A stretch of 64,000 nucleotides of DNA from Diplonema papillatum (Eukaryota; Euglenozoa; Diplonemea; Diplonemida; Diplonemidae), in NCBI GenBank assembly GCA_030068145.1, contig JAPJBO010000058.1:310001-374000 (forward strand), in the 5' to 3' direction. Within the stretch, counting starts at the first letter, position 1. Each line of letters begins with the position of its first letter. The notes beneath the pieces are model-generated. The model was not told where the DNA came from, searched no databases, and was given only the letters and a program-made list of their open reading frames with translations. Of the stretch, positions 1-64,000 are shown in pieces. A program made the position numbers and the translations under genes.

Positions 1-1918
1 CCTGAAGACGCTCGCCGTGCTCGTGTGCCCGCAGACGATCGACGAAGTCCTCGCCCTCGGCGCGCCGCAGCTGCTGCTGTCGCTGATGCAGCTGCGCTTT
101 GGTATTCCTTTTCTGGGCCTCTACACAATTGTAGCCCCCCCATCCTCCCCTTTAGCTTTGCATTTCCTTCGAAGAAGATTTGATGCTGGCATCAAACATG
201 CACGTGAGGCAGACGTTATGTCTAAAAAACATTACACTGTGCTCGATCATACGCGGCGCTTACACTCGATTGCGCGCAGATGCAGATTATCGCCACAGAT
301 TATTTGCATCTAACCTAAACGACTACGCGGTGAATGTACTCACTTGCACTCGGTTTTTTGCTCGGCTGCGCTCCAGTAAACTAAGAAGAGGTGAAATCAT
401 GACACATCACGCGCGAAGGGATAACCGCGACGCCGGCGATGCAGATCATCGCCACCGATTGTTTGCATTTAAACCCAAACTACTTAACTCGATTCCGTTC
501 AAGGCTCGACAACGTTCAAAGAGGTCCCCGCTCTGTGACTCGTTCTCCCTTTCTGTGTCGGGCGCTCGCGGCATTCTTCGCCTGCGTACCCACCCCCCGG
601 AGACTACACTTGAAGCAGACGGTCACCCAACGAACGCATATCTTCTGAATTTGAATCGCAAGGTTTGATGAAGTTGGATGGTGGTCGATCAATGGATTTG
701 AATGAGTGCGACTGACGATTTCAGGTTTACATTTCAAAGGCACACATGCGACGGCACCACACAGGCGACAAGACGAGCGTAATCACTGCGAGCGTCCTCG
801 TTATCCGGCGCCTCTGCTCCTTCGAGAAGGCGGTCGCGACGCTGCTTTCAAGCGGCGTCGTCTCGCAGCTGCTGCGCGCCATCGTCATGGCGCGCGACGT
901 GTTTCCCTCGGCACTGCTGCTCTACGACTGCTTGAAGCGCGTTAGCTCGCCGGCCTGCGCCGCGGACTTGAAGAAGTACTACGCAATCCAAACCCTGGTG
1001 ACGTCGTCCGCCGTGTTCCTGAACAGCACGAGTCGCGAAGCGATCGAAGTGCTCGTCGCAGTGCTGGGTTGCCTGCACAGCGTCACCATCGCGGCGCAGG
1101 CGTATTTGTCCCTCACTTTCGCCGGCCTCAACGTGATGATCGACATGCTCGTGAAGTACCGGTCCAACGTCGCCGTGGCCGAGGCCACCTGCAAAGTGCT
1201 GCAGGCCTGCTTGTTCGACGACCAGGCGAGGAACCAGTTCGGCCCGCATGCGCACGCCTCGCTCGTCGAATCGATGCCGTTTTTTGAGGCGGAGCCTTCG
1301 GTGCTGGTCATCCTGCTGGACATCTTCTCGATCCTGGCAGCGGATGCCGCGTTCGGCGCGATGCTGCTGGATAAAAGCTGCGTCCGGGTGCTCCGCGGGT
1401 TCCTCGAGGACACGTACCGGACGGATCCCCAGATCTGCACCAACGTCGCCCGCTGCACGCTGCCGCTGTCGCTGCAGCGGCGGCACGCGGTGTTGGCCGA
1501 AATCCTGCCGCCGCTGCTTGGCTGCGAGCGGGGCCTGCGCCACCCCGCGCTCGCCGACGTGTCGCTCCTGGTCATCCTCAGCTGCTGCCACAGCGACCAG
1601 GACCGGATTGCCGTGTTCAACGCCGGGGGTTTTGATCTTGTTCTGCGCCGCACCGTGTCGCACGGAGACGAGACGCCGGAGCTGACCCTGAACAGCTTGA
1701 TTCTGTTTTCGACCATGTACAAACGCGAGCTCCTGGCCCCGGAGATCGTCCACGTTCTGCTGCGCATCTATGATGCAGATCGGAAGGCGGTCGACGGCAC
1801 CGACGGGGGCGAGCCCAGCACCGTGCAGCGGTTGTTGGTGGCTTTGCTGCAGAGTTTGCTCGTTTGCGATGGGGCGGAAGACATCGTCCTTGGCTCGGAT
1901 CTTCGGAACCTCTTTTGA
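1..1918 (+). CDS. Armadillo-like helical-repeat protein (3' part; 5' end outside window)
   Basis: Partial gene. I read exon A to 101 (open from base 2), a GT-AG intron 102-764, and exon B 765-1918 ending in TGA. The phase-1 donor (ttg|gtattcc) and the acceptor (cacag|gcgaca) join to give SLMQLRFG-DKTSVITASV, which continues the helical pattern. An ATG at 746 lies before that acceptor and is probably intronic. The product is almost all alpha-helical, with Leu/Ala/Val-rich helix pairs (for example VLVAVLGCLH and AEILPPLLGC) typical of ARM/HEAT-type superhelices, which usually act as protein-binding scaffolds. No catalytic motif is visible and I cannot name the orthologue. The 3' end is followed directly by decayed copies of its last repeats, at about 1950-2328. 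Confidence 0.7.
279..472 (+). repeat. Two copies of a ~35-bp repeat inside the first ARM-gene intron
   Basis: A 35-bp segment at 279-313 (starting gatgcagattatcgcc) recurs at 438-472 (gatgcagatcatcgcc) with a few substitutions. Both lie in the intron 102-764, and both are preceded by similar G+C-rich sequence containing cgcg. This looks like a local duplication; no function is evident. Confidence 0.6.
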
Positions 1919-1949
1919 ATGCGCGTTGCGAATAGCAAAGCCAGGCCGT

Positions 1950-2328
1950 CGCTGCGCCTTGCTTCCACGTTGCACGGTATCTCGACCGAGCTTCTGCCAT
2001 TGCTCGACTGTGCGGGTTCGGGCCACCACGCGCTCTTGTACCAAGACTCGAAGCTTCTGGGTATTCTCAGCTATGCACAGCGATCGGGATAGTTTAAAGC
2101 CTCCCGACAGCCGAAGCTGACAGTCAGCAGCCCACCGTGCGCTCGCTGACGTCGCGCTTCTAGCCATCCTTAGCTGCTGCCACGAGCTGACGATTAGCAG
2201 CCCGGGGCGGTCAGTTTCCGACTTTCTTTCAAAGGCGAGCGTGCCGGCCCAGGAGACTATCCACGTTTTGCTGCGTATCTACGACAAGGCGTTGGACGGC
2301 ACCTACGGAGACAAACTCGCTTGAGACT
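1950..2328 (+). pseudogene. Two decayed partial copies of the ARM gene 3' end
   Basis: Just after the ARM stop codon, two short open segments translate into relatives of its last repeats. The first (about 1955-2092) reads TELLPLLDC and KLLGILS, matching AEILPPLLGC and LLVILS of the parent, and ends in TAG. The second (about 2131-2324) reads HRALADVALLAILSCC and then ETIHVLLRIYDKALDGT. It matches parental RHPALADVSLLVILSCC and EIVHVLLRIYDADRKAVDGT with the sequence between them deleted, and ends in TGA. Substitutions are numerous, so the copies are old. They could also be a shortened divergent paralogue or alternative 3' exons, but no start codon or clear acceptor supports that. Confidence 0.65.
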
Positions 2329-2899
2329 GCCAAGCTCTGCCGCGAACCCGCGTGGTTCTTAGTTTTCGTGGTCGTTTGAGACGCTTGTCTTGCAGAATAA
2401 TACTAACCGACTAATAGCATACTGCGGTGCAGAATTTCTCTCTCCCCCACACTATCGCTGACGCCGTTGCATTTTGCACGATGCCTCGAAGCAGGCACAA
2501 CCCTGCGCAGGCGTAGGATGCATTCCGACCGCTGCTTTTCCAAGCACGCAAACCAACACGCGCCCTGCTCTCAGATCGATCGACGTTTTGCAAACCTTCC
2601 TGGACTGTTTCTCCATTTTGCCGCACCACTTTCTAGCACACAGTGAACGCACTTACCAGGCTACTCCTGGACTCCTAGGCAATAGCAGACTCTGAATAGT
2701 TCGAATCGTAGTTGCGAGCCGCCATCAATGAAGATGGAAACAAGAAGACTTCCGTCTCTTACCCGCCGATATCTTCACAACTGGTGGAGGAGCTGGTGTG
2801 CCCTTCCCTTACCGCCTCCGTGAAAAGAAGGAAGGAACACAGTCACTTGGTGCCATTGCCTGCGAGCACTGGCTGCTCTCGTCAAGGCGAAGCAAGAAC
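2329..2899. other. Intergenic DNA with no recognisable gene
   Basis: About 570 bases between the ARM remnants and the repeats upstream of NMD3. Only short, unconvincing reading frames are present, and no RNA gene or transposon ends were seen. Confidence 0.5.
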
Positions 2900-3034
2900 T
2901 GCTTTGAGAAGGAGATTAGCTTTCCACGTGACCTGTGCCCCCCGGCGTATTGCCAAGTCTCCTGCTTCGAGAAGGAGATTCGCTTTCCAGAAGCGCATCG
3001 TGACCTGTGCCCCCCGGCGTATTGCCAAGTCTCC
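2900..3034 (+). repeat. Two-unit tandem repeat upstream of NMD3
   Basis: Unit 1 (2900-2962) and unit 2 (2963-3034) share the blocks gagaaggagatt, gctttcc, gtgacctgtgc, cggcgtattgcc and aagtctcc. Unit 2 carries a 9-base insertion after gctttcc. The array ends about 107 bases before the NMD3 start codon, so it lies in the 5' flank or 5' UTR. Confidence 0.75.
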
Positions 3035-3141
3035 TTCTTCAGTCACGGTAAATCTCTCCTCCAACACTTCCAGGACCACTGCGAAACACCGCTCTTGCAC
3101 CTTCGCGAAAGAAGGAAGCCCCCCAAAGAGAAATAGCAACA

Positions 3142-4695
3142 ATGGAGCTCGAAGATTTTGAAGCCGAGGACAAGATGCCCGAGTCCAAGGCGACGGCGGC
3201 AACGTGGGGAGAGGTGCCGAAGGTGCTGTGCTGTTTGTGCGGCGTCGCAATCGACAGCAACCCGTCGAACATGTGCCTGAACTGTTTGCGCACGTCCGTG
3301 GACATTACGGAAGGCATCCCGAAGGAGTGCACAGTGACGTGGTGCCGTGCGTGCGAACGCTACCTGCAGCCACCTAAGTTCTGGACAAAGGCGGATCTGG
3401 AGAGCAAAGAGCTGTTGACGCTTTGCTTGAAGAAGGTGAAAGGCCTGTCGAAGGTGCACTTGGTGGATGCGTCGTGGATCTGGACGGAGCCGCACAGCAG
3501 ACGGCTCAAAATCAAGATCACGGTGCAGAAGGAGATCTTTCAAGGGACCGTCATCGAGCAGTCCGCCGTGATCGACTACGTCGTGCACGCCATCCAGTGC
3601 GAAATCTGCGCGAAAGTCGCAACCGGCCAAGAGATGTGGGGCTGCGTGCTGCAGCTCCGCCAACGCGTGGAGCACAAGAGAATGCTGCTGTACCTAGAGC
3701 AGTTGATTCTGAAGCACGGCATGCACCTGGACGTGCTCAAGATCCAAGCCGAGCCTGACGGCATCGACTTCTTCTTCGACAGCAAGTCCCCGGCGTTGAA
3801 GCTGCTCCAGTTCGTAGTCGCCCTGGCGCCTTGCAAGCGGGTGGACGCGGAACAGCTTATCAGCTCCGATCTGAAGAACAACACAGCGAACTTCCACTAC
3901 TCCTACCGTCTCGACATTGCGCGGATGTGCAGGGAGGACATTTTGTGCCTTCCCCGCTCCCTGTACAGCCAGCTCGGCGGCATCGGCCCGGTCGTGATCG
4001 TGGCGAAAATGTTCAGCAACATCGTCATCGTCGACCCGAAGACGCTCGCGGCGAAGGAGATCACGGCGGCCACGTACTGGAAGACGCCGTTCGCCCCCCT
4101 CGCCACGACGCGCGTGCTCGCGGAGTTCCTGGTGATGGACGTCGAGATCATCCCCGGCGCGGTCAACGGGAAGTACCAGCTGGCCGACGTGACGGTGTGC
4201 CGCGAAAGCGAAGTCGGCGCACGGGACTTCATCGTCCGCTCGCATCTCGGCAACGTGCTCAAGCCCGGAGACTCGGTGCTGGGATACGACCTCGAAACGC
4301 TCAACTTCAACAACGACGACATCGAAAAGTACCCGAAGGACTCCATCCCATCCATCGTTCTCGTGCGCAAGCATTACCCGAACCAAGCCGCGCGAAGGAG
4401 GAAGCGGAAGTGGGCGTTGAAGATGCTGCCGAAGATCAAGCCGGTCAACATGCACAAGGGCCAGGAAAACAAGGACGCCGCCGAGATGGAGGACTTCATG
4501 GACGAACTGGAGCGCGACGACGAGTACCGAAGGGCTGTCGCCTTGTACCGCAAGCCGAAGAAGGACGACGAGTTGACCGCCACCACAGCCGCCGACCCGA
4601 ACGAGGCTCGGGTTGGCTTGGAAGAACTCTTGGACGGACTGGAGGACGAAAACCTCGACGACGTATTGGACGAGCTCGACGAAGAAGAGGACTAG
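3142..4695 (+). CDS. NMD3: NMD3, nuclear export adaptor of the 60S ribosomal subunit
   Basis: Single-exon gene of 517 aa. The N-terminal zinc-binding part has the NMD3 pattern CCLCG near residue 31, CLNC near 50 and WCRAC near 68. The central SH3-like and OB-like body follows (for example HLVDASWIWTEPHSRRLKIK near 107-126), then a basic stretch RRRKRKW near 418 and a strongly acidic tail ending DELDEEED. In other eukaryotes NMD3 binds the joining face of the 60S subunit and recruits the CRM1 exportin through a C-terminal leucine-rich signal; here the tail has EELLDGLEDENLDDVLDEL, which fits such a signal. Length matches the family (about 500 aa). The ATG at 3142 follows caacaatgg and is the first in-frame Met. 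The acidic tail is duplicated in decayed form after the stop. Confidence 0.95.
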   Translation: MELEDFEAEDKMPESKATAATWGEVPKVLCCLCGVAIDSNPSNMCLNCLRTSVDITEGIPKECTVTWCRACERYLQPPKFWTKADLESKELLTLCLKKVKGLSKVHLVDASWIWTEPHSRRLKIKITVQKEIFQGTVIEQSAVIDYVVHAIQCEICAKVATGQEMWGCVLQLRQRVEHKRMLLYLEQLILKHGMHLDVLKIQAEPDGIDFFFDSKSPALKLLQFVVALAPCKRVDAEQLISSDLKNNTANFHYSYRLDIARMCREDILCLPRSLYSQLGGIGPVVIVAKMFSNIVIVDPKTLAAKEITAATYWKTPFAPLATTRVLAEFLVMDVEIIPGAVNGKYQLADVTVCRESEVGARDFIVRSHLGNVLKPGDSVLGYDLETLNFNNDDIEKYPKDSIPSIVLVRKHYPNQAARRRKRKWALKMLPKIKPVNMHKGQENKDAAEMEDFMDELERDDEYRRAVALYRKPKKDDELTATTAADPNEARVGLEELLDGLEDENLDDVLDELDEEED

Positions 4696-4704
4696 TCGTT
4701 GTTC

Positions 4705-4960
4705 TCCCTGTCCCGCCGAAGAAGGACGACGAATTGACCGCCACCACACAGCCGCCGACCCGGCCGAGGCTCGGATTGGTGTGGCAGTTTGTTGGGCGGG
4801 TTCGCAGACAACAATCTCGACGAATTTGTTGCTTGCTGCTTGCCCTGTTCCGCAAGCCGAAGAAGGACGACGAATTTGTTGCTTGCCCTGTTCCGCAAGC
4901 CGAAGAAGCGAACCGACCGCAACTGCTTTTAATTCGAACGAGGATAGGTGGTTGCACGAT
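4705..4960 (+). pseudogene. Three decayed tandem copies of the NMD3 acidic-tail coding sequence
   Basis: The parental segment at about 4555-4600 (gccgaagaaggacgacgagt, then tgaccgccaccaca) recurs at about 4715-4755, again at about 4855-4873, and once more, more eroded, at about 4893-4955, where accgcaactgc, cgaacgag and a match to gaagacgg follow. Frame shifts between copies prevent translation in one frame. They begin within 20 bases of the NMD3 stop, so they would lie in the NMD3 3' UTR. Confidence 0.7.
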
Positions 4961-5971
4961 GGCTGGAAGACGGCCTCAACGAAGGAGAAGACTCATCGTT
5001 TTACTTCAGAAAAGTGGCGAAATCGAGATTCGCACTCTGATGGTTTCGGTGCGTGCATTACTCCGAACTTTCAAAATACTTCGCATCCTTCTCGTATTTG
5101 TGGCAGCTCGCATGCATTTGGGGGCACGTCATGTCATCGCACAAGGGTCGCTCGCATTTTACTTTCCTGCTTTGTGGGATACTCGGAGGCGGTCCCGTCT
5201 GAGTATTTTCTTTCTTTTTCTCCCCCTTTTGCGCTTTCCATCAACGCTGCGGAGCTCAACGCCAGCCACCCATCACTAGCCCCTGCATCATGGCGCCTGA
5301 GTACCCAACAGCACCCTCCCCGCCCCCCTTCCCATCTGCTGCTATTGTTCCCGTTTCCTCCCCTTATGTTCGGTCACTGATTCCGTGTTCGATGTACTGG
5401 GTTTCTCAAGGATTCGTCGGTGCTGGAGGATGGGCGCAAATAGAGAGGGAGATCGCGGGAAGGTACAGTAGTAGCCATTGAGCTGGCCATACTGGTTTCA
5501 CGAGTCATTGCGCAGTGAAAATGCCTGGATCGGGTTTACGGCACAAGTAGAATGATAAGTGCGCCCAGTTAGACTGGCAACTACATTTGGCTTTATGGGA
5601 TCCGCCTCTTACTTGCCCCCGAGTGACTCGAACGTGTCATTTGAAAGATCGGTCTTCTGCCGGCAGCACGTCGCTTGCAGCTCGCAACGCGTTGCACCGC
5701 AAAGCTGTCAAGTTCCGCGTCATACGGAGACGCACACTCTCGGCCCCGCTCTGGCTTCGTCTTCACCTAGCTGATTACTTTCTCACCCGCTCTCCCTTTT
5801 TGCTGTGTTTTCTCTGTGTCGAGAAAGTCCCGCCCGCGCACCTTTTTCTTCCTTTTGACCCCGTCGCGGATTCACACGTTTTCTCTTCCTCGACACCTCA
5901 CCTTCTTGCCACGTTTCCGGCTCCGACATTTCGGCAGGACGAGCGGTACGCCAGATAAGAAAAGTTTTACT
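4961..5971. other. Intergenic DNA with no recognisable gene
   Basis: About 1 kb that is less G+C-rich and pyrimidine-rich in places (for example 5210-5240). Reading frames are short and lack family resemblance. No RNA gene was recognised. Confidence 0.5.
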
Positions 5972-6193
5972 CTTGTATAAGCACCTGCTTTGTAGGAAAT
6001 ACTTGAGGAGGCTGCCAGCTGCAAAAGATCAAAGGAGGTAAATGTGCTGTAGCCCACACGAAACACAGGTGAATCTGGGTTCAGTGGCGGGCGTAGGCGT
6101 TCAACAAAAAAGACCCATTTTGTAGTTGAATTGTTTCTCCCCCTCTAGCCTCCTTCGAAGTAAGCACAAGGCAGCCCCTCGAGTATTTCTAGG
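5972..6193 (-). repeat. Dispersed repeat, copy 1 (inverted relative to 21938-22153)
   Basis: About 220 bases whose reverse complement matches 21938-22153 over nearly the whole length, at roughly 90 per cent identity by eye. Shared blocks include gtgtttcgtgtgggctacag, acgcccgccact, tttacctcctttgatctttt (on the copy-2 strand) and cactcgag-like ends. Small indels separate the copies. No coding potential or obvious terminal repeats; probably a short non-autonomous mobile element or a fragment of a larger one. Confidence 0.75.
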
Positions 6194-6628
6194 CAGAGTG
6201 CGCGTTACATTCTACTACCCGTCTTGAAACACGGAACGAAGAGTTTAACACGTGGGCGAGGCCTGGTGTGTTAAACTCACGAAGGCAGCACCCGACCTTG
6301 CTTTGCTGGATTGGGGGAGATACGGGTTTGCGGTATGAACAAGTCATTGGCACCTGCCATGAGGATAGGGGATTTGCCAGCGAACAAAAAAGCTATCGCG
6401 CAGAACCAATAGCTCGCGAGTACTTTGTGTTAACAACGCAGTGTTGGTACCAAGAATTAGTAGCTGGCAGCGTTTTTAGTTGGCAGCGTACTACATGAAA
6501 CCCACCAAAGCAGGCGAGTGCGCACAAAACAACAGAAAGTGCCATACTAATTTTTTGCGGGGCAAAGTAAAACACAAGAAAAAAGAGCCTTTGAAAAAGG
6601 AGGTAGGGGAAAGCAAAAAAGAGCAGCC

Positions 6629-9600
6629 ATGCACCGGCATTTCAGCCGTCGCTTCCACGAGACGGACATCCCGCTCCTTCTGACGTATGATGACGTGCTG
6701 CTTGTGCCGCAGAGAAGCGCGGTGCGGAGCCGCCGAGACGTGCACACGCGCACGAAGCTGTCGAAGAACATTTCGTTGAACATCCCGATGGTCGCATCCA
6801 ACATGGACACAGTGTGCGAAGTCGACATGTCGATCGCCATCGCGAGAGCCGGCGGCATCGGCATCCTGCACCGCTTCTGCAGCGTGCAGGAACAGTGCGA
6901 AATGGTCGTCCGCGTGAAGCGCGCGCAGTCGTACAAAATCTACAACCCCCGCAGCGTCAGCCCCGACGACACAGTGACCGACGCCCTCCGCGCCATGGAA
7001 TTCGACTACGGCACCAAATACGGCATCACAAGCCTGGTCGTTTTGTCTGGCAAAAAGCTCGAAGGTGCGGGTTTACTCCTTGTTTTCTTGGTACTAGCAA
7101 TCTTGCAGGTTGCGCGAGTGTCAGAAAGCTATACGGTTCCCTGTACTCCCGAAGCATGAAACTTTTGCCGTGTATCATATTTCTCCATCACTAATCAATT
7201 GCCGACCGTCTGCAAGACCACCCTCCGGAAATGTTTTACGGAGCAAGCAATGCTGAAGTGAAACGCGAGCTACCCAGGCATCAAGTTAAGAACACGACCC
7301 AAAATTGTTTGCGTGTGTGAGCGAAGTCTCGCGGTTGATCGAGGGGTCCACGAGGCATATCGAACGTCCACCGGCTGGCCTGGCCGGGGGAAGGTCCTGT
7401 TGGGTGGTGATGTGACCTTTTGGGTTAGCCGCAGTCGTTTTCCCTTCTACTTGGTGGCTACATCGGGCTACCTTCCGTATAGCAGGGTTTCCTCGGTACA
7501 GTTCGCCATTCCCTTTTTTGGCGAACTGTACCGAGGAAACCCTGCTATAAGGAAGAAACCTTCACCTGCTCGGCGGTATTGCATGTAGCTATCGACTTCC
7601 CACACTACCGAAGCATCAACGCTTGTGCTGCCCACATGCCCAGAGAGGCAGTTGGCTGGGTTGTGGCTCCGACCCAAGCAACGGATGCAGTTTCGGGAGA
7701 TGGAGACCGGGCATTTGACGCAAAACGTGGACAACTTAACAAACACTCGCAGGCGTTCTGACGAGAACCGACCTCCAGTTCAGCAACATCATACACGCGA
7801 ACACGAAGGTGAGAGACGTGATGATCCCTCGCAAGGAGCTCATTACCTCGAAGGACTACGAAATCTCAATCGAGCAGGCGCAGCACATCATGCACAACGG
7901 CAGAATTAGCAACCTGCCGATCGTGGACGACGAATGGAACCTCAAATACCTCATCACCGCCGCTGACATCCGCAAGCTTTTGAACAACAAGGGTGCTACC
8001 ATGGACGCTGAAGGTGTGCTTCCCCCTGCCCTCCTTGCGAGTAATTTGCCTGCTCGGTAAGCGTATTTTTGATCTGGCTACATACACACATAGTCGTTAC
8101 AGGTATCAGAAACTGTACATGGACAATTGTGAACGAACCGGGTGTCAGAATCAGTGCCAGAAAATTCGACGAATGATACCCGGCGTGTAACGGCGACGAG
8201 GCAGACACCGTTGCTTTTAGCAGAACCTTTGGCCCTCATTCTTTTTTGGAATTTCTGTCCTGGTTTGCACGTCGTGATTCCACAACTTCCCCGAGTATGA
8301 GGGATTTACCTTGCCCTGCGCTCTTAGCATGGCCAGGTCACCGCTGTTCTATCTGCACCCCGCTCACGTTCAAGTTCTTTTTCGTCTCCCCCCATTCCCG
8401 CAAGGGACCTTTTTCGTTCCAGAAAACCCGTACAAGAGGAGAGCTTTCACACCTTAAGCCCCCGCTACAGGACGGCTTCGTGTCGGCGCAGCCGTCGGTG
8501 TCAAGAAGTCAGACTTGGAACGAGCAAGGAGGCTCGTGTCTGTAGGATGCGACGTTCTCGTCATCGACATCGCGCACGGGCATAGCGACTTGGAGCTGGA
8601 CATGCTGAGGCTGCTCAAAAGCGACCCTGTCACGTCCAAAGTCGACATCATCGCCGGCAACATCTGCACGGGCCAAGCCGCAAAAGACTTGATTGAAGCA
8701 GGTGCCGATGGATTGAAGGTCTGCCTCCTCCCCCGTTCGCCCAACGACGACCCAGCAACTACGGACTCGACAACGTTGCGTGGAGGGGCCTTCGTAGCTA
8801 TTTCGCATGAACGAAAAAAGGGGACTGCGCCGAACGTGGCAAATCCACGCACACTTAAATTCTGGAGAAGACAATGAAGCCAGGTGTCGGTTTTCGAGCA
8901 TCACAGACACACAAGGGGGCCGGGGGGGCAGCCCTGCATGGTACTCGAATTCAACTTGATTGTCATGTTCCAGTGGTACGGAATTGAAGGATGTTTGTAG
9001 CCTATCCGCCTTATATATGGGTCGCTGTTCCAGCACAGGGAGCCGTTATGAATGTAGGACTGAACACACAGGTCGGTGTCGGACCAGGTAGTATCTGCAT
9101 TACGAGGAAGGTGGCGGGCGCTGGCATGCCGCAGCTGTCGGCGCTGTTCGAAGTGTGTCCGATTGCGATGGAGGCTGGCGTGCCGGTGATCGCGGACGGC
9201 GGGGTCCGTCTCAGCGGCGACGTATCGAAGGCCATAGCCGCCGGGGCAAGCACCGTCATGCTGGGCTCCGCCCTCGCCGGCACAGACGAGTCGCCGGGCG
9301 CCCTGATTGTGAAGGACGGTAAGAAAGTGAAGGTCGTGCGTGGCATGGCAGGCTTTGGCGCGAACCTTTCCAAAGCCGAGCGTGAGCAAATGAACTCAGA
9401 CGACATCTTCGAAATGACCCCGGAAGGGGTTGAAGGCGTCGTCCCCTACAAGTATTCTTTTACTTAATTTCCATCACACAAACATCACAACGCAAACACG
9501 CACAAACAAACCCGCACCAGACACGAGCAATACACACAAACACAAGACGATACATACGTAGCACACACCCCAGCAAAATGACCCAGGTAGCTGCCGACCA

Positions 9601-10068
9601 AGACAGGGCGACAGACATTTGGAACACCTAGTCAGGTCAACCTGTTGCACAGAGAGCTTACCACATCCTCGGGTGAAATGTACCGCCGTGTGCCAACCAA
9701 CCACCAAGTCTTGAACCGAACGCCGGATGGTGAAGCTGACAACCTCCCATGCTTTTAAAAAAGATCACCACCCTTCGGAGACGAGTTACCAAAAGCAGCG
9801 TGTTCAACTCAAGCGTCAGTGACAAACGGACTTTACTTCGCTTCAGACGTTAAACACTTTCCTCATACCTATTCTTTACAAACACAACGCACATACTCAC
9901 AGGGGTTCGGCAGAAGGAATCATCAAGTCGATGGTCGGCGGACTGAGATCGGGCATCAGCTACTGTGGCGCGTCCAACATCGACGAGATGCAGGAAAAGT
10001 GCAACTTCTGCCGCATTACAGCAGCCGGGCTGCACGAGAGCGGACACCACGACATCTCGAAGCTGTGA
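6629..10068 (+). CDS. CBS-containing IMP dehydrogenase/GMP reductase family enzyme with C-terminal SKL
   Basis: Five exons: 6629-7064, 7753-8013, 8471-8718, 9072-9451, 9903-10068. All introns are GT-AG and phases match; total 496 aa. The barrel starts at YDDVLLVPQ (about residue 20) and has SNMDTV near 58. A Bateman (CBS pair) module spans about 95-220. The barrel resumes with VIDIAHGHSD and IIAGNI, then the catalytic loop GVGPGSICITR with its Cys, the phosphate site IADGG, and VPEG-like TPEGVEG. Members either oxidise IMP to XMP or reduce GMP to IMP. The Arg-Tyr pair of the IMPDH flap (DRYF in bacteria) is not preserved; the aligned part reads AEREQMNSDD. A CBS-bearing GMP reductase, as in kinetoplastids, is therefore a serious alternative. 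The protein ends ISKL, a canonical PTS1, implying peroxisomal or glycosomal location. Confidence 0.9.
7472..7555. repeat. 37-bp inverted repeat (hairpin) in intron 1 of the IMPDH/GMPR gene
   Basis: Left arm 7472-7508 and right arm 7519-7555 are reverse complements over 37 bases with one mismatch (g at 7477). The loop is 10 bases (ttcccttttt). The core of the left arm reads tatagcagggtttcctcgg. As RNA it would form a long, almost perfect stem inside the intron. Confidence 0.9.
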
Positions 10069-12106
10069 GCGCCCTTCGGAAAGACGCCACCTTCTGCACG
10101 CGCAGCCTTCACGGCGCGTTTGCGTGATGAGAGGGCATCGTGGCATGGAAGGTGAAGAGGCCTCTCAGCTGCTGCCTCCAAATGTGTGCCGCGCGAGACA
10201 CCTGCAGAATCCTTCCGAGAAGATGCGCCCCATGCTCTGCGCTTCACCGCGCAGTACCTGCGTCAAAACAGTGTGGCCGCCGTCACGGGCACACCAAGGG
10301 CTGCTTTGCTTCTCCTAAATAGTAGGCAACTACTACTGCCGGGAATAGTTGGCTGGTCCTCATGAATACTGGAGCTGGAGATTTAAACCCGCCCTTTCAT
10401 CACAAAGGCGAACCACATGTTGGTTCCCGAACAGCCAAGAGGTCAGACTCAGCTATTCCTACCCGTGTACCACCAACTACGCTCCTTCGAATGTATTCGT
10501 CTTCTCCTCTTTTTTTTCTTTCGCAGAAGGTCCGGCGAACTGCTGCGGCCGCCGGGAATAGGTGACTACCGACTTCTCGCCCTAACACCCATGCCGGCCT
10601 TTGCGGTTACGCCGGACGCAAGCACGGAGGGACGGCAACCACAGGGCCATGCGGAATGGGGTCACGGCACTGTGTCAGCACCGGCTCGAAATCTTGCCTG
10701 CAGGCGGCTGTGAGTGCTGGCAGCCGGCGTTGAAGTAACACACCTGGCAGGTGCCTTGCGCCTCATGCTTCCGCATGTTCCGTTGGCTGTTGCAGCTGGC
10801 CGCGGTGCTCATTTTTCGCCGATCTGAAGCGCACGGCTGATATCGATAGGCAGCGCCCTCCTGGCGGTCACGCGTCCACGCAGCGGGACATCGCAAACAA
10901 CAAGCCTTTCGAGCGTCGTTCACACTGAGGAAGTCGCAAACGTATTATGAGGATGGAGAGCGAGCACGAAAGTGCCGGCAATCCTGGTAGTCTGTCTCCG
11001 GAAGTGTCTCGTTCATCCACTGCTCGTTTTTTTGTAACAAACCACTTTTTAATGCACAACCCAAATGGTAGGGAAACGCAACGAGCGCACCGAAAGTGTT
11101 CTTTCGAGCCACGTAGCGAAAGGCTGGTTCGAAGCCCGTTACTGACTCATTTTTGAACGCAAGAAGAGAAGTAGGAAAAATGTGTTTGCGCGCCAAATAC
11201 GGAGCTTTAATCCCTGCTGGTGTGCACGCCAGGAGGGACCCACGTAAATTTCCCAGTGCACAGCGCTCTTGCTCTCACCAATGATACGAGTCCTTTTGCC
11301 CTGGGCTGCGGCTACACTTTCTCACCGCCAAGCAATGAGTCGCGAAGAAAGCTCTTGTTCTATTTCCTGTCGGCCTCCTTCAGCTCACCCCCGTTTTGGA
11401 CTGAGCCGGCATCGCTTTGAGGAGGTTTCTTTCCCGACACGCGGCCCCCCGTGAAATAGCCAGAAGGAGAATTTTGATGTCTTCTTGCCCCTTTGCTCTT
11501 GATGAGTGAACCTGCGGGGGGAAGGCACCCTTCAAGCGGAGTTTCTCTTGGTAGGAAGACGAACTTTCCGCGAAACCATTTGGCAAGGATGTGTTCATCA
11601 TTCCACAGGAACGAGACCGTTCGATCCGGTAGTCCACTGCCGTAAACAATGCTCTGCTGACCGGCTTGAGTGCAGCAAAACCGATGTGTGATCTCCAGAA
11701 GTCCCAATCACTAGTGCCACTGGCCGCCTTGCAAAACGGGACTCGTTGCGCGAAATTAAAACGTGCCGTAGTAGTGCAACACCTCTGCTTCGGAATAACA
11801 CCCTGGTTCTGGAATCCGGGAACCCGGAAAACGGTGAATAGAAGCTAACCGACTAGATTGCACTGCTGTTCTCCAAAGAGACGCACTACTCGATGATGCT
11901 CAATGAAGGGATGACGCCCCACCGGCAAAGGAAATATTTGAACCCATTGTCGTGGCATTGAGTACCGGCAAGCCCCCTGGCAAGATTCTGCCCAAAACAC
12001 TAAACCAAGATTTAGGACGGGCGGCGGGGACTAGAAAGAGCGAGAGGCGCCGGCACCCGCAGGAAACCACCTCGCGCCGGGGCAGTGAGTATCGACACTA
12101 TGCCGC
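10069..12106. other. Intergenic DNA with no recognisable gene
   Basis: About 2 kb between the purine enzyme and the Sfi1/IQ-like gene. Open frames are under about 120 codons, with no family resemblance. A pyrimidine tract (cttctcctctttttttt, near 10500) is the only notable compositional feature. The distal part, from about 11950, probably includes the 5' UTR of the next gene. Confidence 0.5.
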
Positions 12107-15100
12107 ATGGAGGACGGCAGCAGCGCCGCGCCGGCCGGGGGGGACAGCGCCTTCGCGGCGCCTGAGGAGGCCGCGCGCCGCGAAGCGGGGATGCGCGCTT
12201 TCCAGCGCATGATCGTCGACGAGAGGGCCGGCCTGCAGGCCCGGGCGCTGGCAGCGCGGCACTGGCGGAGGCTGGCAGCCCTCGCCGCCCGCAGGGCGAG
12301 GCTCCGCGCCGCGCACGCGCACGTCGCCTCGCGCGCCCGCCGTTTGCTGCTGGAAGGATCCTACCGCAAATTGCGGGTCTCGTCTGGGCTCGCTTCGGAG
12401 CGGAGGAGAAAGCGCCGCCGCCTCGAACACATCGCGAGGCTCCTCGAAACCCGCTGCGCAGCCGCGGTGCTGAAGCGGTACTGGCAGGCGTGGACGAAAT
12501 CCGGCGGTTTCCGCAAGACGGGAGGCCCGCCGAGCATTCCGGGGGCCGCAAGCCGAGCCGACCGGCGGCTCGGCCGAAAAGTCGACCACCTCTCGCGCGC
12601 GGCGGCGCTGGGCTTGGCAAGGAGGTATTTCACCGCTTGGAAACGAACCGACGCCGGGGGGGAAATCCGAGCCGCGCAAGGCGGGGCGCACCTGAAAACA
12701 GCGGGAGAACCTGCGCCGCAAATCGAAGGCCCGCCTGGCGCTGTCCCCAAAGTCAACGGAAACGGCGCAGAAGCTGGCAGCGACCTGAAAACAGCGGGAG
12801 AACCAGCGCCGCTAGTCAAAAGCCCGCCTGGCGCTGTCGTGAAATCGAGCGGAAACGGCGCAGAAGCTGAGAGCCCTCGCCGGCGTACCCAGCAAGATAC
12901 CGCCGAGGCAGCGCGGAAAGTGGACCTCGAACGCACCGCGAACGGCACCCGGCCCAGCAGCCCGTCTTCGTCGGTGTCCAGTCTGGAGGCCCTCAAGAAG
13001 CTTTCTCCCAGAAACCCGCCCGAGCAAGGCTTTCGCCGCTTTTGCCCCGCCAGCAGCGAGCCCCCCGGGTCTGCCGGCGGCCGCCCAGGCGCCGCTGACT
13101 GGCAGTCGTCAAGCCTGAGCCTCTCCTGCGACCTGACAGCGCCGCAAGGCCCGCCTGGCGCTGTCCTCAAGTCCAACGGAAGCAGCACAGAAGCTGGCAG
13201 CGACCTGGAAACAGCGGGAGAGCCAGCGCCGCTAGTCGAAAGCTCGCCTGGCGCTGTCGTGAAATCGAACGGAAACGGCGTAGAAGCTGGCAGCCCTCGT
13301 CGGCGTACCCGGCAAGATACCGCCCTGGGGCGGCCTGGGCAATTAGACGACGCAAAGGAAGCCAGCGCCAATGCAGGGATCCCTCCCCTTCAAAGCAGCT
13401 CGGGCGTCGCCGACTGGCAGTCGTCAAGCCTGAGCCTCTCCTGCGACCTGAAAACCGCGGGAGAACCGGCACCGCTACTGGAAAGCCCGCTGGGCGCTGT
13501 CCACAAAACCAACGGAAACGGCGCAGAAGTAGGTAGCCCAGCCCGTCGGCGCACCCGGCAAGACAGGGCCCCCGGACTGCGGCGGCCGGGACGATTAAGC
13601 GCCAACGAGGGGAGCCCTCTCCTTCAAAGCAGCTTAGGCGTCGCCGATGCGTCACCCACGACCGGAAGCCGCAGCCGGAGCGTCTCGAGAGGCACACGCG
13701 ACAACATCGCGTCCCCGGCCAAGGTTCGCTTACCCCCCCCCCCCCCCCCCACCTCACCCCCTGTAAATCTCTTTAGTGAGCATTAACTGTGCAAGTCCCT
13801 TCAGCGGGCATCAACTGTGGACATCTCGATTGTGCATCAAACGTCTTGAGTCGAGTCGGGACACCACCCGAGTAAGTATCTTCTTCGAATATCACCTGAT
13901 CATATGTGAGTCTCAACATCGAGCAAAGGTTCCCTCCAGTCCCGATTCTTCCCCAGCAGCGTGGGTGCCCTCCTCCCCGCAATCATGCATCGGGGTGGCT
14001 AAAAAGACAAAGACAGCGTGTTTTCGCGGTTGCATCACGGTTGAACGAAGCTAGCGCACAAGGGTTTGCCTGATCTCGCACCTACTTTCCGATGAATGAA
14101 TGCTCTATGAGACTAATCTAACTATTTAACCTCACCCTGTTTCATCCTATCTTCTGCGGCTGGAATTCCTACCGTGGACCTTTTGCTAACGACTCGCGAC
14201 CCGAATTTGGTCTCATCCTCCCAAAGGCTATCTTCTTGAGGGAACGTACAGAAAAAGCGTTGTGCGACCGTCCCCGTGACTTCGAAATGGGGCCTTGGCC
14301 TCCCAAGGTTGCGACCAGGAGAAGAATCCTTCGTCTGAGTTTCGACTTCCCCTGTGAGGGTTTCTTTGGATGCATCGGTGAAACCGGACGGCAATGTGTC
14401 CCCATAGCGCCATAGCGCCACAGCGCCATATAGCGCCACAGCGCCATATAGCGCCATAATATACATATTATAGCGCCATATAGCGCCATAGCGCCATAGC
14501 GCCACAGAGCCATAGCGCCATAGCGCCATAGAGCCATAGCGCCACAGAGCCACAGCGCCATAGCGCCATAGAGCCATAGCGCCACAGAGCCATAGCGCCA
14601 TAGCGCCATAGAGCCATAGCGCCATAGCGCCATAGCGCCATAGCGCCATATAGCGCCATACAGCGCCATAGCGCCATAGCGCCATAGCGCCATAGCGCCA
14701 TAGCGCCATAGCGCCATAGCGCCATAGAGCCATAGAGCCATAGCGCCATAGAGCCATAGAGCCATAGCGCCATAGAGCCATAGAGCCATAGCGCCATAGC
14801 GCCATAGCGCCATATAGCGCCATACAGCGCCATAGCGCCATAGCGCCATAGAGCCATAGAGCCATAGCGCCATAGCGCCATAGAGCCATAGAGCCATAGT
14901 GCCATAGCGCCATAGCGCCATAGAGCCATAGAGCCATAGAGCCATAGCGCCATAGCGCCATAGCGCCATAGCGCCATAGCGCCATAGAGCCATAGAGCCA
15001 TAGCGCCATAGCGCCATAGAGCCATAGAGCCATAGCGCCATAGTGCCATAGCGCCATAGCGCCATAGAGCCATAGAGCCATAGAGCCATAGCGCCATAGC

Positions 15101-17799
15101 GCCATATAGCGCCATACAGCGCCATAGCGCCATAGAGCCATAGAGCCATAGCGCCATATAGCGCCATAGCGCCATAGCGCCATAGCGCCATAGAGCCATA
15201 GAGCCATAGAGCCATAGAGCCATAGCGCCATATAGCGCCATAGCGCCATAGCGCCATAGCGCCATAGAGCCATAGCGCCATATAGCGCCATACAGCGCCA
15301 TACAGCGCCATAGCGCTATAGAGCCATACAGCGCCATAGCGCCATAGCGCCATAGCGCCATAGCGCCATAGCGCCATAGAGCCATAGCGCCATAGAGCCA
15401 TGGCGCCATAGAGCCATAGCGCCATAGAGCCATAGCGCCATAGAGCCATAGCGCCATACAGCGCCATAGCGCCATAGAGCCATAGCGCCATAGCGCCATA
15501 GCGCCGCATCCCCACCCAACCACGACAGAAGAAGCCGCAGACGCCGACGCAGCGCCCGAATGGCTTGCTCGGAGAGTCCGGTGCGACGTCTCCGCAGGGG
15601 AGGAAGAAGTCGGCGGCTGGGGGCGGGAGGGGGGCCGCGAGCCACCGGCCGTCGCTGCGCGTCGACGCGGGGCCCGGCAGGGGCAGCGGCCGGTTGTCGA
15701 CGGCGGGCGACGCGCCGAAGCGGCCGCCCAGGAGCCCCAGGCTGAACGGGACCAGCCAGCAAACCCAGCAGGGCGCGGCGCACGGCAAGGAGGCGAAGGA
15801 GGCCAAAGACGCCGCGGAGGGCCCCCCTCCCTTCGACGACGTCGCCGCCTGCTTCAACCCGGCGCCCGCGATGACCCCCCACGACGCCGCGTGTCGGATC
15901 CAAGCGCTGTTCCGCTCGATGAAGAGCCGCCGCGCCGCCGCCGTCATGCGCGTCAAGGACGACGACTTCCTCCGCACCATCATCGTGTCCCGCGGCGCCC
16001 CCGGCCCCAAACGCGCGAACCCGGGCCCGAAAACAGCAGGAACCCGCCAGCGAAAGGACTCCGCTCCCCCCAGCAAAGCTCGCTCCCCGGCCGGAATCCC
16101 GCGGTCCCGGTCGTCGGAGGGCCGCCGGGAGTCCGCTGGCGGGCTCTTCGCGCCGTCTTCCCCAGCGCCCGAGCAGCCTGCGCACACGCCGTACCGAGTG
16201 CGGCGGCAGAGCTCGGTGCCGGTGGTGCCGGTGGGCCGCGCCGAGCCGCTGGGTTCTCCTTCGCACGGCGGCCCTAAAAAACGAGGGTTCGACCCCGCGT
16301 CTGTCGCGGGGAGGTACACGATGACGGGGCAAGCTGCGAACTCGCGCCCGATGTGGCTGTGCGAGGCGACCGGGATGCAGATCATGTGCGCGCACCGTAA
16401 GTGGGTGTTCAAGCCGGCGGCTCCGGCGCGGCGCGGGGCGCTCGCCCTGCAGTCGAAGGAGAGCGCGGTGGGGACGTGGCCGTTCACGGTGAAGACGTGG
16501 CTGAGCGACGTCGGCGGAGACGGGTTTTCCGTCGAAGTCCCGCTCACGCTGCGGACGGTCGCGATGCGCGCGGCCGACGTCCTTGCCGCCGCGGGGAAGG
16601 GGTACCTCGCGAGAAAGCGGGTCTGCGGCCTCGCCCGACAGAAGGTCGATCGAGAGACGTTCCGGATCGCGTGCCGCAACGCACTGCTGAAGCGGTTCAA
16701 CGACTGCTGGCAGGGCGCGCTGGTCGAACGGAGGGCGAAGCGCCGCATCGACGAGCGCCTGGCGCGGCGGCAGTACCTGGCGGCCCTGCTCCGGCGGAAC
16801 CAGCGGATTGTCTTCCGCCGCGTGTTCGCGCCGTGGCGCAAGCACGCCGCGGCTTCCGCGCAGAAGCGGGCGATTTTCCGCCAAGCCGCGCTCCTCGAGC
16901 TCCGCGCGACGATCGCCGTCTGCCGGCAGTACTACCGCTGGCACCTCCTCTTCGCGATGGCCAGCCGCGCCCGCCGGCTGCTCTTGGCCTCATCGAACGC
17001 GCTGCTCCGTCGGTATTGCGACCATCTGCGCGTCTACGCCGCGAAGGCAGTGTCCCATCGCTTGATGAAGCAGCACTGCGTGCGTCTGTATCAAGATCGG
17101 GCACTCGAGCTGTGTGCCCGGTATTTCTGCGTACTGAGCGCCCGGCGTTCTATCGGCCTCCTGCAGCGTGACGAGAGCAGCGAACGGGCGCGCGTGGGGA
17201 CCGAATGCACGTGGGCCCTGCTGGAGCTGAAAGCTGTCGCAACCCGGTTGATGGACGAGTGGAAAGCGTACAAACGGCACCTGCTCTTCGTGACGGCCAA
17301 CCAGCTCGGCGAATCGAACGCCATGCGGACCATCGCTGCGGCGTGGAGGCGGCTCAAGGCGTTCACGACCTTGAAAGCAATGTGCCGGAGAAGGCGCGCG
17401 AAGTTCCTGTCGCGGGTTGATCTGCTTCGTCGGGAGCTGAAATCGAAGGCACGTCCCATGTCGGCCCCGCCTCCGGCTCAGTACAAGGCAAACCGGACGA
17501 TGCCGGCAGCCTCGACCCCGAAACCCTCGGACGGCGCGCCGCCGCAAATGTTGTCATGGCACCTCTCTGACCGCTCGTACCCCTCGACCCCGAAACTCTC
17601 GGGCTGCGCGCCGCCGCAAGTGTTGTCGTGGCACCTTTCTGACCGCTTGCACCCACTCAAGAGTGTGACTATCGCTAACCGATGGCGGGGCACGGCCGAA
17701 GGCTCAACGCGCGTCTTCAGGAAGAAAGTGTTGCGGAGCCGCGCCACCATGCGTCCCTCCGACTCGTATCGCTGCTCCTGGTTGACCTGGGTTCCGTGA
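12107..17799 (+). CDS. Sfi1/IQ-like repeat protein (centrin- or calmodulin-binding candidate)
   Basis: I join exon 1 (12107-13723) to exon 2 (15529-17799) across an intron that contains the octanucleotide array. The donor is aag|gttcgc, the acceptor gacag|aag, both phase 0, giving SPAK-KKPQTPTQ and about 1,295 aa. Exon 2 has no in-frame ATG near its start, which supports splicing. The protein is very basic and carries spaced Trp/aromatic helices such as LKRYWQAW, ARRYFTAW, LLKRFNDCWQ, FRRVFAPW and RQYYRWHLLF. These resemble Sfi1 centrin-binding repeats. An IQ-like motif HDAACRIQALFRSMKSRR lies early in exon 2. A low-complexity Pro/Gly/Ser region with internal repeats separates the two helical parts. 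A role at basal body or flagellum is inference; two separate genes remain possible. Confidence 0.6.
12692..13562 (+). repeat. Degenerate protein-coding repeats in exon 1 of the Sfi1/IQ-like gene
   Basis: Four to five copies of a unit translating roughly as LKTAGEPAPLVESPPGAV, then KSNGNGAEAGSPRRRTRQD. They begin near 12697, 12788, 13141 (shortened), 13206 and 13449. A second element reading ADWQSSSLSLSCDL recurs near 13097 and 13410. Differences keep the frame, so the region is under coding constraint or recently expanded. Confidence 0.8.
14402..15505. repeat. Octanucleotide satellite array (GCGCCATA/GAGCCATA), ~1.1 kb
   Basis: About 135 head-to-tail copies of an 8-base unit, gcgccata, mixed with the variant gagccata. 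Occasional units have an extra ta (gccatatagcgcc) or the form gccacagc/gccatacagc. These rarer units recur in clusters near 14440, 14650, 14815, 15110, 15165, 15235 and 15290, suggesting segmental duplication within the array. The + strand has a TAG in every frame. The - strand is open in all three frames, because 8 is not a multiple of 3, and every frame reads the same octapeptide YGAMALWR (YGSMALWL for the variant). The array sits in the inferred intron 13724-15528. Confidence 0.97.
17511..17654 (+). repeat. Two in-frame 72-bp repeats at the C-terminus of the Sfi1/IQ-like gene
   Basis: Units at 17511-17582 and 17583-17654 encode STPKPSDGAPPQMLSWHL and STPKLSGCAPPQVLSWHL, each followed by SDR. 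The frame is kept and differences are few, so the duplication is recent. Confidence 0.85.
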
Positions 17800-18764
17800 C
17801 AGCAACGTCGTAGTTCAGGAACGCGCATGCCTTTTGAAAGCGATGCTGTCAACCAAAACCCAACCGCGGGACCGTTTAGATGATGCAATCACTGCCATCG
17901 ATTCGATCCTTCCAAGGATAAGCGAGAAACCGCGATCTCCTCCGCTCGCACCGTGCAGGAGCTTCTCCCCGGCAGGTCCGCGTGCCGCCATCGGTGCTTC
18001 TCGATCACAGCGCTGTTGTCCTTCGGATTACTGTCAGTCTTCAAAAGAAGCAGTTTTATTTTCCCACAACGGAAAGGGCTCGTTACACGCAACGTACTTT
18101 CTTCAGCCTGTTCCAACCGGGCTCGAAAGGCCACCCTTCACCGGGATGAAGGGGGCGAGGGGAGTGATCGACCGCATGTGAGAGAAAAGCTTGCTTTCCA
18201 ACCAGTAATTGTGCCCCTACTCCGTTAAGCTAGAAACGTTGACAGCGCGTTAGCCAGAACGGGTCAAGCACACACATTTGCTGTGCTGCCGATACACAGT
18301 TCCCCCCCCTCTCAATCATACATGAGAGGCAGGATACCCCGATTTGAAAGCAAGTCGTTTTCTGTGCGAAGTGCCGGTTTTCCAACTGCGCACTTACCTA
18401 CGGAGTCTCTTTCACTAGGGTATCCTCGGCGTTTATCCAGAAGCACTTCTTTCGGCACGACACCAAGTCTCATACAAGGCAACACGAGGAACAATAGCAT
18501 GGCCGTGCATTCTGGACAAAGTAAACAGCGGTTCCCGTCCAGATTAATCGAGAGTGCCCGCATTCGCACTTTCCATCTCTTTATCAGCCTGTCGCGTTGT
18601 CATTCCCCACTCGCCAGGCGGAGACTGCATGGGTGTCTGCATTTCACGAGCTCAAAACAAGCAGCGTTTGCGCCTGGCAACAACGATTGCTTCAGCCTGT
18701 TGTTCGAATTACACATATCTCTCTGAGACGAACCAGCGACACGCAGGAGAAGGGGGGAAGGATA
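17800..18764. other. Intergenic DNA with no recognisable gene
   Basis: About 960 bases with short reading frames only. An upstream extension of the next frame (from 18597) uses no ATG and is unlikely to be translated. A pyrimidine-rich stretch followed by AG occurs near 18715-18726, a possible acceptor just upstream of the next start. Confidence 0.45.
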
Positions 18765-21320
18765 ATGACCACCGATACAGAAGACCAGGACGCTAGCATG
18801 GACCTCGGAGAGCAATGCGAGCAGACAGACACAAGGCCAAGACGGGACCGACACATGCTGACACCGGCAGCAGCAGGGCAAAAGTTCGCTGAAGGGGATG
18901 AAGTGGAGATGCGGGAACTCGACGATTTGTCTGAAACGCAGCAGCAGACGACACCAGCGCGAACACTCCGGTTGGGATCGGAAGAGGCCGCGTCGCGCGA
19001 CATAAGCGCGCCTGGCGGCAGACTTGAGAGCCGCAGCGGGAATTCGGTGCCCGAAACCGCGGTGACGGCACCGAACTGCAGCCAGTCCCCCGACTTCGTC
19101 GTTTCCCCGGATACGGAGGGATCGTGGCGCTCGTGGGTGTCGGCTTGCGTTGAGGAAGCCGCGTTCTCCTTCTTCTTCAAGGCGCTCACCGGGTACCTTT
19201 TCCTCCTCCACCTTCTCTTCGCATTCGCCCTGTTTGCCCGCCTGTCTTTCGCCATCGCCACCCGTGCGGCGGTGCAAGAGGAAAACAGCCTCTGGGCGGG
19301 CTTGGCCCTGTCCCTTTCCCTCTCGCTCCTGCTGGCGCTCTTCACGTCCGCGCTCGACCTCAACGTCCGCCTCATCAAGACCTGGCTGCGCTCGGACCGG
19401 GCGGCCGTCCACGTTCTGTACCTCCCGAACCGATGCTTCGGCGAGAAGGCCCTCGCTTCGCGTAACAGGCAGCTCGGCCTCCTTATCGTGTGGCTGCTCA
19501 TTGGGCCCCTCGTCACCGCTATCGTCCGGTGCGTCGTTCGCGCGGAGCTCGGGTGGGCGGACTTTGCCGGCGTGTTCCTGTTCCATGCGTTTGCCGCGAG
19601 CGGTTTGCTGCTCGCCTCGGTCTGGACTCTGTTTTGGGCGGGGTCGTGGGCAAGGAAAGCAGAAGCATGGCGAAAGAGCTGCGGGGGTAGCGCTGAAGGC
19701 CCGGCCTGGGCGCTGCACCGGCTGTGCAATCCGATCTGCATGGCGGAGTTTGGGATCGACTTGGTGGCCGTTCGCGGGTTGTGCGTGCACGTCGTTCTGG
19801 TCGTTGTGTGCGCCGCTGTGGTGGTGTTGCTGGCTGTGAAAGTGTCTATCGGGCTTGTCCCGGCAGCTGCGAGTGCGATTCTTGTTACGATGGCGTTTGC
19901 TGGAGCTACGACTGCGACGAAAGTGTCACGGTCTGACGAGCGAACTGCTTCAAAGCAGCAGACCGTTTCCTACTTTGTCCCGACGGTGATGGTTGTGTAC
20001 GCGCTGTCAGGCCTGATCGCTTCTCTGGCTGTTGTTGGAACCCGCCTGTTTGCAGCAAATGTGCTGTTGCTGGCAGCCTGCCAGTTCTTTTCCCTCCGCC
20101 GGCATAACCTCCACGTCAGTGACCAGTACGACCTCCCGGAGAGTGCGGCTGACGAGGACTGTCTGACGCGTTGGCCGCCGCTGGTCCCTTTCCCGTCGCT
20201 GTTCCGCATCGTGCTTCCAAGCCATCCGCTGGTGACCGCGCCTCGGCAGCGCCTTGCCACCAAGAAAGCCCGGCAGCTCGAAGCCACCGCCACGAATGAG
20301 CACACCCCCGAAACCGAGCGGAGTCACGCGACGCGGTTCCGCGTCTTGTCCGCCGACTCCCGGCTCACGACCGCGCTCATCCTGTGTCTCGGGGTGCTCC
20401 TGGCCTTCGGCAGTGTCGTCGGCGAGGGTTACAATGAGCGTTTCACTTCGCCGGTGGTGGCGGCGCCGGCGTTCGCGCCCATTTTGGCCCAAAATGGCAC
20501 CGGGGGCCTGTTCGACGTGCCGGGCGCGGGGCAGCGGCTGCCGGTGGATTACGCCGCGTGCGCGATGCGGCACCACGGGGTTCCGACCTACCAGCTTGCG
20601 TTGCTGGTGGCCCTCGCGCAGCATGGCTCCTGGGCGGATTTGAAGAACGACCTGCGCCTGCTGTTCGGCGGGGCTTTTGCAGTCGACGAGGAAACGCCTG
20701 GGTTTGAGTGGTCGCCGTTTGCAGAGCAACGAGCGTGGGTTTCCTTCACACACAATGCTTCCGGCTCAGCCATTGTGGTCCCCAGGGGGGAGTCCTCACC
20801 GGTGGCTTGGTTGCGGGATGTTGATCCCATGGGCAGCACATTGGCATTCCAGATCTTCAGAACGATGACGCCACTGACTTCACTGTGGTCTGCTGCAGAC
20901 CAGTCGTCAGTTATATCGTTCATCGACACGTTGACCCGATTTTTCGGCCATTCCGCTGACAGCTCGTTGGACGACATCATGGCATTCATCCACGCCAAAC
21001 GCACCGCGTCAAACGTCATCGTCGCCGGCCACGGCCTTCCGATGACCCACCTCCAACAAAAAGACGAACTCCGCGACGTGTCGCTCGTCGCGTTCTCGTC
21101 CGCCGGATCCGCGTTGACCGCCCCGAGAGGCTACCAGTCACCGCACACCCACATCGTTCCCAAGCACTCGCTCCTTTCTCTGTTCGACTCCTACGACGGC
21201 TTCGTTCAGACAATCGACTGCCCTTCCAATAGCTTGACGCAATGCCAAAAGGCATCGACGGTCGCGTGCGAGCTGGCGAAGGCGTGCACTGGAAGCTCCA
21301 GCGCACTGACACTATGCTGA
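18765..21320 (+). CDS. Multipass membrane protein with a degenerate class-3 lipase-like ectodomain
   Basis: Single exon, 851 aa from the ATG at 18765 (gataatgacc). A polar N-terminus of about 130 residues precedes eight to ten hydrophobic segments (for example LFLLHLLFAFALFARL, LSLSLSLLLALF, VVLVVVCAAVVVLLAV, LILCLGVLLAF). The last ~300 residues form a soluble domain with the layout of class-3 lipases: NVIVAGHGLPM where the nucleophile elbow GHSLGG is expected, DVSLVAFSSAGS after it, then HIVPKHSLLSLFDSYDGFVQTIDC, and a terminal CELAKACTGSS resembling the CELL-x-x-CG ending of protist relatives. The nucleophile Ser is replaced by Gly and the usual Asp of the VVP-x-x-D motif is absent, so catalysis is unlikely. 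Function unknown; location in a membrane is secure. Confidence 0.75.
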   Translation: MTTDTEDQDASMDLGEQCEQTDTRPRRDRHMLTPAAAGQKFAEGDEVEMRELDDLSETQQQTTPARTLRLGSEEAASRDISAPGGRLESRSGNSVPETAVTAPNCSQSPDFVVSPDTEGSWRSWVSACVEEAAFSFFFKALTGYLFLLHLLFAFALFARLSFAIATRAAVQEENSLWAGLALSLSLSLLLALFTSALDLNVRLIKTWLRSDRAAVHVLYLPNRCFGEKALASRNRQLGLLIVWLLIGPLVTAIVRCVVRAELGWADFAGVFLFHAFAASGLLLASVWTLFWAGSWARKAEAWRKSCGGSAEGPAWALHRLCNPICMAEFGIDLVAVRGLCVHVVLVVVCAAVVVLLAVKVSIGLVPAAASAILVTMAFAGATTATKVSRSDERTASKQQTVSYFVPTVMVVYALSGLIASLAVVGTRLFAANVLLLAACQFFSLRRHNLHVSDQYDLPESAADEDCLTRWPPLVPFPSLFRIVLPSHPLVTAPRQRLATKKARQLEATATNEHTPETERSHATRFRVLSADSRLTTALILCLGVLLAFGSVVGEGYNERFTSPVVAAPAFAPILAQNGTGGLFDVPGAGQRLPVDYAACAMRHHGVPTYQLALLVALAQHGSWADLKNDLRLLFGGAFAVDEETPGFEWSPFAEQRAWVSFTHNASGSAIVVPRGESSPVAWLRDVDPMGSTLAFQIFRTMTPLTSLWSAADQSSVISFIDTLTRFFGHSADSSLDDIMAFIHAKRTASNVIVAGHGLPMTHLQQKDELRDVSLVAFSSAGSALTAPRGYQSPHTHIVPKHSLLSLFDSYDGFVQTIDCPSNSLTQCQKASTVACELAKACTGSSSALTLC

Positions 21321-21937
21321 AATACATCCAGCGAGTGTCAGTACTCGGTCGGCTCGATCGGGGTTGGAGACGCAGGGCAACTTAGCCAGTCCGAAAAAGG
21401 AAAAAATGGTTGGTATCGGGGCCGGTTCTCGCTGTTATGTGGTGACGGGGGAAAAGCGGGAAGTGGTAGTTCAACACGGGGCATGCCCCAGTGGTAGGGT
21501 GCTGCCTTCTTGACCGTGAAAGCGTAGAAGGAAACTACCCGACACTTTCCCAAGACATGGTTTGTCGCAATAATGGAATTCCTTTAAGTTTCCAATTCCG
21601 TCAAGAGTTTAAGTAGACACCGAGGGCGCCATTAGCTGGGGTGTCAACAAATATCCATCCTCTTCTCAAAAGAGTGAAGTACGGGGGATTGAAGGACCCG
21701 TCTACTGAGTTGCCACAGAAACGAGCATCGTGGGCTTCGTAGTGGACAGCGCGTCCTCCCCCTTCGATAGGCTTAGAAATAGAAAACGCCCCCCTTTTCT
21801 TTCACTTTTTCAGTTCTAGATGTGTTTCGGTTAATTTCTTCTCAGGTAGCAATCCGAAGTGGTGTGCGCGGGCACGCATTCCCAGGAGCTTTGCAGGAGA
21901 GGGGCGGCAAATTACCGGACAATTATTGGATGCGGGC
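21321..21937. other. Intergenic DNA with no recognisable gene
   Basis: About 600 bases, the 3' flank of the membrane-protein gene. No reading frame or RNA gene can be supported. Confidence 0.5.
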
Positions 21938-22153
21938 GGACGAAAATACTCGAGGGACTGCCTTGTGCTCAAGTCGAAGGCTAGAGGGGGAGAAAACAAT
22001 ACAACTACAAAGTAGGTCTTTTTTGTTGAACGCTTACGCCCGCCACTAAACCCAGATTTACCTGTGTTTCGTGTGGGCTACAGCACATTTACCTCCTTTG
22101 ATCTTTTGCAACTGGCAGTCTCCTCAAGCATTTCCTAAAGCAGGTGCTTACAG
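21938..22153 (+). repeat. Dispersed repeat, copy 2 (inverted relative to 5972-6193)
   Basis: Matches the reverse complement of 5972-6193 from actcgagg near 21948 to gcaggtgctta near 22150, with small indels. Just beyond its right end comes a short imperfect palindrome (gatgggcgggt/acccgtccatc, about 22173-22195) and then a run of 13 A residues. A run of A also follows gggtgcttatac near 23257, which hints at a retroposon-like 3' end. Confidence 0.75.
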
Positions 22154-22250
22154 GGATGTATACGCCGGTCTAGATGGGCGGGTGACCCGTCCATCCTCAA
22201 AAAAAAAAAAACCCACGGGCTGGCGGGTGTGGGTAGGCTACCACAGCAGT

Positions 22251-22347
22251 CATAGGGGGTCATGGGGGGGCCCATAGGGGGTCCATAGGGGGGTCATGGG
22301 GGGGTCCATAGGGGGTCCCAGGGGGGTCATAGGGGGGGGGGGGTCAT
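22251..22347 (+). repeat. G-rich tandem repeat
   Basis: About six imperfect copies of a 12- to 17-base unit, cataggggg(g)tc or catgggggggtc, with G-runs of 5 to 12. The sequence could fold into G-quadruplexes on the + strand. Length and sequence here may be affected by sequencing of homopolymers. Confidence 0.85.
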
Positions 22348-22469
22348 GGAGGCGAGCAAGCGGCCCAACCCGGCGAGACACAGCCGAACTTCCAACCGCA
22401 GTGGTGGATTCTATCACGCCCAACTCAGGATGGGGCCGGGACAATGCCGGGGAAAAGGAAGGACATGCT

Positions 22470-22849
22470 AGGGCAACATACGTTGTTCAGCTCCTGGAAG
22501 AGACAGTGCACGGCACCGCAACAGGTTGTCGAACTCAACTGTGCGCCAATGTTTGTTCTTGGCGTACAATCCCCCTTCCGTGACGCCAGAATTTCTTGAC
22601 CAGCTGATGAGAGAGTATCTCATGCTGGATCCGACAGTCAGGAAAAATGACAAAGACGATGCGTCAGAAAGCGAGGACTCAGAGCCCGAGCCCGAAGCCG
22701 AGGACCCGTTGCGGTACACGAACGTACGCCGAACATTATTGAAGTTCGCAAAGGCTTCGGTGTACTTCGATGCCGTGTCGGCGGTCCTCGCAAAGAGAGA
22801 GCAGTTGGCACGACGCCCCATGCCCTTATTCTCCAACTCTTCCTTGTAA
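22470..22849 (+). CDS. Possible terminal exon of an unrecognised protein
   Basis: An open segment, without ATG, that ends in TAA at 22847-22849. The last ~105 codons look coding: LAYNPPSVTPEFLDQLMREY, an acidic stretch SESEDSEPEPEAEDP, then RRTLLKFAKASVYFDAVSAV and a basic C-terminus. A potential acceptor (gcaacag|gttg) precedes it at about 22524. I found no upstream exon that joins it. It could be a last exon, a gene remnant, or chance. The family is not recognised. Confidence 0.3.
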
Positions 22850-24508
22850 TCCAACTGCTGTGTTTTCCCCCTCACGCGCCCTTTGCCGGACAACTGCTGG
22901 TTCTCCCACCTCTCTGCTGCACCCTCCACCCTCTGGAACATCTGGCTCGGAATCTATACACGGTGCGCAGTGATGCACGGTGATGCACAGTGATCCACGC
23001 TAGTGCGGTGTGCACAGTGACACGATAGCGCATGGTGGTGCATAGTGATCCACAGTGGAGGACAGTGGTGGCACTAATTTTCGGGCCCTCAACGACTTTG
23101 CAGGGCTGGCTGGGGTGGCTGGACAGGCTGGACCACCACTGGGGGGGGGGGGTCTGGGGGGTCGACAAACACGTGCTCGGCACCCCGGTGCAAAAGACGG
23201 GTACCCGTCCATCTACATGGACTATTGCTCTAGGCCTAAATCCCTGGGTGCTTATACAAAAAAAAAAAAAAGCTTCGCTTCTCGGGTGTGACAAGGGAGA
23301 AGTCTGCGGTCGATCCACACCTGAACAGCGGGTGTCGCACCCGCCTCTTTCCCATCGCTGTGTGGCCGGAGTCCACCGCGTACAACTATTTATCCCCTCC
23401 CTCCCTCATTAGCGTACTTGTTGAAAGAGATGTCGACAGTGTCGTGCGCACAGATGGTTCGGGTTCCCTGGACTCATTCTCACCATCGAAAGATTGGCCA
23501 AGGTGATGCCGTTGACGGACGCGACCACGACCTTAAATAGATGAGGGCGTCGTTTTGTAGGGCGGTTGTCTTGGCTTCGGCGGTTCGTTGCTGACACGGG
23601 ACACATTACTTTTCAAAGAGACTGCGACTCAAAGCTGCTGACAGCATGTGCATGAGCGACCCAAGGATCTACGATGTTCTCAAATGCCGTAGACAGCTCC
23701 GAGCTGACCGATTCCCCCCCGCATTTGCCCATCTGTACGGAGAAACATGCAAAAAACGCCATGGCAGCTCTTCGCTATTTTCTTCTCCCATGCCCCCTGC
23801 AGCCGTTCATCGCTCCCTAGAGTAACCGATAGAATTTTCAACTGTTTACTGCAGCATTTCTCTTGGTTCCGCACCGAAACGCTAGCCGCCTCTGTCGGTC
23901 TCATGGAACTGCACAGCGAAGAGCACAGACACCAACGACCTCGTCCCCGTCGGCTTGATAAAGTCGCAGCGCAGCTTCTGCTCCAGGTAATTTCGCAGCC
24001 GATTTTGCCAACGAGTGAACTTCGAAATGGGGCCAGGGCTTACGCTCCGTTTTCGGTCTCGGAGAAAATACGTGTGGTCCACATGTGGACGCTCAAGGTT
24101 AGAGGGGAAAAAAAACCTTTCCCCCTGTGTGCGGCGGGCAAAAAATAGTGTCAGACTTACTATTAAACTTAGCGACACGTGGCTGTGCGGCCTTGGCGAC
24201 TTGTGGTAGGCACACCCTGGATGTGGACCAATTTGTGGCAAGCACATGCGGGAGAAAAAATAGATCAAAATCCACATGTGGTACCTGTGGATCCACACGT
24301 AGTGTACCACTGCACTTGAAAGATGAAGAGCTGGACTTCGCCTTAACTGAACAGGAGGAAAGTACGAGCAAGTGAGGTGGACCAACACTGCATAGAAAAA
24401 ACGTTGGTTGGTCGGTGAATAGAGCCGGGCCCCTCCAAACCGAAAATCCAGAATCCTAGAAGAAGTCTTGGCCCGTCCAAAAAAGAAAGGAAAAAGCAGT
24501 TGGCGGGC
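22850..24508. other. Intergenic DNA with simple repeats
   Basis: About 1.6 kb with no supported gene. It holds a gtgatgcacag-like repeat (22966-23066), a G-rich patch near 23140-23165, a 14-base palindrome gacgggtacccgtc near 23198, and an A-run near 23260. Two ccacatgtgg palindromes lie at about 24079 and 24272. The stretch before 24509 is probably the 5' UTR of the next gene. Confidence 0.5.
22966..23066 (+). repeat. Degenerate gtgatgcacag tandem repeat
   Basis: Seven to nine imperfect copies of an 11-base unit, such as gtgatgcacgg, gtgatgcacag and gtgatccacag, interspersed with diverged copies. A minisatellite in non-coding DNA. Confidence 0.7.
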
Positions 24509-27500
24509 ATGCCTGGACAACCGGCGGGGCCGGCGCCGGCGTCGCTGCTCGAGGTGGAAAGGGTGCAGTTCCTCGTGCAAACGGGAGCGAGCACCCCCGG
24601 GCCCGGGTCGTACAACGGGCTGGAGGGCATGGCGGCCGACAAGAAGCGCTGGATGGTCTCGTCGACGTGGCCGCGCAGCCAGACCGTAGAGGGCGCCCGC
24701 CCCGTGTCGCCGGGCCCCGCGGCGTACGGAGTGAGCGAGATGCTCGGCATGCACAGCACCGCCACCCGCCCGGTGTCCCCGCGGCCTGTCGTCGGCTACG
24801 CGAAGCGGTTTGAGCCGGTGACGCTGGGCCTGCACTCCCACGCGTACGCTGGCGCAGACTCGCTGAACGCGGGGGACGGGGGGGGTGTGAAGGGCCCGCT
24901 GAGCGGGACGTTTGCCGTCGCCGCCGCGAGGTCGGGGGCGCCGCGGTCGTTTTCCCCCGGGCCGATCTACCTGGTGCCCGGCATCGGCGCGAAGCCGGAG
25001 TTTCCGAACACGATTTCGGCGACGGCGCCGCGGTTTCCGGCGCTGAGGGAGTCGTCGCCGGGGCCGATCTACGGCGTCGCGCCGCGGCCGTCTTCGCGCG
25101 GGGCGCGGTTCGGGCCAAAGGCGGCGGGCGCCGCGACCCGGAAGCCGAAGCCGCGGCACCCCGCCATCCTCAGCGCCCGGGCCGCGGCGCCGGCGCCGGC
25201 GCTCTTCAAACCCAGCGCGGGCACCGGCCCCGTCTTCAGCGCGCCGACGCCGCTGCCGTTCAAGCGCGCCCCGACGCCGGGTCCGCAGCACTACGACGTG
25301 TTCGAGGCCGCGATCAAACGGTATGCTCGTTCCCGAAAGAAAGAGTCTCGCCAGCGCGAACCAAAGAGCACGAATCTGAGCACCATCGCCCGGCACTGTA
25401 CGACGCACACGCACCACACTGCAGCAACACATTCCGTACACACGAGGGCTTTTTACGATTGCGAGGAGTTCTAACAACAGCAACACAGAACCATTTTCAC
25501 ACTTCCTCTTCGCGTCTGCCGTGCTTGTGGTGACTTTTTACCTTCGTTGTGCATCTACCTTGGCCTTCTCCCTCGAAGGCGTTCAAGAAGAGGCCACTCT
25601 CCAAAGGCGGGAAGAACATACGAAGCGGGGTTGAAACTGTTGTTTGGTCGCTGGAGGCCAATTTTGCCGGTTTTGTTGTTGTTGGTTGTTGTTGTTGTTG
25701 TTGCTGGTTGTAATTTCTCTGTTTTTCTCTCATCATGTATCCAGTCCTCGTGGGGGCCTGGCGCCTACGTACGACCCTCAACCCCTCCCTTTTGTGTCCT
25801 CCCATTTTGGAAAACGGCTCCAGAATGCCCCGACAGGACCCCTCCGGCTTTCTCGTTCGGGCAGGGCTTTGAAGCGGCCGCAACGGGCATGCCGTCCCGC
25901 GGGGCCAAGGGCCACGGCGACAGCGCGCAGAACAGCTCCAGCGGCAGGAGGAGCCCGCGCAGCTCGAAAAAAGAGCAGCAGGCCGGCGCTTCGAAGGTTC
26001 CCGACGACGCGCACGCCATCCCGGGGCCGGGCGCGTACTCCGTCCCCGTGCTGACCGGCGGCCCCGCGCATTCCATCGCGCCGCCGACCAAGACTTTTAC
26101 ACACTCGTCGCCCGGTCCGGCGGACTACTCGGCGGCGAAGTACAACCGTAGCAGCAAGCCCAGGGCGCCTACCTTCTCGCGCGCCACTCGATTCATGCAT
26201 GACGCCGCTGCCGGTGTGTGGGGCTCTCCACGGGGAAGGGGCTTTGCTTTTCAATTCAGTGCAGTCCTGATGAGGTTCTGCTGACCCCACTTTCTTTCGC
26301 CGGAGTGGGTCGGCGATGAACTGCTAGAATGAACGGGCTGAATAACATTCAACAGTTACAAAACGACAAAGGTAAATTTGTTGCGTTAGTGTGATTGCCA
26401 GGCTTCGACTACCCTGAGCAACGCACTATTACACAACAGGTGTACACCAAAGAAACAACCCACACCCACATGGCCCTTACTTGCTCGAAGAGAACCCATT
26501 TAACAAAGGTCACCCGGAGATCCTAAAATTCGGGAATCGCAAGCGAACAGACAGTACATCGGTTGACAATTGCAACGAAGAGCACCAGACCACAAAAGCG
26601 GCTGCCGGCGAAGGCTTTGTCCCCGAGCTTGCAGATTAGCTCTCTAAATCTTGTCGAACATCATTGGCCCACCAGTGAGAACCCACAAAAGAACTTCAGC
26701 GCCGCGCATAGATCTGGCTTCAGAGTGATGTTGACCCTCTCCTATAGACCTTCAAGCACCTATACGACAGCAACCCGTGATGTTGACCCTCTCCTCTAGA
26801 CCTTCAAGCACCTTTACGACACAAACCCCGCTTCTAAACATTTTTTGCAGATACGCCGGGGCCCGGGTACTACAACACGTTTCTCATGAAGCGGAAAACG
26901 CACCATGCGCATGGGCTGTCGAAAGCCTGCCCTGACGTCATCGGTTTCTTGGCTAAAAAGCGCGAGAATGAGCAAAGGCGCTACGACGACATGCAGGAGG
27001 CCAACCGCCGGATGCTGATCACTGGCAGTCAGGAAACAGTGGATTCGAACATGCAAGAAGCTGCCGGCAAGGTGCCTGCTTTTTTCTTATATTATTTACT
27101 TTTGCGGGCACTTTAATTGTATTGGGATGGTCTACAACATCAGAATACTCATCCAGGAGAAGCAAGTCAGGCGGGAAACAAGCTACAGAAGTGCTTCGAG
27201 GTGCTTCGGGTTCAATCCGTTTGAGATGATGACACTGGCAAATTACCGGTGCCAGACACCCAAGCATAGTAATGCCACACGCACTGCTGGTGTTAATGAC
27301 ACAGGCAAGGTCGAATGTATGCTAGTTCAGAGAAGGTTGGGTGGAAGTGTCGGGGTTCACATCGGGTTCACTTTCAGGAACTACACGAAGTTGCAGCTTG
27401 GATTGTCAAAAAAGGACACGCGATGCTTCTTCTGAAGCTTTAGTGCATGGAAGAAGAAGTAGTCAAGCCAGTTCGAAAAGAAGTGGCTCCGATGTTTGGT

Positions 27501-28521
27501 ATCTGTATAGAGACGCGTGCACTGCAACAAGCTTCGTACCATACTGGGAATACACAATACCACGCACATACTACCGTAAAAGTCCCTGGACGAATTCCTT
27601 GCAAAAACTTTAACTCTAAAACCCCAAGTCTAAAACACGCAGACGGTGGAGAGACCTGACGGTAGCGCACGCACTATTTGGTACTAGTTACAGCTCCTCC
27701 GGGCGTGTGGCCAGGCGTGGTTGAGTTTTTCTCGATATGTCTGGTAGTGCGCTGGAAGAGCTTTACTTGGTAGGTCCAACTCGCTTCCAAGAGTGTGGGT
27801 ACGTGTTCTCGAGTACCACTGCGTCCGATAGATTTGGTTGGGAAAGTGAGTGAAGGCGGTGTAGCCATTGCCACTACCTTCCCGAGATCGAATACCATCG
27901 ACCCTCGATAACTATCCTGGCAGACGAGCCGGCGTCGAACTCTACCCACGTCGCTGCTGCATTCCGTTGGCTTCGCTGCTGGCGGAGATCGCTGGCATTT
28001 TGTGCATCTCTCCTGCTATCCTAATCGCATTGCAGTACGGCTCCGGTGCGCCTCGGTTGAGATAAATAATGTCGGAAATTAGGTTCTACCGGGCCTCGAG
28101 GTTGCGAATTATTCGCTCGATCTTTGTTCTGCCATCGGAAGCGCACCCATAGGCAAGCCCGCGAACAGCTGGCGCTCCAACCAGCTGCATCGGAGCTACC
28201 AGGCTGAATCGTGAACCTTGGTGAGTAGTCATCTGTTCACTACGAAGTACGCGCCGAAAGGCAAGTCTCAACGCAGCTGTATCGGCTCTAGCCCCGGGGG
28301 TTTGCACCATGCCGTCATTTACACTCGTTTACACCCCCCAGTTTCCCTCACTCGTCCTAGAGCCTGTCTCGCACCCAAGTCTCGTTTTTTGTCGCTCCCT
28401 TTTTCGATCCTTCCAGCTCCAGAAAATAGGCGACCAGTATTTGGCAATACTCGACAGGCAGTCGGCCATCATCCGAGTGATGCTGAAGCCGGCGACGGCC
28501 ACCAGTCTGCGTCTGTTGTAG
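24509..28521 (+). CDS. Sperm-tail PG-rich (SHIPPO/ODF3-like) repeat protein
   Basis: Start ATG at 24509. Exon 1 runs to about 25297 or 25320. Clear later exons: 25745-26213 (acceptor tccag), 26851-27071 (ttttttgcag|at, phase 1) and a probable last exon from 28417 or 28423 to TAG at 28521. The exon 1/2 junction is unsettled: donor 25298 (gtgttc) gives phase 0 and fits exon 2, whereas donor 25321 (gtatgc) is phase 2 and would need a small extra exon near 25579. The product has nine STPGR-type motifs: STPGPGSYN, SPGPAAY, SPGPIYL, SPGPIYG, TPGPQHYD, WGPGAY, IPGPGAY, SPGPADY and TPGPGYY. The C-terminal part is helical (RRYDDMQEANRRML). Such proteins occur in the inner space of flagellar doublet microtubules and on cortical microtubules, so an axonemal role is likely. 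Intron 2 has a tandem duplication. Confidence 0.75.
26725..26821 (+). repeat. 45-bp direct duplication in intron 2 of the SHIPPO gene
   Basis: Copies 26725-26769 and 26777-26821 (starting gtgatgttgaccctctcct) differ at two positions and are separated by 7 bases. They end about 30 bases before the acceptor, so the pyrimidine-rich stretch was duplicated with them. Confidence 0.85.
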
Positions 28522-29120
28522 GGAATCGCTGACACTCATGGCCTCGCTCGCCTGCATTGCGAAGGCTGCTGCTGCCGCCGCCTAAGTGGCGAGATCTGGG
28601 CTATATATATCCTGTGATGGCTGAGTGCAGACTGAAGCAGGGCAGCATCCTTATGTTGTAGCCGTTTTGGGCACTAGTCAGTTGGAGGACCTCTTCGCTG
28701 TAGGGCACAAACCTTTCGTGATAGAGATTGACAGTCGGGATTGCCGGGCATGGACGACAACAAGGAAGTGTCGGTCGCATCAATTACAAACTTGGCACGC
28801 CGTTGTTAAGTGTGTAATTAGGTCTAAATCCCTTTCACTACCGACCCCAGCCTCAATGGCCAACCGGAGACCCTAAAACACCAAACCTCTAAACCACAAT
28901 TAACGCTAAAGAGACAGCCTCCCTCTCCCTGCCCGCGCTGGCGAGAAAAGGGGGGGGAACATCCAAAAACACAAACATTTCACTCCAACCAAAAAAGAAG
29001 AGAACCCCCCTTTCTATTTGCCTGCGCATTGCTTCCTCCAACCTTTTTTTTTTGTAAGATCGGTCGTGGTGGCTCTCTCTCTCCCTCGACGCACGCCTCC
29101 AGAAGAAAGAGTCGCCGGCG
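28522..29120. other. Intergenic DNA and 5' flank of the giant gene
   Basis: About 600 bases with no gene. The part 28847-28945 resembles 53405-53545 (shared caaccggagac, tctaaacc, ccctctcc and tgcccgc blocks). Pyrimidine-rich tracts each followed by AG (ctttttttttttgtaag near 29055 and ctctctctctccctcgacgc...ccag near 29100) precede the ATG at 29121 and could serve as splice acceptors. Confidence 0.5.
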
Positions 29121-32100
29121 ATGGACATCAAGATATTAGCCTTCGCGTTGGCGAGCGTGCTGGTTCCGGGCGCTTCGGGCGCTGTTTCGTCGTGCTCGGT
29201 GGTTGATGCGGGCAGGCTGGCGAGGGCCAGAGGCGGAATCGAGGCGGTCGGTGAGGTTGTCGACAGGTTGCGGGCGAGGCTCGCGCACGTCGATGTTGCG
29301 CTGTTCGGTGGGCCCGCGCGCAGCGGGCATCCGAACCGGCTGGTCGCCGAGAGTTTTGGACTCGACACGACCGGCATCGCGCGACTGAACGACACGCAGG
29401 ATGCGTCTTTGAAGGAGCTACAAGACGCCCTTCCCGGCCACGCCACGCTAACCTGCGCTGTAGACGACGAAACCGGCGAGCTGAAGCTGGGGCTATCCGC
29501 GATGCCTTCGTTCGGGGTTGCCCTGCACGGCAGCTGGAACGACCTGCCCGCTTTGACCGTCGACGCGCTCGGCCTCGTGTTCGAGAGTGCGGCGCTGAGC
29601 CTGGAAGGGGTCGGGTCCGTCGAAGTCAAGGTCACCCTGGCCATCCCGGAGACGGGGCCCGTCGCGTTCGAGTTCACTCGCGCGCGCTTTTCGTTCGCGT
29701 GCGATCGGCACGTCTCGGAAACGACCACGTGGCGGTCGGCCTTCGGCGCCGTCCGCGTCGAAGGCCCGGCGGCGGTGGCCAACGGGTCCGTCGAGCTGGC
29801 CGTGCCGGACGCGGGGTCCCCGGCGGAGCTGCGGGCGAGGCTGCCGGAGATCCGCGCAGGGCGCGCCGCCGGCGCGCTGACCGCCGAGCTGCAATTTGAC
29901 GCCTGCGCGGCCGGCTTTAACGTCTCGTCCCGCCCCGGCGCCACTCTCTCCGTCCGCACCCCGAGCATCTTCGCCACGTCCCCAGCCGTCGTCGTCGTCG
30001 ACGCGGGAGCGGACGCGTTCGAAGCAGCGATCTTGCAACTTGCAGCGCAGTTCGAGTCGCTGGACGACCATCTGACGACGCGGCTGCTTGCGGGGAACCT
30101 CACGGCAGGCGGGGGTCAGGTGGAGGTGCACGACGGCCTCGGCGCGCTGCTGCGGTCGGTGCGCCCCGCGCTGCAGCGGCACTGCGGGCGTGTGGCGGGG
30201 GCCGGCGGGGTGCCAACGTTCGGCGGGCTCGCTGCCGCCCTGAGCGACCACTTCGCCGCGGGCGCGCGCTCGCTCGCCCTCGCGTCGTGGAACGTGTCCG
30301 GCGGCTGGCGGCCGGAGGTGCGCGCATTCACCCTGCGCTGGGTCGTCGACGTCGCCCTCCCCCTCGACCGCGCGCACGTCTCCCTCCGCGACATCATCTC
30401 CGGCGCCGTGCAACCCGCCGCGCTAAAAGACGTCCTGCAGTTTTGGGGCACCGGGGGAGGCCTCGGCTCGGGCGCCGTTTCGTTCGTGGACGGGACGTTC
30501 ACCCACGCCGCCAACGCGCGGCTGGACGTGTCCATCGGGCTGCCGTACGACCCGGAAGCCGGCGGCGTCCCTTCGGCGAACGACGGGTTCGTGCGGATCG
30601 ACGAGCTCTCCGTCGGCGTCGGCGCTGCGGCGGACCCCGCCGCATTTGTGGCCGACCTGCCCGGAAACCGGCGCCTCGACGCCGCCGACGGGAGCGTCTC
30701 GGTGCACGCGTCGGCCCGCTGCGCGGCCCACCACGCCACCCTCCTCGAGCTCTCGGCCGGCGGCGGGTTGGCGCCCGCGCTCGGCGCGATGCCGTGCCGC
30801 CGGCGCGGCACCGTGGGGCTGGGGTTCCGGCTCGCGGTCACGGACGCCGATGGCGCCGTCTCGGCGCACCCGGGTTTCTACCCCGTGGCGCAGTACCGCG
30901 ATGCCGACGCGTTTAGCGGCAGGTTTCCGGGGTTTACCCTCGATGTCGACCTGAGCTTCTTCATCCCGTCCCTCCCGCGTGGGGATGGAGAGCCGCCCGG
31001 CCTCTCGTTCCCCGAAAACAAGCTGGACCCGCTAACGGACTCGCTCGCGGCGGCGCTCGGTCGCGTGGGCGGAGCGGAGCTGCACTTCCCGAGAGTCGGC
31101 ACGCTGCGGCGGCTGTTCTCGCAGTTTTCCGGCGGAAGCGTAGACTTCGCCGCGTACATGGCGGAGTACGCCGCGCTCGCGACGGCGTTCAACCAGCTGG
31201 AGCACGGCATGCCGGCCGACTTGAAGCTGGACCTCGCCACGTCGCGGCGGCTGCTAGGCGACGACGAGTTCCAGGCGAGTTTGCTGCGGGCGTTCAACGA
31301 GAGTTACCCGACTGTGTTCAGCCGGTTCAACGTCGACGGGCTCGACGAGGCGACCGGAGAGGCGTTCGACGCTCGCGACTTCCTCCGCCACTGCCAGGTT
31401 TACTTCAACCTCGCGCAGTCTCTACCTGGAGCTGATCCTGCCTTCAGCGTGGACCAGCTGGAAGGCATTCTGGCCCTGTCTCCTCATTACGCGATGACCG
31501 TGCAAACCGCGAAGGCGCTTCTTTCAGCGGCGCACACGGTGCGCTCCGGCTTCGGGGATACGGACGCGACGGGGTTCCCGGTCAATTCCGAAGGCTTCCG
31601 GTTCGACCCTTTGCAGCACTTGCCCGAGGTGTGCCAGGCCATCCGGCTCCCTGCTTCTTGCAGGCTGGCGGATGTCGCCAAGCGGCTGTCCACCGCTTCT
31701 TCAACGGAGGGGGCCAACCGAGAGTTTCAGACCCTCGTGCTCGACATGCTTGCCGCCCGGGTTCCCGCATCGTTCGCTCGGTATTCAGCAGTTTCAACGT
31801 CGGGGAGGCGATACGACCCGTCCACTGGCGAGGTCTTCGACTACAGGACCCACGCGACTGCGGTTGCAGCGTGCCTCGGGCTCGCAACCGGAGCGGACGG
31901 GCCGCAGGAATATCCCCTCTCCGTCGTCCCGCTCCTTCGTTCGACGTTCGACAAGCACCCGTCCCTCGGCGGCTTCTTCAGATACGCGGCTGACCGCGCC
32001 GCGGCGGGCGGCGGGGGGTCGGTCCGGATCGAAGCGCCGGCCGTGGGTCTGCGCAGGGAAGGCCCGCGGATCGTGCTCGCCGCAGCGTTTTCGTTGGCGG

Positions 32101-35100
32101 CGGCCGGAGCAGGCGGCGCCGCCGCCGTCGACGCGACGGCCGCGTCGGAAGCGCTGTTTTCAGACGGCTCGTTCTCCGTCCTGATGTCCGACCACGCTGG
32201 GGTCGTCGCGACGGCGAGCAGCGTGACGGTGAAGATGGGGCTCGAGGCGGGTGTCGACCTTACGGCGCTGGTCTCGCAGGACGGCGCCGCGGCGGGCGGC
32301 GGCGCCGCATCGCCGTTCGTGCACTTGACCGCTTTTTCGTACGAAGCGGCGTTCAAGAGCGCCGCCGGCGAGCTGCCGGCGGTCGAAGGCTCGCTGCGCG
32401 GCGCGTTCGACGGCGCCCGGTCCGCCTTCGCCACCCTCAACGAGTCCGCCGCGCCCTCGCTGCCCGCCTCTTTCCAAGCCGTTTTGGGCAGCCGCGGCGC
32501 GTTTGCGGCCGTCTTCTCGGGTGCCGGCGCCGGCGTCGGCCCGCGAACCCTCCGCATTGTCGCGCCCTCCGCATTTTCGCCGGAAGCGGCGCCCGCCGCC
32601 CACGCGCACGTCGTCGACCGCGCGATGGCGGGCGCGCAAGTCCAGCGGCTGCTCCAAGCGCTGGACCGGATGCAGGCCGTCGGTGCCGCTCTCGACGGCG
32701 CGCCGCCGCTGCGCACGGCCATCCCGGGTCTCGGCGTCACCGCCGCCGGCATCGTGAACGCGACCGCCGCCGGCGGCGGCTGGGCGCCGCTGTTTTCGTG
32801 GGGCGCGGGCCTGCGGGCTTTGCTCGACACCGCCCACCCAACCTGCGTCGGGGGAGGGCAGGGGGCGGCGGCGTGTCCGACCGTGCTGGAAGTCGTCGGC
32901 GCACTGGGGGAGACGATCGCCTCCGCCGGGCGCGACCGGTTTTCGCGGTGCTGGGGCGACAAGGGGTCGGTCGTCGGCGGCGACGTGCTGAAGGCCGGCG
33001 CGGCGCTCGACGTCTTCGAGCTGTCGTTCGAAGCGGGCGTAGAGTGCGCGCACGGCGCGCCGGTGTCGCTCGCCGACTTCACCCGCCGGACCGGCGTCGT
33101 GTTCGACGGCGTGCGCCCCGCGACCGTCCCGTTCCGGTTCGCGCATTCCGCCGCCATTTCCGGCCCGAGGATCGCGGACGGCGCGTGGTGGACCACCATC
33201 CGGTCCGTCACGCTTTCCATCCCGCGGGCGACACACCCGATCGCAGCCAACCGCGCGCGAATCGGCCTGCTCGATGCCGACCTCGTGAACGCGTCCAGCA
33301 CGTTGTCCTTCGAGTTCCGCGGTGACTTCAACAACGGAGAACCAATGTCCGTGTCCAATTTCGACGCGTCCACTTTCCGGTATGCGTCCACCGGTGCCGC
33401 GTCTACCTGCGTCGCGGTCGCGCCGCAGGTCAACGGCCGCGCCGTACTCGCCCAGCCCGCGTCCGCGTGCCTGGAGGCCCCGGAAGCCGCCGGCCTGTTC
33501 GCCGCCGCCCCGCAGTTCGCCGCCGCCGGCTTGGACGCGCTCGCGGGCTTCGAAGCAGTCGGCCCGGCGCGGGTGCTCACCGCGCTGGGCGGCGTCGCGG
33601 CGGCGGCGGCCGAGTACTGGGCGTCCGACGTCTTCGCGTGGCCCGTGCCGCTGACCGGCGTCCACGTCGGTGACCTCGCAGCCGGCGCGCGGGCGGCGGC
33701 GCCGCTCGAAAAAATCGGCCTGCTCCGCGCTGACCCGAGCGCGCCGCTCTGCGTCGCCTTCGGCAGCCCGGCGGATCCGTGGCGCGGGGCCTGGCGCAGC
33801 GGAGTCGAAGTGCTGCTCAACAACAGGCACCGGAGCCGCGTCGCCTTCTCCGCCGCCGAAGCCGAAGCCGCGGCCGAGCCGGCCCGCCTGCAACAGGTGC
33901 TCAACGGCGGGCTGCGGGAAGCCGGGCTCGCGTCCGCGTTGCGGTTTTCCGTCGAAGGCGTGGTAACGGCGGGCGTCTCGCTGTGCACGGTTGCCGCGTT
34001 CCGCGCGACGGACCTGCGGGTTTGGGTCCCCGGCCGGGAGATGCTCGGCGGGGGGTTGGAGGCCAGCGCGCCTCGGTTGCCCACGTTTTCAACGATCAGC
34101 GAGCTCTCTGCGATCCTCCGCCGCACGGCGGAGATTGCAGGCGACGACATTTGCTCGTACGTCCAGCCCGCGAACGGAACAGAGCAAGCGGGGGACCGCG
34201 AGCTTCTGTTCGCCTTCCGACTGCCGTTCGCGCTGCCATCGGTGTCAACGCCCGTGGTGGTTTCCCACGACGAGTTCGCGCCGTTTGTACATGTGAAAGC
34301 CGAAGGCGACGCGGTTGTCCACGCGGAATTCGAGCTGCACGGCGAGTTCGGCGTCCGGTTTGCCGGCACCCCGCAGTCGGCGCGCGTCACGTACACCCTC
34401 CCCGAGGGAAGCTCCCCGGCGGACGTGCTCGGCCGGGATTTCGGCGTCGCCGTTTTGGTGGACGGCCAGCTCCGCGGCGGCGTCCTCTTCGAGGGAGAGG
34501 CGCTGTTGGGGTCCCTGCAGCGGGTTCTGGCTGAACTTGCGCCCTTCGCCCCGGGGATAGCCGTCCGCGCGTTCAGCTCGTCGAACCGAACGCTCACGGT
34601 CCAAGCGGACGGGGCGGCGCGGCTGCGGGTTGAGCTGGACGACGCGCTTGCGCTCGCGCAGCCAGACGGCGGCGCCGGTATTCACCCGATTTTCGGCGCC
34701 CTCGCGTGGAGCGGCGTGGCGGCAGCTGTTGTATCGGCCTTCGGATACTCGGCGCGGCACTCGGTCTTCGACGTCTCCGGCCACCAGGGCCGCGGGACCG
34801 TGTCGATAGCCCTTGAGGGATCGTTTCCCGCTCACGGGTCTCCCGCCTCGCTCCGCGGGCAGGTCATCCGGAGCGAATACTCCTCGTTCTCGTCGTCGGC
34901 GGCCGTGGCGGCGGATGCGACCGTCCCGTCGGCGGCGGCGGCCGCCGCCGGCCTGCCGGCGCACGAGTTCACCGCGCGGCTGGCCGGGGCCGCCGCGGCC
35001 GACCTGCTGGCGGCCGACTTCCGCGCCGCGGCGCCTGCGGCGCGGGCGGCGCGGTTCGCGCCGCGGCTCGCGGCGGTTCCCAGTAGTGGCGTGCCGGCGC

Positions 35101-38100
35101 TCGCGAACCTGACCGCCGCCGGCGTCGCGGCGGCGGCGGCGCGCGGCGCCGCCGCGCTCTTCGGCGCCCCCGGGGTGGCGGCGGCAGCGCTGGCGGTGAA
35201 GGTGCCGTTTTTGCAAGCCGTGGTCTCCGACGCGACGGTCGGCGCGCAGGCGACTTTGCGCAAGCTCGCGCGGCCACCGGGCCCCCGCGCCACCCTGGCC
35301 GGCTTCCAAGAGTGGGTGCGGCGCACTTCCGCGAACTCGTCGTCCGCCTGCGACGTCTCGTTCGCGATCGCCGAACAACAACGGCTGCGAGCGACCCTCG
35401 ACTGCACCTTCGAGGGCCACCACCTCGCCCGCATCTCCGCGAGCGAATGGGCCGGGGCGCTCGAGGCGGTTCCCTCCGCTTCGCAACAAGGGTTCTTCGA
35501 CCCCGATGGGAGCCTCCCCGTCGAGCTCGCAAGCTCGTCTCGCTTCCAACTGACCCTCTCCTTCCCGGCGTCCGGGGCGCCCGTCCTTGTCGCAGACGCC
35601 AGCTTCAGCGTCAGCCTGCGGGCAGGGGTGCAGAGGGAAAACATCGTCCTCGGGCTCGGATCGCTTCGTCTCCCCGTTTCTCGCCTGGTTTACACCCTCG
35701 GCGGCTCAGCCGCCGGCTGCGGAGCGTTTGCAGAAGGCGCCGCGGCGTTTGTGTTTGCGCTGAACGACGAAGCCCGGGCAACGGCCCTCGAAAGCCTGCA
35801 ACCGTCCGACTTCCACGTATCCGCGACAGGGGCAGCCACGGCGTGTGTCCGGTTTGCGTTCGATGCGGAAAACGAGGTCAAGCTTTCGGTTTCGGACCTG
35901 TCCGAGTACGCGAAGCACCCCGGGGCCGCCGCGTCGTCGGCCATCGCCGCGCCGGACCTGGAGAGGATCGTGCGCCGGTTGAAGGACATGCACGAATCCT
36001 TCGACCCCGGCTTCGCTTTGCTTGAGGACCCGTCGACCTTCACCAACGGCCTCACCGCGTTGCTGGCGTGGGTCGGAGAGTCGATCGCGGGGGACGGCAG
36101 CGAACTGGCAGGCCTGCAAGTACCGCTCGTCGGCGACCACGCGCGCAAGGCAGCCAACGAGCTGTTTTTCGCGTCCTTCGCCTCCGGCATGGCCGCGTCG
36201 ATCCGCGAGCACCTGCGCCTGCAGTCGTGCGCGGCGGTCGGGCGGCCGGCCTGCGAACGGGACCAAAGCGCGCCGCACGCCGTCGCGCGCGCGATTGCGC
36301 GGGCGTCCCGCGGGAATTCGAGCTTTTTCCTGTGCGACCCGACGACCGAAGCACCCCTCGGCGGCGAGATCCCGCTCGAGCAAGCGGCGGCCGCCGTCAG
36401 GCTGTCCGTCAGGGACGCGGCAGGACGCCGCGTCGACAACGCCGTCGACCCTGCCACCGGCTCCGTCGGCTCGTTCGACCTCCTCCCCGGCGCGGACGCT
36501 GTCGAATGGGAGGTCGTCGTCGGCGGAGAGGCGGAGGCCACCCGCGAGCTCTCCGTCGGCGTCGCCGCCGGCGGCCAGTTCTCGCTGAATCTCACCGTGC
36601 CGGAGGCGGCGGGAAGGGTTTCGGCGGGGTTCCGGTGCCGTCTGGTCTTCGGCTGGAGCAGGACGGACGGCGTGTACCTCGCAACCCAAGGGCTGGGCAC
36701 CGTCGGGTACGTGAAGGTGAGGCTGGGTGATCGCGATGCGGCGGTGCTGAGCGGGACTGCGTCCGAGTTGTCGGCGAGCGCACGGGACGTGGGGACTGCG
36801 TTCGCGGGGTGGATCTCGGTCAAGGTCGACGCCGCGCGCGTCCCGCAACGCCGGCTGCTGTCGGCCGACGTCGGACGCTACGCGGCGGGCATGTTCACCG
36901 CCAGCTACGACTTCGGCGGCGTCGCTCGACTGAACCTGTCCCTCGCGTCCTCCGGCATCCCGCTGGTGCGCGCCGGCTTGTTCTCGCAGTCCCGCCTGTC
37001 CTCCTCCCCGGCCCCCGCTGCCGCCGTCGCGCTTCCCTCCGACTTCGGTGAGATCCCGTCGGCCGCCGGCTTTCCGGAGCTGTTGCTCGTCGACGTGCGC
37101 GCAGACCACGCTCAGCTTGCGGCCCGCTTGGTCCTCCCCGTCGTCGACCAGCTGGCCTCCCTTTTGGACCCGCTGGCTGCGGTGTTCGACAAATACTCGG
37201 CGGTTATCTCGAAGGGGGCCGCGCTTGAGTACCAATCGCCCAACGCCACCGTTCTCGACGTGATCGACGCTCTCGAAGCCGTCGACCCGAGCATCACCGG
37301 CCTCACCTCCGGCGCGAGGGGTTACCTGGCGGCATTCGAAAGCGTACACCGCATGCGCACCGCGGTTGAAGACCTGCTGGAGAGTGTCGGTTACGAAGCG
37401 CCGGTGTCCATCGGCTCGTACGCCGTCTCCGCGGCGGCCGCCGACCCGTGGAACGGCGCGCTGCCGCCCGGGTTCGACGGGGCGGCGGCGGCGGCGGCGG
37501 CGGCGGCGTCGCCGTTTGCGGGTTTGCTGGCGTCGTCGCCGGCGTGCAACCCGCCCATCTTCACGGCTGCTGGTGCCCTCGCCGCGGCCCTCGGCCGCGC
37601 CGCGACGCTGTTCGCCCTCCGGGCGCCTGCCATGGTGCTCGACGTGGCGTTCGACGCCCGCCGCGCCGATCTGGCCGCCGGCCCGTTCCCGCACCCCCCC
37701 CGGGTGGCGCTCCGAGCCGGGTTCGAAGCCGACTTCAGCGTGCGCCCCCGCAGGGGCGCCGTCCTGCAAGCCTCGGGACACGTGTCGGCGGTGGCGTTTC
37801 CGGAGCTGGAGGAGAGCCGGTCGTTTTTTTCAACCGGCGCCGCCGGCGGCGACACCGAATTGCTGCGTCCCGACTTCGAAGTGCCGCTGGCCGCATGCAA
37901 TGATCTCCGGGGGAGAATGCTGGAGGCTGGCGCGTGGTTGCTGGTGTCTGAAGAAGGGGCACGGAAGTGCTACCGGTCGTATGTTGCGGCGGCGGGGGAC
38001 GAGCCGAGGCCGGCTTTGGTGACGACGGCGAATTTGACGCTGCATATCGGGCCGGGCGCGGGCGCGCGGGTTGCCGGCGGCGCGGCGCACGACGCGGAGA

Positions 38101-41100
38101 CTGTCACGATCCGGGAGGTGGAAGGCCCGCTAGGCAATGGCCTCGTGGAGCTGCACTTCGAGAGTTTCAGCAGCGAGGAACTGGTCCGCCTCGAGAGGCC
38201 GAACGCGACCGAGTTCTTCGGCAGCGGCGGGCAAGCGGGCGACACGGTCCAGCTGCTGATGCCGACGGCGGCCGGCACGTTTTCGGGAGGCTCCGTTTTC
38301 AAGGTGGACTACCGCAGCAGCCTCGTCAGCATCCCTTCCGGAACTCTTTCGGACACGTCGCTCACCGGCTTCCTCCTGACGGGAACGCTGGCGGTCGATG
38401 GGTTCGACCGGGTTGAGCTGTTTCTCACACAGTTCAAGGACACCCTGCGCATCGTTGGTACGCCTGCAAATGCGACAACATACGTTTACCTCGGCCCCGG
38501 GGATGACACGTTGCGTATTGAGGTGGAGACGGAACGGTTTTTTGGGAACCTGGTGATATTGGGAGAAGGCGGCGACGACTCTGTTGTTGTAACAGCCGTA
38601 TCGGCGTCAAAGGGACAGAAAGGAAATATGACAGAAGAGGGGATCATGGGGATGGGCATGGCGGCGGGTGTCGTTGTGTCGTTTGAGACAGTGGAAAGTG
38701 TGCAGGTGGTGCTTTCTGATTTGGACGATGATTTTGCAGTGCTCGGAACTCCCGCGGGCTCGTCTGTAACTGTCGATTCTGGTGTTGGAAGGGATGAGGT
38801 GACTGTGAAAGTGAGCGACGGTCACCCCAAGGGAGGTTTGTCCATCGCGGGGTCATCTGATACCGGCGCGGTTTTGCACGTCGACGCCTCGCAGGCACCG
38901 AATCTTAACGGAGTTATGGACGCAACATCGATAACCGGGTTTGGCATGTTGGGCGAGATATCGTGCACGGACTTCGTCAAGTGGAACTTCGACGTGCCGT
39001 CTTCGGCCAACTTGACCATCCACAACACTCATGCCGGCGCGGTGATGATCACAGGTGGGGTTGGGGCAGAGGACATCTTCATCAAAGCGACAACAGGCCT
39101 CCTTTCGCTCATCACGGGGGACGGACGTGACTTTCTCTTCTTTGATGTGCCGGGAACATTGTTGGGGCCAGTCATCGTGGACACGGGGCGTGGCACTGAT
39201 TTGGTTGAAGTAAGTTTGGCCGGAAGCGGGGCGTTGAACATGACCATCTCCGACAGCGGGAGCATGTACGATGAAGATGAGGTGCGCATCTTTGGCACCG
39301 CGGCGCCTGACACGTTTTTGTGCCGGTCCGACTTTGTGGCGCTGGTACCAGTCCCGGCCCAAGGGACCGACGTGGAGCGAATCGACTTCGCCAGCAGCTT
39401 CGCAGGGATGGTTAAGATTTACGGGGGCGATGGTCCAGACACCTTCGTATTCGATGGGACGCCGTCGGCTGTATTCGCGTACGGTGGGCGTGGCAGTGAC
39501 CGGTTTGTCGTCGGCCAAGAGCTGCGTGCTGCGACGGACGTGCTCGGGCATATGACGGATGGAAACCACCACAGACTCACGTGCCACGGCGGAGACGACG
39601 ACGATTTCTTCTCCATCGGGCGCAACCTGGCGCCTGTTCGTCTTCTGGGTGGTTCGGGCAGAGACCGATTTTTAGTGAACTACATCGTCCCGAATGTCAC
39701 GAACCCTGCAGCGGCACTCAGCCCCGTTTACATCACCGGGGAGGAAGGTGACGACTACGTGGCGTACAAGGCTGGAAGCATTGTTGCTGCCGCAGGAGGA
39801 GTTGGGATAGATGAGTTGGTTATCTTCGGAACGGATGGACCAGACACGTTCGTTGTGACAGGTGGGAACGCGTACGGTGCGAATGTTTCCGTGGTGCACG
39901 ACGGATTCGAAAAGTTTCAACTGAATACCCTCGCAGGAGACGACGAGGTTACTATGCTTGACATGCCCGAGAGGACGGCCGCGACTGTCGCGATGGGTCT
40001 GGGTAGCGACACATTCTTCTTGACACCAGCCAATAAGTCAACGACTGCGATGGGACGTGACACCAGAGGCCACAGCGCAGTTATCCAGCACGTCGTTTCG
40101 TCGGCGGACGAGGGCTACAACGGCATCCCAGTGGAAGGGATCGCAGCAAGGGTCGCAGACGAGGATGCGCCAGGGGTCGTCGTGATCGCTGCAGGAATTT
40201 ATCACTTGTTCGAGGATAGCACTGGTCCGGCGGAGTATTCGCTGTTTCTCGCCAAAAAACCGACCTCCACCGTAATCGTTGTAATCGAACCTCCAGAGCC
40301 CGCCGATATCCCGAACGCGAGGACGCTATCAGTGTACCCCGCTGTTCTGCTATTCACCGAAACCGATTGGAAAGTCCCGCAAACCGTCTCTGTCGATGCC
40401 AGGCCCGGTGACGGTCTCGAGCCCGAGACCGTCTATTTCCTCGTCCACGAAGTGATCCAGACGGGCGGGTCGATGGAGTACCACAATCTCGATGTTTCGC
40501 CGGTCCGGTTCCGGGTTATCGACGCCGACGCTGTGGGCATTTATTACGTGCCCCACTCGCCGAGCCACCGGATCTCCGAAGGCGGCGAGGGCGGCGTACC
40601 GACGACTTACAGCTACGACGTTCATATCAAACCCTGCCGTGCCGGCTGGGAACATTCAGTGTTGGTCGATGCGACGATGTCTTTCAGGGACAGAGGCGAG
40701 GTGACGGTGACTCCGTCTTCGTTCCGTTTGGGGTATTATGTTGAGGGGACGGAGGTCAGGGACCACTGCAAGCGAACAATTCAGATTGAAGCGGTGGATG
40801 ACTCGGTAGTTGACGGTATTTACTCCAGCTACGTTTCCTTCCGCATCACCGACGGCGGACTGCATTTTCCAAGCAGCCCCAGCCCCGCTGCCAGGCTTCC
40901 GTACATTCCCGTTGAGATCATCGACAACGACACACCATTCGTCATCATAACCGAAACCAACGAGCACACCCTCGTGACCGAGAGCGGCACCACCGACACC
41001 TACACCGTCCACCTCACACGCAAACCGTCCCACGATGTCACAGTCACCCCGGTGCTAAAGGATGGGCAAGTCACAGTATTTCCTACCCTGTTGCGGTTCT

Positions 41101-44100
41101 CACCAGACAATTACGCTTCACCGCAAACAGTCACGGTCACCGCCGTGCAGGACAACGTAGTGGATGACGTACCAGCTCTACACTTCCCGTCGCAACCGTC
41201 GACATTGCACAAGTTGCAAGGCGCCTTGACAGTCGAAGGAGGCCATGGGTTCGTCTTGTCGTTTGTTGTGATTGACCCAATTGTACTCCCCGGTGAGACA
41301 AGCGAGCCGAACAGCTGGCAGAGAGACCTCGGCGGCGATGATGCAGCGCACGTCGATCGTTTGTTTGTGTTCGACTCGGACAGCATTGCCGCACCGGAGG
41401 CTTATCACTGGTACCAGCAGCTCGTAGGCTTAGGCATGGGCTCTTTTACCACGCTTTTTCAAGACGTGGGACAGAACGGTATCAAGCATGCTGACATGGA
41501 AGTGTTTGATGTCACCCTTGGCGCGTCGGACAACGTCATCGCAGAAGTCCTTACACCACAGACGCCAACCATATTCCGCCTAGGCGGCGGGAACGACAGG
41601 GTTAGGCTATCCGTCGTAGTCGGGCCGCTCTTCTTCGACGCGGGCCCCGGAAACGACACGTTCGTCTTCGAAGGTGTCTTCTCGAACATCCTCAAACTCG
41701 ACGACGTCGCGTCGATTTCTGGCGGCGCCGGCCACGACACGATAACCTTCCACAGCGGGGCTTCGAACCCCGCCGGCGACGCCGGCGTCGTTTCCCGCAA
41801 CAGGATAACCGGCTTCGGCATGCGCAGCGCGCGGACGAACGGGCTGCCGTCGGCGCAGTTCATCACAATCCGCGGTAGCTCCGGCAACTTCACGCTCTCT
41901 CTCGAGCACAAGGGATCCGTCCACAACTACACGTTCGCCGTCGGCACGCCGGCCGATGTTCTGGAAGATACCCTCCGCACAACCGCGTTTGCCCTCGCCT
42001 GCGAGGACCATTCGCTGGTCCGGTGCCAGATCGGTTTCGCCGTGTATCCAGTCGACGTCGAAGGGGCGTCGGCGTACACGATCCAGTACCCGACGGAGGT
42101 GGCCCTCGAGAAGGCCGGGCTGCTGTTTTGGGTCGACACGTCAGCGGTCGTCGGAGAGCAGCCCGAGTACTTCAACGGCACCGACGTCAACAACCTGCCG
42201 CTCACCATCGGCGTGGTTTTCGGGTCCATTGAAGAGGTGAACATCGAGCTGGCCGAGAAGAACGGCGGGGCTCTGAACGTGCGCGGAACGTCGGCTCCGA
42301 CACGCGTGTTCTCAAGCGGGGGGGACGACACCGTGGCCGTGTCGTCGGAGAGCTCGCTGCTGACGGCCCAACAGGCCCGGGGCGCGATGTACCTGTCGGG
42401 GATACTCGCGTATTTGGACCACCCGTTGTCCATCGATAATGTCGGGGGAGCGCCGAATCGGTTGCTCGTGTCGGATTCAATGGGGGCCGTCGGCAGGTTG
42501 AAGATGTTCATCGAAGAAAGCACGGTGAAAAACTTCGCGCCGGTGACCATCGAGTACCTTGGGAACTTCACCCGCGGCGTTGCCTTCTGGACGACGGACT
42601 TCTACGACGAGGTCGAGGTCTTTACCTCGCCTCTCGGCCAGCCGATGCCGCCCATCGTGCTGAACATGGGCCCCGGCGACGACACGGTGGAGATCGACCT
42701 GTTCGACGACCGGACGGGGGGTTTTGTCGTGAACTGCGGGGCCGGGGATGACGTCGTGGACGCCGTCCTGACGACGGTGCCGCTCTTCGTGTTCGGCGGC
42801 TCGGGGGATGATACGATCGTGTCGGGCCGAGGGTCCGACGTGATCTTCTGCGACGAAGGCAGGCTGGAAGTGACGGCGGGCGGCGGCACCGTGGTCCTGG
42901 GCGACGCCGCGAGCGTGCCGGGATTCGACGGCGCGATCTCGCTCGTCTCCGCGTGGACGAACGGATGCGACGAGCAAGGGGGAGGCGACGTGGTGTTCAG
43001 CCCGTATCCGGGTTCCGACGTTGTGTTTGGAGGCGCCGGGAACGACTTCGTGACGACAGCTGGGCTAGCCGGGGAAGCCATCTTCGGCGACTTCGGGACC
43101 GTGACGTGGGACCCGTCGCTCGGCGCGGTCAACTACGCGGAAGCCACGTGCAACGCGACCGGCGGCGACGACACGCTGTCGGCGACGGCACGCGACGTGG
43201 GCGGCGACATGGTGTTCGGGGGCTTCGGTGCGGACCGGATCACCGTCGCGAGCGGCGCCGCGAAAAACGTCGTGTTCGGCGACTTTGGCCGCGCGGCAGC
43301 GGCAGGCAGCGCGGCGGTGCCGGTGGTGACGTACGCGGAGAGCACGCTCCCCGGGGCCGGCGGCCCCGACCAGCTGAAGTGCTCGGGGTCCAACAGCGAC
43401 GCCGGCGACATCATCTTCGGCGGCGCCGGCGCAGACCTCATCGACGCGGGCCCCGGCAACGACACCGTCTTCGGAGACTACGGCAGGTACGCCACGCAGG
43501 ACAAGCGGGGGGTCCCGCACCACAACGCCGCCTCTCTCTTCACCGACAACTTCGCGGCCCTCGGAAACGATACCATCCAGACCCACGACGGCACGGACAT
43601 TGTCATCGCCGGGCAGGGCGAGGACACGGTCGACGGGGGCGACGGCGATGATTACATTTTGGGCGACTTCGGCGAGGTGCTGATGACCTTCGACTACAAC
43701 GCGGTTCTCATCTACCCGAAAGCGGGCGCGGACGCGGCCAACGGAGACGACGACATCACGGGGGGGCCCGGAAACGACGTGTTGGCGGGCTGCGGCGGGT
43801 CCGACGTCATGCGGGGCGACGGCGGAGACGACGTGCTGTTCGGCGATTTCTTGGAGTTCGAAGGCGGGGTGCATCCGGCGAACCGTGACTACGAAGTTTG
43901 GTCCGAGCTCCCGCTGGAGGCCGGCGGGGCGGACGCTTTGTACGGAGGCGACGGAGTTGACGTGCTCGTCGGCGGACAGGCCGCCGACGTCGCGTTCGGA
44001 GGCGAAGGTGGCGACTATATTGCGGGAGACCACGCCGAGATGGAGTACGTCTCGAGGCATTCCTTCGATCAGTTCCAATCGGAAGACGCGGCGAGCGGCA

Positions 44101-47100
44101 GCGGCGACCAGCTGCAGGGCGAAGAAGGAGACGACGTGTTGATCGGCGGCGCGGGGGACGACTACATGGACGGCGGCCTCGGCGAGGACATCATGTTTGG
44201 TGATGAAGGCAAGCTGCGCCGACAGCTCGGCCTCGCCGCGCTGAATACACAAAGCGACGAACCAAGTGCGGCGGGCAACGACGTGATGTTCGGAGGCCCT
44301 GGGGATGACGTGATGTTCGGCGGCCTCGCGAACGACACCATCCACGCCGGTGATGGCGACGACTACGTCGTCGCCGATCAAGGGACGATTTCGTTGAACG
44401 CCGCCTCGGGCAACCGCATCACCACCGTGACCTCGATTGACGGAGGACACGACACCGTTTTCGGCGGGCCCGGGGAAGACTACATCATGGGCGGCGGCTT
44501 CGCCGACGTTCTGCACGGCGACGACGGAGACGACGTCATATTCGGCGACTACGGCTCGTACAGCTCGGCGCCGCCGACGGTGTTCAAACTGTTCGAGTCG
44601 ACTTTTTTGGCAGACGCCACCGCCGGCGCGGACGACGTGTCAGGCGGCGCCGGCGCCGACATCCTCGTCGGCGGCGGCGGCCGCGACTCGATTTCGGGCG
44701 GGTCGGAGGCCGACTGGATCTTCGGCGACCACGCGAAGGCGGAGATCAACCCGCAGCGGAACAGCACCCGGTTCTCGTGCCTCGCGGCCGGCGGGCAGGG
44801 GCGGGGCGACAGCGACGACGACCTGCGTGGGGACGACGGGGCTGACCGCATGTTCGGCGGGGCCGGGAACGACACCGCTGACGGGGGTGCTGGAGACGAC
44901 ATAATTTTCGGCGACTTCGGCGTCTACGAGAGCGACCAGCCTCTTGTGTTCAAGGCGGCAAGCTCGCTCACGGCGGATACCGCCGGCGGCTCTGACTCGC
45001 TGGCTGGAGGCACCGGAAACGACTACTTGGTGGGCGGCCAGTACTCGGATGACCTGCGGGGAGACGACGGCGGCGACTGGCTGTTCGGCGACCACGCGGA
45101 AATGTGGTCCTACGCCGCCGAAAACTACACCCGAGCAGCGAGCACCAACCCGGAGGATCTAGGGGCCCCGGACACGCTGTCCGGAGGTTCCGGCAGCGAC
45201 GTGGCCGTCGGCGGCGTCGGGGCGGACGAGCTGCGCGGCGGCGGCGGCGCCGACGTGTTGATCGGCGACTTCGGGTTTTTCGAGGAAAAAGTAGCCGGCG
45301 CCGGAGCCGGCGAGCGGTCGTACCAGACGCTGTTCGCGGAGGTGTTCTGCGCGGACGGCCCGGAGGCGCACGGCGACCTGATCGTCGCCGGGCCCGACGG
45401 CGCGGCGGTGATCGCAGGGCAGGGCTCGGACACGGTGGTCGGAGGCGACGGGGACGACTGGGTCTTCGGGGATCACGGCAGGGTGTCGGTGGCGGTCGAT
45501 GGCGGCGTGACGTCGGTCACGATGAAGACGATGCAGACGGACTCGTGTGCTGGAGAGGTCGACGTCATCGACACGGGCGCTGGGGATGACATCATATTTG
45601 GAGGCGCGAAGGGTGACAACATAACGGCAGGGGATGGCGACGACGTGATCGCAGGCGACTTCGCGGCTTACTCGCTGGTTTCCGATGGGGAATACGAGTT
45701 GACGTCGACGGATCCGGACGGCGAAGGCGGCCCGGATCTCATCTCCGGCGGGAACGGCGACGACCTCATCGTCGCCGGGCAAGGCAACGACACCATAACT
45801 GCCGGGAGCGGCGACGATTATGCAATGGGCGACCACGGTGACATCCTCGTGCAAACGAAGCTGGGCGTCACCCTTGCGCGGAGCCTGTTCCCCACACAAG
45901 GTGCCAGCGACACGATCCTCGCTGGGGACGGAAACGACGTCGTCATAGGAGGACCCGGCAGCGACGATCTTGACGGCGACGCAGGGGATGACTACATCCT
46001 CGGAGACCACGGAAGACACGAGCGTCAAGCAGGCGACATCCGGTGCCAGTCGCTGTTCTCGAGCTTCCTTTCGGACGGCGGCGACACGATCACGGGCGGG
46101 CCGGGCGATGACCGATTGATAGGCGGAGGCGGCAGGGACACAGTGCACGGCTCCTCCGGCAGCGACCTCGTCATGGGCGACGGGGCACTGGTCATCGAGT
46201 TCAGCGACGGCTTCGTGCACTGGGAGACGACGGACATCGGGTTTGCGGACCACGACTCTCTTTTCGGAGGGGAAGGGAACGACGTTCTTTTCGGGAGCGG
46301 TGGCGCAGACGTGATTCACGGCGGCGCCGGCAACGACACAGTGATGGCCGACTACGCATGGCTCGTGCGTGAGGAGGGAGGGTACAGGAAGTTGCAGCCT
46401 CTGTACGTTCAGTACAACAGAGGAGTGGCGGACGCTGTGGATGGTGGGGAGGGCGACGATGTCATCGTTGGGCAGCAAGGCGGGGACGTGCTCAACGGCT
46501 CTGCCGGCAACGACATGATTTTCGGCGATCAAGCGACAGTTTGGCTGGCGTTCTCACACGAGAACCACACAGTCATCAAGGCCGAGTCGACCGCTTCAAC
46601 CAATGGACTCGGCGGTAACGACATCATACACGCAGGAGACGGAGACGATTACGTCTTCGGTGGGTCCTTGCACGACACCATATATGGCGGAGATGGCCAA
46701 GACGTTCTTCTCGGAGACTACGGCTCGTTTGTTTCTGAGCTCGACCCGACGGACCCTTACCGCAGCATTTTGCTGGGGAGCGCTGAAAACGCTGGAGACG
46801 ACGAGATCCACGGTGGCCCCGGGGACGACTTCATCCTCGGGCAGCAGGGCTCCGACCGTATCTTCGGAGAGGCCGGCGACGACGATTTGACGGGCGGCCA
46901 CAACGCGGCCCACGGCGACGACGCGGGGGACGCGATTGAAGGAGGCGATGGCGACGACTTCATCCTCGGCGACAACGGCAGGATCGAACGGGACGTTGTG
47001 TCCAGCCAGGCGGCGCCGCCGTTCGTCTGGGGGAAGGTGTTCCGCACGGTCTCTGGGGTGTCCAGCGCGGACCGGTCAGTTCAGCGGTTTGACGACATCG

Positions 47101-49577
47101 ACCTGGTCTCCGGCGATGATGTCATCGACGGTGGGTCGGGAGACGACGTTGTCTACGGGCAGAGGGGAAGTGATACAGTAGACGGTCAAGCCGGCGACGA
47201 CAGCATCGTCGGCGGGCTTGGGCACGATGTGCTGAAGGGAGGTTCGGGGAATGACGTGATGATCGGCGACGTTGGAGACATTCGCTACGCATTACTGGCG
47301 GACGGCACCGCGCGGGTGAACAACCGCACAGGCTCAAGGCACAGAGACATCATATTAGAAGAGCCCGGGCGAATCCTGCAGTACCACCCCAGTGCCACGA
47401 CCAAGCACTTCACTCCCCAAGAGGCTGCACTCCTCTTCGATGCCGATGTCCTCCTGTCACTCGGCGGTCACACTAACTCAACTGCTCGAGACAAGTCGTT
47501 TGTACAAACGGGTACGTGCACCTCGACATCCACGGTTGACAACCCTTCGTCGGTTGTGCAGTCCAACTGCCGAGACCCTTGGGACACAGCAGTCGCTGGT
47601 CTCAGGCTTGAGCCGAGTGGTGATGACGTGATGTCAGGCGATGACGGGGACGACGTTATGATCGGCCAGCGAGGAGACGACCAGCTGTCCGGCGGCGCCG
47701 GGAATGATTTCATGTACGGCGACGGCGTGTCATCGAGCTACTTCTACGCCTCCGACATCCCGCTCGTCACGAACGTGTTCCGCCTGCTGTCGGTTGCGGG
47801 CGACGACACTCCGCTTCGCGTCGCGAGCTTCGGGACCGTCGTGTCGGCGCCGCTCACGCTCACGCCCGAGCAAGCCGCGCGGAGCAGCGCGCTTCCTTCG
47901 CTCGAGCAGGCTTCGGTCGCAACCGTTCTGCCGCATGCGCTCAGCGCGCTGCACTCCTGGGCAAAAGTGGCCGACATCGAGCGGACCGACGTGGCGTACG
48001 GCATGCGTGCGTATGCGTCCATCATCCCCGACGCTGTTGGGCACGCAGGAATGCTTCAAGGCAACGACATGCTGAACGGCGGCGACGGTGAAGACGTGCT
48101 CGTCGGCGACACCGCCATGTATCACTGCCTGGTCAACTTGGACGTGGTCCCGCTTGAACAAGGCAGGGAGCGTGCCGTTGGACTGTGGGATGAGCTGCAG
48201 GTTCGGCTGGCGCGGGCGTCCGTCGATTTGGCCACGTATGCCAACGAGGCGGTTGCGAAGGGCGCCGCCGTGAACGTGGCGCAGGGGAACGACGAGCTGA
48301 TCGGAAGCGACGGAAACGACTTGATCGTGGGAGACGCGCTCGAGGCGTTCGTCGACGTCTTGTTCCACGGAGACGTCGACGGCAACACAGCCGACGACGT
48401 GGCGATGGGGCTGATGGAGCTGTACAGCGACTACGAGATTCTGGCGGTGGACGCCGCTCAGTTGGTGTACGAAGCTCACCACGCAGTCGTCAAACAGCTC
48501 TACGACAACAGAGCCGCTGGCGTGCTGGCGGCGGAGTCGCGTATAAGCGTGTCCAATGACGTCGTCAACGGTAGCTCTGGCAACGACGTCGTCGCCGGGG
48601 ACTCCCTGCTGCTCGTCGTCAAGACACTGGCGCAGCCGTCCGACTTCTACAAAACGAAGCAACGCAGCAGCGTGAGAACTGCGGCCCTGGCGGACGACCT
48701 GAAGGCCCGGTGGCAATCGCATGTCCTCCTCGACCTCTCCCCGTCGTCATCCCTCCCGGGCCACACCTTGCAGAGCCGGAAGGCGTGGAACCGGTCGCCG
48801 CTCACGCGGTACGGCTGCGACGTGATCCACGGCGCCGGCGGGAACGACTCCATCACCGGCGACTTCGCGATGCACTTCGTCGACACGTTCGGGGGCCGCG
48901 GGTACGACGGCCTGACGGGGAAAAGCTTCTACCAAGCCATGGACTCCAGCCACGTGAGCTACCTCGACGCCTTGTCGCTTAAACTCGGGAGCAGGGTATT
49001 TTCGCCGAACCGTTTCCAGCGCCTGACGGCAGCCACGGGGATCCACGAGCCGTTGAGTTTGTACAACGACAAAGGGAGCGGCGCGTCTGCCGTCAGCGAG
49101 CCCGCTTCAACCTCGTTGTCAGACTTCGTATCTGGCGGAGGTGACGACGACTTGTTGGTGGACAGCAACGCGGTGTCTGTTCTTTCGCTGGATCACCACA
49201 CGGAGAGCGACATTCCGGCGTTCGCAGGCTGGAACGGCGGGTACTCAGGAAAACGACGTCTGAACGACTTGAATACGTGGCACGGCTCGTCGGAAGGCGT
49301 CGACAGCATGTCCGGCGATGCTGGGCAAAACATCGTCGTTTCCGGGCAGGTGGATGCCGCTCGGGCGGCGCAGGAGCCGTCGACGCAGTTTTTGGCCTCT
49401 TTCAGCAGCGCGCAGGCGTGGTCGTTCATGGACCGGCAGTTCTCCGATATTTGGCGCGCGACCGACTTCCTGTCCCTTTCCCAAGACGGCCTCCCGACGC
49501 TCGACAGCCCCCCGCTCTTCCAGACGCAGCAGCACAACGGCATCTTCGGCACTGTACCCGACCTGAAAGCTCCGTGA
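29121..49577 (+). CDS. Giant secreted protein with Calx-beta-like and RTX-type calcium-binding repeats
   Basis: One uninterrupted frame of 6,818 codons. A hydrophobic signal peptide (ILAFALASVLVPGASGA) starts it. Residues ~22-2980 are Ala/Gly/Val-rich and modular: a VPLxG-like motif recurs (PGLGVTAAG, VPLTGVHVGD, VPFLQAVV, VPLVGDHARK) between beta-rich segments. Residues ~2980-4500 hold repeats of the form VxGTPAxxTxVxxGxGDD, likely a beta-helix. Inserted in them are two Calx-beta-like units (about 3684-3807 and 3939-4016, with TESGTTDTYTVHL and TVFPTLLRFSPDNY). Residues ~4517-6194, with sparser copies to the end, carry dozens of RTX motifs (GGxGxDxU), grouped in modules capped by GDFG, GDHG, GDYG or GDEG. 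No transmembrane anchor or catalytic motif is seen. A surface or extracellular calcium-stabilised protein is likely. Start choice is supported by the signal peptide. Confidence 0.85.
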   Translation: MDIKILAFALASVLVPGASGAVSSCSVVDAGRLARARGGIEAVGEVVDRLRARLAHVDVALFGGPARSGHPNRLVAESFGLDTTGIARLNDTQDASLKELQDALPGHATLTCAVDDETGELKLGLSAMPSFGVALHGSWNDLPALTVDALGLVFESAALSLEGVGSVEVKVTLAIPETGPVAFEFTRARFSFACDRHVSETTTWRSAFGAVRVEGPAAVANGSVELAVPDAGSPAELRARLPEIRAGRAAGALTAELQFDACAAGFNVSSRPGATLSVRTPSIFATSPAVVVVDAGADAFEAAILQLAAQFESLDDHLTTRLLAGNLTAGGGQVEVHDGLGALLRSVRPALQRHCGRVAGAGGVPTFGGLAAALSDHFAAGARSLALASWNVSGGWRPEVRAFTLRWVVDVALPLDRAHVSLRDIISGAVQPAALKDVLQFWGTGGGLGSGAVSFVDGTFTHAANARLDVSIGLPYDPEAGGVPSANDGFVRIDELSVGVGAAADPAAFVADLPGNRRLDAADGSVSVHASARCAAHHATLLELSAGGGLAPALGAMPCRRRGTVGLGFRLAVTDADGAVSAHPGFYPVAQYRDADAFSGRFPGFTLDVDLSFFIPSLPRGDGEPPGLSFPENKLDPLTDSLAAALGRVGGAELHFPRVGTLRRLFSQFSGGSVDFAAYMAEYAALATAFNQLEHGMPADLKLDLATSRRLLGDDEFQASLLRAFNESYPTVFSRFNVDGLDEATGEAFDARDFLRHCQVYFNLAQSLPGADPAFSVDQLEGILALSPHYAMTVQTAKALLSAAHTVRSGFGDTDATGFPVNSEGFRFDPLQHLPEVCQAIRLPASCRLADVAKRLSTASSTEGANREFQTLVLDMLAARVPASFARYSAVSTSGRRYDPSTGEVFDYRTHATAVAACLGLATGADGPQEYPLSVVPLLRSTFDKHPSLGGFFRYAADRAAAGGGGSVRIEAPAVGLRREGPRIVLAAAFSLAAAGAGGAAAVDATAASEALFSDGSFSVLMSDHAGVVATASSVTVKMGLEAGVDLTALVSQDGAAAGGGAASPFVHLTAFSYEAAFKSAAGELPAVEGSLRGAFDGARSAFATLNESAAPSLPASFQAVLGSRGAFAAVFSGAGAGVGPRTLRIVAPSAFSPEAAPAAHAHVVDRAMAGAQVQRLLQALDRMQAVGAALDGAPPLRTAIPGLGVTAAGIVNATAAGGGWAPLFSWGAGLRALLDTAHPTCVGGGQGAAACPTVLEVVGALGETIASAGRDRFSRCWGDKGSVVGGDVLKAGAALDVFELSFEAGVECAHGAPVSLADFTRRTGVVFDGVRPATVPFRFAHSAAISGPRIADGAWWTTIRSVTLSIPRATHPIAANRARIGLLDADLVNASSTLSFEFRGDFNNGEPMSVSNFDASTFRYASTGAASTCVAVAPQVNGRAVLAQPASACLEAPEAAGLFAAAPQFAAAGLDALAGFEAVGPARVLTALGGVAAAAAEYWASDVFAWPVPLTGVHVGDLAAGARAAAPLEKIGLLRADPSAPLCVAFGSPADPWRGAWRSGVEVLLNNRHRSRVAFSAAEAEAAAEPARLQQVLNGGLREAGLASALRFSVEGVVTAGVSLCTVAAFRATDLRVWVPGREMLGGGLEASAPRLPTFSTISELSAILRRTAEIAGDDICSYVQPANGTEQAGDRELLFAFRLPFALPSVSTPVVVSHDEFAPFVHVKAEGDAVVHAEFELHGEFGVRFAGTPQSARVTYTLPEGSSPADVLGRDFGVAVLVDGQLRGGVLFEGEALLGSLQRVLAELAPFAPGIAVRAFSSSNRTLTVQADGAARLRVELDDALALAQPDGGAGIHPIFGALAWSGVAAAVVSAFGYSARHSVFDVSGHQGRGTVSIALEGSFPAHGSPASLRGQVIRSEYSSFSSSAAVAADATVPSAAAAAAGLPAHEFTARLAGAAAADLLAADFRAAAPAARAARFAPRLAAVPSSGVPALANLTAAGVAAAAARGAAALFGAPGVAAAALAVKVPFLQAVVSDATVGAQATLRKLARPPGPRATLAGFQEWVRRTSANSSSACDVSFAIAEQQRLRATLDCTFEGHHLARISASEWAGALEAVPSASQQGFFDPDGSLPVELASSSRFQLTLSFPASGAPVLVADASFSVSLRAGVQRENIVLGLGSLRLPVSRLVYTLGGSAAGCGAFAEGAAAFVFALNDEARATALESLQPSDFHVSATGAATACVRFAFDAENEVKLSVSDLSEYAKHPGAAASSAIAAPDLERIVRRLKDMHESFDPGFALLEDPSTFTNGLTALLAWVGESIAGDGSELAGLQVPLVGDHARKAANELFFASFASGMAASIREHLRLQSCAAVGRPACERDQSAPHAVARAIARASRGNSSFFLCDPTTEAPLGGEIPLEQAAAAVRLSVRDAAGRRVDNAVDPATGSVGSFDLLPGADAVEWEVVVGGEAEATRELSVGVAAGGQFSLNLTVPEAAGRVSAGFRCRLVFGWSRTDGVYLATQGLGTVGYVKVRLGDRDAAVLSGTASELSASARDVGTAFAGWISVKVDAARVPQRRLLSADVGRYAAGMFTASYDFGGVARLNLSLASSGIPLVRAGLFSQSRLSSSPAPAAAVALPSDFGEIPSAAGFPELLLVDVRADHAQLAARLVLPVVDQLASLLDPLAAVFDKYSAVISKGAALEYQSPNATVLDVIDALEAVDPSITGLTSGARGYLAAFESVHRMRTAVEDLLESVGYEAPVSIGSYAVSAAAADPWNGALPPGFDGAAAAAAAAASPFAGLLASSPACNPPIFTAAGALAAALGRAATLFALRAPAMVLDVAFDARRADLAAGPFPHPPRVALRAGFEADFSVRPRRGAVLQASGHVSAVAFPELEESRSFFSTGAAGGDTELLRPDFEVPLAACNDLRGRMLEAGAWLLVSEEGARKCYRSYVAAAGDEPRPALVTTANLTLHIGPGAGARVAGGAAHDAETVTIREVEGPLGNGLVELHFESFSSEELVRLERPNATEFFGSGGQAGDTVQLLMPTAAGTFSGGSVFKVDYRSSLVSIPSGTLSDTSLTGFLLTGTLAVDGFDRVELFLTQFKDTLRIVGTPANATTYVYLGPGDDTLRIEVETERFFGNLVILGEGGDDSVVVTAVSASKGQKGNMTEEGIMGMGMAAGVVVSFETVESVQVVLSDLDDDFAVLGTPAGSSVTVDSGVGRDEVTVKVSDGHPKGGLSIAGSSDTGAVLHVDASQAPNLNGVMDATSITGFGMLGEISCTDFVKWNFDVPSSANLTIHNTHAGAVMITGGVGAEDIFIKATTGLLSLITGDGRDFLFFDVPGTLLGPVIVDTGRGTDLVEVSLAGSGALNMTISDSGSMYDEDEVRIFGTAAPDTFLCRSDFVALVPVPAQGTDVERIDFASSFAGMVKIYGGDGPDTFVFDGTPSAVFAYGGRGSDRFVVGQELRAATDVLGHMTDGNHHRLTCHGGDDDDFFSIGRNLAPVRLLGGSGRDRFLVNYIVPNVTNPAAALSPVYITGEEGDDYVAYKAGSIVAAAGGVGIDELVIFGTDGPDTFVVTGGNAYGANVSVVHDGFEKFQLNTLAGDDEVTMLDMPERTAATVAMGLGSDTFFLTPANKSTTAMGRDTRGHSAVIQHVVSSADEGYNGIPVEGIAARVADEDAPGVVVIAAGIYHLFEDSTGPAEYSLFLAKKPTSTVIVVIEPPEPADIPNARTLSVYPAVLLFTETDWKVPQTVSVDARPGDGLEPETVYFLVHEVIQTGGSMEYHNLDVSPVRFRVIDADAVGIYYVPHSPSHRISEGGEGGVPTTYSYDVHIKPCRAGWEHSVLVDATMSFRDRGEVTVTPSSFRLGYYVEGTEVRDHCKRTIQIEAVDDSVVDGIYSSYVSFRITDGGLHFPSSPSPAARLPYIPVEIIDNDTPFVIITETNEHTLVTESGTTDTYTVHLTRKPSHDVTVTPVLKDGQVTVFPTLLRFSPDNYASPQTVTVTAVQDNVVDDVPALHFPSQPSTLHKLQGALTVEGGHGFVLSFVVIDPIVLPGETSEPNSWQRDLGGDDAAHVDRLFVFDSDSIAAPEAYHWYQQLVGLGMGSFTTLFQDVGQNGIKHADMEVFDVTLGASDNVIAEVLTPQTPTIFRLGGGNDRVRLSVVVGPLFFDAGPGNDTFVFEGVFSNILKLDDVASISGGAGHDTITFHSGASNPAGDAGVVSRNRITGFGMRSARTNGLPSAQFITIRGSSGNFTLSLEHKGSVHNYTFAVGTPADVLEDTLRTTAFALACEDHSLVRCQIGFAVYPVDVEGASAYTIQYPTEVALEKAGLLFWVDTSAVVGEQPEYFNGTDVNNLPLTIGVVFGSIEEVNIELAEKNGGALNVRGTSAPTRVFSSGGDDTVAVSSESSLLTAQQARGAMYLSGILAYLDHPLSIDNVGGAPNRLLVSDSMGAVGRLKMFIEESTVKNFAPVTIEYLGNFTRGVAFWTTDFYDEVEVFTSPLGQPMPPIVLNMGPGDDTVEIDLFDDRTGGFVVNCGAGDDVVDAVLTTVPLFVFGGSGDDTIVSGRGSDVIFCDEGRLEVTAGGGTVVLGDAASVPGFDGAISLVSAWTNGCDEQGGGDVVFSPYPGSDVVFGGAGNDFVTTAGLAGEAIFGDFGTVTWDPSLGAVNYAEATCNATGGDDTLSATARDVGGDMVFGGFGADRITVASGAAKNVVFGDFGRAAAAGSAAVPVVTYAESTLPGAGGPDQLKCSGSNSDAGDIIFGGAGADLIDAGPGNDTVFGDYGRYATQDKRGVPHHNAASLFTDNFAALGNDTIQTHDGTDIVIAGQGEDTVDGGDGDDYILGDFGEVLMTFDYNAVLIYPKAGADAANGDDDITGGPGNDVLAGCGGSDVMRGDGGDDVLFGDFLEFEGGVHPANRDYEVWSELPLEAGGADALYGGDGVDVLVGGQAADVAFGGEGGDYIAGDHAEMEYVSRHSFDQFQSEDAASGSGDQLQGEEGDDVLIGGAGDDYMDGGLGEDIMFGDEGKLRRQLGLAALNTQSDEPSAAGNDVMFGGPGDDVMFGGLANDTIHAGDGDDYVVADQGTISLNAASGNRITTVTSIDGGHDTVFGGPGEDYIMGGGFADVLHGDDGDDVIFGDYGSYSSAPPTVFKLFESTFLADATAGADDVSGGAGADILVGGGGRDSISGGSEADWIFGDHAKAEINPQRNSTRFSCLAAGGQGRGDSDDDLRGDDGADRMFGGAGNDTADGGAGDDIIFGDFGVYESDQPLVFKAASSLTADTAGGSDSLAGGTGNDYLVGGQYSDDLRGDDGGDWLFGDHAEMWSYAAENYTRAASTNPEDLGAPDTLSGGSGSDVAVGGVGADELRGGGGADVLIGDFGFFEEKVAGAGAGERSYQTLFAEVFCADGPEAHGDLIVAGPDGAAVIAGQGSDTVVGGDGDDWVFGDHGRVSVAVDGGVTSVTMKTMQTDSCAGEVDVIDTGAGDDIIFGGAKGDNITAGDGDDVIAGDFAAYSLVSDGEYELTSTDPDGEGGPDLISGGNGDDLIVAGQGNDTITAGSGDDYAMGDHGDILVQTKLGVTLARSLFPTQGASDTILAGDGNDVVIGGPGSDDLDGDAGDDYILGDHGRHERQAGDIRCQSLFSSFLSDGGDTITGGPGDDRLIGGGGRDTVHGSSGSDLVMGDGALVIEFSDGFVHWETTDIGFADHDSLFGGEGNDVLFGSGGADVIHGGAGNDTVMADYAWLVREEGGYRKLQPLYVQYNRGVADAVDGGEGDDVIVGQQGGDVLNGSAGNDMIFGDQATVWLAFSHENHTVIKAESTASTNGLGGNDIIHAGDGDDYVFGGSLHDTIYGGDGQDVLLGDYGSFVSELDPTDPYRSILLGSAENAGDDEIHGGPGDDFILGQQGSDRIFGEAGDDDLTGGHNAAHGDDAGDAIEGGDGDDFILGDNGRIERDVVSSQAAPPFVWGKVFRTVSGVSSADRSVQRFDDIDLVSGDDVIDGGSGDDVVYGQRGSDTVDGQAGDDSIVGGLGHDVLKGGSGNDVMIGDVGDIRYALLADGTARVNNRTGSRHRDIILEEPGRILQYHPSATTKHFTPQEAALLFDADVLLSLGGHTNSTARDKSFVQTGTCTSTSTVDNPSSVVQSNCRDPWDTAVAGLRLEPSGDDVMSGDDGDDVMIGQRGDDQLSGGAGNDFMYGDGVSSSYFYASDIPLVTNVFRLLSVAGDDTPLRVASFGTVVSAPLTLTPEQAARSSALPSLEQASVATVLPHALSALHSWAKVADIERTDVAYGMRAYASIIPDAVGHAGMLQGNDMLNGGDGEDVLVGDTAMYHCLVNLDVVPLEQGRERAVGLWDELQVRLARASVDLATYANEAVAKGAAVNVAQGNDELIGSDGNDLIVGDALEAFVDVLFHGDVDGNTADDVAMGLMELYSDYEILAVDAAQLVYEAHHAVVKQLYDNRAAGVLAAESRISVSNDVVNGSSGNDVVAGDSLLLVVKTLAQPSDFYKTKQRSSVRTAALADDLKARWQSHVLLDLSPSSSLPGHTLQSRKAWNRSPLTRYGCDVIHGAGGNDSITGDFAMHFVDTFGGRGYDGLTGKSFYQAMDSSHVSYLDALSLKLGSRVFSPNRFQRLTAATGIHEPLSLYNDKGSGASAVSEPASTSLSDFVSGGGDDDLLVDSNAVSVLSLDHHTESDIPAFAGWNGGYSGKRRLNDLNTWHGSSEGVDSMSGDAGQNIVVSGQVDAARAAQEPSTQFLASFSSAQAWSFMDRQFSDIWRATDFLSLSQDGLPTLDSPPLFQTQQHNGIFGTVPDLKAP
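42660..47725 (+). repeat. RTX repeat region within the giant gene
   Basis: About 23 modules of 60-110 residues in this stretch, each with two to four nonapeptide-like motifs (for example GGDGDDYILGD, GGAGDDYMDGG, GGEGNDVLFGS) and ending in a GD-x-G/A cap (FGDFGRA, FGDYGRY, LGDFGEV, FGDEGKL, FGDHAKA, LGDHGRH, LGDNGRI, IGDVGDI). More scattered copies follow near 48061, 48289, 48555, 48820 and 49310. In known RTX proteins the Asp carboxylates bind Ca2+ in a parallel beta-roll. Confidence 0.9.
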
Positions 49578-51984
49578 CCAGTTCGACCTCCCCTCTCCTC
49601 TAGTTGAGACTTCTCGGGTCTGTTCTGTTCGCGAACGCGGGAAAACCAAGGCGACCGAACCGAATCCAAACACCGACAGTCCTCCCGCCACTTTTTTCTA
49701 GGAGAACAGCGACAGCATAGCAATGCTACTCAGTTAAACTGTCACTAAAGAAAACCCTTCGTCCTGCTTGCAGCGTCGTCTGCCCGGAGTGGCATCCGCT
49801 ACTTCGAAGCCAGCGCCAGTCGAGAGGAAGGGCGTGGGGGTGCCCGGTGTCATGACCACACCCTTCACACCCTGATTTGGAGTCCTGCTCGATGCTCCCC
49901 CGCACACTAAAAAAAAGAACCCCCCTGAACGAAAGCGACGAGTGACCCACGCGATACAGGCGCGTCCCTTGAGACCGCGGTGAATGAAGACAAAAGCGTG
50001 CGCCACAGTTCCTGTCATCTGCCCTCCTTTATTTGCCGGCCGGCGACGTGCGCGACCAGCAAAATGACCCCCCGTTCCCGAGGTGCAGGGACCCAACCAG
50101 CAGATGCATCCTTCGACGCAATTCTGCGTTGTGGGGACAAAAAGAAGCGGTTGCGCGAGTGCGCATGGGACCCACCACTGCGCTGGTGAGGTCTCCTTCT
50201 GCCTGCGCGCGCTTCTTTCCTTTCTCCCTTTATGAAGCTTGGTCGCCGAGCCAGCGCACGGCATCCAGGCTTCCCTTCCCATCCTTACAGCCGGATATTG
50301 TGCACTGCTTGCTCGAGCGCCAAACGAATGTATTCACCCCCCTTCTCTCCTTCGTGCACTCTCTTTCTGGAGTAGCTTAATCTTTTGTCAGTCCGAAGTA
50401 TAGGGGGGGGGGGCCTGGCTTCGGATACCGTGTGGATGGGGGGTGTGAGGGGCCTTTGAAGCCCCTGTAGCGACTGAGCCTGATCCCGATGGAATCGGTG
50501 ATTCCGAAAATGACGATTCCATACATCGTTGTACCTTCCTCCAAGTGAATACGTGGACGGCCCCTGCGTGATACCGTGAGGCTCTTATCGGATGTGGTTT
50601 CTAATCGAAACATAATAGGCGCGATCTTTGTTCGTTCGTGCCGGGGGAAGTTCCTCCCAAATGCGCTGCCAGCGTTCTTCTTCGCACAATCGTACAATTA
50701 ATTGCTATTACGATGACTATTGGGAAAAGTAGGAATGTTCGAAAACCATATTAGATGGCTATCAAACAAAGGCCTGTAAATCACTGAGAGGAATTAAGCA
50801 ATAAACGCTAGAAATTCTAATCCAAATAACGCTAGAAAAATGGCCGTGTGTTCCAAATCCATACCGCGCGCCTGCGCCGCCGCAAGGACGCAAGTAGTGC
50901 CGTCGAAGACACAATAATCAAGGACACGTGCATCAGCTGCCCGAATTATAAACCGCACCAGTTATTGGCCTATAAATGGGAGCTGCAATAGCACGGGTAG
51001 GTCGAGCTACGAACGCCGCCGGACGATGTGCCCGAGAACACTCTCATCTCACAAAAGAACATGTAAACCACCACCCGCCCTTGAAGGTACGCGCGACATG
51101 AACAACGCTACCATTTTTCTCCTTCATTTCCTTTTGCCGATCAAAAGTCGCCAAGCAACCCATTCCCTTCCCTTGTTCACTTACACCTAATAGCCTCTCT
51201 ACACTTCTCGTGTTTTCGCACAAACGTGTCGACTTCACCGGATACCCCCTGCAGTTTTTCTTATAAACAATGCAAAACCGAAAACCGCATTGACCAGGAT
51301 TAGATGCCCGACGAGTCTTTCGCCCGCGCAAAATAATGGCTTTCCATCTGAAAAAGAAAAAGAAAAAGCGAAGAGTGCTCAACGGCCCACGTTACAGAGA
51401 AGCTCGTGCTCTCTCGGGATTGCATCTCGAGTAAAGAGTTGGGCCAAGCAAAGCGAACTGTTGAGAATGTATGAATTAGCATGAACCGGTCAGCTACGGG
51501 AGACATTATGGACACCGGATGCCGGTGTCGGCGGATGTTGCTTAATGCCAAGCTTCATGTCCAGCAACCGGGTCAGCTTGGTCGCGTGACTTCTTTTGTG
51601 GAAAACCTGGAGTAAAATGAATTGTCCATCGCTTCTCCTTACGCACAGTTTGAGCTTCTCCCTCGCGCAAGTGCTCGTTAGTGTTTCGCACAGTCGTTCT
51701 CCATTTATTTAGGTTATTCATTGCGGCCCTGCAAGACCCCCCTGGGCTATCACATATAAATCATCGGTTCCAATGACGACGATCGTCAAACTGAAGTTAA
51801 TCCCCGGCTGTTCGCACTGCCAATTATAATTCGTGGTAAGTTTTCTCCCAAATTGTTCGCGGTTATCGGGTGCAGCTATTCGATTGGCACCCCTTCCCGC
51901 CCATTATTCTATTTCCGTCCCGTCTTTTTTAAAAAAATGAAAACCAGATGAAGTGGGGAAACTCCCCGCTTCACCCGCGTTTTA

Positions 51985-52040
51985 CTTGAGTACTTCTACT
52001 GATTGGCCAGAACGATGGCTATTCAGTAGAAGTACTCAAG
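51985..52040. repeat. Perfect 18-bp inverted repeat (hairpin)
   Basis: cttgagtacttctactga at 51985-52002 is the exact reverse complement of 52023-52040. The loop is 20 bases. It is not followed by a T-run on either side, so a terminator-like role is not suggested. Confidence 0.9.
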
Positions 52041-53404
52041 AAGAGTAGAATCTACGTATAGCCCAGCTGTGTTGAAAGAACATTTCCGGAATGCGCATGC
52101 AGTTGGTAGTTCTGGAATGCCAGAACAGTTTCAATCCCTGTACATTGCGCAAAAAACAGGAACCGCTTGCCTTCTCCTTTTAACCACCATTGATCAGTTG
52201 ATACTCGTCAGTTAGTTCGTTTTTCAGTGCCCCTACTCCGGAAGTGTTCGCTGTACGTTGATTGTGACAATCTAGTATGTGTGGGTTTCTACACGTGTAT
52301 CTAGCAACGTGCGCCGCTGCGAGCGTATGCTGCGTCCAGCTTACCTCGTTGTGAACGACGCGATACGTCATACTTCTTCAAAAGAGCATTTCACATCTTG
52401 TGCAACCTGCACAGGATACCCCTTTCTCTTCTTACTTCGGGCAATTCGTTGCCACCAAGTTCTTCGCGCTTTCTCATCAGACTCATCGAGCGGACGGATG
52501 GACCAGGAGGGCGTGTCCTTTATTCGCCGGCATATTTCCGGAACAACGGTGCACACGTAAGTCGAACGAAAGCAACGAAAAAAGTGTTGTCACCACGCGA
52601 AGAAAATGAATTATTTTGCTGTACCACTATCATCAAGGATCAGTCGATTCTGGTCGTCCGTCGTTTAAGCCCCATCTCTGGAAATAACTTCTTCTTTACC
52701 TTGCGTGCTCTGCTGCCGCTCGACAACAGTGCACGAACTCGTGTGTGGGTGAAATGTACCCACATCTATCGAAGTCGACCACGAAACCATACAAAGAACG
52801 CCCCTCCCAGAAAAAACGACGCCAGCGCAGCCCAACCAGGAGAGGGTCTTTTGTACCTACCTCGCGCTGTTGCAGGAGTGGCTGTTGCTTCCTCATGGGA
52901 CGAGCTTTCCTTGTCCGTCCATCAGTTCTTTTCATGACGTCAGTCTTAGCGGTACAGAACTTCTCTCCACACACTGCTGCGTCTCCCGGGAACCGCGTAC
53001 GAATAGAAGGGCGGCTTGCGTCGTGTTACCTTTCTTCGTCCGTACTTCGCAAAAATGGCGGTTATCTTGAGTCTTCCCTAATTCTGGCTTTAGGCCGATT
53101 GTAGTTTTAGAACGAAAGCAGTGCTTGCCTTCGGACAGCTGCGTTCGTATGTGCAACAAGTGCGCAGCCAAGGCGTGTCTCCAAACGAGGATTCGCGAGC
53201 CTAAGCCCGTTAGTCGCTGGAACGAAAAATCCTACGGGTCCGAAGACCTAACCCGTTACGGGACATTTAGTCTGAAACCTGACGACCAGTACAACCAATA
53301 CCGAGCACTCCCCTGAACGCTTTAGGGGACACCATGCGCCAAACAACGGGTGTCACGACGGAGTGACAACTCACCCGGCACGAGCAACACCTCCCTTCCT
53401 TTCC

Positions 53405-53545
53405 CAGCCCCTACAGTCAACCGGAGACTCAAATATACCGGCTTTCTAAACCCCAAATACACTTAAAAAGAACGAACAAATAATGTTTCTTCCCTCTCCA
53501 TGCCCGCCTTGAAGGTCAGCCGGAGACTTGAGAATACCCACTCCT
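53405..53545 (+). repeat. Dispersed repeat related to 28847-28945
   Basis: Shares caaccggagac, tctaaacc, a short A-rich middle and ccctctcc-tgcccgc with 28847-28945. The element cagccggagact recurs again near 53519. Similarity is moderate and the ends are unclear. Confidence 0.4.
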
Positions 53546-56010
53546 TATAACACAGAACAGTCTGGAGATGTTACCTGAAGCGTCTCTATGAATAAACACT
53601 GCATGTCTACCCCCTATCGTCTCATATTGTATCCAGTTACTATTAGTTGTACCGGCGTTGCAGTGTCGCAGTACGGCCACAATTGTCTTTTTATGTTACC
53701 TAAACACAGTTTCTGAATTGCTCTCAGTCATAACCGACCCTTTTTGGGCATCTTTGCAACTGCACCTTGCGACGCGATTAATTGAGTCAAGGAACCGCAT
53801 GGCAGCAGGATAAGGAATCCGGGTCGAGCCGGCGCTGTCGGCGTTTCTTTGGGTACTGCCGTTCGTTTTCCACACGCACGACGTCTTGTCTTGGTCGGGT
53901 ATCCTTCACTGGACTACGCGCCCATGTGCGTGAGCTGCGAACATCCCCCTGTCCCATCGCTGTCTTGTCTGCAGATGCTCAGTTTCCGCGCCTGATTTTA
54001 ATGATGTAGATAGGACACGGTGTTGGGCACGCACCATTGCAGACACGTTGTTGACACCCGCCTGCTTTTCCCAGTGCCCCTCGACGGGGGTGGCTGCTCT
54101 CTTGCCTCTTGCACTCAAGGCGATGCACCGCATAACTGCAGCGGACACACGCTGCACGTTCATTTTCTTTGGTGTCAACCAGGCCATGTGGAGACACACT
54201 GTCTCTTCGCCTATAGCTCCGCCGAATTGTCTTTTGATTGCTGGTGCACCGCCTGGTCACACCAAGGCGTCGCGCTAAAGATAGGGTCGAATTTTCTGAG
54301 CAGGAAAAACGAGCCGTGTGCTGTGGCAGTAGGCACACACTTGCGCAGGTTACCTCCGACATCCCCTTTTGAAAGCTGAATCGTGACCGCCTTTTCGAAG
54401 TAGGACCATAATATATACCGTTGCAACAACCGCAACCACAAGACAAAAGTAAAAAGAGTTGAAAAAGACAGCTTTCGAAAAGGTGACAGACCCGGCAAGC
54501 CACCAGGATGCATCACAAGCCCGCGCGCAGCGAGTCGTTCTATCAGTTCGAGAAGCAAGCAAACGTGAGGTGCAAATTTGTTGGGGTTCCAAAATATGGT
54601 GAACTATGCTTGGATCCGCTGGTATTGCGATGGGGCGACACCGACCGTGTTTGCCAGCCTTGTGGAGTGTAGGTCCTGCCAAATCCCTTGCTTCAGGCAT
54701 AGCTCCGTAACCACGTCCTCGTTTTCAGAGCATCTGTGCTGGGTCAATTTACCGGCGAGAGCGGAAGACACAGGAGGCATCAAGGTAGTATGTTAGAAGT
54801 TTGAACTCGTTCTACATAGAGTCAGCTTGCGATCATCAAAGCCCAGCCATAGGGGCTTTCAGAAATGGATCATCATGGGTCAAACCTCCGACTGCACGCA
54901 ATCTGATCCGGTTACCTGCATTCATACGGCTATTCAGCACGTACGGAGGGTGGCACCTCGACCGAGTGGTCTGCTGCCGGCCCAGGAGAGCGGAGAGACA
55001 CTGAAGGAAAAGGTGGTCTATCCGTCTGCGCGATTTCTCGAGGCGCCGCGTCGCGCATGTCATTGCAGAGGACTTTGCGGTCGCCAAATCGCTGTAATCC
55101 GCCGTCGCTCGCCTCTACACGTTGCCCATCGCGCGGTTCGACAACGCGTCGGCATCGACATGCAGCTCGTGTGACATGCTCTAACTTCACGTTGACGATC
55201 TTCTGATGCCGACTCCACCTTCTCCTGCGCGTGTACACATTCTGAACAGGTCCAGCTATCCCATGGCGGGTACACAATCAAGTGAACAGGAGCTTACCGC
55301 TTCCTCGTTGCAACCAGCAAAAACAAAATAATATCTCACCTCCCACCCTGTTGGTACTTCGACTGCTACAGATGAAGCCTAAACTGACAGGGCAAATCAC
55401 ACCGCACAACTTTCGGACTCATAACACAAGCTCACCTCCCCGCACCCGCTTTCAAGCAATAATAAGAAATGAGCCTCCCCTTTTGCTCTCATTCTTTTGT
55501 TGCCGCCCCGCCCCCTCCGGTATTCAGCGGCTTTATCCTCTCCTTTAGCAGCCCCGTCGTCGCCAGCTGCGCCACCGCCCCTTTGATTCTCAACACAAGC
55601 AACTAAAAAAAGGCAGCAAAACAAATAGATGCGGCGACTTAACCTCCCCAGCAGGGAGCGTAGGTCCCATCGGTTGTTAGCTTCTATTGCCCCTTTTTGA
55701 TTCCACCCGTTTGCAACACGCCCAACGGGAACGGGAGCTCACGCGTGGAGTACAAGGGTAAAATCCTGCTCGATACACACTCTGCACCTGTAAGCCACCT
55801 GCGGCAAAACCACCGGTAGTGCTCCCAATGCTTTTTCGTGAGCAAACCGTCACAGCTCATGACGGGCGACCTGGCGCCGCGAGGAAAAATGGCAGTCACC
55901 GCCTTCACACCAAATTTTTAGGTGGGGAAGCCGACCGAAGAACCACAGGGGAATGTAAAATCGGAGCCGCGAACTAGGCCCGTCACGCCTCATCTGACCG
56001 AAGAAAGACG

Positions 56011-57963
56011 ATGTCCTTCGACGACCGCGTGTCGGTCAACTCCGACGACGACAGCAAACCGAGGGTTCCTGTGTCGCTGAGCAGCGTCAGCTTGTTTTAT
56101 CTCGGGCAGCACAATGCCGCGAGCACGAACTCGATGGCGGTGGTGCCGGGCACCGGGAACAGGCCACCGCTGACTTTTGTGGCGGGGGCGTCGTCCATCT
56201 TCGTGCTGGCGCCGGCCGGCCAGCAGTCGGATGACATCGAGCAGAGCGACTTCGACTGGCGGCAGTTGGAGCTGTCGGGGCTGCACTGCACGCAGATCAT
56301 CGGCATCGCGACGGTGGCGAACAACAACCGGGCGGTGGACAGCCTGTGGCTGCTCGTGGCGTACCTGACGGCTCTCACCGAGCCGCGCCGGCAGCATATC
56401 GCTGTCGTCCGAATCGAGCGCGGCGACCCCCGCCTACCCGGCGTCGTCAAGCACCAGGAGACGATCGATTGGTACCCTCTGCTCATCAAGTCCTACCACT
56501 TCGCCGAGCACTCAAGCCGGGGCCACAGCAGCTTTTTGCTGTCCGGCTCCGACGGCGTCATCCACGTTCGGATGGTGGCATCGAACTACTTCTACGAAGT
56601 GGCTGTCGTCAACATAAGCCAAGTAGCCTTCCTAAGGCATTTGACCGAAGTCCGCTCGGTCGTCCTTTCCCTCGACTACGTCTCTCGAAAGGAGTACGAC
56701 TTGTGGGCGACCGGCACGCAGGACGGATGGCTGCAGCTGTGGATGATTCCGGAGCAGAAGACGGTCGCGGCCTCGGCGCTGCTGAACGGTCCGATCTCGT
56801 CGGTCGCGTTCTTCACCGTCGCCTCGCAGACGAGGAGGGACAAGTCGACCAAAAAGCCGCACGACGAGATCGCTCTCGCGTCGGCCCGCGCGGAGGCCCG
56901 GTTCGGGCGCGGCGACCATGAGGACTGGTACTTCTGCCACAACCTGGTCGTCGCAGAGGCCGGCGGCCGCGTCATCATATTCTGGAACGTCGAAAAGCAC
57001 GGGCTGCACCTCTCCGAAGCCCTGCCGAACGTACCGCTGAATCACGACGTCGCAGGCAGCCCGCCGCCGGCACAAGGCTGCAAACCGGGAAACCCAGCAA
57101 CCGACGATAAGTCACCTGACGCACCGACGCTCTTGACGCCGCTACGAAGGGGCGCATCGAGTCCAGCGCTGAAGCCGTCGTCTTCCGCAATGGAGCTGTT
57201 CTCTATAAACGAGCTCAGCATCGGCTCGTCACCCGATCGTCGCCTCGGTACCCCGCTCCGTCATACGCCTCGTAGAAACAGCTCGCATATTCAACCCGAC
57301 GGCGGGTTGCTTGGAACAGGTGTCCTCTGTGTTCACCCCACCGACTCGACAGGAGACGGGGTCACCGAGCTCATGGTCGGTACCTACGCTAAAGGGATGG
57401 TCGTTTACAAGCTGCACTGCTCTCCTTCAAACGCTGCTTCCAGTCGCCACACATCTAGCGGGAGGCAGCCTGAGTTCGCGTCGCCGTTTATTCCGAGCGA
57501 ACCGTCGACGGATGTGAAGTCGAGCATGCGCTCGTTTCAAATAGACCCCGCCGAAACGGGGAAGGGGACGAAGTCGTCACGCCCGTCATGGCGGTACGAG
57601 GTTGGGTACGTGCGGTGGTTTCCGTACGCCGTGCACGCCATCTTCACTTTGACGCCGCGCATGGAAGCGGCTCGGGAGCTGCAAGTGCTGACGGCGTTCC
57701 ATCTGCACATCATCGGGCCCGACGCTAACGAGCTTCGTCAGCGCGTTCGGCAACGGCTCGCACTCATCCAGCAGATTGCTCAGTTGGAGAAGCAGTTGGG
57801 CGGGAAGGCAGACGTCGCTGACATGGCCAAATCCGACGACCGGTTGCCGCACGCATGCGAGACAGTCGACAGCGACGACAACAGCACCGCGAGCACCGAT
57901 ACCGAAAGCGACGGGGCCGAACCCCCTGTTTGGGTCATAGATCGGTTTCAGTACGGGTTTTGA
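56011..57963 (+). CDS. Kaptin-like beta-propeller protein
   Basis: Single exon, 650 aa, ATG at 56011 in gacgatgtcc. The layout fits kaptin: an N-terminal propeller-like half (blades with SGSDGVIHVRM, DLWATGTQDGWLQLW, NLVVAEAGGRVIIFW), then a low-complexity Ser/Pro insertion at about 345-440. An FG-GAP-like motif DSTGDGVTELMVGTY follows at about 445, then WRYEVGYVRWFPYAVHAI and a final strand AARELQVLTAFHLHII. The C-terminus is a coiled region (RLALIQQIAQLEKQL) and an acidic Ser/Thr tail. In animals kaptin (KPTN) binds actin and forms the KICSTOR complex with ITFG2, C12orf66/KICS2 and SZT2, tethering GATOR1 on lysosomes. ITFG2 itself is an alternative identity. Whether KICSTOR exists in this organism is unknown. 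Confidence 0.65.
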   Translation: MSFDDRVSVNSDDDSKPRVPVSLSSVSLFYLGQHNAASTNSMAVVPGTGNRPPLTFVAGASSIFVLAPAGQQSDDIEQSDFDWRQLELSGLHCTQIIGIATVANNNRAVDSLWLLVAYLTALTEPRRQHIAVVRIERGDPRLPGVVKHQETIDWYPLLIKSYHFAEHSSRGHSSFLLSGSDGVIHVRMVASNYFYEVAVVNISQVAFLRHLTEVRSVVLSLDYVSRKEYDLWATGTQDGWLQLWMIPEQKTVAASALLNGPISSVAFFTVASQTRRDKSTKKPHDEIALASARAEARFGRGDHEDWYFCHNLVVAEAGGRVIIFWNVEKHGLHLSEALPNVPLNHDVAGSPPPAQGCKPGNPATDDKSPDAPTLLTPLRRGASSPALKPSSSAMELFSINELSIGSSPDRRLGTPLRHTPRRNSSHIQPDGGLLGTGVLCVHPTDSTGDGVTELMVGTYAKGMVVYKLHCSPSNAASSRHTSSGRQPEFASPFIPSEPSTDVKSSMRSFQIDPAETGKGTKSSRPSWRYEVGYVRWFPYAVHAIFTLTPRMEAARELQVLTAFHLHIIGPDANELRQRVRQRLALIQQIAQLEKQLGGKADVADMAKSDDRLPHACETVDSDDNSTASTDTESDGAEPPVWVIDRFQYGF

Positions 57964-58607
57964 AAGGCGAAAGATGTGTCCTCAGCCTGAGTATTCGGGT
58001 CCATGCGCAGACGTTGCACAAGGGAAACCAATACTTGGGCGAGAGTACTAGAGTCTGTTGTATGGCTGATATGATATGTCGTACGATGCATTCCTTTGTG
58101 TTCGACCTGCGCGCCTTATCGCACTTATCCACACATGGGCTCATTTTGAGACCCCTCGAATGCCACCGTAGTCGCTTGACACAGCTCTCTATTTCTCTTA
58201 TTCTTCACCTGCAACTGAGTCCACGCCAATCAGCGGCTGGTACACACGCAAAAGGGAGAAGGTCAGACATGCACTGAACATTTGCCCCTGAGGCGGCCGT
58301 CAGTGGGGCAGCAGATCCAGCCGGGGCGACTCGAAATCATCTGGCCGATCAACGTACCCGGCAAAGCCTGTTACAAGGGAACCAAAGTTGAGCAATGCCT
58401 TCGGTGGCTCCGCACAGTAATCGATTTCCCAAACAAGCAACAAAGCGCAGTGATACTGGCGCTTGGCGCTTAGAGACAGCAAGCCTTCCCCACAACTCAA
58501 GGCCTGCAAACTGCAGTTACGCGCTCCGGCCCTGGAGTCTTTCTCAGGGCAACGAAAAAAATTGATGTAGGTCAAGGTTGAAGGAAGTCCCAGAAAGCAA
58601 CAAGAAC
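57964..58607. other. Intergenic DNA with no recognisable gene
   Basis: About 640 bases between the kaptin-like and carrier genes. A pyrimidine-rich tract and AG (ctggagtctttctcag, ending near 58548) lies just upstream of the next start and could be a splice acceptor. Confidence 0.5.
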
Positions 58608-60511
58608 ATGAGCGTCGGAAAATGGACCGCTCTCGACGCGGAAACGCAGAAGGAAGTCAAGGAAGGGCTGGCGTCGTTGCAGATGTTCCGACCCGAGTAC
58701 GAGAAGAAGAAGAAGAAAAAGTCTGGGCACCTGACTGCCGAGCAGATGGAACTCGTCGCCGGCTGCACTGAAGTGACAGAGTTCAAGTTCCGCGAGCTGA
58801 TCCAAAAGGAAGGCGAACCCGTCGCTGCGACGTACATCGTGCTCGACGGGTCTCTTGCAAAGTTGCACAACACCGCAAACGGCCCGGAACTCGTGGAGCA
58901 CATCAGAGAGGGCGGCCAAATGGGGCAGCTGCACATGATTTGCTCAAGCGACTGCGCCTCGTCGACGGTTCTGGTCGACTCTGAAGAAGCCAGACTCGTG
59001 GTCCTACCAAAAGACGGACTGGACCATCTGCTCGACGCCAACCCGAAGCTTCTTCGGGCCATCTGTAATAACTTGGCCCTGTCTGTACGAGACCACGTGA
59101 GGCGTAGTCAGAGTACTCGGTTGGTTCGTCTCGTTGAAAGTCTTGTGCACTCCGACGCTTACATGATGCAAGCCCCTCCGCAGTCATCAGCCACCGTTCA
59201 GTTTATCGCAGCGGCGATATCCGGTGTCGGATCGATGACCTGCGGTTATCCATTAGACGTGGTCCGCACCCGGCTGCAAAGTGAAGGTCGGGGTGATCTC
59301 ATGTACGGGCTCAAGATCATGACCAGTATCGCTGAGACTGAAGGCTTCGGCGCGTTGTTCCGCGGATGGGGCCCGTCAGCAGTGACACACACCGTGCAGA
59401 ACTCAGCGTACCACAGCGCATACGGCAGGTTGGTGACCACGTTCCAAGACAGCTCGGCGAAGATTTCAGACCCGCTGCGGCTGCTGTTCGGCGTCGTTGC
59501 CGGCTGTTTTGCCGCATTCCTCGTGACGCCGCTGACGATCATCACGTACAAAATGCAAGGCAAAGGCGGAGAGCTCAGCTCGCCGCTTTCCATCATCCGC
59601 GACGTCATCGCAAAAGAGGGCATCACCGGTCTGTGGGCCGGTCTGGGCCCGAGTCTGGTCTTGGCGATCAACCCGTGCATCACGTACTACGTCTTCGACG
59701 ACCTGAAATCGCGGTGGTTGAAAAGCAAAAATGCGGCCGCGGCCGCCAAAAAGGAAGACGGGCACGACGTGCCGGCGACGAAGCTCACGCCATTGGAAAC
59801 TCTTTGCCTGGGCGCTCTCGCGAAGGCGGTCGCTTCGACAATCACGTTCCCACTGATGATGGCCAAGATCCGGATGTCTCTGTTCGGACGGGAGAAGTAC
59901 CCATCCATGTACACCACATTCCAAACGGTGTGTGAAAGGCCTTCGTTTTGATGACAGCACCTCCTCGCTCATCAGCTCTGGTTACGCGTCTTTTCAGTGC
60001 TAACAACCTGAAGGATTGCCCTTGCAGGCTGAAAAGACGCAGGGGCAGCGTGGTTTGGAGGTTGTTCAGAATCCTTATCCGGAAAAATGAACCAGAGTCA
60101 ATGCAAGTGGGAAAACAGGCGAAGAACAGTTGATCAACGCGCAATCACGTCACACAGGTTATTCACGAAGAGGGCTTCTCAGGAATGTTCAAAGGAATGG
60201 GGCTTTCGCTTGTCCGATCTATTTACATCGCGGCCCTTGAATTCGCGTATGCTCTTCTTTCCTTGCTTTCCTTGGACCAACAAAAAAACGGTGACCACCG
60301 ATTTTCCCTGAGCCAAAGCAGTACCCACCGTACCAGAGCTGCGACGAGGGAGACCGGGTCCCACCCACCCCTGCATGGGTTCGACAGTGCGGACGTTCCA
60401 GAGAGTGTGTTGTGGACAGTTTGTACGCGATGCCTTAATTTACGGGAGTACGACGCTACGGTGTGTGTGCGTGTGTGGAGAGAGAGGGATGAAGATATTC
60501 GTAATAAGTGA
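58608..60511 (+). CDS. CAP-ED (cyclic-nucleotide-binding-like) domain fused to a mitochondrial carrier
   Basis: Exons 58608-59927 and 60158-60511 (donor acg|gtgtgt, acceptor cacag|gtt, phase 0), about 557 aa. The second exon continues the last carrier helix pair (VIHEEGFSGMFKGMGLSLVRSIY, split here by nothing). Residues ~40-165 form a CAP-ED fold: FRELIQKEGEPVAATYIVLDGSL, GGQMGQLHMI, then a helix LDANPKLLRAICNN. The phosphate-binding Glu and Arg of cNMP sites are replaced (MGQ for FGE; DCASST for PRAAT), so ligand binding is doubtful. From ~195 come three carrier repeats with PLDVVRTR, PLTIITYK and PLMMAKIR. The acidic residue is lost in repeats 2 and 3, as in peroxisomal/adenine-nucleotide-type carriers. 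The last ~75 residues after FAYALLSLL are of low similarity, so the 3' end may differ. Confidence 0.8.
59986..60040. repeat. 12-bp inverted repeat in the carrier-gene intron
   Basis: gcgtcttttcag (59986-59997) is the exact reverse complement of ctgaaaagacgc (60029-60040); the loop is 31 bases. It lies inside the 230-base intron 59928-60157. Confidence 0.85.
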
Positions 60512-63425
60512 GAGAAGTACTCTACGAAACCCGCCGATACCGAAGGGCGGACTTGGCGTGTAGGGGTGGACCTGTTGGTCAAGTACGAAACACAGGAAGA
60601 CCACACAACCAGCAACTTCGCTCCCGAGAGAGAGACACGAGTTAGAGTGCTGCTGCCTTCCGGAGAGCTTCTGGCCTCCCTCACTTATTCCCCGAACAAG
60701 GGCACACCCTTGTCTTCGTTATGACGTGTTCTCTACTTACCATAAAGGTCGATACCTTCCTCCCAACGCGACAGGTTGCGCGACAGGGTCACTGACCTGG
60801 TAGCGAAGATGTTGACGAAGAAGAAGAAGCCCCGCGTAAAGCCCGACATCGTCAATGAGGACTGAGCCTGTTCATTCCAGAAACGGGTCGTGTTCAAAAC
60901 GCCGCAAGGCTGACGGGACCCAGGCACGAGCTTCCCGATACCAAATAAGTGGGTCGTCTCCCGTGTTAGCTTATTTGAATGGGATGGAATGATGGATGGA
61001 GGATGCTGACTCGCTCGCTCCCACTTCCTTCTCCTCCCTGTTCCCCTGCAGGCTTCCTGTAAGAAGGGGGGCGGGAACGCGCGCGTTGAGCCCTCCAAGG
61101 TAGGCGTCGGTTGTCGATGTGTGTACACAGCGTGCGTTGATGCTTGCACCACTTGCTACATGTGTGTCCGTGCACAGGTGCTCTGATGCCTAGCCATCCA
61201 TGGTGGGCTACGCGTCGCTGACCCCCTCAGTTCGATCTCGGCAGATGCGCTGCTTGTGGTGTCCCCCTCAAAGGACTGCAACAGCTTCCACGTCCACCGT
61301 GGGCGTACGGTGCCGTACGTCGCCAGCCCTCCAGCGTGACAACACGACAAAGCTGGCGACGGTACGCAAGTGGCGAGTTCCTCTCGACGCAGAGGTGTGC
61401 GGACCGGGTTGTCCGTCCCTAAAAGGGCCCTGCGTCTTTTGTTCTTTTTCTCCTTTTTGGTTGTTTTCTTTTTGGAGCCGCGTGGCTTTGTTCAAGCAAA
61501 CGGCAGACCGAGCAAGGAAGGCAAGCAAACGACTCGCCACAAAGCTATTGTCACATCTTCTTGTTCTTCTGTTTCCAGTGTAGGGGGACTGGCTCACAAT
61601 GTGGTAGGACGACAAGGACCTAACGTTTCGCGCGATGTTCCCCGTTCTGGATTCTTAATACTCAGTTTGTCCTGTGTTTGCTGTCAATCAGCGTCAATGT
61701 CGTTGCAAAAAGGTAAAGTAGAACCCCCAGTTGGTCAGTGATCGTGAGCGTTTTGCCACATCCTACAAGAATTCTGTACTCGGCATCCACAGTCGATTCG
61801 ACCTCTCAGGGTGGGAACCTGCTCGGATGCGAATACTGAATCGGGCTGCTCACCGGCATGTTGTATGTAAGCCACGGTCTCAACTGTCGTGGCGTCCGGC
61901 TTGCCTCAAAGAATGACTGCCGGCCGAACGGCGTCTCGTCGAGCGGGTGCCACGGGCACCCCTCAGTCGAACAACTCAAGCAAGCAACCAAGCATCGATA
62001 CGCCGCGCGCACCCGGGGAATGCGGGGGGGAAACGAGTTAAAGCGGTCCGCCCGCCCGGACCTGCCCAACGAGCAGGTCCGGGCGAAGGGGCGAAGGGGA
62101 AAGGAGGAGAACATTTCAATTCCCAGCAACAGTCTTTTCAACGTCTTTTTCTTTTTTCTTAGTCATCGCACAAGGGACGAAGAGGCGGCTAAAGAAATCC
62201 CGCCCCAAAAAGACATTTCCATTCGGAGAGGTACCGTACTTATGAAACTGGAGAGGTCGATGGAACGTCGGCAACTTTTGTTTGTGCGGTTTAACCTACA
62301 TGTTCTGGTTAAACCGCTGCCATCGTTCTTGTTAGCTGTACCAAATACTGTCTCCAGGGAAGCAGAGACTGGTCGTCGCAAAAAAGAATTTCGCTGCCAC
62401 ATCTTCCCAAGCTCACGACTCGTCCCCGGCAAAACGTCGGCCACAAAAACGATTTCTTCCATACTTCCCGACGGTGCGTTCCCCCGTTTTCACCCTTCCT
62501 CTCTCTTTTAACAGACACACTCTCGAATGCTTCTGGTGCGCCTCTCATCTACGACGCTTGCCTTCGGCGCACACGTGATTCTTCTACAGCGGATGTCGGA
62601 CGAGCGTTTTGCCGAGTGCATCCCTCCTTTTTCCTTATTCCTTTCATGATTGAGCGGATGAAAGGTACCAGCAGAAACGGTGAGACGACGACGAGTATCC
62701 TGGAGGAAGGGTTGTACAGAAACGCGAGAGTTCGAAACCGCCCTGGTAGTCAAACCTCGAAGAGCGACGAATCGAAGGCAAAGCGAAGCAAACGAAAAAG
62801 GAAGCTAGAATCACAGCATAGAACAGAACAGGAATTGGATTCACGCAACCGCTGTTGAACCAACTTCGTAAGCCAACCGAGTAAAAGGCGGTTAGAAACC
62901 CAAACCGAGGCCCGATGCTCACCCGAGACGGTACGGTTCGGAGAAAGCAGATTCGTGGCTCTGAAACCCGGTCCAATCATAGTTTCGTGCCTCTACTCTC
63001 TGACACCACGAGCTTCTTGCGCACGCCGAATTGCCCAACGTGGAAAAATGGAGATGTCCTGACGAGCATATATATCCAGATGGATGAGGTACCATTTATT
63101 GATGGAGAGCCGGCCACCTTGTCCACAAAGCTAGCCTAGGTAGTGAAGTACGGACTGCGGATACGGAAGTCCTCCCCTGTCCAGTCCACTCAGTGAGAAG
63201 TTAGTCTTACACAGTGGCCATGACCTCATCATTAGCGAAAAGCTTCCGAATCCTGACTGGCGGGGGTGCACCTGAATGCCATAAAACAAAACACAACAAG
63301 GCCTAAACGCTTCACGACAGGCCCTGGAACAGCACCCGCAACCAAAAAAAAGCTGCGCCCGCCAAAACCCCAGACAACGGCCTGCCCAGGCCTGCCGACC
63401 GAGCCTCACGAGAGGTGAAAACACG
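60512..63425. other. 2.9-kb intergenic region with no recognisable gene
   Basis: Short reading frames only. Contains an 11-bp inverted repeat at 62286-62317 and a strong pyrimidine tract with AG (cctctctcttttaacag, ending near 62513) that could be an acceptor for an unseen exon. No RNA gene was recognised. Confidence 0.5.
62286..62317. repeat. 11-bp inverted repeat (hairpin)
   Basis: gcggtttaacc (62286-62296) and ggttaaaccgc (62307-62317) are exact reverse complements with a 10-base loop. Confidence 0.9.
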
Positions 63426-64000
63426 ATGCCGGCTCGAGACCTCGCACTGAGTCTGTTGCTCGCGGCCTGGGCGGGCTGCGTCGCGGGGCAGAACAGCTTC
63501 GACTGCTCCAACTGCGACCGCGTGGCGCCGGCCGCCGGGACCGGCGAGCTGCGGTGCCACTGCAACGCGACGGTCGAGGTGCCCGGCTTCTTCAGCAGGA
63601 GCGGGACGCTCGAGTTTTCGACGGTGCCGCAGTGCGGCGGGGAACTCGTCGTCGGCGGCGTGTGGGACGGCGAACCACTCACCCCGCAGTCCGCCTACAC
63701 CGGAGAAGAAATCGAGCTCGAAGGCGTGTTTTGCGGCGACATCACGTTGACGTTCGACACCGTCGTCGTAACCGAAGACGGCGCGTACTTATGCCCTGTG
63801 ATCGCCGCCTGCGGCATCGTCTCTTTGAACACGGACGAGGGCCTCTGCATTCGGATAGCGAGCACCGCGTCGCTTTGCCTGCAGTACGCCGCCTGCGGCT
63901 CGTGCGCTGCGAGTCCGTGCGCGTGGTGCTCCGCGTCAAACGTCTGCCTGCGGAAGGGCGCCGGCGAGACGGACACGTGCCAGCTGTGCGCGGACGGGCT
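63426..64000 (+). CDS. Secreted Cys-rich protein with a PSI-like motif (3' end outside window)
   Basis: ATG at 63426 (cacgatgccg) opens a frame that stays open to the last base, at least 191 codons. The N-terminus is a clear signal peptide (LALSLLLAAWAGCVAGQ). The mature part is rich in Cys: FDCSNCDRV, LRCHCNATVEV (with an N-glycosylation site NAT), CGDITLTF and YLCPVIAACGIV. It then has the run CLQYAACGSCAASPCAWC followed by SASNVCLRKGAG and CQLC. The spacing C-x2-C-x4-CAWC-x5-C is like a plexin/semaphorin/integrin (PSI) domain. An extracellular or membrane-anchored surface protein is likely; whether a transmembrane segment or other domains follow cannot be seen. Composition matches the neighbouring giant gene. 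Confidence 0.8.
   Translation, partial: MPARDLALSLLLAAWAGCVAGQNSFDCSNCDRVAPAAGTGELRCHCNATVEVPGFFSRSGTLEFSTVPQCGGELVVGGVWDGEPLTPQSAYTGEEIELEGVFCGDITLTFDTVVVTEDGAYLCPVIAACGIVSLNTDEGLCIRIASTASLCLQYAACGSCAASPCAWCSASNVCLRKGAGETDTCQLCADG

Follow-up and report, generated by a model that had tools for sequence, protein, structure and literature searches.

A single gene of about 20 kb in the nuclear genome of Diplonema papillatum encodes a protein of 6,818 residues, and much of this protein is related to the giant exoproteins of bacteria. The reading we consider fairly probable from the sequence is that a diplonemid took up bacterial giant-exoprotein sequence and re-routed it through the endoplasmic reticulum (ER), the product being a proposed extracellular filament folded by Ca2+. 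Most of the protein was probably captured from bacteria and then provided with a eukaryotic export signal. The gene lies within a window of 64,000 nucleotides (the whole stretch of DNA that was analysed), and its parts and recognisable neighbours are given in Table 1. The frame of the preliminary description proved exact: at 29121-49577 on the forward strand it runs unbroken from ATG to TGA, while the longest open frame in 50 first-order Markov sequences of equal make-up reached 641 codons (mean 401).

Table 1. Features of the giant gene and of its surroundings, with positions in the window (aa, residues of the giant protein).
Feature	Position	Strand	Basis or remark
NMD3	3052..4692	+	neighbour; Pfam E 6.4e-66
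IMP dehydrogenase, four pieces	6551..9464	+	neighbour; Pfam IMPDH in three pieces, CBS in one
Putative spliced-leader acceptor	29044..29058	+	T tract ending ...GTAAG; sequence and position
Signal-peptide-like start, aa 1-20	29121..29180	+	hydropathy
N-terminal Ala/Gly-rich part, aa 21-2287	29181..35981	+	almost unmatched; 24/52 Cys
Possible second PLIGD helix motif copy, aa 1479-1521	33555..33683	+	short-profile search
PLIGD module, aa 2308-3045	36042..38255	+	ten-sequence bacterial HMM; alignment A5
GTPA/GDD beta-helix-like repeats, aa ~3100-3680	38418..40160	+	7/16 bacterial proteins match; best E 1.9e-42 (G660)
Beta-sandwich-like units, aa ~3681-4040	40161..41240	+	5/16 bacterial proteins match; alignment A6
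Linker, aa 4041-4530	41241..42710	+	non-repetitive motifs shared with G532 and G660, judged by eye
RTX array, aa 4531-6206	42711..47738	+	PF00353; super-repeat median spacing 60 residues
C-terminal tail, aa 6207-6818	47739..49577	+	sparse RTX anchors
Cyclic-nucleotide-binding domain and mitochondrial carrier, one frame	58566..60508	+	neighbour; Pfam; extra carrier piece downstream

By the Gly/Asp-rich nonapeptides of its C-terminal part, which are predicted to bind Ca2+, the giant protein is an RTX protein. PF00353, the sole Pfam domain found, matches in 23 stretches (E 2.7e-110), in agreement with the dozens of RTX nonapeptides described earlier, and the RTX pattern is matched 65 times in aa 4401-6600. 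The array has a period of 9 residues and a super-repeat near 58-60 residues; the median of the super-repeat in the giant open frame of the Pseudomonadota genome G532 is 57.5 residues. Aligned with this same frame, aa 4564-6250 show 34% identity and score 596 bits (E 3e-179), and the best E value in the reversed-target control is 0.40. Further downstream, aa 6211-6584 match G532 with E 1e-14, but the match is gone once Gly/Asp/Asn runs are masked, so the homology of the tail is weaker evidence that rests on RTX-like residues. Among 72,556 plasmid records, 57 match aa 4501-6818 at E <= 1e-10. In the Diplonema genome itself, aa 4961-6818 find the giant gene only, at two places within it (E <= 0.001). 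PF00353 has 26 matches there, 19 of which lie in the giant gene and the other seven in small frames on contigs C104, C3, C1541, C2165 and C2538.

Is the bacterial affinity due to the RTX repeats alone? The comparisons of the middle part indicate that it is real and extends beyond them. For aa 3291-4040 the pairwise E values are 8e-56 with G437 and 2e-52 with G660, giants of two further Pseudomonadota genomes, and 1.3e-51 with a protein of Pontibrevibacter. With Gly/Asp/Asn runs masked they are still 2e-35 (G437) and 3e-32 (G660), and reversed targets give 0.87 at best. A tblastn search with aa 3001-4500 and a cut-off of E <= 1e-3 found matches in 9 of the 72,556 plasmid records. The best of these are a DUF4347 protein of Dolichospermum and proteins with a LEPR-XLL or calcium-binding annotation. 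Strong matches of aa 3101-4033 are rare in bacteria: 4 of 398 Pseudomonadota genomes have one at E <= 1e-20, in frames of 4,345, 12,812, 13,628 and 12,249 codons, and none of 386 cyanobacteria does among the candidates scored (at most two per genome). Of four genomes bearing the PLIGD module described below, one gave weak matches (best E 1.5e-8). Within the order of G437, the one matching genome of 78 is G437 itself, and within that of G660, 3 of 397 genomes pass a cut-off of E <= 1e-15, one of which had not been found before. The middle part had no matches in viral contigs, and when it was used alone against GTDB contigs, none of seven pattern matches was confirmed.

The middle part comprises two blocks and a linker. 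The GTPA/GDD repeats, which come first, may fold as a beta-helix. The units that follow had been likened to Calx-beta. Calx-beta (PF03160) has no Pfam match above cut-off anywhere in the giant protein, and in the beta-sandwich alignment a single sequence of the five, from a bacterium, gets as far as E 0.037; Pfam thus gives the name no support. The region does match bacterial proteins. Against the PDB, the alignment found one chitinase chain (E 0.62) and the region alone found none, and two structure predictions had pLDDT of 32.0 and 35.9, too low for use. In the linker, the motifs common to the giant protein, G532 and G660 read by eye as QPxxL...GxLxxEGGxG...VLPGE, and G437 aligns with aa 4000-4560 in three collinear pieces.

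The N-terminal half behaves differently in direct searches. There are no Pfam or NCBIfam matches in aa 1-3000, and no PHROG matches and no relatives in plasmids, phages or viruses for aa 1-2999; three stretches of viral contigs fit a pattern in the comparison with aa 1-2999/3000, and none was confirmed. No internal repeats were found by self-BLAST of aa 1-2960 and aa 2951-4300. The direct searches were blank, and the link to bacteria was found only by a profile of bacterial relatives. The similarity was first visible by eye as a module, here PLIGD, that lies 5' of the beta-helix in Dolichospermum and 5' of the RTX array in Thalassospira. Plasmid records supplied six bacterial copies, one being the query itself, and GTDB contigs supplied five loci, one of which is Microvirga again. 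The six-sequence bacterial profile scores 33.4 bits with the giant protein, where none of 201 controls exceeds 0.4, and the ten-sequence HMM scores 36.8 bits, where none of 501 controls exceeds 0.1. The latter match consists of three collinear pieces, aa 2308-2367, 2489-2722 and 2967-3045, and the identity to four bacterial sequences in alignment A5 is 19-26%. By these scores, aa 2308-3045 share ancestry with a module that occurs in large proteins of bacteria. The recurring VPLxG modules of the preliminary description survive in part. One copy of the helix-PLIGD motif is significant (aa 2302-2365, E 1.4e-5), and a second, at aa 1479-1521, is weak, with E 0.055 initially against the short profile and 6.3 bits once the first copy had joined it, a score that none of 500 shuffled controls attained; a profile search of aa 1-2240 found no second whole module. 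Altogether, homology to bacterial proteins covers most of aa 2308-6250 and continues more weakly to aa 6584, and the likeness to giant bacterial exoproteins that had been proposed is upheld by the RTX, middle and PLIGD matches.

Does any bacterial protein contain the whole layout? A block survey was made of 16 bacterial proteins, with G532, G660 and G437 as contig pieces, of which G437 and G660 are incomplete. The PLIGD module is present in 10 of the 16, all 10 being members of the profile, and the RTX array in 14. None of the 16 has all blocks together. The PLIGD module and the beta-helix block occur jointly in one, that of Dolichospermum, itself without a beta-sandwich match, and no PLIGD module was found in the best matchers of aa 3291-4040, namely G437, G660 (both incomplete pieces), G532 and Pontibrevibacter. 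The block order of the giant protein agrees with each pairwise comparison examined, the complete layout being a composite. The bacterial relatives belong to Pseudomonadota, Cyanobacteriota and Actinomycetota.

With its beta-helix, beta-sandwich and RTX blocks, the giant protein has the body of the LEPR-XLL giants as these comparisons, not a published definition, show it; the bacterial members vary in their blocks. The beta-helix block and the RTX array are shared with Pontibrevibacter WP_205793450 (10,603 aa), G532 (a 13,628-codon frame), G660 and G437, the beta-sandwich block with Pontibrevibacter, G660 and G437, and the super-repeat of ~58 residues with G532. These four giants have very few cysteines and no PLIGD module found, whereas the giant protein has many cysteines and the module; Pontibrevibacter and G532 have a LEPR-type start and adjoining secretion genes, whereas the giant protein has a signal-peptide-like start and a nuclear genome around it. 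The Thalassospira LEPR-XLL protein WP_101286450 (4,033 aa) shares the PLIGD module and the RTX array (E 4.6e-93), but differs in its LEPR-XLL start, in having TolC among its adjoining secretion genes and in lacking beta-helix and beta-sandwich matches. The cyanobacterial relatives (Dolichospermum WP_168204493, Geminocystis, Gloeothece, Dulcicalothrix and Iningainema) share the PLIGD module at 19-23% identity (three compared in A5) and are without a beta-sandwich match. The Dolichospermum protein (8,531 aa) also has the beta-helix block and the RTX array, in the same order as the giant protein. Secretion genes (an HlyD or RND adaptor and an M50/site-2 protease, some with TolC) adjoin five of the nine relatives with annotated neighbours, those of Pontibrevibacter, Alisedimentitalea, Pseudosulfitobacter, Thalassospira and Octadecabacter; none were seen beside the other four, of Dolichospermum, Rhodococcus, Geminocystis and Gloeothece. 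Beside G532 there are HlyD, PqqD-M50-HlyD and SecA-like genes. Near the giant gene, no secretion genes were found in 15 stretches of the window scanned with Pfam.

From the bacterial spread of the relatives and their secretion neighbourhoods, we infer that the direction of transfer was from bacteria to the diplonemid. The diplonemid would have acquired a giant sequence of the LEPR-XLL/calcium-binding type, comprising PLIGD module, beta-helix, beta-sandwich, RTX array and tail, and kept it as one intronless nuclear gene. Was it acquired as a whole? Capture of an essentially complete bacterial giant gene of ~20 kb in one piece, from a donor so far unsampled, later targeted to the ER, given disulfides and glycans and used as a Ca2+-organised filament for feeding or attachment, is possible, and we hold it at less than an even chance; that none of the 16 bacterial proteins has all the blocks makes one-piece capture less likely and a chimera more likely. 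Such a chimera would be bacterial from about aa 2288 onwards, with aa 1-2287 supplied by the host or, as a variant, would combine blocks of two or more bacterial giants. It would account for the lack of any direct relative of aa 1-2287 in Pfam, NCBIfam, PHROG, plasmid, phage and viral searches, for the cysteines of this part, and for the joint presence of PLIGD module and beta-helix in just one of the 16 bacterial proteins. However, the Ala-rich make-up of aa 1-2287 runs on through the PLIGD module, which does match bacteria, a possible second motif copy lies within this part, and Thalassospira has three copies of the helix-PLIGD motif, all of them profile members and so matching by construction. 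We regard the chimera as rather unlikely.

In trees the giant protein has a very long branch (3.9-4.1 changes per column) and is not placed inside a bacterial group. Bacterial transfer followed by amelioration remains the best-supported of the origins first put forward, given the homology, the host-like codons, the signal-like start, the cysteines and the sequons, though the tree places no donor. The very long branch would also suit an old eukaryotic surface-protein family that converged with bacterial giants or gave parts to them. This is improbable: convergence would hardly produce matches that hold up under masking and against controls, and the relatives are spread over three bacterial phyla with secretion genes in five of nine annotated neighbourhoods.

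Transfer from bacteria would imply a new way out of the cell. No LEPR-XLL start was found in the giant protein, either as an NCBIfam match in aa 1-3000 (E <= 1) or as a motif by pattern; the LEPR motif is present in G532, and the LEPR-XLL model also matches Thalassospira. As for the signal peptide claimed earlier, the most hydrophobic 10-mer of the whole protein is aa 5-14 (2.75; runner-up aa 984-993, 2.55), which fits one, but no 19-residue Kyte-Doolittle window exceeds 1.9 anywhere, the start included, and we keep to the term signal-peptide-like. The protein has 52 cysteines, 24 of these within aa 1-2287, against 15 in 55,264 residues of nine bacterial relatives (2,165 to 12,918 residues) and none in the G532 piece. 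N-glycosylation motifs number 49, with 21 expected by shuffling; the ratio of forward to reversed motifs is 49:21 compared with 680:625 in the nine relatives (p 0.004), and G532 likewise has an excess (58:35). The net charge is about -451, and no transmembrane-like segment was found in the C-terminal tail, aa 6207-6818.

We propose that the bacterial start and its dedicated exporter were swapped for a signal peptide, which in that place would imply ER entry through Sec61, and that cysteines and N-glycosylation motifs were gained after transfer. The ER lumen already contains Ca2+. Both along the secretory pathway and later in seawater, the RTX repeats may take up Ca2+ and form stiff beta-rolls, and the product would be a very long, acidic, rod-like extracellular filament without a membrane anchor. 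In bacteria, RTX proteins remain unfolded while cytosolic Ca2+ is low; type I secretion carries them out in a single step, and external Ca2+ then makes them fold (Linhartova et al. 2010, PMC3034196). This route cannot apply in a eukaryote, and the giant protein differs from RTX proteins in general by its signal-peptide-like start. What could the filament do? It may, as a tentative suggestion, be adhesive or matrix material that helps, for example, to catch prey or belongs to the feeding apparatus; the earlier label of adhesin would follow from the architecture. D. papillatum is predatory according to secretome analysis and feeding experiments (abstract of PMC10161547), which makes a prey-contact or matrix role plausible. 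A secreted toxin instead of a structural or adhesive protein is quite improbable: NCBIfam RTX-toxin models do match the repeats, and a cytotoxin function has been suggested for a Vibrio LEPR-XLL giant (PMC10868602), but the model scores are far below cut-offs (265 against 1000 and 112 against 2000 bits) with the best stretches in repeats, and no Pfam domain accompanies the RTX repeat.

The setting of the gene is that of its host. The giant gene shares its contig with endogenous eukaryotic genes, as a transfer from bacteria to a eukaryote requires, and the recognisable neighbours on either side are eukaryotic and all on its strand. Its codon usage correlates with that of four neighbouring frames at 0.63-0.77 over the whole length in 12 segments (a 2-codon remainder left out), compared with -0.08 to 0.54 when the frame is shifted and 0.44-0.73 on the reverse strand. 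In a large part of the gene the GC content is higher than in the flanking DNA. A 22-base sequence, which we take to be a piece of the diplonemid spliced leader, has 342 + 303 = 645 matches with at most one mismatch in the 271.4-Mb assembly, and a control has 0, which marks the genome as that of a diplonemid. The published D. papillatum assembly is about 280 Mb (PMC10161547), and according to sections 7 and 9 of that paper the spliced leader is on essentially all mRNAs and 5' UTRs are ~70 bp. Upstream of the giant frame, a T tract with AG at 29058 is a putative spliced-leader acceptor that would leave a 5' UTR of 62 nt. Genes of D. papillatum are arranged in one-directional clusters (PMC10161547). 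The preliminary description had set the intronless giant gene against neighbours with introns. The four pieces of IMP dehydrogenase do indicate introns near the giant gene, but 41% of genes contain introns in D. papillatum (PMC10161547, section 7), so an intronless gene is the usual case and the argument is weak. Bacterial contamination or misassembly, which the raised GC content might suggest, is very improbable in view of the same-strand eukaryotic genes on both sides, the host-like codon usage, a cysteine content unlike that of the bacterial relatives and plasmid matches that are all below 60% identity.

Transfers into protists are mostly of ordinary-sized enzymes. For D. papillatum at least 96 bacterially derived genes have been described, the majority of families being metabolic (PMC10161547, section 13); the giant gene would likewise be a bacterial gene in a nuclear genome that uses the spliced leader, and RTX is absent from the main text of that paper. 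Among the matches listed from the open-access literature, no title or abstract start names a giant eukaryotic protein of this kind. If uptake from bacteria with re-routing through the ER is true, one of the largest bacterial protein architectures crossed into a eukaryote and outlived the loss of its dedicated exporter. The gene would then serve as a natural experiment on whether an ER that contains Ca2+ can export RTX repeats. For the diplonemids, an abundant, little-known group of marine flagellates, its product would be a candidate for a molecule of the cell surface or of contact with prey.

The PLIGD helix motif, common to the product of the giant D. papillatum RTX gene and large bacterial proteins, occurs three times in the Thalassospira LEPR-XLL protein, at residues 358-420, 1063-1149 and 1649-1734, with a spacing of about 600-700 residues; the three copies were first picked out visually and afterwards included in the profile. 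Pfam and NCBIfam label only the RTX repeats and the LEPR start of this protein.

A recurring gene set adjoins several bacterial giants, namely those of Pontibrevibacter (L011), Alisedimentitalea (L013), Pseudosulfitobacter (L014), Thalassospira (L015), Octadecabacter (L042) and a Pseudomonadota genome, G532 (L062). The set includes HlyD or RND adaptors and a PqqD/M50 or site-2-protease protein; in G532 PqqD, M50 and HlyD form a single fusion protein. Some of the neighbourhoods also carry a SecA-like ATPase or helicase, and two carry TolC. The gene set may be a dedicated, little-described exporter of the bacterial giants.

Further features of the window are listed in the table. One frame joins a cyclic-nucleotide-binding domain to a mitochondrial carrier, a pairing not known to be common. 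Another, truncated by the window end, matches PSI (plexin repeat) weakly, under the Pfam cut-off, and its product is possibly secreted. The two-copy repeats perhaps resemble the gene-adjacent repeats of D. papillatum recorded in PMC10161547.

Features of the window and short RTX loci elsewhere in the assembly
Feature	Location	Unit	Copies
Tandem repeat	12690-12869	93 bases	2
Tandem repeat (1.1 kb)	14402-15505	CCATAGCG (8 bases)	~134
Tandem repeat	17510-17654	72 bases	2
Tandem repeat	26725-26828	52 bases	2
Two-domain frame	58566-59948		
5' portion of frame	63429-63998		
RTX loci L021, L022	contig C104		2
RTX loci L030-L033	contigs C3, C1541, C2165, C2538		4

Are there other bacterial-style RTX repeats in the D. 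papillatum genome? They are found in short, near-identical loci with frames of 67-200 codons, possibly a second bacterial acquisition that has since multiplied.
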